DNA of 24,916 nt from a virus. The stretch is from the IMG/VR virus record IMGVR_UViG_3300047562_001282, positions 1-24,916 of that record; one strand, written 5' to 3'. Positions 1-24,916 of the stretch are shown here, piece after piece. Position numbers and translations under genes: made by a program. The notes beneath the pieces were generated by a model, which did not search any database, was not told the DNA's origin, and worked only from the letters and a program-made list of their open reading frames with translations. Every line of letters begins with the position of its first letter. Positions within the stretch are counted from its first letter, which is position 1.

Positions 1-2563
1 TAGAGCATGGTCTAATAGAAATTCCATGATTGGAAATCTATTGCCTGGTGATCAAATTAAAATTGATGGAGAATCTGATTATAGAACTATCACATCTATC
101 CCTAGATTTGCCTTCACCAAATCATACAATAATGGTGATTATGTTCAGAATAGCATGTATGCTAAAGCAGGAACAACCAACTACGAAGGTGGAACTGATG
201 GGGTTGGATTGAGTGTTACTGCCAATGTAAACCAGTATGGCGAGATAACCACCCTTAGTGTTTCTGATATTGAATTTAACAAGAGAGATCTTCAGTTATT
301 CTTCGATGAAGGTATTTTATTACAACCAACTGCTTATGGTTATTTTACAACACCAGTTGTTCACTTTATTCCTGTTGATGGAAATGGAGGAGGAGCGAAA
401 GCAGAGGTCATAGCATATGGTGGACAAATATTAGATGTTGTTCTAACTGATGGTGGTAGTGGATACACTCAACCACCTAAAGTTGTTGTTGCCAGAAGAT
501 ATAAGAGAATTAAGCAATCTAATCGTAAAATTGATAGTTTATCAATTCTCAATATTCAAACAGATATCGCTTCATCGTTTGAGATGGTGGCATATTCAGT
601 TGTTAGAATTGAGGGAGGTCCTTTCAGTCCTCAAGCAATTTCTTCTATTATCACATTTGGTGGATTTGATCCAGAATTAAATACAGATAGAGACATTATT
701 ACTACCGTCAATACTTTAGCGGGAGAAGAACGTCAAGTCAGAATGACTGACAGAAAATTCCCAACTGAAGCACGAGTACAATCTCCTACTGTAGAATTAC
801 AGTATGTACAACCATTCGTAGAACCTTACATTACTACTATTACTGGTGGTATTATTGGTACAGAATCTATTGTCACACTTCAAAGTGCCGCTAGAGAAAT
901 TACCAAGATTGTCCAGATTAAAGCAAATAAAGCATTCAGACAAGAGAAAGCAGATTCTATTAACGGAGTTGGAACATTCTTGGATGCTCCAATGGATCTT
1001 GATGATACTATTGCTTACGTCGGAAACGCTACTGGATTCCCAGATACTCCAAGTAGACTACGTATTGGTAGGGAAGTTGTTTACTATAAGAATAGAGAAT
1101 CGGATAGATTCCTCAACTTGACCAGAGGATATGAAGGAAGTCCTATTGAAAATCATGCTCCAGGAGAACTAGTACTACATTATCCAGAATTCCTCACTTT
1201 ACTATCTGGCGGCATTGAAACAATTCTCAGTGAAGGAAGCGTTGCCCAATCTTCTATTACTTCGATAGAGCACACTACAACATTCGAATCATTCAGTGAA
1301 GTTAAATCTAACGATACCAGAAATATTGAATTAACAAATCAAGTATCAATAGAACATATCAATACTGTTCAGGATGTAATTGAAGAAATTATTATTATTC
1401 CTAGAGATTCTTACAATATTGTTACAGAAATCCACACAACTGTATCTCAAGTAAGAAAGGCAACTGCTGGTGTTAATGATGTAGATGGTTTTGTCGTTAT
1501 TGCCGATGTACGTAATTCCGAGGTTACCGAGTTACTTCTAACCCAAGAAAATCAGATTGAAATTGATAACACCAATGTTATTACATATCTCAGTATTGCT
1601 GATGTTTCTGCTACTGCTAGTGTTTCAACACAGATAGTAACAAGTAACTATGAAAGCACTGTAATTACCGTACAAAATCAGATTCAAGAAATTACTACAT
1701 TACTCGCTTATACATCAGAAATTATTAATGATGTTCAATCGAACATTTACAGTGCTTCAAATATTACTTCTGTCAAAATCAATACTGTAGATGCTTATGT
1801 TTCATCTAAAGTTAATATTTCTTCTTCTTCAGAAGATCTATTAAAACCAATATATTTACAAACGGAGGTAACCGCTACAGTAGCAGATATCAATACTTTT
1901 GCTACTACTGTAGCGATGATAATTGGAACTTTTGGTGCTGGTAGCTCTTCTTCCACAGAAAGAGATTATAGAAGTGCTGTAGTTGACTATATCATTGAAG
2001 ATTATGTATTAGAACCTACTATTAAACAACGTGGTGGTTTTGTTGTAATATTAGATGATCCATATAATGAAGTAATTTATCGTGATGGTTCTACTTTCTT
2101 TGTAGAAAATAACAATCAAAAGAGTCCTCCTGGATTTGAAGATTATACTCTCGGCAATGTTGGATTGACTTTAGGTTCTTTCGAATCAAATGCTTTAGTG
2201 GCAACTGGTGTCAATTCTGGATTAACTATCTACGATATAGATTTTCTATACCCAACGCTGGTCATTCGTGATTTTGATACTCGATCACAATCCGCTTTTA
2301 CCTCGACAGGAGATGTCTTCAACTTAGCAATACCATCTTATCAAACACCAGTTGCTATTAGTACTTCTTCTGGCACAATAGGCGGTCCAATTACAGTTCA
2401 AACAACAGAATATTTTAATAATTCTGGATATCTGATTACATCTGGAGGAACCGTGATTAGTTATACAAGCAAAACTTCTAATACATTCGAAGGATGTACG
2501 TTGGTCAATGGACCAGATTTAATCAGTCCTAATGATGAGCTCATTCCATTTACTATTGTATAA
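1..2563 (+). CDS. Large virion/baseplate protein, 5'-truncated by the window (positional counterpart of T4 gp7)
   Basis: The frame is open from base 2 and has no ribosome binding site before the first ATG (base 26), so that ATG is internal and the gene begins upstream; at least 853 residues are present. It lies directly before gp8, where T4 has gp7, and I infer a baseplate-wedge or wedge-attached role from position only; I see no residue-level match to T4 gp7. Visible parts: a Gly-rich beta module with GGSGYTQPPKVVV (nt 386-515), a beta module with LRIGREVVYY and a Tyr-Glu-Gly turn (nt 1016-1175), a long Ser/Thr/Ile/Val-rich middle (nt 1230-1960) with almost no Cys or Trp, and a C-terminal module (nt 2396-2560) with GTVISYTSKT, which looks like a second copy of the nt 1016 type. 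The TAA stop lies inside the tandem late promoter for gp8. Coding is certain; the function is not. Confidence 0.85.
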   Translation, partial: RAWSNRNSMIGNLLPGDQIKIDGESDYRTITSIPRFAFTKSYNNGDYVQNSMYAKAGTTNYEGGTDGVGLSVTANVNQYGEITTLSVSDIEFNKRDLQLFFDEGILLQPTAYGYFTTPVVHFIPVDGNGGGAKAEVIAYGGQILDVVLTDGGSGYTQPPKVVVARRYKRIKQSNRKIDSLSILNIQTDIASSFEMVAYSVVRIEGGPFSPQAISSIITFGGFDPELNTDRDIITTVNTLAGEERQVRMTDRKFPTEARVQSPTVELQYVQPFVEPYITTITGGIIGTESIVTLQSAAREITKIVQIKANKAFRQEKADSINGVGTFLDAPMDLDDTIAYVGNATGFPDTPSRLRIGREVVYYKNRESDRFLNLTRGYEGSPIENHAPGELVLHYPEFLTLLSGGIETILSEGSVAQSSITSIEHTTTFESFSEVKSNDTRNIELTNQVSIEHINTVQDVIEEIIIIPRDSYNIVTEIHTTVSQVRKATAGVNDVDGFVVIADVRNSEVTELLLTQENQIEIDNTNVITYLSIADVSATASVSTQIVTSNYESTVITVQNQIQEITTLLAYTSEIINDVQSNIYSASNITSVKINTVDAYVSSKVNISSSSEDLLKPIYLQTEVTATVADINTFATTVAMIIGTFGAGSSSSTERDYRSAVVDYIIEDYVLEPTIKQRGGFVVILDDPYNEVIYRDGSTFFVENNNQKSPPGFEDYTLGNVGLTLGSFESNALVATGVNSGLTIYDIDFLYPTLVIRDFDTRSQSAFTSTGDVFNLAIPSYQTPVAISTSSGTIGGPITVQTTEYFNNSGYLITSGGTVISYTSKTSNTFEGCTLVNGPDLISPNDELIPFTIV

Positions 2564-2572
2564 ATATAAATA
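2559..2572 (+). promoter_or_regulatory. Tandem overlapping T4-type late promoter boxes before gp8
   Basis: Two copies of the exact T4 late box TATAAATA overlap by two bases (2559-2566 and 2565-2572), giving TATAAATATAAATA. They lie over the stop codon of the upstream gene and 37-43 bases before the gp8 start. In T4 this box is read by gp55 sigma with gp33 and the sliding clamp; use here is inferred from sequence and position. A good ribosome binding site, AAGAGAG at 2595-2601, lies seven bases before the gp8 ATG. Confidence 0.7.
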
Positions 2573-2608
2573 AGTTAGACAACAACGTTTTCACAAGAGA
2601 GATTATCA

Positions 2609-4450
2609 ATGACTGCTATTATCTCAGACAAGTTTAGGATTTTTAATGCTAAGCAGTTCCTTGAGTCGCTGTCTGAAGGTACTTCGGACACTGGCACGGA
2701 ACGTACAAGAATGTATTTCTTTGTTGGCCGCCCCCAGCGTTGGGATGCCTACATTGAAATCTATAACCAAAATGCCACATCTTTCGTAGCTGGCAATGAA
2801 GTTTATGTTGGAACCAACTATGCTTCAGCCACATTTAAAGGTGTAATTAGAGAAGTTCACGAGAATTCTTTACTCCTTTATAGCATTGGTCCTGCTACAA
2901 ATTCATCCCCCGCTATCGGTTCTCTACTGAAAGGTTGGAATGGTACTGCTGACACTGGTGCTGAAGCACTATCTGGTGTATATCGTTACGCTACTGAAGA
3001 TGTACCGCCAACTCCACTAGACAACCAAACAGAAAAGTATGATGTCTATGACGACATCATTGCTGCCAAAAGAATTACATCGGACTTTGCTCGTGCCGTA
3101 ATTCGTCGTTATAACTGGGATCCCACAAACAATGTCTATGACATGTGGAAACCAGATTACTCATCGACTCCTGGTAACGGTGGTCAAATCGGTAAAGCAG
3201 CCGCTTCTGGCGCCACTAGCATTAGTACTGCCAGATTCTATCTAATTAACTCTCAGTACGAAGTATTCAAGTGCCTTTACAATGGAAATGGTGCTGGTGC
3301 TACTAATGAACCAAAAACTACTCCATCTGCTGGACAGGGTTCATACTCTTCAGGAATTTTCACCGAAGATAATGCTGCTCCTGGTCAGTATATTTGGAAG
3401 TACATGTACACCATCCCAACCGATGACGTACTCCGTTTCCTTTCAACAGACTTCATGCCAATCGTAGCTGCTGGCGAAGCAACACGTGTTGCTACCGAAG
3501 CTGCTGCTGTTGATGGTGCTATTGATGTTCTCCTAGTAGAGAATGCTGGCGCTAACCTTCCAAATGGCACACACTATGCTCCAATTCTAGGTGATGGCAC
3601 TGGTGGTAGAGCACAAATTGTAGTCACTGGTGGTTCAATTTCTTCTGCTACCGTTTCAAACAAAGGTTCTGGTTATACTTACGCTTCTGTTGCTCTAGAA
3701 AATGGCGCTACTGTTGCTGGCGCTCCTTACGGTCTATACTCAGATGCTGGTCTAACAACTGCTGTTACTACTGTAGGACCAACTGCCGTTGGCGCCATCG
3801 AGGTAGTAATTCCTCCTCAGGGTGGTCATGGTTCAAACTTCGAAGAAGAGCTTAACGCTAAGCGTGTTATGACGAATATTCGTCTAACTTATGCTGAAGG
3901 TGCTGGCGATTTCCCTGTTGATAACGACTTCCGTAGAATCGGTATTATCAAAGATCCATATGCTTATGGAACTACTACTTTTGCCACAACTTCAACTTTA
4001 AGTGGCGTGTATGCTGCTAGAATTAGTGGTGCTACCGCTGACTATCAAGTTGATGAGACCATCTCACAAACTACTGCTAATGGCGGTACTGCTTATGGAA
4101 CAGTAGTTTCATGGCAAAGAGATGATGGAAATGCTGGTCCTGGCGGAATTGGCGTCCTTAAGTGGATCCAAACTCCATCAGCACATACAGATTCTGGCGT
4201 AGTAAGAGCTTTCGAGTCTACTGCTAACAAAATTAATGGTGCTTCTTCTGGAGCAGAAGGAGATGTAATCCTCACTGGTCCAGAGTCTACAGCTTCTCTC
4301 GGTGGTCTACAATTTGGTGCTACTGATCCTGGTCTCGCTGAACCAGAAATTGAAAACAACTCTGGTGATTTAATTTACGTCGAGAACAGAAGACTGATTA
4401 CTCGTGCTGCTGACCAGATTGAAGATATCAAACTGGTTATCGAGTTCTGA
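2609..4450 (+). CDS. 8: Baseplate wedge subunit, T4 gp8-like, enlarged
   Basis: T4 gp8 is a dimeric wedge protein that binds gp10/gp7 and gp6 in the baseplate. The match is seen block by block: an N-terminal SDKFR block followed by MYFFVGRPQRW (T4: FITFGRSEPW), AVIRRYNW (T4: AVIPRRDW), then YIWKYMYTIP (T4: YVWEYLFEIP), FRRIGIIKDP (T4: FRQISIITNP), and the C-terminal GDLIYVENR...ADQIEDIKLVIEF (T4: GEMIYMENR...MDQTEEINILFTF). T4 gp8 has 334 residues; this has 613. The extra length lies in three places: about residues 55-125, a Gly-rich GSGY module at 303-365, and about 452-580, which includes a YQVDETISQ beta segment. The start is supported by AAGAGAG seven bases upstream and by the tandem late promoter. 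Spot counts suggest a higher GC content than its neighbours. I am confident of the family. Confidence 0.93.
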   Translation: MTAIISDKFRIFNAKQFLESLSEGTSDTGTERTRMYFFVGRPQRWDAYIEIYNQNATSFVAGNEVYVGTNYASATFKGVIREVHENSLLLYSIGPATNSSPAIGSLLKGWNGTADTGAEALSGVYRYATEDVPPTPLDNQTEKYDVYDDIIAAKRITSDFARAVIRRYNWDPTNNVYDMWKPDYSSTPGNGGQIGKAAASGATSISTARFYLINSQYEVFKCLYNGNGAGATNEPKTTPSAGQGSYSSGIFTEDNAAPGQYIWKYMYTIPTDDVLRFLSTDFMPIVAAGEATRVATEAAAVDGAIDVLLVENAGANLPNGTHYAPILGDGTGGRAQIVVTGGSISSATVSNKGSGYTYASVALENGATVAGAPYGLYSDAGLTTAVTTVGPTAVGAIEVVIPPQGGHGSNFEEELNAKRVMTNIRLTYAEGAGDFPVDNDFRRIGIIKDPYAYGTTTFATTSTLSGVYAARISGATADYQVDETISQTTANGGTAYGTVVSWQRDDGNAGPGGIGVLKWIQTPSAHTDSGVVRAFESTANKINGASSGAEGDVILTGPESTASLGGLQFGATDPGLAEPEIENNSGDLIYVENRRLITRAADQIEDIKLVIEF

Positions 4451-4460
4451 TTTAGATTTT

Positions 4461-4505
4461 ACTCCGCTAAATACTTCAACGATAATGTAGAGTATTTGGC
4501 GGAGT
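4461..4505 (+). promoter_or_regulatory. Inverted repeat enclosing the ribosome binding site of the giant DUF4815 gene
   Basis: The left arm ACTCCGCTAAATACT (4461-4475) and right arm AGTATTTGGCGGAGT (4491-4505) pair over 15 positions: 14 Watson-Crick pairs and one T-G pair, which would be U-G in RNA. The loop is 15 bases. The right arm holds the Shine-Dalgarno GGAG (4501-4504) and ends three bases before the ATG, so the folded mRNA would hide the ribosome binding site. There is no U-run after it, so it does not look like a simple intrinsic terminator. The left arm also contains the late-promoter-like CTAAATA, so RNAs started at that promoter would probably lack the left arm and escape the hairpin, while read-through RNAs from gp8 would contain it. 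Confidence 0.75.
4467..4473 (+). promoter_or_regulatory. Late-promoter-like box CTAAATA before the DUF4815 gene
   Basis: CTAAATA lies in the 58-base gap after gp8, and its end is 36 bases from the ATG at 4509. The same heptamer occurs in the gap before the last fibre gene. It is one base shorter and weaker than TATAAATA, so use as a late promoter is inferred from repeated placement. Confidence 0.5.
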
Positions 4506-4508
4506 AAC

Positions 4509-7500
4509 ATGCCACAGAAGACTAATCTTAATGTAGCACCTTATTATGATGATTTCGATGCTAATAAGAACTTTTATAAGGTTCTTTTTAGACCTGGATA
4601 TTCGATTCAAACTAGAGAATTAACTTCTCTACAATCGATTCTTCAGAATCAAATTGAAAATTATGGTAGGTTTAATTTTAAACAGGGACAGCAAGTAATC
4701 CCTGGAGAAGTTGGACTAAACACCAAATTAGATTATGTCAAATTGTCTTCTGTATCCGAAGTTGCTGTTAGTGAAAACGGTCAAGTTGTCTACAAAAAGT
4801 ACGATATTAAGCAACTAGTGAACACTCAACTCCAGGGATTAAACTCTGGAGTTGTTGCACGCGTGGTAGGAGCAGAATATGGTTCCGAGATAGAAGCAGA
4901 TACTCTATTCGTAAAGTATACAACTAGCGGAGATTCTAATAACGAATCTACTTTTAGACAAGGCGAAACACTAGAAGTAATTAATGGTATTAATACTCCT
5001 CTATTAGTTGTCGGTACAGACGGTAGTGTTTTACCAACAAGCATTAATGTTACAGATCCTATTAGCGGAGAAGTAGAAACCTTCCAAAGTCCAGCAATGG
5101 GATTCTCCACAGCGGTTGATGTACAAGAAGGTGTTTATTTTGTAAATGGATACTTTGTTAGAAATAGCAAACAATTACTTATTGTAGACAAGTATTTTAA
5201 TAGAGCTTCGGCAAAAGTAGGGTTTACAATCTCCGAAAAAATTGTAACTCCAGAAGAAGATTCGTCTCTTTATGATAATGCTAGAGGATTTTCAAATTCT
5301 TCTGCTCCTGGAGCACATCGTTTACAGATTTCTTTGGATATTAAAGCATTTGACTATAATGCTAATACAGATAAGAACTTTATTCAACTTTTACAGATTA
5401 ACAAAGGTGTTGTAGAAAAGCAAGTAAAATCTGCTGACTACACTTTACTAGAGGAAACTCTTGCCAGAAGAACATATGATGAATCTGGAGACTATGTAGT
5501 TGATGATTTTACATTTGATATTCGTGAATACTATCAAAGAAATGGCAATAATGGTGTTTTTGCTTTAGATAACGCTACTGGTTTAGTTAACGAAATTTCT
5601 CCTGTTACAGCAGAAGGAAAAATGCTTCTTGGCGTAAGTCCTGGTAAAGCATATGTAAAGGGTTTTGAAATTGTTAACAAAGAAACTAAGAGTTTAGAAG
5701 TTGATAAAGGAAGAGATACATTATCACGTGACAATGTTACTATCAAATCTAGAGGACTACCAGAATTTAAAATTACTAACGTTTATGGAACTGTCCCTCT
5801 AAACACAGTTGGAGATTCTTTAACTGGATACCCCACAATTACATTTAATAGTGTTTTCAATGATGGTACGATTGGATTTTCTGGACTACAAGATTCTACT
5901 TATTTTAGAACTACAATTGATAGAAGATCTGAGGTATTCGATTTAAAAGATGGCATCAAGACTATCTACGTACAGGTTATTGGCACAATTCCAGCAGAGA
6001 CATCACAACTTCCAAATGAAGTCTGGTTTGTCAATACCAGAGGATCAGGAACAGTTTCTGGTAGAAGTGCTAGAGTTATTGGAAAGGCAATTGTAAATAG
6101 ACCAGAAGTTAACTCGGCAAATGATGCTGTATTTGCTGAACTAACATTGCTTGGAGATAAAAGAGTCTTGGATCAAAGACTCACCGAATATGATACTGGA
6201 GAAGCAGATTTTAGAAGATATGTTTACACGTCACAGTCATCGTTAGAAGCATCAACTTCACCATACGGTTTTATCGTTGACTACAACGAAACTATTTCTC
6301 CAGTTGTTGGCGTAGCAAAACCAAAGAACATTAGACTTGTTAACAGAGGTAGTGGTTTTAATCAAGATACTGATATTGTTCTTTCTAGAGGTAGAACTGG
6401 ATCTAGTGAACCATATAATGCTACATTTGGATTCACGTATTTTAATCCAGTATTTTTCACCAGACTAAAACTAGAAAGACCTTTAGAAGCTGGTAGTTTC
6501 CAAACAGGTCAGTATATTGTTGGTAAAGAAAGTAAAGCATATGGTGTTGTCGAGAATGACACTACAGAAAACTTCAGTGGCAACTCTACTTTATTTGTAA
6601 CTACTCTTTCTGGACAGTTTATCCCTGGAGAAACAATTATCGATGAATCTGATAATGCTATTAAAATTGCTAGGGAAGGAACTATTTCCCACTTTGTTGT
6701 AAATCGTCGTGGTAGTAGCTACGTCGAAGCATCAAACTTAGTAATTAATGGAACTGAGTACGATCAATCAAAGATTGGAATTACCTATTATGGAGGAGCT
6801 GTTGCTATTGTTAGAATTGAAAATAGAGCAGCACTTCAAACTGTATACGCCAAACCACCAGAAGTTACATTCTCTGTTCAACCATCTAGTCTTTCTAACT
6901 ATGCTGTAGTAACACCAGTATTGTTTAAAGATACTGTTCTTACATTTTCTCCCCAAAATGTAAAATCATTCTCTTCAACTTTCAACAATTATAATTTTAC
7001 TGCTGATGTAGACTTTAGTACAACTTCTTATGCTACTTACACTCAAGTAAGTGAATTCACTTTCTTTGGATATAACGGCAGGAAGTACGTTGAGTGTAAT
7101 GGATTTGGTGCTGATTTATCAGGAAGTCTTGTACAAGGAGATATTATTCAGTTTACTGATGAAAATAACAATGTAATTAAAAACGTTGTTCAGCAAGTTA
7201 CTTCACCTGAAGGCATTGACAAGTCACGAATTTACTTAGAATATGCTTTACCAGCAAACGTAACTAATGCCGCTGTTATTAGACTAAGACCTCGTATTGA
7301 TAACTCAACAGGAACATTAGTATTTCCAACTGGTAGCAAGCAAGTTGCTTCACTGGTTGCTGATTCTACAGATACCAAATTTAAGTATTATGCTAGAAAA
7401 GACTTTGTAACTGAACTATCTTCCAGTGGAGGTAACATTACGTTTACAGCACAGTTACCAGTTGGAACTCAAAAGTTTGTTGATTTTACAGAAGAAAATT

Positions 7501-10500
7501 TCCTTGTTACTGTTCTAAGTAAAGGATCTTCCACAGTTGTCGATGATGGTGATGTTGTTTACATCGATCCTAGATATATTGAAGTAGAAGAATCAACTGT
7601 TACTGCTGGAGAAGTTGCTTCTGGTGCTCTTAGAATTAAGAATTTACCATCAGATTATTTCGGTACTATTGTTCCTGGTGGTACATATCCAACTCTTAAG
7701 CTAACAGCAACAATTCAAATTGAAAAAGCAAGACCAAGATTAAAGACTGCTATTAAGAATAAGAGAGTCATTGTTGTCTCTAGTGGAGATCGTGTAATTC
7801 CCCTAAGAGGTCAAGATTACGATTCTGAAACTATTGAAACATTTTCATATTCTGATGTTTATAATCTCAAGTATATTTACGAGGGTACTACCACTAGTCC
7901 ACCATCAGTAGATCCAGCTGGCAATCTTGTTAGCGGTACTGATGTAACGTACAAATTTACATTTGACGATGGACAAAGAGATACACATTATGATGTTTCT
8001 AGAATTATTCTAAAACCTGGATTTGATGCTCCTACTGGTCAATTAGTAATTGCTTTTGATTATTTCGAGCATTCAGTTGGAGATTTCTGTACGGTCGATT
8101 CTTATGTACACCAGGCAGGAGTTCCAGCAGAAGAAATTCCTCTATTTAATTCCGCTACAAATGGAATTATTTCTCTTAGAGATTCTATTGACTTCAGACC
8201 AAAGGTAGATGGCGATACTACGATTACTGGATTCCAGAACAAGTCAGTTGTTTCGGAATTTGATACTAGAGATTACATTACCTTTATCGGTACTGGTGGT
8301 ATTGCTACACTAACACCAGCAGCAGATCCAAACCTTCCATATACAGCATCATTCACTGAAAAGCAATACTTAGACAGAATTGATGGTGTTTTCTTAACTA
8401 AAAAGGGTGATTTTATTATTAAGGAAGGCAATTCTTCATTAAACCCAACCAAACCAGAAGCAGTCGATGATGCCGTTGCTCTAGCATATTTACACATTCC
8501 TGCTTACACTAAGAGCAGCAAAGATGTGAGGGTTGTCCCTGTTGATAACAAGAGATATACTATGAGAGACATTGGTAAGCTGGAGAAGCGTATCGAACGT
8601 CTTGAATACTATACTACCTTAAGCATTCTTGAGCAGCAAGCATTAAACATGCAAGTTAAGGATGAAGTAGGTCTAGAAAGATTTAAGTCTGGTTTCTTCG
8701 TTGATAATTTTGAAACTCACAAAGCAGGTAATCTTAAGTCTATTGATTATCTATGTGCTATTGACACCCAGCAATCGGTTCTCCGTCCACCTTCAAAAGA
8801 AGATAGTTTTGTATTGAAGGAAATTAATACTAGAAACGATCAACGAGAAGTAGCAGGATATGTCATTAATGATGGCGTTGTCACACTTCCATTCCGTTCC
8901 GTGGAATTACTAGGAAATAGCAACGCTACCAAAACTATTAATCCAAATCCGTTTGTAGTTATTCAGTATGTTGGAGAATCGGTAATTATTCCACAGCAAG
9001 ATTCTTGGTATGATCAAAGTGTAGAACCACTAGTAGTAGATTCAAATACTAAATTAAATTCTATCTTCCTGGCAAAAGATGATGTTGCTGATGCTTACTC
9101 AAGCATTTATAACTCATTTGTTGTTAACTGGGTAGGCACAAATCAATCATTCTTACCTATCGAATCTTTTGCCAATATCAACAGCGAAGATATTGTATCA
9201 ACTATTAATACTGCTTCGGTAGCAAGTTCTTCTAATGTAAGTCCACAGAACAATGAAGTTGGTAAAGGTATTAATACAAGATCTATTAATGGAAATATTG
9301 TAGCGACCTCTCTACAATTCTTTGCCAGATCTATTCCTGTCAAATTTGTAGTTAATCGTCTAAAGCCAAACACCAGAGTATATCTCTTCATGGAAGGCAA
9401 GAATGTTAACCGCTGGGTCGTCCCTGACAGCAGATTTACTGGTGTAGCAGGCAACTCATCATCGGCGTTTGGATCGCCTCTTATAACCGATTCTAACGGC
9501 AATCTGAGTGGCATTTTACTAGTACCAGCTGGTTTACCACCAGTATCTAATACAAGATGGACAGGTAACGTAGATACAGTTCTTTATGATGAAGCTGGAG
9601 AAGAAATCAGATTAACAACTGGCATCAAAACTATTCGTTTTACTTCAAGTTCTGATAACGCTAATACAGCAGAAGTAGATTCTTATGCCGAGGTTAAGTT
9701 TTATGCTTCTGGTATTTTACCAGAAAATCCAGGATCTATTACATCAACCGCTGCTGCTTTCTTCAAAGCAAACGAAGGTGTTCAGTTAGTAGATAGCAAC
9801 ACTGATAATCCAATCAAACCAAATCCACTAGCACAATCATTCAGAATTGAAAACTTTGATGGTGGCGTAATGGTAACGGGAGTTGATTTGTTCTTTGCTT
9901 CTAAGAGCCAAAACATTCCTATTAGAGCATATTTAACGAACGTAGAAACTGGTAAGCCAGGTAAATTCATTATTCCTGGAACACAGGTTTCATTAACTCC
10001 AGAAACATATCTTAAAGTTTATGTAACTGGAGACAGTGAAACTATTACAATTTACAAAAACGAGTATGTAACTGGAAGAACATCTAACGCTAGAGGACCA
10101 ATTGCTAAAGTCTTTGATGGCAATAACATTAGAGTTGGAGATGATTCAAGTACATTCTTCGAATTAAACAAAGAGCAAGTATATACTCTCGTTCTCGGTA
10201 ATCACAACGGAACAAGTTTCCAACAAAATGAATCAATAACTATCCCTTCTATTACTAGCTACAACGCCAGAAATAACACAACTGTAGGTATGTTTATTGC
10301 CAGAGATGCTGGAAAAATTGTAGATTTAAGAGTTACCAACGTAGGCGACAATTACGAGAGTGCTTCTATTACTATCGAAAGTCCCCAACTTCCTGGTGGT
10401 TCTGCCGCTACTGGTGTTATTGGAGTTTCTGATGGAAAGATTTTTAGTGCCGAAGTTGCTCTAAGTGGTCGTGGATATACCGAAGCGCCTTCTGTTGTAA

Positions 10501-12587
10501 TTCGTGGTGTTGGTCAAGGTGCTACTGGTGCTGTGATTGAGTCTGTCATCGAGATTGACACTCCAGCAGTAAGGATGGGTGTTGCCACAGATGATGCTGG
10601 AGTAACTCCATCTACTACGCCAACTAGATTTAATTTCAAACATCCAGTTTATCTACAAAATAATACAGATTATGCTCTCGCCATCGAAACCGATTCAATC
10701 GAATATGAGATTTGGGCATCTAGATTAGGAGAAACAGAAATTGCCACCAGTAATGTGGTAACTACACAACCACTGCTTGGTTCTGTTTATAAGTCACAAA
10801 ATACAGATAATTGGACTGAAGACTTATTTGAAGATATTAAGTTCCAACTATATCGTGCCGAATTTAATATAAATGGCGAAGCAGAAATAGAAGTTACAAA
10901 TGAAAATCTAGGATACGAACTCTTAAGATCTTCACCCTTTGAAACTAGCGTAAGATCTGCTACTAACGCTACATCAAAATTATTCAAAAATAATAATGCT
11001 ATTGTCAAAGTTTATCATAGAGACAATGGTTTCGAAGATCGTGGCAATTCTTACGTATTCTTCCAGAATGCTGATGATGTTGGTGGTATTTCGGCAGTAA
11101 CTTTAAATGGATCTCTGTTTAGAGTAGCAAATGGTGGTGTTGACTATTACAATATTACATCTCTTAATAGAGCTGGATCTAGCGTAGTTGGTGGAGGAAA
11201 CAAGGTATTGGCAACATACAATAGAAAGTATGAAAAACTTTATGCTCAAATTCCATATCTTCAATTAGATGGAACTAAGATCGATACCTTTGTACAAACA
11301 ACTAATATTATTCCAGTAGATTCTAATACACAGAATTATACTTCATACTCCCTGGGTGATTATGAAAGAACGTTCTTGAACGAAGAGCATATTTTCACAA
11401 ACCAGAAAGTTATTGCTTCTAGAATTAATCAAGTAATGAATGGTCTTTCACAATCATTGAAATACAAGTTCCGCTTATCTTCTAGAAATCAAGCGTTATC
11501 TCCTGTTATTGATCTAAGAACTGCTTCCGTTAAAACAGTAAGCAATCGTGTTGAAAACAGCACTGGTTTCGAAAATCGTTTTGGTAAGAGAGATCAAGTT
11601 ATTAGATTCTTACCTCTCTTCACTCTAACTCTGTCGGTCGGTGGCGCTAATGCTGGTCAGGTGAGGTCTAATAGAGTATTAGTTGGACAATCATCTAAAG
11701 CAGAAGGATTTATTACAGAATATGAAAACAATGATGCTGTTATTAGATTAAGAACTCAAACTCCATTCCAACAGGGAGAATCTTTAAAACTTTACAATGA
11801 ACAAGGCGTTGAAGTAGAAAGTATTAGTATTTCAGTAACTAACATTTCCGAAATACCATTTAACTTTAGTAAGGGTTCGAATGTTATCGCTTTCTATCCT
11901 CAAAATGTTGATGTAAATTACACTAACAAGATTAATGGTAAAGTTGTTCTTTGGGATGCCGAAGATAAGATTCTCATTATTGAAAATTCTTACAATCCAA
12001 TTGCTGGCGATGAAACTTCTTCAATCACCAACGATAGTGTATTTGTCAGAAATTCAGATCCAGCAGAGCAACAATCAGATATCTTTAGAGTTGGAGATGT
12101 TGTTCAATCTACTGGAGACGACAATCCAATTTATGTAGAAATTGCTTCTATGGATTGGACCACTGGTATTGATTATGTTCCAGAGACTGGTGCTTTAAAT
12201 AGTTCATCTCTTGCTAAGTATGTAACTAAAGAAATTACAATTAACAGTTCTGGTACTTCAATTAATGTAAGAACAACTGTTAATGTAACTGATACTGAAA
12301 ATATTAAGATTTTCTATAAACTTAGAGAGTCATCAAGATCTTCTAATTTTGATGACATTAACTGGATTCCATTTAATGTTGATGGTAATCCAGATAATAA
12401 CGATATTGCTACAGCATCAAATTCAATTTCTGGTCAATTTGAAAAGCAAGAAGATTATCAGGAATTAATTTACAGTGCTTCGAATCTTTCCGAATTTACA
12501 TCATTTGCTATTAAAATTATTATGAAGACCGACAACCCAGCATATGTACCCAAAGTACAAGATTTACGTGTAGTTGCTTCTTACTAA
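4509..12587 (+). CDS. Giant DUF4815-domain virion protein (2692 aa), baseplate/tail appendage connector
   Basis: The N-terminus has the hallmarks of the DUF4815 family of phage virion proteins: YYDDFDANKNFYKVLFRPGY and RELTSLQSILQNQIE (residues 13-50), then EGVYFVNGYFV and SSLYDNARGFSNSSAPGAHR (about 195-275). Further conserved-looking blocks are MRDIGKLEKRIERLEYYTTL (about 1350-1370, probably helical), PLAQSFRIENFDGGVMVTG (from 1773) followed by VDLFFASKSQNIPIRAY, then PVYLQNNTDYALAIETDS and LGSVYKSQNTDNW (about 2030-2100), and an IKIIMKTDNPAYVPKVQDLR end. Between these lie beta-rich insertions: GSGF/GSSY modules near 606-645 and 727-760, a PGETIIDESDNA segment near 704-724, and a GSGY-type double module at 1938-2016 placed just before the PVYLQ block. 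The family's exact role is unsettled; a link between wedge and fibres is inferred from its place between gp8 and the fibres. The start is set by GGAG four bases upstream. Its stop overlaps the next start. Confidence 0.88.
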   Translation: MPQKTNLNVAPYYDDFDANKNFYKVLFRPGYSIQTRELTSLQSILQNQIENYGRFNFKQGQQVIPGEVGLNTKLDYVKLSSVSEVAVSENGQVVYKKYDIKQLVNTQLQGLNSGVVARVVGAEYGSEIEADTLFVKYTTSGDSNNESTFRQGETLEVINGINTPLLVVGTDGSVLPTSINVTDPISGEVETFQSPAMGFSTAVDVQEGVYFVNGYFVRNSKQLLIVDKYFNRASAKVGFTISEKIVTPEEDSSLYDNARGFSNSSAPGAHRLQISLDIKAFDYNANTDKNFIQLLQINKGVVEKQVKSADYTLLEETLARRTYDESGDYVVDDFTFDIREYYQRNGNNGVFALDNATGLVNEISPVTAEGKMLLGVSPGKAYVKGFEIVNKETKSLEVDKGRDTLSRDNVTIKSRGLPEFKITNVYGTVPLNTVGDSLTGYPTITFNSVFNDGTIGFSGLQDSTYFRTTIDRRSEVFDLKDGIKTIYVQVIGTIPAETSQLPNEVWFVNTRGSGTVSGRSARVIGKAIVNRPEVNSANDAVFAELTLLGDKRVLDQRLTEYDTGEADFRRYVYTSQSSLEASTSPYGFIVDYNETISPVVGVAKPKNIRLVNRGSGFNQDTDIVLSRGRTGSSEPYNATFGFTYFNPVFFTRLKLERPLEAGSFQTGQYIVGKESKAYGVVENDTTENFSGNSTLFVTTLSGQFIPGETIIDESDNAIKIAREGTISHFVVNRRGSSYVEASNLVINGTEYDQSKIGITYYGGAVAIVRIENRAALQTVYAKPPEVTFSVQPSSLSNYAVVTPVLFKDTVLTFSPQNVKSFSSTFNNYNFTADVDFSTTSYATYTQVSEFTFFGYNGRKYVECNGFGADLSGSLVQGDIIQFTDENNNVIKNVVQQVTSPEGIDKSRIYLEYALPANVTNAAVIRLRPRIDNSTGTLVFPTGSKQVASLVADSTDTKFKYYARKDFVTELSSSGGNITFTAQLPVGTQKFVDFTEENFLVTVLSKGSSTVVDDGDVVYIDPRYIEVEESTVTAGEVASGALRIKNLPSDYFGTIVPGGTYPTLKLTATIQIEKARPRLKTAIKNKRVIVVSSGDRVIPLRGQDYDSETIETFSYSDVYNLKYIYEGTTTSPPSVDPAGNLVSGTDVTYKFTFDDGQRDTHYDVSRIILKPGFDAPTGQLVIAFDYFEHSVGDFCTVDSYVHQAGVPAEEIPLFNSATNGIISLRDSIDFRPKVDGDTTITGFQNKSVVSEFDTRDYITFIGTGGIATLTPAADPNLPYTASFTEKQYLDRIDGVFLTKKGDFIIKEGNSSLNPTKPEAVDDAVALAYLHIPAYTKSSKDVRVVPVDNKRYTMRDIGKLEKRIERLEYYTTLSILEQQALNMQVKDEVGLERFKSGFFVDNFETHKAGNLKSIDYLCAIDTQQSVLRPPSKEDSFVLKEINTRNDQREVAGYVINDGVVTLPFRSVELLGNSNATKTINPNPFVVIQYVGESVIIPQQDSWYDQSVEPLVVDSNTKLNSIFLAKDDVADAYSSIYNSFVVNWVGTNQSFLPIESFANINSEDIVSTINTASVASSSNVSPQNNEVGKGINTRSINGNIVATSLQFFARSIPVKFVVNRLKPNTRVYLFMEGKNVNRWVVPDSRFTGVAGNSSSAFGSPLITDSNGNLSGILLVPAGLPPVSNTRWTGNVDTVLYDEAGEEIRLTTGIKTIRFTSSSDNANTAEVDSYAEVKFYASGILPENPGSITSTAAAFFKANEGVQLVDSNTDNPIKPNPLAQSFRIENFDGGVMVTGVDLFFASKSQNIPIRAYLTNVETGKPGKFIIPGTQVSLTPETYLKVYVTGDSETITIYKNEYVTGRTSNARGPIAKVFDGNNIRVGDDSSTFFELNKEQVYTLVLGNHNGTSFQQNESITIPSITSYNARNNTTVGMFIARDAGKIVDLRVTNVGDNYESASITIESPQLPGGSAATGVIGVSDGKIFSAEVALSGRGYTEAPSVVIRGVGQGATGAVIESVIEIDTPAVRMGVATDDAGVTPSTTPTRFNFKHPVYLQNNTDYALAIETDSIEYEIWASRLGETEIATSNVVTTQPLLGSVYKSQNTDNWTEDLFEDIKFQLYRAEFNINGEAEIEVTNENLGYELLRSSPFETSVRSATNATSKLFKNNNAIVKVYHRDNGFEDRGNSYVFFQNADDVGGISAVTLNGSLFRVANGGVDYYNITSLNRAGSSVVGGGNKVLATYNRKYEKLYAQIPYLQLDGTKIDTFVQTTNIIPVDSNTQNYTSYSLGDYERTFLNEEHIFTNQKVIASRINQVMNGLSQSLKYKFRLSSRNQALSPVIDLRTASVKTVSNRVENSTGFENRFGKRDQVIRFLPLFTLTLSVGGANAGQVRSNRVLVGQSSKAEGFITEYENNDAVIRLRTQTPFQQGESLKLYNEQGVEVESISISVTNISEIPFNFSKGSNVIAFYPQNVDVNYTNKINGKVVLWDAEDKILIIENSYNPIAGDETSSITNDSVFVRNSDPAEQQSDIFRVGDVVQSTGDDNPIYVEIASMDWTTGIDYVPETGALNSSSLAKYVTKEITINSSGTSINVRTTVNVTDTENIKIFYKLRESSRSSNFDDINWIPFNVDGNPDNNDIATASNSISGQFEKQEDYQELIYSASNLSEFTSFAIKIIMKTDNPAYVPKVQDLRVVASY

Positions 12588-12787
12588 TGAAATATCTTAA
12601 AGTAGAAGGTCACGAAAATTTATATCGTGATATTGAAACGGGAGCGATTATTAACACTGATAAACCCGCTCCTAGAAACTTCTCTCGAACATTCAACAAT
12701 GCTCTGGAAGATATAAATACTTTGAAGGAAGAACTATCTGAAATTAAACAGCTTCTTAGAGAGATTGTAAGAAATGCCAGCAATTAA
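12587..12787 (+). CDS. Small coiled-coil protein (66 aa) coupled to the DUF4815 gene
   Basis: The start shares one base with the preceding stop (TAATG), and there is no ribosome binding site before it, so translation is probably coupled to the giant gene. Its end overlaps the next gene by 14 bases. The N-terminal half reads VEGHENLYRDIETGAIINTD, a pattern I associate with small conserved proteins of marine and T4-like phages that have no assigned function. The C-terminal half (about residues 38-63) is a charged helix with heptad-like spacing of I, L, L, I, L, I, suggesting an oligomeric coiled coil. A role as chaperone or minor virion component is only a guess. Overlap at both ends and a recognisable N-terminal motif make it a real gene rather than a chance ORF. 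Confidence 0.8.
   Translation: MKYLKVEGHENLYRDIETGAIINTDKPAPRNFSRTFNNALEDINTLKEELSEIKQLLREIVRNASN
12712..12719 (+). promoter_or_regulatory. Exact T4-type late box TATAAATA inside the 66-aa gene
   Basis: TATAAATA lies within the 66-aa coding sequence and ends 55 bases before the ATG of the first fibre gene. The spacing is like that of the boxes before gp8, the DUF4815 gene and the last fibre gene, so it may give the fibre its own late transcript. A chance match in AT-rich coding DNA is possible. Confidence 0.5.
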
Positions 12788-15700
12788 CGTCGCCAGAACA
12801 GATACCTTTGAAGTTCAAAGGCAAAAGATTAACCAGATTGGAGCACAAATTTTTAGCATTTCCCAGGGAGGAAGTGATCTATCAACTGGTTTGTTGAAAC
12901 TAGGTGATGGCACACAAACAGATCCATCGTTATCATTTACTACAGATAGTACTTTAGGTATTTACAAACCAGATACTAGTACATTGGGGTTTGTTGTTAA
13001 TGGGAAGAAAGTATATGATTATTCATTATCTGGAGTAAATTTTTATAATGATGTAGTTTTAGAGAAAAAATCTTTATTTGATGAAGGTATTCTTATTTCG
13101 GCAAATGGACAAAACTATGACCTGGGGACATATGAGGATGTTCCATTAACGGGAGGGACTGGATCTGGAGCTACAGCAACTATAGAAGTAGCAGAATATA
13201 CAGGTGCCATCACTAATGTTGGATCTGATTATTTCGATGGTTCTTATTCTAATATTCCTTTGCTTGGAGGAAGTGGAACTGGAGCTTTAGCAAGTTTCGA
13301 TGTTTCTGGAATTACAGGCACAGTTCTTAATAGTGGTTTAAATTATGTTCCAGGTTCATACATCAACGTTCCATTACAAGGAGGAACTGGATCTGGAGCA
13401 TTAGCTGATATTAGTATTGTCGGAACATCATCTTTTACGGGATCAATTTCTTCTGGTGGATCTGGATATACGAATGGTACATATCAAACTGTACCCTTAT
13501 TAAACATTCCTATACAGACTTTCTCCGTCACTTTAGTTGGTGGGGTGTATGCAATTGACGGAGTTTCCCAGCAGACAATTAGTTTGGAAAAAGGAAATAC
13601 TTATAGATTTGATCTGTCCGATTCCAGTTTGTCAACAGAATTTTTTAATTTAAGAAATACATCAAATCAAGCTTTACCAGCATTATTTTTTAGCATTACT
13701 AGATTTGGTTCTGATGGAGAATCTGGTGCTTTTTTACAAGTTGTTGTTAAAGATGAAGCTCCTGTTCAATCAGTCAGATATGTTTCACAAATTAATGGTT
13801 TAATTGGAGGAACTGTTAATATAATTTCAGGAACTCCTGGTCAAGGTGGAAGTGGGGCTACTGCTACATTAGTAGTATCTGGTGGTGTAGTTACTAGTGT
13901 TATTAATGAATCGTATGGATCTGGTTATGAAGCAAATGACACTTTAGAAATCTACTCTGGAAATGTAGGAGGAACTGGATCTGGTTTCGAATATACTGTA
14001 GATTCTTTAGAATATACTGGTCAAGTAGATCAAATCACTATTGTAGATCCTGGAAACAATTATTCCCAGTTTGATGAATTAAGTATTGATGATTCTGATG
14101 TTGGTGGTGGAGGCGGATCTGGATTTTTATATGTAATTACTGAAGAGAATCCAAATACATTTAGTAACTTTCAAATAACAGATAAAGGATCTGGATATCA
14201 ATTAGGCAATGTTTTGGGATTAGCATCAACAACTGCTAATTTCACCACGACTTTTGGTTTCGAAGCTTCTTTTGTAATAAGCTCAGCGTCTAGCGTTAAT
14301 GTCGGAGACCGAGTAATTGTTGTATCTGGTCCTGGACAACTACCATCAGGAACAACAGTTACAAATGCAGATACTGTTACAAACACTATAACAGTTTCAG
14401 ACGCTCCATCAATTACTGGCAATGCTACAGTAAGATTTATTCCACCATATGGAGGAAATGGAAATTTTGCTTATTCTATCAATTCTTTTGGAAGTGTAGA
14501 ATCAGTTTCTATTACCAATGGAGGAAATGGATATGAAGTTGGTGATGTACTTAGTGCTGATTCAGTAAACTTATCATCTTCAATTGAATACATTGTAACT
14601 TCGGAAGATTTTTCACTAGTAACATTTAGTGGATCGTACCCTAGTAGCACATTTTCAGTCGGAGATATTTTAAATAATAAGGGAGGATTAGTAAATGCTG
14701 TTTCTATAGCACAGTCATCCACATTACCCCCAACCGTAGTAAACAAACCATCTGTAACGGTTACTGCTGGTTCGAGTGTATTAACAATGACCAGCACTTC
14801 TGGAATTGTAGCTTCAATGTTTGTTAGTCAAAACAACATTGGTGGAGGAACTATTGATGATGCTGTTACTGTTGTGAGTGTAGATAGTTCTACACAAATT
14901 ACCATTTCGAAGGTTGGATTAATCAGTGGTACAGCAGATTTAGACTTTACTAGTAACGAAAGTGCCACATATACACCAGTAGCTTCAACTTCACCATTTA
15001 GCGATGGTTCTGGAGCAACGTTTACAGTTGTGAGAGCATCTGATGGATCTGTAATATCAGTTACTCCAGTAAATGGAGGATTTAATTATCTTCAAAATGA
15101 TGGACTTACTATATCTGGTACTTTAGTAGGAGGATCTTCTCCCGCCGATGACATTGAATTAACGGTTTCGTCAATCAGTGGCGAAATTGTAGATATGGAG
15201 GTATTCGCTGTTAATTCTACTAATGGAAATTTAGATTCTATTTTAATTACTCGTAATACAACTCTTAATAATATTTCTGGAAATGCTATTCCTTCCAATA
15301 TTTTAGTAAAACAAGGAACTGAATATACTATTTCTAGTACCGATCACACACAGATGAGATTTTTGATCGACACTGGTTCTGGTCCACAACTAACGCCAGA
15401 TTTGACTTTGTATTTAAATGACACATATGCTTTCAATACGGAAGACTCATCAATGTCTGGTCATGTATTGAAATTTTCAAGATTTCCAGATGGACCAAAT
15501 TCGCCAAGCAATTTATCTAGGACTACTAATCTTTTAGTACAATCTACCACAATTACAGTTTCTGATACAACTGGCATTCTGGAAGGAATGTCAGTAACTA
15601 CTGTAAGCGGAGATGGGTCTGTTGCTATTGGAACTATTGTATCTGAGGTTGTAGATTCTACCACATTAGTTTTAAGTAGGTTGCCAATTGTTTCGGGAAC

Positions 15701-17876
15701 TACTAGTTTAAATTTTTCAGGAGTTCCATATGAAGATGGAGTGACTATTGATGGTCCCAGTACGCTGCTAAAAATTACAGATTCGACTCCATCTACATTA
15801 TATTACTATTGTCAAAACCACGAAGATATGGGAGGTTCTGATGGTCAAGAAGGTGTAATCACCATCTCATCAAACAATCCAAGAGTTTTTGGATCTGGGT
15901 TTACATTAGCTGTTAGTGATATTGAATCAGTAGATTCAGTATCTATGGATATTGATACTGGAAAAGTAACAGCAGATTCTATTGAAGGTCAAACTGCCAA
16001 TTTTGCTTCTGGTATTGTTTCTGGAAATTGGGAGGCATCTGGTTTGAGATGTTCGACGATTTCCACTAATGTAATTACATCCACAACTGGTGTTACGGTA
16101 AGTTCAGCAACTATCAACTTAGCAGGAACCACTTCAATCGGATCTACAATTTCATTAGCGCCATCTACTGGTAACATCACAACTTCTGGAGTTTTAAAGA
16201 CTACTAATACCTTAAACGTAAATGATAAGATTAAAATTATCGATAACGTAATTGAAACTACCAGTGGCAATGATCTACTATTAAAACCATTTTTTGGTAG
16301 ACTAGCCAAAGTAGATTCTGTTGGGGCATTTGTTATTCCGTCTGGTAATAATGATCAAAGACCAGGAAGTACCCTTAGACAAAATGGAGCTATTCGTTTC
16401 AATACTGATACACAACAGTATGAAGGGTATAGTGAATCTACGTCATCGTGGTCTTCTTTGGGTGGAGTAAGAGATATTGATGGGAATACTTATATTACAG
16501 CAGAGCAAAGTGTTGGATCTAATGATAACAGATTATGGTTTTATAACGATGGTTTAAATACCGTTAGATTTACTAAACAGTACCTGGAATTTATGGGTGC
16601 TAAAAGAATCAGATCTTTAAATACTTCTGCTCCAGCATATGTAGATTGGCAGGCACAAACTCCAGTAACTTCTGGAACATATTTAAAGTATCTTTCTGGG
16701 GTTTATGAAGTTGTAGCAGCGGGCACAACTGCTAGTGTAGGCAATGAACCCACTGATACTTCTGGAAACAATTTTTTGAATGGAACAGCTACATTACGTT
16801 ATAATACTACAGCAATTTCTTCTTTGGTTTTTGAAGAAATTTCGGATATTCGTATAGATCCAGTAGTAAAATCATCTACACTAACAGTTAACGCCGAACT
16901 TAGATTTTCTAAAAATACTATTTCATCATTAACAGATGATCTTGTTATTCAACCATTTACAGAAAAAAAAGTTGTTGTTAACACTACATCTTCTTTAGTT
17001 ATTCCTGTTGGCGACAATAATCAAAAAGGATCTCCAAGCACAGGTTCTATCAGATATAATACATCCAATCTAGCGTTCGAAGGATATGATGGTGTTAACT
17101 GGGGGTCTCTGGGTGGAGTTAAAGACGTAGATCAAAACACTTATATTATTCCAGAAACTGCTCCAGGACAAAATGAGAATATTTTATATTTCTACAATGA
17201 CAACAATAACACACTAAGATTAACTACCACTCAATTAGAATTTGATACAGTTGATACCATTGTATCTTCAGATACAGATACTTTAAATATTAATGTATCC
17301 ACAGTAACCTTAGATAATCTAGCTACAACTATTGATAATACTGATGTAAATACTACCTTTATTTCATCATCGAAAACTAATTTTGATTTTGGTCTTTCTT
17401 CTGGACTAACAAATGATCATCTACTAAGACTCACTAATGCTGGAAGTGTAATATTTAATCTCGGATATGGTACAGGAACTGATAATAACCTCACTGTATT
17501 AAATTCAACTTTAACCAATTTTGAATTAGCTAAGCTTAGAGTCAGAACAACATCTTTATCTTTAGTAAGAGGAACAAGCAATACTGGAAACTTTACTGTA
17601 TATACCCCATCCATCGAAGCATCTGCTAAGTTATTCCTCACTGCTCACAATTTAACCACTGGTGATAAGGAAACTGTCGAATACTCTGTAATAGATAAGG
17701 GATCAGATGTAATATTTACAGATTATAATAATATAAAAACTGGAGCAGAATTAATTTCTGCTGTATTTGATATCGATCCATCAAATAATGTTCGAATGAC
17801 AGTTACGGCAAATAGTGCTCTAGCTACGGGAAATCAAATATCGATTACTTTGGTAAGACACATCACAAAGAGGTAA
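12774..17876 (+). CDS. Tail-fibre-like protein (1700 aa) with beta repeats and cupredoxin-like domains
   Basis: The N-terminus, INVARTDTFEVQRQKINQIG followed by LKLGDGT and LGIYKPDTSTLGF, is of the type seen in large fibre-like proteins of T4-like cyanophages and probably anchors it to the tail. Order of parts: three 38-residue Gly-rich repeats plus a partial fourth (118-243); a degenerate cupredoxin-like domain (248-352); GSGY-type beta modules (about 355-475, 560-605, 740-800); three copies of a 'ttITVSdttGI..GM.V' beta module (about 497-556, 660-727, 917-982); an intact cupredoxin-like domain (about 845-1031) with ligands H897, C1013, H1016 and M1019; a Ser/Thr-rich beta segment; and two copies of a shaft module with IRF/YNT...EGY...W.SLGGV.D.D.NTYI (1152-1280, 1376-1497). 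It ends RHITKR. Host contact is inferred; no receptor domain is recognised. The ribosome binding site is weak. DNA is notably AT-rich. Confidence 0.85.
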   Translation: MPAINVARTDTFEVQRQKINQIGAQIFSISQGGSDLSTGLLKLGDGTQTDPSLSFTTDSTLGIYKPDTSTLGFVVNGKKVYDYSLSGVNFYNDVVLEKKSLFDEGILISANGQNYDLGTYEDVPLTGGTGSGATATIEVAEYTGAITNVGSDYFDGSYSNIPLLGGSGTGALASFDVSGITGTVLNSGLNYVPGSYINVPLQGGTGSGALADISIVGTSSFTGSISSGGSGYTNGTYQTVPLLNIPIQTFSVTLVGGVYAIDGVSQQTISLEKGNTYRFDLSDSSLSTEFFNLRNTSNQALPALFFSITRFGSDGESGAFLQVVVKDEAPVQSVRYVSQINGLIGGTVNIISGTPGQGGSGATATLVVSGGVVTSVINESYGSGYEANDTLEIYSGNVGGTGSGFEYTVDSLEYTGQVDQITIVDPGNNYSQFDELSIDDSDVGGGGGSGFLYVITEENPNTFSNFQITDKGSGYQLGNVLGLASTTANFTTTFGFEASFVISSASSVNVGDRVIVVSGPGQLPSGTTVTNADTVTNTITVSDAPSITGNATVRFIPPYGGNGNFAYSINSFGSVESVSITNGGNGYEVGDVLSADSVNLSSSIEYIVTSEDFSLVTFSGSYPSSTFSVGDILNNKGGLVNAVSIAQSSTLPPTVVNKPSVTVTAGSSVLTMTSTSGIVASMFVSQNNIGGGTIDDAVTVVSVDSSTQITISKVGLISGTADLDFTSNESATYTPVASTSPFSDGSGATFTVVRASDGSVISVTPVNGGFNYLQNDGLTISGTLVGGSSPADDIELTVSSISGEIVDMEVFAVNSTNGNLDSILITRNTTLNNISGNAIPSNILVKQGTEYTISSTDHTQMRFLIDTGSGPQLTPDLTLYLNDTYAFNTEDSSMSGHVLKFSRFPDGPNSPSNLSRTTNLLVQSTTITVSDTTGILEGMSVTTVSGDGSVAIGTIVSEVVDSTTLVLSRLPIVSGTTSLNFSGVPYEDGVTIDGPSTLLKITDSTPSTLYYYCQNHEDMGGSDGQEGVITISSNNPRVFGSGFTLAVSDIESVDSVSMDIDTGKVTADSIEGQTANFASGIVSGNWEASGLRCSTISTNVITSTTGVTVSSATINLAGTTSIGSTISLAPSTGNITTSGVLKTTNTLNVNDKIKIIDNVIETTSGNDLLLKPFFGRLAKVDSVGAFVIPSGNNDQRPGSTLRQNGAIRFNTDTQQYEGYSESTSSWSSLGGVRDIDGNTYITAEQSVGSNDNRLWFYNDGLNTVRFTKQYLEFMGAKRIRSLNTSAPAYVDWQAQTPVTSGTYLKYLSGVYEVVAAGTTASVGNEPTDTSGNNFLNGTATLRYNTTAISSLVFEEISDIRIDPVVKSSTLTVNAELRFSKNTISSLTDDLVIQPFTEKKVVVNTTSSLVIPVGDNNQKGSPSTGSIRYNTSNLAFEGYDGVNWGSLGGVKDVDQNTYIIPETAPGQNENILYFYNDNNNTLRLTTTQLEFDTVDTIVSSDTDTLNINVSTVTLDNLATTIDNTDVNTTFISSSKTNFDFGLSSGLTNDHLLRLTNAGSVIFNLGYGTGTDNNLTVLNSTLTNFELAKLRVRTTSLSLVRGTSNTGNFTVYTPSIEASAKLFLTAHNLTTGDKETVEYSVIDKGSDVIFTDYNNIKTGAELISAVFDIDPSNNVRMTVTANSALATGNQISITLVRHITKR
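13125..13502 (+). repeat. Tandem 38-residue beta repeats in the first fibre
   Basis: GTYEDVPLTGGTGSGATATI (residue 118), GSYSNIPLLGGSGTGALASF (156) and GSYINVPLQGGTGSGALADI (194) repeat at exactly 38 residues, and a partial fourth, GTYQTVPLL, starts at 235. The pattern of turn, strand, GGxGxGA turn and strand suggests a stacked beta shaft. Confidence 0.85.
13515..13829 (+). other. Degenerate cupredoxin-like domain, all four copper ligands lost
   Basis: Residues 248-352 of the first fibre align with the intact domain further on: NTYRFDLSDSSLSTEFF matches DTYAFNTEDSSMSGHVL, and VRYVSQINGLIGG matches LYYYCQNHEDMGG without a gap. The ligands become H to E289, C to S338, H to N341 and M to I344. 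It should therefore be a structural, metal-free copy. The fold assignment is by motif only. Confidence 0.6.
15306..15866 (+). other. Cupredoxin-like domain with complete type-1 copper ligand set, split by an insertion
   Basis: Within the first fibre, YAFNTEDSSMSGHVLKFS supplies H897 and LYYYCQNHEDMGG supplies C1013, H1016 and M1019, the H...C-x2-H-x2-M arrangement expected of a type-1 (blue) copper centre. H897 and C1013 are 116 residues apart; the matching positions of the degenerate copy are 49 apart. The difference of 67 fits the inserted beta module at about 917-982. Copper binding is inferred, not shown. Confidence 0.6.
16227..17264 (+). repeat. Duplicated fibre-shaft module (two copies)
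   Basis: Copy 1 (16227-16613) and copy 2 (16899-17264) share, in order, LLLKPF/LVIQPF, FVIPSGNNDQ/LVIPVGDNNQ, a Pro-Gly-Ser segment, AIRFNT/SIRYNT, WSSLGGVRDIDGNTYI/WGSLGGVKDVDQNTYI, LWFYND/LYFYND and LEF. The copies have diverged at the DNA level, so the duplication is old. Between them lies an unrelated 95-residue segment. Confidence 0.85.
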
Positions 17877-17882
17877 ATTTAA

Positions 17883-18398
17883 ATGGCAGAACAATTAAAA
17901 ACATTTGATTCTTTTGGTGGATTTTCTGTGGGAAACACCACTTTAATTAGCAATCAAAAGAGTCTCACAAACGTAAATACGCTAGAAGTTAAGAATTCTG
18001 TATTCAATGATGCTACTTCTACTCATTACATTTTAAGGGGTAGTACTACAGCTGTTTTAGCACTTGATAACGTAGGAACTCAAATTACCTTACCATCAAA
18101 TACCATCAATTTTATTACTGCTCATATTGTTGGCGTTAATACCACTGGAGCTGGACATCTATCACAAAAAATAGAATCGGTTGTTTCTGTAAGTTCTAGT
18201 GGTGGCGTATTAGAACTATCAAATTTAATTACAACAATTAAAGACAGCGTTCCAAGTGGAGAGACTTGGACAGTTGAATTATTTGACACTGGCGCTGTTA
18301 ATAGATTTAGTTATTCTGTAAGCAAAACTGGTGGATCTCCAGGTCAAACTGTGAAATGGTTGGCATACGTTCAAGTAGTCAGTATTAACTGGGCTTAG
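17883..18398 (+). CDS. Small conserved virion protein (171 aa), function unknown
   Basis: The protein starts MAEQLKTFDSFGGFSVGNTT and contains NVNTLEVKNS, HYILRGSTTAVLALD and NTINFITAHIVGVN, then ends in WTVELFDTGAVNRFSYSVSK and a WLAYVQVVSINWA tail. I recognise the general type as a small protein found next to fibre genes in T4-like cyanophages, but no function is known to me. It looks all-beta, has no signal peptide or membrane segment, and has no Cys. The start is fixed by AGAGG in the end of the preceding gene, about nine bases before the ATG; the gap is only six bases and no separate promoter box was seen, so it is probably co-transcribed with the first fibre. A fibre-associated or adaptor role is inferred from position. 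Confidence 0.85.
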   Translation: MAEQLKTFDSFGGFSVGNTTLISNQKSLTNVNTLEVKNSVFNDATSTHYILRGSTTAVLALDNVGTQITLPSNTINFITAHIVGVNTTGAGHLSQKIESVVSVSSSGGVLELSNLITTIKDSVPSGETWTVELFDTGAVNRFSYSVSKTGGSPGQTVKWLAYVQVVSINWA

Positions 18399-18400
18399 TG

Positions 18401-18407
18401 CTAAATA
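18401..18407 (+). promoter_or_regulatory. Late-promoter-like box CTAAATA before the second fibre
   Basis: CTAAATA occurs three bases after the 171-aa gene stop and ends 40 bases before the next ATG, in a 49-base gap. It matches the box in the gap before the DUF4815 gene. The ribosome binding site that follows is weak: GGA at 18438-18440, seven bases from the ATG, or AGAGG at 18431-18435. Confidence 0.5.
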
Positions 18408-18447
18408 GATAAGAGAATAAAATCATCGGCAGAGGCTGGATAGTAAC

Positions 18448-21400
18448 ATGAGTTTTCAGTTAAATTCTGACAGGGAACAACTTGTAGGCGTTGATTCTAC
18501 TATCATCGGTACTAGTTCGGTTCGTATTAGATCAGGAGCTGGGGAAGATCAAAGAGAGATTTTCCAAGCAAAAATCGACAACACATCTGGATTACCTCGT
18601 GTTGGTATTAACAGAACTGGAAGGCGAGTAGATTCTATCACGGTAACATCTGCTGGATTGGGGTATACAGATACTCCAACTATCAATATCAGTGCTCCTA
18701 CTTTACCTGGAGGTATTCAAGCAGTTGCTTCAGCTGTAACAGATTCCAATGGAAGAATTATTTCAATTGGTATTGATAATCAAGGTGATGGTTATGAATT
18801 TCCACCAACAGTAACTATAACTGGCGGAAATGGATCTGGTGCTGCTGCTACATCCGCTTTAGATACTATTGATTTCGAATTGGATGTTAATGGTGCTATC
18901 AGAACATCAACATCGATTATTTCTGATACAGCAAATATTTTAAATCTTGATATTGATAATCTTGTTACTCCAGATGTCAAGTATCGAGCAGCAGATTTTA
19001 AAACTTGGGCAAACGGAACTGGTGTAAGATTTCCTTCTTCACCAACACCAGTAAATAAAAATGATTATTTCTATGAAGGGTCCAATATTTACCAAGCATT
19101 AGATACTGGTATTACTGGACTAATACCACCTTTCCATGAAGATGGTATTGAATTAAATGGAGATGTTAGATTTAAACATATTGGATATAGAGTAAATTCT
19201 CCAGATCTTCCTTTCTTTGGCGAGAGTGGTGATTCTGGAATCTTCCCCCGTTCCATCACCCCTCTTCTCGGAGATAGATCGGATAAAGTTGCCACAACAG
19301 AATACGTTCTAAACTTAGCAACAAATGACGTTGGTGGACGTATCTATGTTTCTGAGCAAATTGGAGATGACGACAATGATGGTCGTTCACCAGTTAATCC
19401 AGTTAGAACAATTAAAAGAGCATGTCAGTTAGCATGGGAAACTCCTGGAGTTAAGGAGTCAATCATTATCGCTGGTGGTGAATATCTGGAAGATAACCCA
19501 ATTTCAATTCCACCAGATGCTTCTATTGTAGGCGATAACCTTCGTCTTGTAATTATCAGACCAGAAAATATTGGTAAACATATTTTTAAATTTGGTGATA
19601 AAAACTATGTTATTGGTGTAACTTATCAAGATAAAGTAAACTCATCAGGTGCTTCAGTTGGTACTTGGGACTTTGCTATGGTCTTTGACGATAAGCAAAG
19701 AATTATTTACGATAAAACTGCTAACGGAGATTTTGGAACCAATTTCACAATTGGTCACCAATTCTTTGGTCCAGATTCTTTCCAAGCACTATTTAGTTTT
19801 AACGATGCTGGATTAACGGCATTATCAGCTGGAATCACGATGTTTGGTGCTAACACTGGTACTACCGCCAGAGTTGGAACTGTAGAATTTGACATCAATG
19901 ATCCACAAAATCCAGATGCTTATAAAGAAGGTAGAATCACCGACTTAACTAGAGTCTCTGGTGCTGGTTTCCAAAACTCAGAAACTTTCTATTATGGCGG
20001 AACTGGCACGACTAAATGGGCGCCATCAACACAATACCAAATCGGAGACATTGTTTGGTCTGACGCTATATTACCAGGAGGTGCTTTAGTTGCTTATGTT
20101 TACACTGTAACCACTGCTGGTATTTCTGGAACAGTTCAGCCTACACATACATTTGGTATTGAACCAAATGGAACAGCGGCATTTGAATACACAAGACAAG
20201 CATACTCTGTAAACTTATCTCAAATCGAATCCACTAGAGCTGAAGGAGAGGTAGTATTTACAGGGGATGAATATGAAACTGTAAATCCTTTACCAATCAC
20301 GAGAATTGATTTTAGTCTACAAGGAACATTTAATGATGGATTCCAAAATGATATCTACGGAGATTCTGAAGATCTTGGTGGTATTGTATTCTATACAAAC
20401 CCATTAGAAGGTGCTAATAATATTCACGATTTTAAAGAAGGAGAAGAAATTGAAATTACTGGAATGCCATCAGCACCAGATGATCTTAGCTTCTTAAACG
20501 GTAAACATAGAATTTACAAAGTTATAGAAGATGCCGATGGTCGTGCTAGAAGATTTGTACTTCCAAAGAAACTTGATCCAGCATTAAATTTAAATGAAAT
20601 TGATGACTGGGATCCAGATTCTGTTGGAGCAGTTGTTAGTGTAAAAACTTATTCAAAATCTGTAACACTATCGTTACTAAACTCACCAAATAAGTTTCCT
20701 GTAGCTCAGCCTGTAGCAAGAAGATATCAAGATGCTTGCTTATTAATCAGAAATAATATTAATTATATTGCTGATGAAGTTGTTCGTAAAATTAACGACC
20801 AATTCAAAAAAGAATACTTTTCAGTATATGAAATCAGTGGAAATACTTTCAAAATCTATCTAGGAACTTCCAGATTTGCTCACAATTACGTAAATGGAGG
20901 AACAGTAAGATTTAACAACACTAACTATAGCATTACCAATTTCGAATATGATCATGATGGAACTGGTGAGGCGACTATTACCACAGCAACAAATGCTGGA
21001 CTATCTGAAGATGATACTGTAAAGCTATCTGGTATAGTAGTATCTTGCATCATCGATGGTGTAGTAACCGAGAAAACTTACCCAAGTTTCAACATTCCTG
21101 TTAGTGATCAAAAGTGTCGTAGAGATATTGGTCACTTCTTAAATGCTATTATTCAGGACTTAGAATTTGGCAGCAACTATAACACAATTAACGCTGCCAG
21201 AAAATATTTTGCTGCTGGTCAAGTTGAATACGTAGATTATGAAATTATCCAAACTGTTCGTGCTATTGAGTATGCTAGAGAACTAGCAATTTATGCTATG
21301 AGGAAGTGGCGTACTGGAAACGGTACGCCAGTAGATCCAGTATATGTTTCACAATACACAAGTTTAGATCAATATGTAGATCCAACTGTTATTGATGATC

Positions 21401-24400
21401 CAGCATCGCCTGCTTGTGCTAATGTAGCAAGTGCTATTAATACATTATCATATCTGTTTGTAGATATTATTTCCAATCAGGCTTCAGGAACTTATCTCGA
21501 TGGTGCCTATTTGATTGCTAGAAACAGAGATTTTATTGCTGATGAGGCATATCAATTAACCAAACAGCAATATCCTTCATTAGGATTAGATGATGTTGAT
21601 GAGAGAAAGTGCCGTAGAGATATTAATTACATCTTAAGCGGCGTTCTTAGAGACTTAGTTCTTGGCGGAAATGCTGGTTCCGTAAATGCCGCTGAGTTTT
21701 ATTTCCAAGGTACAACTTTAACTGGCGTCCCAGCTTCCGAACTTGGTGCTACTAGATTTGCTTTTACTAAGGTAAGAGATCTATCTATTTTAGCAATGAG
21801 GAATTGGTATCAAAGTGGTGGCGCTGGATCCCAATATACGCCACTATATTCTATTATTCCTCAGTTTACCGATAATACAATCCTCGTAGATCCAGCTGGA
21901 ACTCCTTGGTGTGCTGATGTCGAGGCATCGCTAACAACTTCATTCGAATTAATCGATGGCATTCTAGAATTTGCTGATGATAATACAAGTCCAACTGCTA
22001 TTCAGCCAGGATCAACAGTAAGAACAACAGGTACTCTTTATTCTGGAGATAATGTAATTTCATATCCAGATAACGTTCTTAGAGATGTTAACAATAACTT
22101 TGTAACTATTCGTGCTGTATATGACGATCTTCCAATTATTTCAGCATCTCCATACACACAAAATGCTTCAATTATTTCGAAACTTGGTGGTAGTGGTGCT
22201 CTGATTGATGGATCAAAAGTTAAAAATCCAAACTGCCCTTTCCCTGGTTTATCTGATGGCAGAGCAACATTTCCCAACCAGGGCAAGTCGATGGTTGCCT
22301 CGGCATTTACTATTGTTTCTGAGCAAAATGGTATTGGATATAAGATTATTGAAGATGGTTATGTACAGTTAGTTTCTGTATTCTGTATTTTCTGTGTTGA
22401 TGGCATTCTTGCTGAGTCTGGTGGATATGCCTCGGTTACCAACTCTGCCTCAAACTTTGGTACATACGCTTTAAGATCAAGAGGTTACAGACGAGAACCA
22501 TATGAGTTTGATTCTGGATACACAGCAACTGAAGGTTATCAACGTGCCTTTATTGATGTTGTCTCCGAAAGTATTACTCAGTTTACAGAATTTACTATTG
22601 ATAATATTGGAAGAATTCCTCTTGAGCATTATATTGTTAAGGTTGATGGATACGAATCTGCTGATCTTGATGACGAATACTTTATTGATAAAGTTGAAGT
22701 TCTCAGGGAAGGTCCTCCATATAGAGCAAGAATTACTGTAACAAGCGGTTCTGGAGCGGGTGTTATTCAACTTAGAAATAAATCGACGGGATTGTTAGCT
22801 TCTCCTGCAGAATTAACCAGCAAAAATATTGCATTACACAGACCATCCATCGTTAACTCATCTTCCCACACATGGGAATTTGTTGGATCTGGAGTTGATT
22901 ACAATGCTCTACCAGAAAACGGCGGACTTAAAATAGATAGCAATGAGCAAGTGTCGGAAGATTATGGTAGAACATATGTATCTGGTACTGACGAACTTGG
23001 TGACTTTAAGGTTGGTACGTTTGCTAAAATTGAAAACAGAACTGGCAACATTACCTTTACTGGTACAGTTTCGATTTCAGAAGTTGAGTTCCTCAAACTA
23101 AGGGGTGGTGATGTAGTTGTTACTGGATTTGACAACTCAAATACTCTCGGTGGTGCTCTATCATCTGACTCTAAATTACCGACACAAAAAGCGGTTAGAG
23201 ATTATATCATTAATAATTTGGGTCAGTATCTGAATAAAAACTATTCAACAAACCCTGTCCCAAGAGCTCTAGTAGAATTAACAGATGAGGGTAAAATTTC
23301 TGAAAGTCAATTGCCAGCTAGCAGTCCAATTGAAGTTTATAGCGTTGATACAGAGCAAGAAAGATTATCTTTAGAAGGTGTTAATGCTGGTGACATTGTA
23401 ATTGAATCTGGTGCTGCTTATATTTTAAACACAGATTCAGACTCTCTGTTCTTGGGTATTAATGTAGATTCTTCACTACAGTTTACTGTAAATGATATCT
23501 TCACAGGTAGCACCACTAATGGCAAAATTCAGTTAACTGAGTACAGACCTGGGGTTATTAAAACAATTACTGTCACGGATCCTGGATCTGGTTATTCAAC
23601 ATCAAATCCACCTACTGTAGTAATTAATGATAATGGTACACAAATAGGACACGTTCCAGCAGTAGCAAGAGCAATAGTTGCTGGGGGAGAAATTGTTGCT
23701 ATCGAACTAGTTCTTTCTGATAGCTACATCGGAGGTAAAGGATATTTAGGTACTCCAACAATTTCATTTACAAACACTAGCGGAGGAGCTGGAGCAACTG
23801 CCACAGTTTCTTTAGAAAGTAGACTCTATGGAGATATCGTTAATAATATTAAAATAGAAGCGATTGATACTATCCAATCAAGTGATGTCCCAGCAGAAAC
23901 TGTTGATGTTATTAGAGTAGTTAATACTTCTGGAAGTAATCCAAATAATTGGGTTTCTCTTAATACTCAAGCAGTTCAAGCTAATGCCATTGAGGGTGTT
24001 ATTGGAACAGGAAACCTCGCTGAAAATGCTACTCTAGAAGCAAACTCAAATACTGTTCTTTATGGAGATTCTTCCTACAAGAAAGTTGTAAAATCTTTCC
24101 GTGGAACCGAGACTAGATACTTCATCAAAACAGCAGAAGCAAGTGGTGCCGATTATCTAGTATTCGAATCAACTTCTAATAATCAAACTGGATTATTGTT
24201 GGAAGGACATTCGGTAACTAATGTCACTGGGGTACAAGCAGGAACCACAATCACCCAGATTGCCACGTTTACTGTTGGACAAACAACTTACAAAAGAGTT
24301 ACATTAAGTGATGGTCTAACTAGTTCTGTACCTGTAGGTACTGTTGTAGAATTTATTAGACCAGCATCGCCAGTTTTAATTGAATCCAATTTAAGAACTT

Positions 24401-24916
24401 CTGGAGCAATTGAGTCTGTTCAAATTGAAAATGGAGGATCTGGGTTTGCTGCCGATGAAGGCGGTAATTTCACATATTCCAATGTTGCTATTTCGGGTGG
24501 AGGAGGAACAGGATTAGAATTAACTATTACAGTTGCTGACGGAGTAGTAACTAATGTTGTTGTTGCTAATTCTGGTAAAAATTACCCCTCAGATTTTACT
24601 ATATCTCCACCAACAGAGATTGGAACTGGTGGTTCTGGATTAATCCTTAGAGCAAAACGTGCTCAAGTTGATAAGCAAGAAGGTGATATCGGTATTGATA
24701 TTGCTAGAGCAACATCAGATACTTTATCAGATGAAGAGTATGGTACGGTTGGTGTAGTAAGACTAAGAAAATCCCAGTTTGATGTTGGCCCAAATGGATC
24801 GGTAAGATTGTATACTGGGATTGATTCTGGTCTAGATGCCGATTTGTTAGATGGTAACCAAAGTGGATATTATAGAAATGCTGATAATATTAATCAAGGT
24901 AGATTAAAACCAGCAT
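18448..24916 (+). CDS. Very large tail-fibre-like protein, 3'-truncated by the window (at least 2156 aa)
   Basis: I translated the frame from the ATG at 18448 to the window end with no stop, so the gene continues beyond it. N-terminus: MSFQLNSDREQLVGVDSTII, then FQAKIDNTSGLPRVGINRTG, an anchor type seen in cyanophage fibres. Two GSGY-type beta modules follow (62-137), then KVATTEYVLNLA (279-290). Residues 306-325, GDDDNDGRSPVNPVRTIKRA, with IIIAGGEYLEDNPISIPPDA after them, look like the start of a DUF1565-type right-handed beta-helix. A duplicated helical Cys-containing module with KCRRDI spans 758-1173. KLPTQKAVRDYI (1576-1587) is a common phage-fibre motif. More GSGY modules lie at 1703-1790 and 1986-2070, and the visible end has a LLDG..SGYYRNADNIN motif, usual before fibre tips. 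The receptor-binding end is therefore outside the window. A host-contact role is inferred from the family type; sugar-degrading activity is not claimed. Confidence 0.87.
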   Translation, partial: MSFQLNSDREQLVGVDSTIIGTSSVRIRSGAGEDQREIFQAKIDNTSGLPRVGINRTGRRVDSITVTSAGLGYTDTPTINISAPTLPGGIQAVASAVTDSNGRIISIGIDNQGDGYEFPPTVTITGGNGSGAAATSALDTIDFELDVNGAIRTSTSIISDTANILNLDIDNLVTPDVKYRAADFKTWANGTGVRFPSSPTPVNKNDYFYEGSNIYQALDTGITGLIPPFHEDGIELNGDVRFKHIGYRVNSPDLPFFGESGDSGIFPRSITPLLGDRSDKVATTEYVLNLATNDVGGRIYVSEQIGDDDNDGRSPVNPVRTIKRACQLAWETPGVKESIIIAGGEYLEDNPISIPPDASIVGDNLRLVIIRPENIGKHIFKFGDKNYVIGVTYQDKVNSSGASVGTWDFAMVFDDKQRIIYDKTANGDFGTNFTIGHQFFGPDSFQALFSFNDAGLTALSAGITMFGANTGTTARVGTVEFDINDPQNPDAYKEGRITDLTRVSGAGFQNSETFYYGGTGTTKWAPSTQYQIGDIVWSDAILPGGALVAYVYTVTTAGISGTVQPTHTFGIEPNGTAAFEYTRQAYSVNLSQIESTRAEGEVVFTGDEYETVNPLPITRIDFSLQGTFNDGFQNDIYGDSEDLGGIVFYTNPLEGANNIHDFKEGEEIEITGMPSAPDDLSFLNGKHRIYKVIEDADGRARRFVLPKKLDPALNLNEIDDWDPDSVGAVVSVKTYSKSVTLSLLNSPNKFPVAQPVARRYQDACLLIRNNINYIADEVVRKINDQFKKEYFSVYEISGNTFKIYLGTSRFAHNYVNGGTVRFNNTNYSITNFEYDHDGTGEATITTATNAGLSEDDTVKLSGIVVSCIIDGVVTEKTYPSFNIPVSDQKCRRDIGHFLNAIIQDLEFGSNYNTINAARKYFAAGQVEYVDYEIIQTVRAIEYARELAIYAMRKWRTGNGTPVDPVYVSQYTSLDQYVDPTVIDDPASPACANVASAINTLSYLFVDIISNQASGTYLDGAYLIARNRDFIADEAYQLTKQQYPSLGLDDVDERKCRRDINYILSGVLRDLVLGGNAGSVNAAEFYFQGTTLTGVPASELGATRFAFTKVRDLSILAMRNWYQSGGAGSQYTPLYSIIPQFTDNTILVDPAGTPWCADVEASLTTSFELIDGILEFADDNTSPTAIQPGSTVRTTGTLYSGDNVISYPDNVLRDVNNNFVTIRAVYDDLPIISASPYTQNASIISKLGGSGALIDGSKVKNPNCPFPGLSDGRATFPNQGKSMVASAFTIVSEQNGIGYKIIEDGYVQLVSVFCIFCVDGILAESGGYASVTNSASNFGTYALRSRGYRREPYEFDSGYTATEGYQRAFIDVVSESITQFTEFTIDNIGRIPLEHYIVKVDGYESADLDDEYFIDKVEVLREGPPYRARITVTSGSGAGVIQLRNKSTGLLASPAELTSKNIALHRPSIVNSSSHTWEFVGSGVDYNALPENGGLKIDSNEQVSEDYGRTYVSGTDELGDFKVGTFAKIENRTGNITFTGTVSISEVEFLKLRGGDVVVTGFDNSNTLGGALSSDSKLPTQKAVRDYIINNLGQYLNKNYSTNPVPRALVELTDEGKISESQLPASSPIEVYSVDTEQERLSLEGVNAGDIVIESGAAYILNTDSDSLFLGINVDSSLQFTVNDIFTGSTTNGKIQLTEYRPGVIKTITVTDPGSGYSTSNPPTVVINDNGTQIGHVPAVARAIVAGGEIVAIELVLSDSYIGGKGYLGTPTISFTNTSGGAGATATVSLESRLYGDIVNNIKIEAIDTIQSSDVPAETVDVIRVVNTSGSNPNNWVSLNTQAVQANAIEGVIGTGNLAENATLEANSNTVLYGDSSYKKVVKSFRGTETRYFIKTAEASGADYLVFESTSNNQTGLLLEGHSVTNVTGVQAGTTITQIATFTVGQTTYKRVTLSDGLTSSVPVGTVVEFIRPASPVLIESNLRTSGAIESVQIENGGSGFAADEGGNFTYSNVAISGGGGTGLELTITVADGVVTNVVVANSGKNYPSDFTISPPTEIGTGGSGLILRAKRAQVDKQEGDIGIDIARATSDTLSDEEYGTVGVVRLRKSQFDVGPNGSVRLYTGIDSGLDADLLDGNQSGYYRNADNINQGRLKPA
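20719..21957 (+). repeat. Duplicated helical module with conserved cysteines in the second fibre
   Basis: Copy 1 has NNINYIADEVVRKI (from residue 769), KCRRDIGHFLNAIIQDLEFG (889-908) and SPACANVASAINTLSYLF (from 987). Copy 2 has NRDFIADEAYQL (from 1026), KCRRDINYILSGVLRDLVLG (1054-1073) and TPWCADVEASLTTSFELI (from 1152). The KCRRDI and second-Cys positions repeat at exactly 165 residues (C890/C1055, C990/C1155), while the IADE helices are 256 apart because copy 1 carries an extra beta-rich stretch of about 91 residues. Confidence 0.8.

Follow-up and report, generated by a model that had tools for sequence, protein, structure and literature searches.

Studies of what decoration domains do on phage virions have dealt mostly with Ig-like domains and carbohydrate-binding modules (CBMs). 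Ig-like accessory domains (Big_1, Big_2 and FN3; Fraser et al. 2006, as cited in PMC9230969 and PMC8718954) protrude from tail tubes, and their loss costs lambda 100-fold in activity but is harmless elsewhere (PMC8718954); they are suspected of making weak contacts with the cell surface. In 936 phages, CBMs sit on the neck, major tail and Dit proteins (PMC6669499), and host binding has been demonstrated for two of these modules. The BACON repeats of crAss-like phages (PF13004; PMC6949934) form tandem arrays in one tail-associated gene, with a separate clade for each position of the array, and domain I of T4 gp18 is a protruding six-stranded beta-barrel (PMC3004832). Here we describe a further family of decoration domains, found in a marine-type phage contig.

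Like Ig-like domains, the module described here is a small beta domain of unrelated virion proteins and is often optional. Unlike them, it is composed of two tandem GxGY units with a 3+3-strand fold, and its copies in lambda-like tail tubes are internal inserts, whereas the Ig-like domains of lambda, T5 and YSD1 are C-terminal. With the CBMs of 936 phages it has in common that one kind of decoration domain is reused across the proteins of one virion; in contrast to these, it is known from sequence and models, matches no CBM family and occurs in many phage groups as well as in bacterial proteins. It is common to phages and bacteria, as BACON repeats are, but occupies five different genes in this phage instead of one. 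The T4 gp18 domain offers a comparison, being a beta-barrel insert of a virion protein that protrudes at the surface, and gp18 ranks second in a Foldseek search with the domain model (prob 0.82, TMq 0.46, E 0.74); this E-value is not significant, and no sequence similarity between the module and gp18 was found.

Searches of Pfam with the window proteins, the consensus and natural copies returned no family above cut-off. Membership in the Ig/Big/FN3 families was rejected on this basis for both consensus and natural copies (best Ig-type match Big_4, 14.6 bits against a cut-off of 22.1), as was membership in a CBM family (no Pfam match) and in BACON (no PF13004 match in Pfam searches of the window and of carriers). 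NCBIfam and PDB sequence searches revealed no named family, and a literature search by motif (GSGYT) gave nothing relevant, its coverage being thin for subscription journals so that an earlier description is possible. The preliminary description of this DNA had called the system under-described, which agrees with the missing Pfam family and the lack of a paper found by motif. As a kind, the promiscuous decoration domain is already known; the family itself appears to be unnamed in the libraries searched. By analogy, it is best read as working like phage Ig-like domains or CBMs while belonging to a different family.

The stretch analysed, referred to as the window, is the IMG/VR virus contig IMGVR_UViG_3300047562_001282 with a length of 24,916 bases. 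It is filled by six long ORFs (gene A, gp8, the DUF4815 protein, fibre 1, a small structural protein and fibre 2), and the gene order is identical in the Kyanoviridae S-H9-2, S-PM2 and Syn1. Judged from the gp8 family match and this gene order, the window stems from a T4-like cyanophage. The genes to which we refer are the following.

2-2563, + strand: gene A, C-terminal part of a giant structural protein, 5' end open
2609-4450, + strand: gp8, match to the T4 gp8 family
4509-12587, + strand: DUF4815 protein, large structural ORF
12587-12787: ORF of 66 aa between the DUF4815 and fibre 1 genes
12774-17876, + strand: fibre 1, large structural ORF
18448-24915, + strand: fibre 2, 3' end open

The C-terminus of the window gp8 matches PF09215 (Pfam search, E 1.3e-8), PDB sequences are matched at E 1.4e-12, and Foldseek aligns the protein with 1n7z (E 7e-7, TMt 0.51). 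The gp8 that carries the module thus has the profile and the fold of a T4-type gp8 around it.

For detection of the module, a seed profile was built from 12 aligned window copies and searched against the ORFs of the window and of 14 relatives, yielding 86 domains at i-E<1e-3. The iterated profile, comprising 37 columns, finds 213 domains in 57 ORFs of the same set. Neither the seed profile nor the iterated one gave any match (0 and 0 for the latter) to reversed proteins or to proteins shuffled in 20-residue blocks. Profiles built with genes left out cross from gene to gene (under the letter labels of the genes, F-only finds A, C-only finds F and all-but-F finds F), again with zero control matches. 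The module is real and not an artefact of composition, and these results demonstrate homology of the copies. Conserved positions of the unit are Gly1, Gly12, Tyr15, Gly28 and Ala31 together with alternating hydrophobics; by residue type, conservation concerns Gly, Tyr, Ala, Pro and hydrophobics, a single aromatic being conserved, in the pattern order GxGY, PxVxI, GxGAxA. Judged from the alignment, the conserved columns are a fold signature and lack an obvious conserved ligand site.

In the window 15 firm units were found (gene A 1, gp8 1, DUF4815 protein 2, fibre 1 5, fibre 2 6). The proposal that all five large genes carry the module is borne out, each having units that match the one 37-column profile. 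The copies, with profile scores in bits, are as follows.

338-409, + strand: weak partner unit in gene A (aa 113-136), 7.0 bits, preceding the firm unit
422..496, + strand: unit in gene A (aa 141-165), 26.5 bits, i-E 1.1e-7
3515..3808, + strand: two-unit domain in gp8 (aa 303-400), from profile and AF2
3632-3724, + strand: profile match of the second gp8 unit, 23.9 bits
10311..10427, + strand: unit 1 of the DUF4815 pair (aa 1935-1973), 23.7 bits
10434..10538, + strand: unit 2 of the DUF4815 pair (aa 1976-2010), 26.9 bits
13083..13190, + strand: fibre 1 unit 1 (aa 104-139), opening a tandem array, 27.1 bits
13206..13304, + strand: fibre 1 unit 2 (aa 145-177), 25.0 bits
13320..13418, + strand: fibre 1 unit 3 (aa 183-215), 23.9 bits
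14019..14126, + strand: fibre 1 unit (aa 416-451), 22.0 bits
14490..14582, + strand: fibre 1 unit (aa 573-603), 17.0 bits
18625..18855, + strand: N-terminal two-unit domain of fibre 2 (aa 60-136), from profile and AF2; units 18625-18738 and 18751-18855, 33.1 and 37.9 bits
23551..23811, + strand: second pair of fibre 2; units 23551-23679 and 23710-23811, 28.4 and 17.6 bits
24403..24642, + strand: third pair of fibre 2; units 24403-24534 and 24541-24642, 25.7 and 14.0 bits

A further copy had been proposed in the DUF4815 gene at 6324..6443 (+ strand). We rejected it, as its 3.9 bits fall short of the 6.7 bits reached by reversed sequence, and GxGY is lacking from this position in relatives.

Most copies are paired, two diverged GxGY units together spanning ~75 aa, and according to the structure predictions this pair is the natural domain, a compact all-beta fold of 3+3 strands. 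An AF2 model of fibre 2 aa 45-154, computed from 28 sequences, reaches a mean pLDDT of 89 and a pTM of 0.73, with pLDDT values of 92-98 across the domain and three strands per unit. In gp8 aa 303-400, AF2 places the six strands (307-315, 320-328, 334-340, 343-351, 359-361 and 394-400) in the same order as in the fibre 2 domain, with a pLDDT of mostly 91-95 over aa 300-360 and 77-91 thereafter. The first gp8 unit scores just 2.4 bits by profile and its assignment rests on the structure model, because the sequence signal is barely visible. The module of 35-40 residues originally described therefore stands as a sequence unit but not as a fold unit, since the latter is the ~75-aa pair.

Among solved structures, Foldseek found nothing similar to the domain model at E<0.001. 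The best matches (E 0.7) are a chain of the Tuc2009 baseplate tripod and the T4 sheath protein gp18, while Ig folds (filamin, telokin) lie at E>1 and a family 3b CBM at E 1.4. Matches to the beta-barrels of EF-Tu/eIF2 and ATP synthase all have E>0.1; this model-based likeness suggests, as a lead, a pseudo-twofold six-stranded barrel. In predicted viral structures, 42 matches fall below E 1e-3, including P22-gp10-like, baseplate hub/lysozyme and Sylvanvirus proteins.

The domain is optional, with filled and empty sites between close homologues. In the tail tube of Pseudomonas phage PseuP_224 (241 aa), one pair lies between '..VGWSDG' and 'DFVLPPSRTWFVF', and the collinear tubes of D3 (173 aa) and HK022 (166 aa) are without it. 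Likewise, gp14 of S-H9-2 and S-CAM22 has one pair (two units), and P-SSM4 gp14 has the flanks without the module. The two-piece alignments of P-RSM1 and P-TIM40 with S-CAM22 gp14, covering 85% and 79%, are as expected if their sequences lack the module too. At the level of the alignments, these sites show that a whole self-contained domain can be gained or lost and is tolerated in many virion proteins. Two further gp14 genes deserve mention. In Bellamy (L014 30630-32081) gp14 has four units, that is two pairs, and reads as a doubled domain at the site empty in P-SSM4. S-MbCM25 gp14 (KF156339.1 93105-94562) has an extra insert, as its two-piece match extends over 1,458 nt although only 388 aa are aligned.

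The preliminary description had treated the module as confined to one phage, a scope that proved too narrow, since unrelated phages as well as bacterial and archaeal contigs carry it. Whole-record scans of 10 marine or Stenotrophomonas T4-like phages gave 4-28 matches each, and the same scan of T4 gave none. Annotated phage carriers include the gp5 hub/lysozyme, gp14 neck, gp8, sheath (the tail sheath in Stenotrophomonas phage Ps15) and fibres, and a baseplate component beside the tube cap is another. A pattern scan of bacterial and archaeal genomes, for which a consensus query was used on the contigs, returned 142 stretches, from which 80 loci in many phyla were kept; in each of the 80 the profile confirmed copies of the module, usually two and at most 22. 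Prophage virion carriers include a lambda-like tail tube, a P2-like sheath and an XM1-type minor capsid/cement protein, and cellular carriers include SusD, subtilase and C25 peptidase proteins, with one bacterial carrier having a lectin-type and one a laminin-G domain. In several carriers the module interrupts the host family: the tail tube profile 1-154 is stretched over residues 19-266 (module at 139-212), the minor head protein profile 1-161 over 17-258 (module at 95-158) and the SusD profile 126-297 over 375-629 (module at 455-525). These breadth figures come from profile searches; tblastn with the 76-aa consensus found 2 records only, because the BLAST low-complexity filter probably hides the module. 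The same domain is thus present in several non-homologous virion proteins, namely gp8, gp5, gp14, sheath, DUF4815 protein, fibres, tube and cement.

As the best explanation overall, we consider it probable that the ~75-aa pair is a promiscuous accessory domain, placed in loops, at ends and in arrays of virion proteins, which acts as a surface brick. Its fold would tolerate insertion, and numerous copies would be exposed on tail, neck and baseplate, where they may provide spacing and weak generic contacts with host surface glycans or neighbouring subunits. Surface exposure and contact function are what we infer here. In gp8, pN/pS is ~0.42 for the module and ~0.26 outside it, synonymous sites being nearly saturated; the module evolves more rapidly than the remaining gp8 and is still constrained, which fits a surface domain without pointing to a particular function.

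A more specific role would be that of a CBM whose binding of host glycans boosts adsorption, by analogy with the 936 phages. The location on tail, neck, baseplate and fibre coincides with CBM sites in these phages (PMC6669499), SusD, lectin-type and laminin-G proteins are found among the bacterial carriers, and there is a weak Foldseek likeness to the receptor-binding head/tripod of Tuc2009 (5e7t and 5e7f, E 0.7-1.4). However, this fold match is not significant, Pfam gives no match to a CBM family, and the conserved columns are structural with a single conserved aromatic, so that we regard a dedicated sugar-binding role as doubtful. Alternatively, the domain could be a structural brace or spacer, which stiffens tail, neck and fibres by extra subunit contacts and does not bind the host. 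In YSD1, a beta-sandwich inserted into the tail-tube protein contributes a large inter-subunit interface (PMC8718954), tube and cement proteins, for which contacts in assembly are important, are among the carriers, and gp8 is under purifying selection. Yet assembly can do without the module, because close homologues (the D3 and HK022 tubes, P-SSM4 gp14) lack it, and bacterial proteins not involved in tubes carry it as well. We hold a purely bracing role, too, to be rather unlikely, about on a par with the CBM role.

Turning to the history of the copies, neighbouring virion genes of different families do share one module, as had been noticed, since the profile crosses genes. For 14 of the 15 window units, however, the closest copy in other phages belongs to the corresponding gene and usually has the matching position, and the one exception (unit F 1986) is a near tie; best scores are ~70-144 to other phages and ~36-56 between different genes within one phage. 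In a tree of 150 units labelled by gene, 32 label changes are needed compared to a mean of 87.4 after shuffling. Single forks of this tree are weak owing to the few columns, and the argument for inheritance is made by three tests combined. At the DNA level, module-to-module BLASTN detected no similarity between window copies of different genes, and a search for tandem and direct repeats found no inter-gene repeats in the window. The gp8 module is present in all 10 aligned relatives' gp8, whose phages range from Synechococcus to Pelagibacter and Stenotrophomonas, and T4 gp8 lacks it in the alignment with these ten. Further correspondences are that the gene A unit has its closest copies in gene A of other phages, that the position of DUF4815 unit 1 is occupied in eight relatives, that the fibre 1 unit at aa 416-451 has a copy at the matching position in S-H9-2, and that the N-terminal domain region of fibre 2 is kept in 30 of the 30 viral-contig relatives found. 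The nearest-neighbour, tree and DNA tests show that the window copies are passed on gene by gene, and with the gp8 module of all ten relatives they appear to be old. The insertions into gp8, the DUF4815 protein, the fibres and the upstream protein would be ancient and followed by inheritance within each gene, with local tandem duplication in fibre 1 on top. Such duplication was seen only there, in the DNA repeat family D2 (3 x 60 nt, 60-72%) to which fibre 1 unit 1 belongs.

These data speak against the recent spread between genes that had been suggested, and copies lying closest to their orthologues, which the preliminary description itself had named as contrary evidence, are largely what is found. 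A cassette now spreading between the genes of this phage might be considered, given that neighbouring genes have the module in common and that some relatives show short cross-gene DNA matches of 20-82 nt (for instance 52 nt at 83% between gp8 and a gp7-like gene of S-CAM22), but with no such match in the window, units closest to the same gene elsewhere and tree labels clustering by gene, it is very improbable. What survives of the cassette idea is that the two-unit domain is gained or lost as a whole on longer time scales, as the filled and empty sites reveal; at the DNA level a cassette is disfavoured. Convergence, by which glycine-rich beta sequences would resemble each other through composition only, draws on the glycine-rich, low-complexity consensus but is scarcely credible in view of the zero matches in reversed and locally shuffled controls, the ordered GxGY, PxVxI and GxGAxA pattern in paired units, and the confident model with its 42 viral structure matches below E 1e-3.

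Returning to the two-unit accessory domain, it seems likely, though by no means assured, that this unnamed, duplication-built all-beta family is a widespread plug-in of tailed-phage virions that also occurs in bacteria and archaea, and a third promiscuous brick beside Ig-like domains and CBMs. If so, tail tube, sheath, neck, cement, baseplate and fibres are all decorated with it, in proteins of myo-, sipho- and podovirus type. The natural filled and empty pairs (the PseuP_224 and D3 tubes; S-CAM22 and P-SSM4 gp14) allow direct tests of what it does to adsorption and stability. Because the module is shared, unrelated proteins can look alike and fibres can be mislabelled as neck or baseplate; the fibre 2 homologue of ACG-2014h, for example, carries the annotation 'neck protein gp14', and the bare module matches 20 PHROG families. 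A curated profile for the module would correct such annotation. The PHROG module families include phrog_701, 19630, 460, 708, 5342, 2885, 438 and 4406, which are unrelated virion proteins.

Some observations on the window genes lie apart from the module. Gene A (2-2563) unites phrog_4406 and phrog_9689 within a single ORF; a single gene is also found at its place in Sf-FR1, S-RSM4, S-CAM1 and ACG-2014h, and a separate second gene in S-H9-2, S-PM2, Syn1 and S-RIM32, a difference that is a gene fusion or fission. In gp8, aa 51-125 (2759-2983) form an N-terminal insert of ~75 aa, which is missing from P-SSM4-type and T4 gp8 and gapped in ~45% of aligned gp8s. Fibre 1 contains at aa 1013-1019 (15810-15830) a cupredoxin-like Cys-x2-His-x2-Met signature, LYYYCQNHEDMGG, a possible copper-site domain on the virion. 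Orthologous fibres of Syn1, S-RIM32, S-RSM4 and Sf-FR1 share this signature, as do structural proteins of P-SSM4 and S-CAM22.

Follow-up and report, generated by a model that had tools for sequence, protein, structure and literature searches.

The stretch of DNA analysed here (hereafter the window; 24.9 kb, 24,916 nucleotides) comes from IMG/VR and belongs, by gene content and locus order, to a T4-like marine cyanophage of the Kyanoviridae type. All genes and domains described below lie on its plus strand. A gene for a Gp8-type baseplate wedge protein (positions 2609-4450; Pfam PF09215, phrog_438) is followed by one for a 2692-aa DUF4815/VrlC-type baseplate-associated protein (4509-12587), whose orthologues are annotated as 'virulence associated protein' or VrlC, and by a small virion structural protein (12587-12787; phrog_473), a conserved neighbour directly upstream of the gene under study. 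The latter (12774-17876) encodes a fibre-like virion structural protein of 1700 aa with two cupredoxin domains. Directly downstream are a 171-aa virion structural protein (17883-18398; phrog_5449) and a long tail fibre gene (18448-24915; phrog_5342, tail fiber protein) that runs off the window. An identical order was observed in S-H9-2, S-MbCM7, S-CAM4, Syn1, S-RIM32, S-PM2 and others. The 1700-aa product matched the PHROG profile phrog_6005 ('virion structural protein') with 1742 bits and also phrog_32294 ('baseplate wedge subunit'); the profile match and the conserved locus order place it in the phrog_6005 family. Its Kyanoviridae orthologues are annotated just as 'virion structural protein', and virion proteomics of S-SM1, S-PM2 and Syn9 lies behind many annotations of this kind in the group (PMC3037559). 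Going by annotation, we take the 1700-aa protein to be present in the virion.

The locus differs in some isolates. In Synechococcus phage S-B43 (L004) the fibre protein has 1092 aa and opposite-strand genes precede the fibre gene, which indicates that the locus is rearranged and the N-terminal domain missing. In Prochlorococcus phage MED4-213 (L018) an unannotated cupredoxin match lies between two annotated baseplate-wedge genes; since the P-HM1 orthologue is a single gene for 2425 aa, the MED4-213 gene is split.

The second cupredoxin domain of the window protein (D2) occupies nucleotides 15306-15866, which correspond to residues 845-1031 of the ORF, and carries a complete H-C-H-M set. An earlier sequence-only reading had proposed a full type-1 copper pattern in this interval, formed by H897, C1013, H1016 and M1019, and the ORF translation places the four residues and both motifs where that reading had put them. 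The first motif, SMSGHVLKFS (residues 893-902), contains H897 (codon 15462-15464); the ligand loop YYYCQNHEDMGG (residues 1010-1021; 15801-15836) contains C1013, H1016 and M1019, with codons starting at 15810, 15819 and 15828, respectively. These residues provide the His, Cys, His and axial Met of a putative type-1 copper site at the cupredoxin positions. The whole protein has just two cysteines and six histidines (858, 897, 1016, 1549, 1625 and 1696), the pattern H-x(35-140)-[YF]C-x2-H-x2-M was recreated in none of 20,000 shuffles of its sequence, and no further C-x2-H-x2-M was found in the six frames of the window. The loop spacing is C-x2-H-x2-M in amicyanin and C-x2-H-x4-M in plastocyanin; the window D2 thus shares the amicyanin spacing and differs from that of plastocyanin. 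The distance from H897 to C1013, 116 residues, is more than twice that of plastocyanin.

An AlphaFold2 model of D2 built with 58 homologues reached a pLDDT of 95.4 and a pTM of 0.87. In this model, H897 (domain residue 53) is located just ahead of strand 55-58, C1013 (residue 169) is the last residue of strand 164-169, and H1016 and M1019 (residues 172 and 175) lie in the loop preceding the last strand, 184-186. The predicted placement of the ligands along the fold is that of a cupredoxin. The long His-to-Cys distance results from a beta-rich repeat domain of about 70 aa nested in D2 (approximately residues 912-983; 15507-15722), recognised from the D2 profile and six predicted strands and spanning roughly residues 68-139 of D2, between H897 and C1013. 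Positions ~60-131 of the D2 profile match, on their own, two other stretches of the protein, residues 486-555 (14229-14438) and 642-729 (14697-14960). Relatives of D2 without the insert exist, and in insert-free copies of the other cupredoxin domain (D1) the His-to-Cys spacing is mostly 45-64. Cupredoxins, among them copper nitrite reductases, rusticyanin and laccases, were numerous in the Foldseek list for D2, a result blurred by the nested domain that interrupts D2; the best viral match was an ACG-2014e structural protein (E 2e-20).

D1 (residues 246-358; 13509-13847) is homologous to D2 by sequence and ligand-free in the window, with E289, S338, N341 and I344 in place of the H, C, H and M of its relatives; in most two-domain relatives it is the site-bearing copy. 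Its AlphaFold2 model (pLDDT 94.2) has rusticyanin, plastocyanin and amicyanin as top Foldseek matches in the PDB, with E-values of 1e-4 to 1e-3, and the first 30 PDB matches were all of cupredoxin fold, with probability 1.00, E-values from 1e-4 to 3e-3 and TM scores of 0.44-0.60. These predictions place the window domains in the cupredoxin fold superfamily, clearly for D1 and through the weaker but cupredoxin-rich list for D2, and the fibre domain family is almost certainly cupredoxin by fold. The predicted fold and the sister domain D1 thus agree with the sequence-only reading in seeing a cupredoxin-type ligand set within a fibre-like virion protein. The comparison that it had suggested with plastocyanin is better made with short-loop sites of the amicyanin type; that spacing, the nested domain and the homologous ligand-free D1 had all escaped it.

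At the sequence level the relationship to known copper proteins is faint. Four isolated domains gave no match to the Pfam cupredoxin models at an E-value limit of 10, nor did the window (PF00127 included); the best plastocyanin or blue copper protein had an insignificant E-value of 0.18-0.35, and sequence comparison of D2 or D1 with solved structures gave sub-threshold matches alone, mixed with immunoglobulin decoys. Judged by these searches, the family falls outside the Pfam cupredoxin families tested.

The sequence-only reading had supposed that similar motifs might exist in other marine phage proteins, and relatives did appear in several phage groups. Cyanomyoviruses, S-TIM5-type phages and the siphovirus P-SS2 (record PSS2) carry the domain in tail fibre, baseplate and structural proteins, as do pelagiphages (Mosig, Baldr, HTVC028P) and phages of Methylophilales; every relative found was in a marine phage. 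A pattern free of the ligands, NTY[RWH]FDxS[DS], matched at least 599 IMG/VR stretches, with at least 583 relatives among them, and the best 80 of these at least 583 all had H, C, H and M, three of them with one extra loop residue. In cellular genomes (one each of ~85,000 prokaryote species) a closely similar pattern gave four matches. All four lie in phage genes, and a cellular source of the fibre domain was therefore rejected. QCLS01000003.1 (L172; 189,106 bases), filed under the Prochlorococcus AG-418-C09 single-cell genome, carries cyanophage baseplate genes and is of cyanomyovirus size; it is probably a phage from an infected cell.

Conservation of the site was followed in orthologues of the 1700-aa protein. 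The downstream 171-aa gene served as anchor, which avoids a motif-based choice; 148 IMG/VR loci were obtained, and in each of them the gene upstream of the anchor was examined. The anchors were two narrower profiles, since neither the full 18-member set of 171-aa proteins nor D2 gave a profile with a usable conserved stretch; an IMG/VR search with a single window domain as query found no relatives. With 17 phage records added, chosen partly by D2 similarity, the set comprised 155 complete proteins, 133 of them distinct. At least one complete site was present in 125 of the 133 distinct orthologues under the strict pattern, and two others carry one with a slightly altered loop. An HCHM site in D1 was accompanied by a dead D2 in 37 orthologues, by an HCHE site in D2 in 27 and by a second HCHM site in two, while five proteins had HCHM at the D1 position and no D2. 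In proteins with no D1, D2 was HCHM in 34 and HCHE in 18. A dead D1 occurred once with HCHM in D2 (the window) and once with HCHE (L090). The remaining eight had no complete site, the near-variants P-HM1 and MED4-213 included. Site loss in these two proved to be a pattern artefact, given that their loops read YxCxTHGxxM, with three residues between His and Met. Six orthologues (L030, L157, L162, L166, L080 and L085) have no complete site of any kind, so that the site is not strictly essential. Three of them (L157, L162 and L166) are related and show C to S, H to N and M to L changes in the loop, and make up a natural ligand-free control group. The only matches in neighbouring genes were one that is probably false and the one in the split MED4-213 gene.

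The idea of exactly one site per fibre had to be rejected in view of the two proteins with two HCHM sites and the 27 with HCHM plus HCHE; what the sequence counts support is at least one. Within D2, the first His was kept in 83 of 83 domains with a C/H loop and lost in 33 of 44 without it (p 2e-21); this loss of His together with Cys is the behaviour expected of co-ligands. The aromatic strand persists in dead domains: 37 of 43 have YYY or YYF just ahead of where the Cys would be.

The state of one domain was associated with that of the other. Among the 66 proteins whose D1 is intact, 37 had a dead D2, against 7 of the 61 without an intact D1 (Fisher test, 9e-8). Because the relatives are not independent, a tree was made from the C-terminal 640 residues. 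On this tree the intact state changed 12 times in D1 and 15 times in D2, and the window's sister (L019), with D1 intact and D2 dead, is the mirror image of the window. Of eight independent pairs, 4.5 differed in opposite directions vs 0.3 in the same direction when D2 was counted as HCHM; the median p of this test was 0.125 (0.375 for any D2 site), the pairs being too few for significance. In a Pagel-type likelihood test the dependent model was favoured, with p 0.002 when any D2 site was counted and 5e-6 when only HCHM was; under this model D2 was lost at a rate of 1.30 with D1 intact vs 0.05 otherwise, and D1 at 1.86 with D2 intact vs 0.26 otherwise. Domain swapping by recombination between phages could mimic or inflate such correlated evolution. 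Very probably selection keeps the site, and the sequence patterns are good, not final, evidence for at least one loaded domain per chain.

This dependence of loss in one domain on an intact site in the other bears on the suggestion, made in the sequence-only reading, that the site is a relic, and renders it unlikely. Under that view an electron carrier, for example that encoded by phage petE, was captured and the site is conserved by descent alone; a small plastocyanin gene of its own, petE, is indeed present in cyanophages (PMC3037559). On the other hand, the ligands of D2 are lost and retained together, those of the best 80 of at least 583 relatives elsewhere are near-invariant, sites are traded between D1 and D2, PF00127 has no match in the window, and the fibre domain family was found only in phages. 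We regard descent alone as a highly improbable explanation.

A variant of the D2 site deserves separate description. Of 37 domains with Met at the axial position, 34 have two residues between C and H, and of 46 with Glu, 45 have a loop of 5-10 residues. The resulting C-x(5-10)-H-x2-E class, with a C-x(5-10)-H-x2-E-GG loop, was observed in the D2 of 46 distinct proteins (e.g., L011, L031, L073, L074 and L138), usually beside a D1 HCHM site or as the sole site, and the first His is always kept. From the sequences, the coupling of the Met-to-Glu change with a longer loop looks like a different putative metal site and not like decay. Another reading of the family is that the bound metal is zinc, that none is bound in vivo, or that the residues only stabilise the fold, copper being physiologically irrelevant: Cys/His sites readily bind zinc, Glu in place of Met with a longer loop (46 proteins) is a less copper-specific donor, and many copies retain the fold although they lack the ligands. 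However, the axial Met is present in 65 of 65 IMG/VR proteins with a detected D1-position site and in each of the 80 further viral domains (best 80 of at least 583), which fits copper better than zinc, and we consider a metal other than copper, or none, unlikely. Copper is probably the bound metal.

Sequence and prediction show two domains of cupredoxin fold, the ligand set in one of them, and one full site or more in almost every relative; from these we infer copper binding in the virion. Our preferred reading, which we hold to be fairly likely as a whole, is that a cupredoxin domain with an amicyanin-like type-1 ligand set is a building block of the baseplate-proximal fibre of marine T4-like cyanophages. 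Each fibre chain would hold a single copper ion, in one or other of its cupredoxin domains, and the bound metal would lock the ligand loop into the shape required for fibre stability or for contact with the host surface. The domain fold survives without ligands, so the metal is not needed for folding as such. We propose tentatively that every chain requires one metal-locked domain, either for stability of the fibre under marine conditions or for surface contact. Stabilisation and sensing at the cell surface, both options of the sequence-only reading, may each still apply.

Electron exchange with the host surface, oxidant scavenging or redox sensing to trigger the fibre would be another use of the same site. 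To our knowledge, the H-C-H-M type-1 sites of all characterised single-domain cupredoxins serve electron transfer, and most of the hosts are phototrophs whose surfaces are highly redox-active. Nevertheless, there is no second redox centre in the fibre protein or in the sampled neighbouring genes and the loaded position along the chain is exchangeable, which together make a defined electron path unlikely; moreover, the Glu-variant site would strongly shift the potential. A redox module thus seems quite unlikely. Among the putative functions, a metal-dependent fibre module is the most likely and electron transfer the least.

The exchangeable position along the chain would also suit a tag better than a structural linchpin, and the metal could then be part of receptor binding, in a copper version of the 'Ferrojan horse': the copper-loaded domain would be recognised by a component of host copper acquisition or of the outer membrane, or would mimic the cargo of such a component. 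Phages of Synechococcus, Prochlorococcus, SAR11 and Methylophilales, unrelated hosts that share one metal-poor habitat, have the domain in their fibre, tail-fibre and baseplate genes, and iron-binding HxH tail fibres have been proposed for other marine phages (PMC11705849). Against such a lure, no receptor is known, type-1 sites bury their metal, copper uptake varies widely among hosts, and the domain is not restricted to the distal tip. We judge it unlikely.

No description of a cupredoxin or copper site in phage virions was found in the open-access literature, and a working copper site, apparently undescribed so far, may be present in virus particles. A loaded site would mean that abundant ocean viruses infecting Synechococcus, Prochlorococcus, SAR11 and Methylophilales carry copper in their tails; copper would then join the debate on metal-bearing phage tails and offer a handle on how the fibres work, and whether a virion is a blue-copper protein would become a chemical question testable on cultured isolates. 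The exchange of the intact site between D1 and D2 amounts to a natural experiment on what purpose the metal serves. A broader generalisation, for now rather doubtful, is that marine phage fibres form a large undescribed class of copper proteins with at least one metal-loaded cupredoxin domain per chain for host contact, and that the second domain holds a natural C-x(5-10)-H-x2-E site new to characterised cupredoxins.

In comparison with known systems, among the closest counterparts are the Kyanoviridae orthologues (S-RSM4, ACG-2014e, S-H9-1/2, S-MbCM7, Syn1, S-RIM32 and S-PM2), which have the same locus order and the same domains, with 30-52% identity to the window over D2; none is annotated as a cupredoxin or copper protein, and in most two-domain relatives of this family the intact site is in D1, whereas the window protein has it in D2. 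Phage petE likewise encodes a cupredoxin fold in cyanophages (PMC3037559), but as a stand-alone electron carrier of ~110 aa expressed in the host, in contrast to the fibre-embedded domains, which PF00127 misses. The iron HxH fibres of T4 gp37 and Alteromonas phage R22Y ('Ferrojan/Trojan horse' hypothesis; PMC11705849) resemble the window protein in having metal ligands in a receptor-proximal fibre. They hold iron by HxH at trimer interfaces, whereas the window has an intradomain Cys/His/His/Met cupredoxin site, and none of the six His of its 1700-aa protein lies in an HxH. With amicyanin, plastocyanin, pseudoazurin and rusticyanin, the window domains share the predicted beta-sandwich fold, the order of the ligands and their positions; those known cupredoxins are free periplasmic or luminal carriers, while the window domain is embedded in a 1700-aa fibre, and the fibre family differs from the known short-loop cupredoxins in its nested domain, its ligand-free copies and its C-x(5-10)-H-x2-E variant.

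Follow-up and report, generated by a model that had tools for sequence, protein, structure and literature searches.

Introduction

Phycobiliproteins (PF00502), phycocyanin alpha and phycoerythrin beta among them, hold a first cysteine within a C-x-R-D at Cys84 (beta-Cys82), called a chromophore-binding motif in PMC10151467, and a second cysteine before the last helix at beta-153/155, the site at which T-type lyases act according to PMC2327270 and PMC10452541. Relatives in non-photosynthetic bacteria, the BBAGs, are portrayed in PMC10151467 as carrying CXRD in some cases, as assembling with bilin without lyases in some cases, and as having genes for heme oxygenase and bilin reductase nearby. 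In cyanophages, cpeT was counted in 12 of 16 in PMC3037559, a paper that says of phage pcyA/pebS that their role "remains a mystery" and of phage cpeT that its role "remains unresolved". PMC2984593 gives the published view, in which cpeT of S-PM2 raises the phycoerythrin of the host, and describes adsorption as light-dependent in several marine cyanomyoviruses.

Here we analysed a viral DNA of 24,916 nucleotides (IMG/VR record IMGVR_UViG_3300047562_001282, positions 1 to 24,916; hereafter the window), in which a giant tail-fibre gene contains two modules of predicted phycobiliprotein-like fold, with the C-x-R-D on the same helix and the second cysteine in the beta-153/155 position ahead of the final helix. 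Unlike phycobiliproteins, the viral modules form part of giant virion proteins, encoded in the named phages by open frames of 2,924-7,312 codons; they have lost R93 and Y97, and a beta domain can interrupt them. They are likened to BBAGs by description only, BBAGs not being described as virion-embedded in the sections of the cited work drawn on here. In the open-licence literature, we found no report of phycobiliprotein-like domains in virion proteins. Our preferred reading, at a probability of roughly 0.55, is that the fibre holds tandem phycobiliprotein-like domains whose cysteines are chromophore-attachment positions and which carry bilins in the virion. Modules in virion proteins bring the puzzles above, for some phages at least, under a single hypothesis that can be tested directly.

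Results

Two copies of a helical module in a giant cyanophage fibre

The phrog_5342 tail fiber protein profile matched the window fibre at E 0 (3152 bits, three stretches, best 1130-2156), a match that assigns it to this family of cyanophage tail fibres. Its S-RIM32 counterpart, BJD26_gp148, is annotated 'tail fiber protein' and has T4-like baseplate and neck genes as neighbours, a setting like that of the long and short tail fibres of phage T4; T4 itself gave no module match at E<=0.001. The first-pass annotation had described positions 20719-21957 (fibre residues 758-1170) as a 165-residue cysteine-bearing helical repeat in an otherwise beta-rich fibre, with one copy interrupted by about 91 beta-rich residues. 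The fibre translation confirmed a spacing of exactly 165 residues for both C890/C1055 and C990/C1155, in the conserved contexts QKCRRDIGH (890), PACANVA (990), RKCRRDINY (1055) and PWCADVE (1155). Copy 2 as the sole query found copy 1 with 37% identity over 134 residues (E 8.6e-22), indicating that the repeat is not due to chance. The module profile scored copy 1 at 2.3e-42 and copy 2 at 4.8e-50, both copies being rows of that profile.

The length of the interruption was reproduced as well, since Tyr760 to Cys890 spans 130 residues in copy 1 and Tyr1016 to Cys1055 spans 39 in copy 2, a difference of 91. In a tandem model the insert forms eight strands that follow the second helix and precede the Cys helix, and copy 1 residues 758-790 are equivalent to the phycobiliprotein helices preceding the bilin-Cys helix. 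The insert matched phrog_5342 (4.5e-18) and phrog_3442 (1.3e-9), while a Pfam match, E1_FCCH at 0.021, failed the cut-off. Cysteines were kept in relatives, in line with the first-pass annotation: in the window alignment, whose rows include the window itself and near-identical contigs, Cys764 of copy 1 was a cysteine in 14 of 15 covering rows and the Cys1155 position in 17 of 21 rows with a residue there. That the two segments share both sequence and fold was borne out by the copy 2-to-copy 1 match and by the AF2 and tandem models, as was the presence of a helical module within a mostly beta fibre. Coordinates are collected in Table 1.

Table 1. Features of the fibre gene in the window; row counts come from the window alignment, which includes the window itself and near-identical contigs.
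Feature	Position	Strand	Details
Giant cyanophage tail-fibre gene	18448..24915	+	2156 codons; frame open at contig end (3' end beyond)
Copy 1, first two helices	20719..20817	+	Residues 758-790; module profile columns 1-30, iE 8.7e-5; helices 19-29 and 32-46 in tandem model
Beta-rich insert in loop before Cys helix	20818..21078	+	Residues 791-877; eight strands (model)
Insert Cys867	21046-21048	+	Cys in 24/24 covering rows
Copy 1, rest of phycobiliprotein-like module	21079..21477	+	Residues 878-1010; iE 2.3e-42 (profile includes copy 1)
Copy 1 K-C-R-R-D	21112..21126	+	Residues 889-893; putative equivalent of bilin motif Cys84/Arg86/Asp87
Copy 1 Cys990	21415..21417	+	Putative equivalent of beta-Cys153/155 bilin site; Cys in 24/24 covering rows
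Copy 2, complete phycobiliprotein-like module	21487..21966	+	Residues 1014-1173; AF2 pLDDT 93.8
Copy 2 K-C-R-R-D, candidate bilin-attachment motif	21607..21621	+	Residues 1054-1058; CxRD in 23/23 covering rows
Copy 2 Cys1155	21910..21912	+	Putative equivalent of beta-Cys153/155 bilin site; directly before last helix

The modules are related to phycobiliproteins in sequence and predicted fold

A profile search with the KCRRDI module, as had been suggested, placed phycobiliproteins at the top (phycocyanin alpha 2vjr, E 4e-7), and the best 60 of 126 PDB rows were all phycobiliproteins or 8u0f. An ordinary, unnamed fibre repeat was dropped as an explanation after this search. Among the 96 alignment rows, by reference none of them a cyanobacterial phycobiliprotein and three of them virus-like MAG rows, PF00502 matched 26 at E<=0.01, and one unrelated family appeared once. 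Aligning 93 viral copies with 30 host phycobiliproteins by hhalign gave a probability of 95.6 and E 1.1e-8, and the three results together place the modules in the phycobiliprotein superfamily by sequence homology. The window region alone was weak (PF00502 E 0.15; PDB 5aqd E 0.0019), and NCBIfam gave weak matches to ten unrelated models alongside five for phycobiliproteins (1-4 members each). Between 91 and 96 of the 96 copies matched phrog_5342, phrog_701, phrog_4527 and phrog_18802 (tail fibre, virion structural), which are long whole-protein profiles in which the domain carries no function label. A DNA pattern for KC[RS][RS]DIGY retrieved 29 stretches from 84,980 bacterial and archaeal genomes, comprising 14 phycocyanin-alpha-type genes (by sequence), 3 virus-like stretches and 12 without a module match. 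The phycobiliprotein relation was absent from the first-pass annotation.

The AF2 model of copy 2 reached pLDDT 93.8 and pTM 0.90. Among the 50 entries listed by VIA for this model, 49 were phycobiliprotein or phycobilisome chains (Z 15.8-17.8; 13-19% identity in the structural alignments) and the remaining one was 8u0f, 'Bacterial fluorescent protein', also matched by the module profile. The best, 7ap5_BBB, superposed model residues 1-160 on chain residues 33-183 with Z 17.8 and 2.2 A over 143 residues. Foldseek likewise listed 48 phycobiliprotein or phycobilisome chains and two 8u0f rows among 50 (probability 1.00), with a best E of 1.8e-3 and nothing at E<=0.001. The tandem model matched phycobiliproteins chiefly over copy 2 (Z 15.1-17.1, rmsd 2.0-9.0 A). 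On these predicted models the modules almost certainly adopt the phycobiliprotein-like, all-helical bilin-binding globin fold.

A stand-alone, light-harvesting phycobilisome subunit with X/Y helices does not describe the modules, as the domain lies inside a 2156-codon frame, the match begins at chain residue 33-36, leaving the N-terminal X/Y helices outside it, and R93 is kept in 1 of 93 copies. The likeness to host phycocyanin alpha could nevertheless reflect mimicry, in which a pigment-free, phycobiliprotein-like surface binds host phycobilisome parts or lyases during intracellular assembly; the 338 named records matching the region, which are Synechococcus, Prochlorococcus, 'Cyanophage' or one 'Marine' phage, would suit such a role. 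However, helices X/Y lie outside the match and R93 is lost, both being features of the alpha/beta contact, while the modules retain the pigment-binding triad. P-HM1 and P-HM2, phages recorded on Prochlorococcus MED4, have modules too, and PMC2984593 describes this genus as lacking phycobilisomes. We therefore consider mimicry most improbable.

The putative bilin-attachment motif is kept in most viral copies

Judged by sequence, KCRRDI is the C-x-R-D bilin-attachment motif of Cys84/beta-Cys82, and the A/WCA.V cysteine aligns to the beta-Cys153/155 bilin site. Both window copies read CRRD; at the copy 1 motif, relatives had C-x-Q-D in 8 of 24 rows and C-x-E-D in one. CxRD was intact in 595 of 726 unique viral copies, a sample enriched for Cys-bearing loci by the KC pattern scan, and in 479 of 610 once copies carrying the KC pattern were left out. 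The Asp of CxRD was present in 686/686 copies with the Cys versus 21/40 without it. Within the aligned blocks, 30 phycobiliproteins share seven invariant columns; of these the modules kept the triad (C84 93/93, R86 81/93, D87 93/93), whereas the other columns were A55 in 55/88, L92 in 29/93 (mostly I/L/V), R93 in 1/93 and Y97 in 7/93.

The first-pass annotation had proposed that the module may form a hinge, a binding head or a disulphide or metal site; in the last case the cysteines within a module would join each other and lock a helical hinge. Both are near-fixed in close relatives, and 236 of 403 unique copies covering both regions have the pair with no Cys at column 98. By contrast, 87 of these 403 copies have the first cysteine without the second (81 another residue, 6 a gap), 59 of the 87 being devoid of any other module cysteine, and each of the two positions corresponds to a bilin-attachment site of its own in the phycobiliprotein fold. 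Because the first cysteine so often occurs without the second, pairing within the module is very unlikely; the shared fold, the conserved cysteines and the helical element of that interpretation stand, while its disulphide or metal site is disfavoured.

A module descended from a bilin-binding globin could also have become a structural fibre repeat that carries no bilin, with Cys, Arg and Asp kept for packing or helix-capping. Modules without the Cys are present in L036/L037, and in nine of the 15 named phages that bear modules (P-RSM4, P-SSM4, P-SSM7, S-SM1, S-SSM5, S-ShM2, Syn9, Syn19 and Syn33) just 3 of 28 copies, housed in giant structural genes of a like kind, retain CxRD; in the other six 32 of 44 do. 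However, the prevalence of CxRD, the Asp that accompanies the Cys, the near loss of R93 and Y97 while the triad is kept, the association with CpeT described below, and the retention of CxRD in 46 of 47 copies from eight CpeT-negative contigs all argue against a bilin-free repeat. We regard it as a serious candidate, somewhat short of an even chance.

Association of modules with CpeT and bilin-synthesis genes

The T-type bilin lyase CpeT was detected in 13 of 24 named phages, with the candidates of P-SSM7 and S-ShM2 below threshold and scored absent, and all 13 were module-bearing; S-SM2 and Syn5 are among the phages with no module found. This threshold gives 11 of 16 cyanophages, presumably the same set as in the published cpeT count. 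Full-length cpeT genes lay 1.0-3.0 kb from a module in 6/6 cases and weaker matches in 0/13, a split chosen after the data were seen; the S-PM2 gene labelled 'short tail fiber', itself module-bearing, has CpeT 1.4 kb upstream. The second cysteine was seen in 17 of 19 CpeT-positive versus 3 of 12 CpeT-negative records. These association counts are uncorrected for shared ancestry and come from contigs that are fragments and loci that cover part of the modules, and in G006, G008 and G017 module matches number at least those listed. No S-type lyase (PF09367) was found in the 34 records, and no pairing with first-Cys-only viruses; this lyase is reported in other cyanophages in PMC10665884.

Heme oxygenase together with bilin reductase, the genes described near BBAGs, was found in 3 of 15 module-bearing contigs, those three being without a psbA/psbD match, and in P-HM1 and P-HM2, where module, CpeT, reductase and oxygenase are all present. 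S-RIM32, S-PM2, S-RSM4 and Syn1 have CpeT and modules, with no phage reductase or oxygenase found. In two scans for bilin reductase alongside modules on further contigs, which listed the best 80 of 115 and the best 80 of 253 loci, a comparison of the listed contig names by eye picked out again just the two query contigs.

Several named phages depart from this pattern. CpeT is present in seven of the nine low-CxRD phages; P-RSM4 has CpeT with the second Cys in 0/3 modules, and P-SSM4 encodes CpeT and reductase yet has three modules with both cysteines absent. In P-SSM2 and S-SSM7, oxygenase and reductase were present with no module detected, which together with the Cys-free modules of P-SSM4 also speaks for a bilin-free repeat. 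A general rule that phage bilin genes exist for the modules was rejected because it fails on these three phages. CpeT without modules would be explained if, as published for S-PM2, cpeT raises host phycoerythrin.

Discussion

The predicted fold, the C-x-R-D motif and the gene association described here lead us to infer a covalent bilin, a route for its attachment and possibly a light-dependent role, for example in light-dependent adsorption. Bilin binding by the modules we regard as evenly balanced. Under our preferred reading, fibre chains would be made late in infection, and a linear bilin would be taken from the host pool or supplied by phage-encoded heme oxygenase and bilin reductase. It would be joined by a thioether linkage, spontaneously or via host lyases at the first cysteine and via the T-type lyase CpeT, encoded by many of these phages, at the second, before the holoprotein is assembled into the tail.

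Some cyanophage tails may be pigmented with bilins, an idea open to test, and even pigment-free the modules would represent the fold of a light-harvesting protein reused, in many copies, as a viral-tail building block. More tentatively, some T4-like cyanophages and some large aquatic phages may carry covalent bilins in their tails as a virion-borne biliprotein array, with phage oxygenase, reductases and T-type lyases at least partly charging the phage's own fibre and the pigment perhaps serving adsorption as a light sensor or light-responsive element. The T4-like cyanophages meant here are the window's phage and those of the S-PM2, S-RIM32, S-RSM4 and Syn1 kind.

The repeat and its fibre gene

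The repeat lies in a fibre open reading frame (ORF) of 2156 codons, open-ended within the window, which comprises an entire 24,916-base virus record; the virus is a T4-like cyanophage with S-RIM32 and S-H9-2 among its relatives. Translation of this ORF confirmed the first-pass annotation in its 165-residue cysteine spacings, the KCRRDI and A/WCA.V contexts of these cysteines and the approximately 91 additional residues of copy 1, and a sequence search showed that the two copies are homologous. Pfam scanning of the full fibre gave nothing above cut-off, its PHROGs matches were tail and virion families, and a 432-residue region including the insert matched 338 phage records in tblastn, with Synechococcus, Cyanophage, Prochlorococcus or Marine in their names. 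A G-x-G-Y/F repeat (e.g. DGGSGYTQPPKVVV, SAGLGYTDTPTINI) was seen by eye in five window genes, and its stretches in the fibre are where several different PHROG families match.

Positions of the module and of neighbouring features in the window
Feature	Fibre residues	Window position	Basis
Fibre ORF (+)		18448-24915	
Module copy 1	758-1010		
Beta insert of copy 1	791-877		
Module copy 2	1014-1173		
First Cys, copies 1 and 2	890, 1055		
Second Cys, copies 1 and 2	990, 1155		
Cys of beta insert	867	21046-21048	
G-x-G-Y/F repeat, fibre	~52-150, 1704-1792, 1982-2047		by eye
G-x-G-Y/F repeat, other genes		ORFs at 2, 2609, 4509, 12774	by eye

A predicted phycobiliprotein-like fold

Iterated HMM searches over 247 loci returned 1146 module domain matches in 228 ORFs, with up to 25 per ORF, a count that takes in host phycobiliproteins on some genome contigs; later viral counts leave these out. 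The profile search suggested for the KCRRDI module, performed with 96 divergent copies, matched PDB phycobiliproteins (best 4e-7), with the conserved Asn, KC-x-RDI and GG all aligned. Pfam Phycobilisome recognised 26 of the 96 profile members at E<=0.01, and NCBIfam gave weak matches to five phycobiliprotein models and also to ten unrelated models. Scanning bacterial and archaeal genomes with a DNA pattern for KC[RS][RS]DIGY yielded 29 stretches, among them three virus-like MAG fragments and 14 that, judged by sequence, are host phycocyanin-alpha-type genes.

The AF2 model of copy 2 (pLDDT 93.8) was compared with the PDB by VIA-align, and 49 of the 50 entries listed were phycobiliproteins or phycobilisomes (Z 15.8-17.8), the remaining one being 8u0f, 'Bacterial fluorescent protein'. 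These matches begin at chain residue 33-36, indicating that helices X and Y are missing from the module. Foldseek found the same family with probability 1.00 and E-values none of which reached 0.001. The tandem model of both copies (pLDDT 78.1) was less certain than that of copy 2, and its structural matches fell in the same family, chiefly over copy 2 and some at high rmsd. The same fold is predicted in BFVD for proteins of S-PM2 and other cyanophages. A phycobiliprotein-like fold with a C-x-R-D motif in the fibre modules is well supported, and searches of open-licence papers turned up no earlier description of it in virion proteins.

The first two helices of the module also occur as stand-alone copies, about 42 residues apart, beside full modules in S-PM2 (fibre-frame residues 858-982 of locus L002) and likewise in S-RIM32, Syn1 and S-RSM4, as if half-modules were repeated alone.

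Conservation of the cysteines

The phycocyanin alpha helix bearing Cys84, Arg86 and Asp87 aligns gap-free to KCRRDI. Module profile rows retain this Cys and Asp in 93/93 and Arg in 81/93, Ala55 is kept in 55/88, and Arg93 (1/93) and Tyr97 (7/93), both invariant in 30 host proteins, are rarely kept. Cysteine conservation in homologues, on which the annotation had staked the repeat, was borne out: among 403 unique copies covering both regions, 387 carry the first Cys and 305 the second. An intact CxRD motif was found in 595 of 726 unique viral copies (479/610 after dropping copies with the KC search pattern), and Asp is kept in all 686 with the first Cys versus 21 of 40 without it. The second Cys directly precedes the last helix in the copy 2 model, and a forced global alignment places it at beta-Cys153.

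Phages differ in how far they keep CxRD. It occurs in 32/44 copies of S-PM2, S-RIM32, S-RSM4, Syn1, P-HM1 and P-HM2 taken together, with which the window groups by sequence, in 46/47 copies of eight contigs negative for the T-type bilin lyase CpeT, and in just 3/28 copies of the other nine module-bearing named phages. CpeT is present in seven of these nine. Two viral proteins (L036, L037) have seven module matches apiece, the copies shown being without the CxRD cysteine; they possibly represent a bilin-free branch.

Association with bilin genes

The module was detected in 15 of 24 named phages, each of them a T4-like cyanophage; no module match was obtained in P-SSM2, S-SM2, S-SSM7, two podoviruses, PSS2, HTVC008M, T4 or Ma-LMM01. 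CpeT was present in 13 of the 24, every one module-bearing (Fisher p 0.012 among 18 T4-like cyanophages); bilin reductase was found in seven and heme oxygenase in four, each including two phages without modules. A full-length cpeT gene stands 1.0-3.0 kb away from a module copy in each of six records (S-RIM32, S-PM2, S-RSM4, Syn1 and virus contigs G007 and G016), and 13 weaker cpeT matches lie at least 34 kb from listed module copies. The second Cys was seen in 17/19 CpeT-positive versus 3/12 CpeT-negative records (n=31; Fisher p 0.0005, ancestry ignored). Nine of ten CpeT-negative contigs gave no psbA/psbD match, and therefore these contigs may just represent a different viral group; heme oxygenase and bilin reductase are both present in three of the contigs (G009, G011, G012).

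By eye, these two genes stand near ClpS-like and Hsp20-like genes in G009 (L340) and G011 (L341). In S-PM2 (NC_006820, 161000-178500; L338), 16 tRNA genes are annotated within the 'short tail fiber' CDS; ARAGORN placed none there and nine upstream, suggesting that the annotation is shifted. Stops break psbA-type and some module reading frames in G007 (record of L028), perhaps an assembly-quality issue.

Probable role of the modules

PMC10151467 describes CXRD as the chromophore motif and bilin biosynthesis-associated globins as self-assembling biliproteins, and PMC2327270 and PMC10452541 give the beta-153/155 site as that for which T-type lyases are specific, so that the phage-encoded lyase type fits the second conserved Cys. 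On these grounds we favour putatively bilin-bearing fibre modules, with a probability of about 0.5; that the module is a bilin-free structural repeat of the fibre is a serious rival and quite possibly correct. Because several marine cyanomyoviruses adsorb light-dependently, according to PMC2984593, a link of the modules to such adsorption can be proposed as speculation.

The beta insert

The insert interrupts copy 1 between its second helix and its Cys helix, at a position where the phycocyanin loop exceeds the module profile by 8-10 residues. In nine alignment rows (L008, L016, L022, L026, L027, L032-L035) other sequence precedes the beta domain, and in records of that kind profile matches to the first helices lie some 425-470 residues further upstream; the insert therefore resembles a fibre domain in its own right more than an isolated occurrence. 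Its own cysteine, Cys867, is retained in 24/24 rows covering it.
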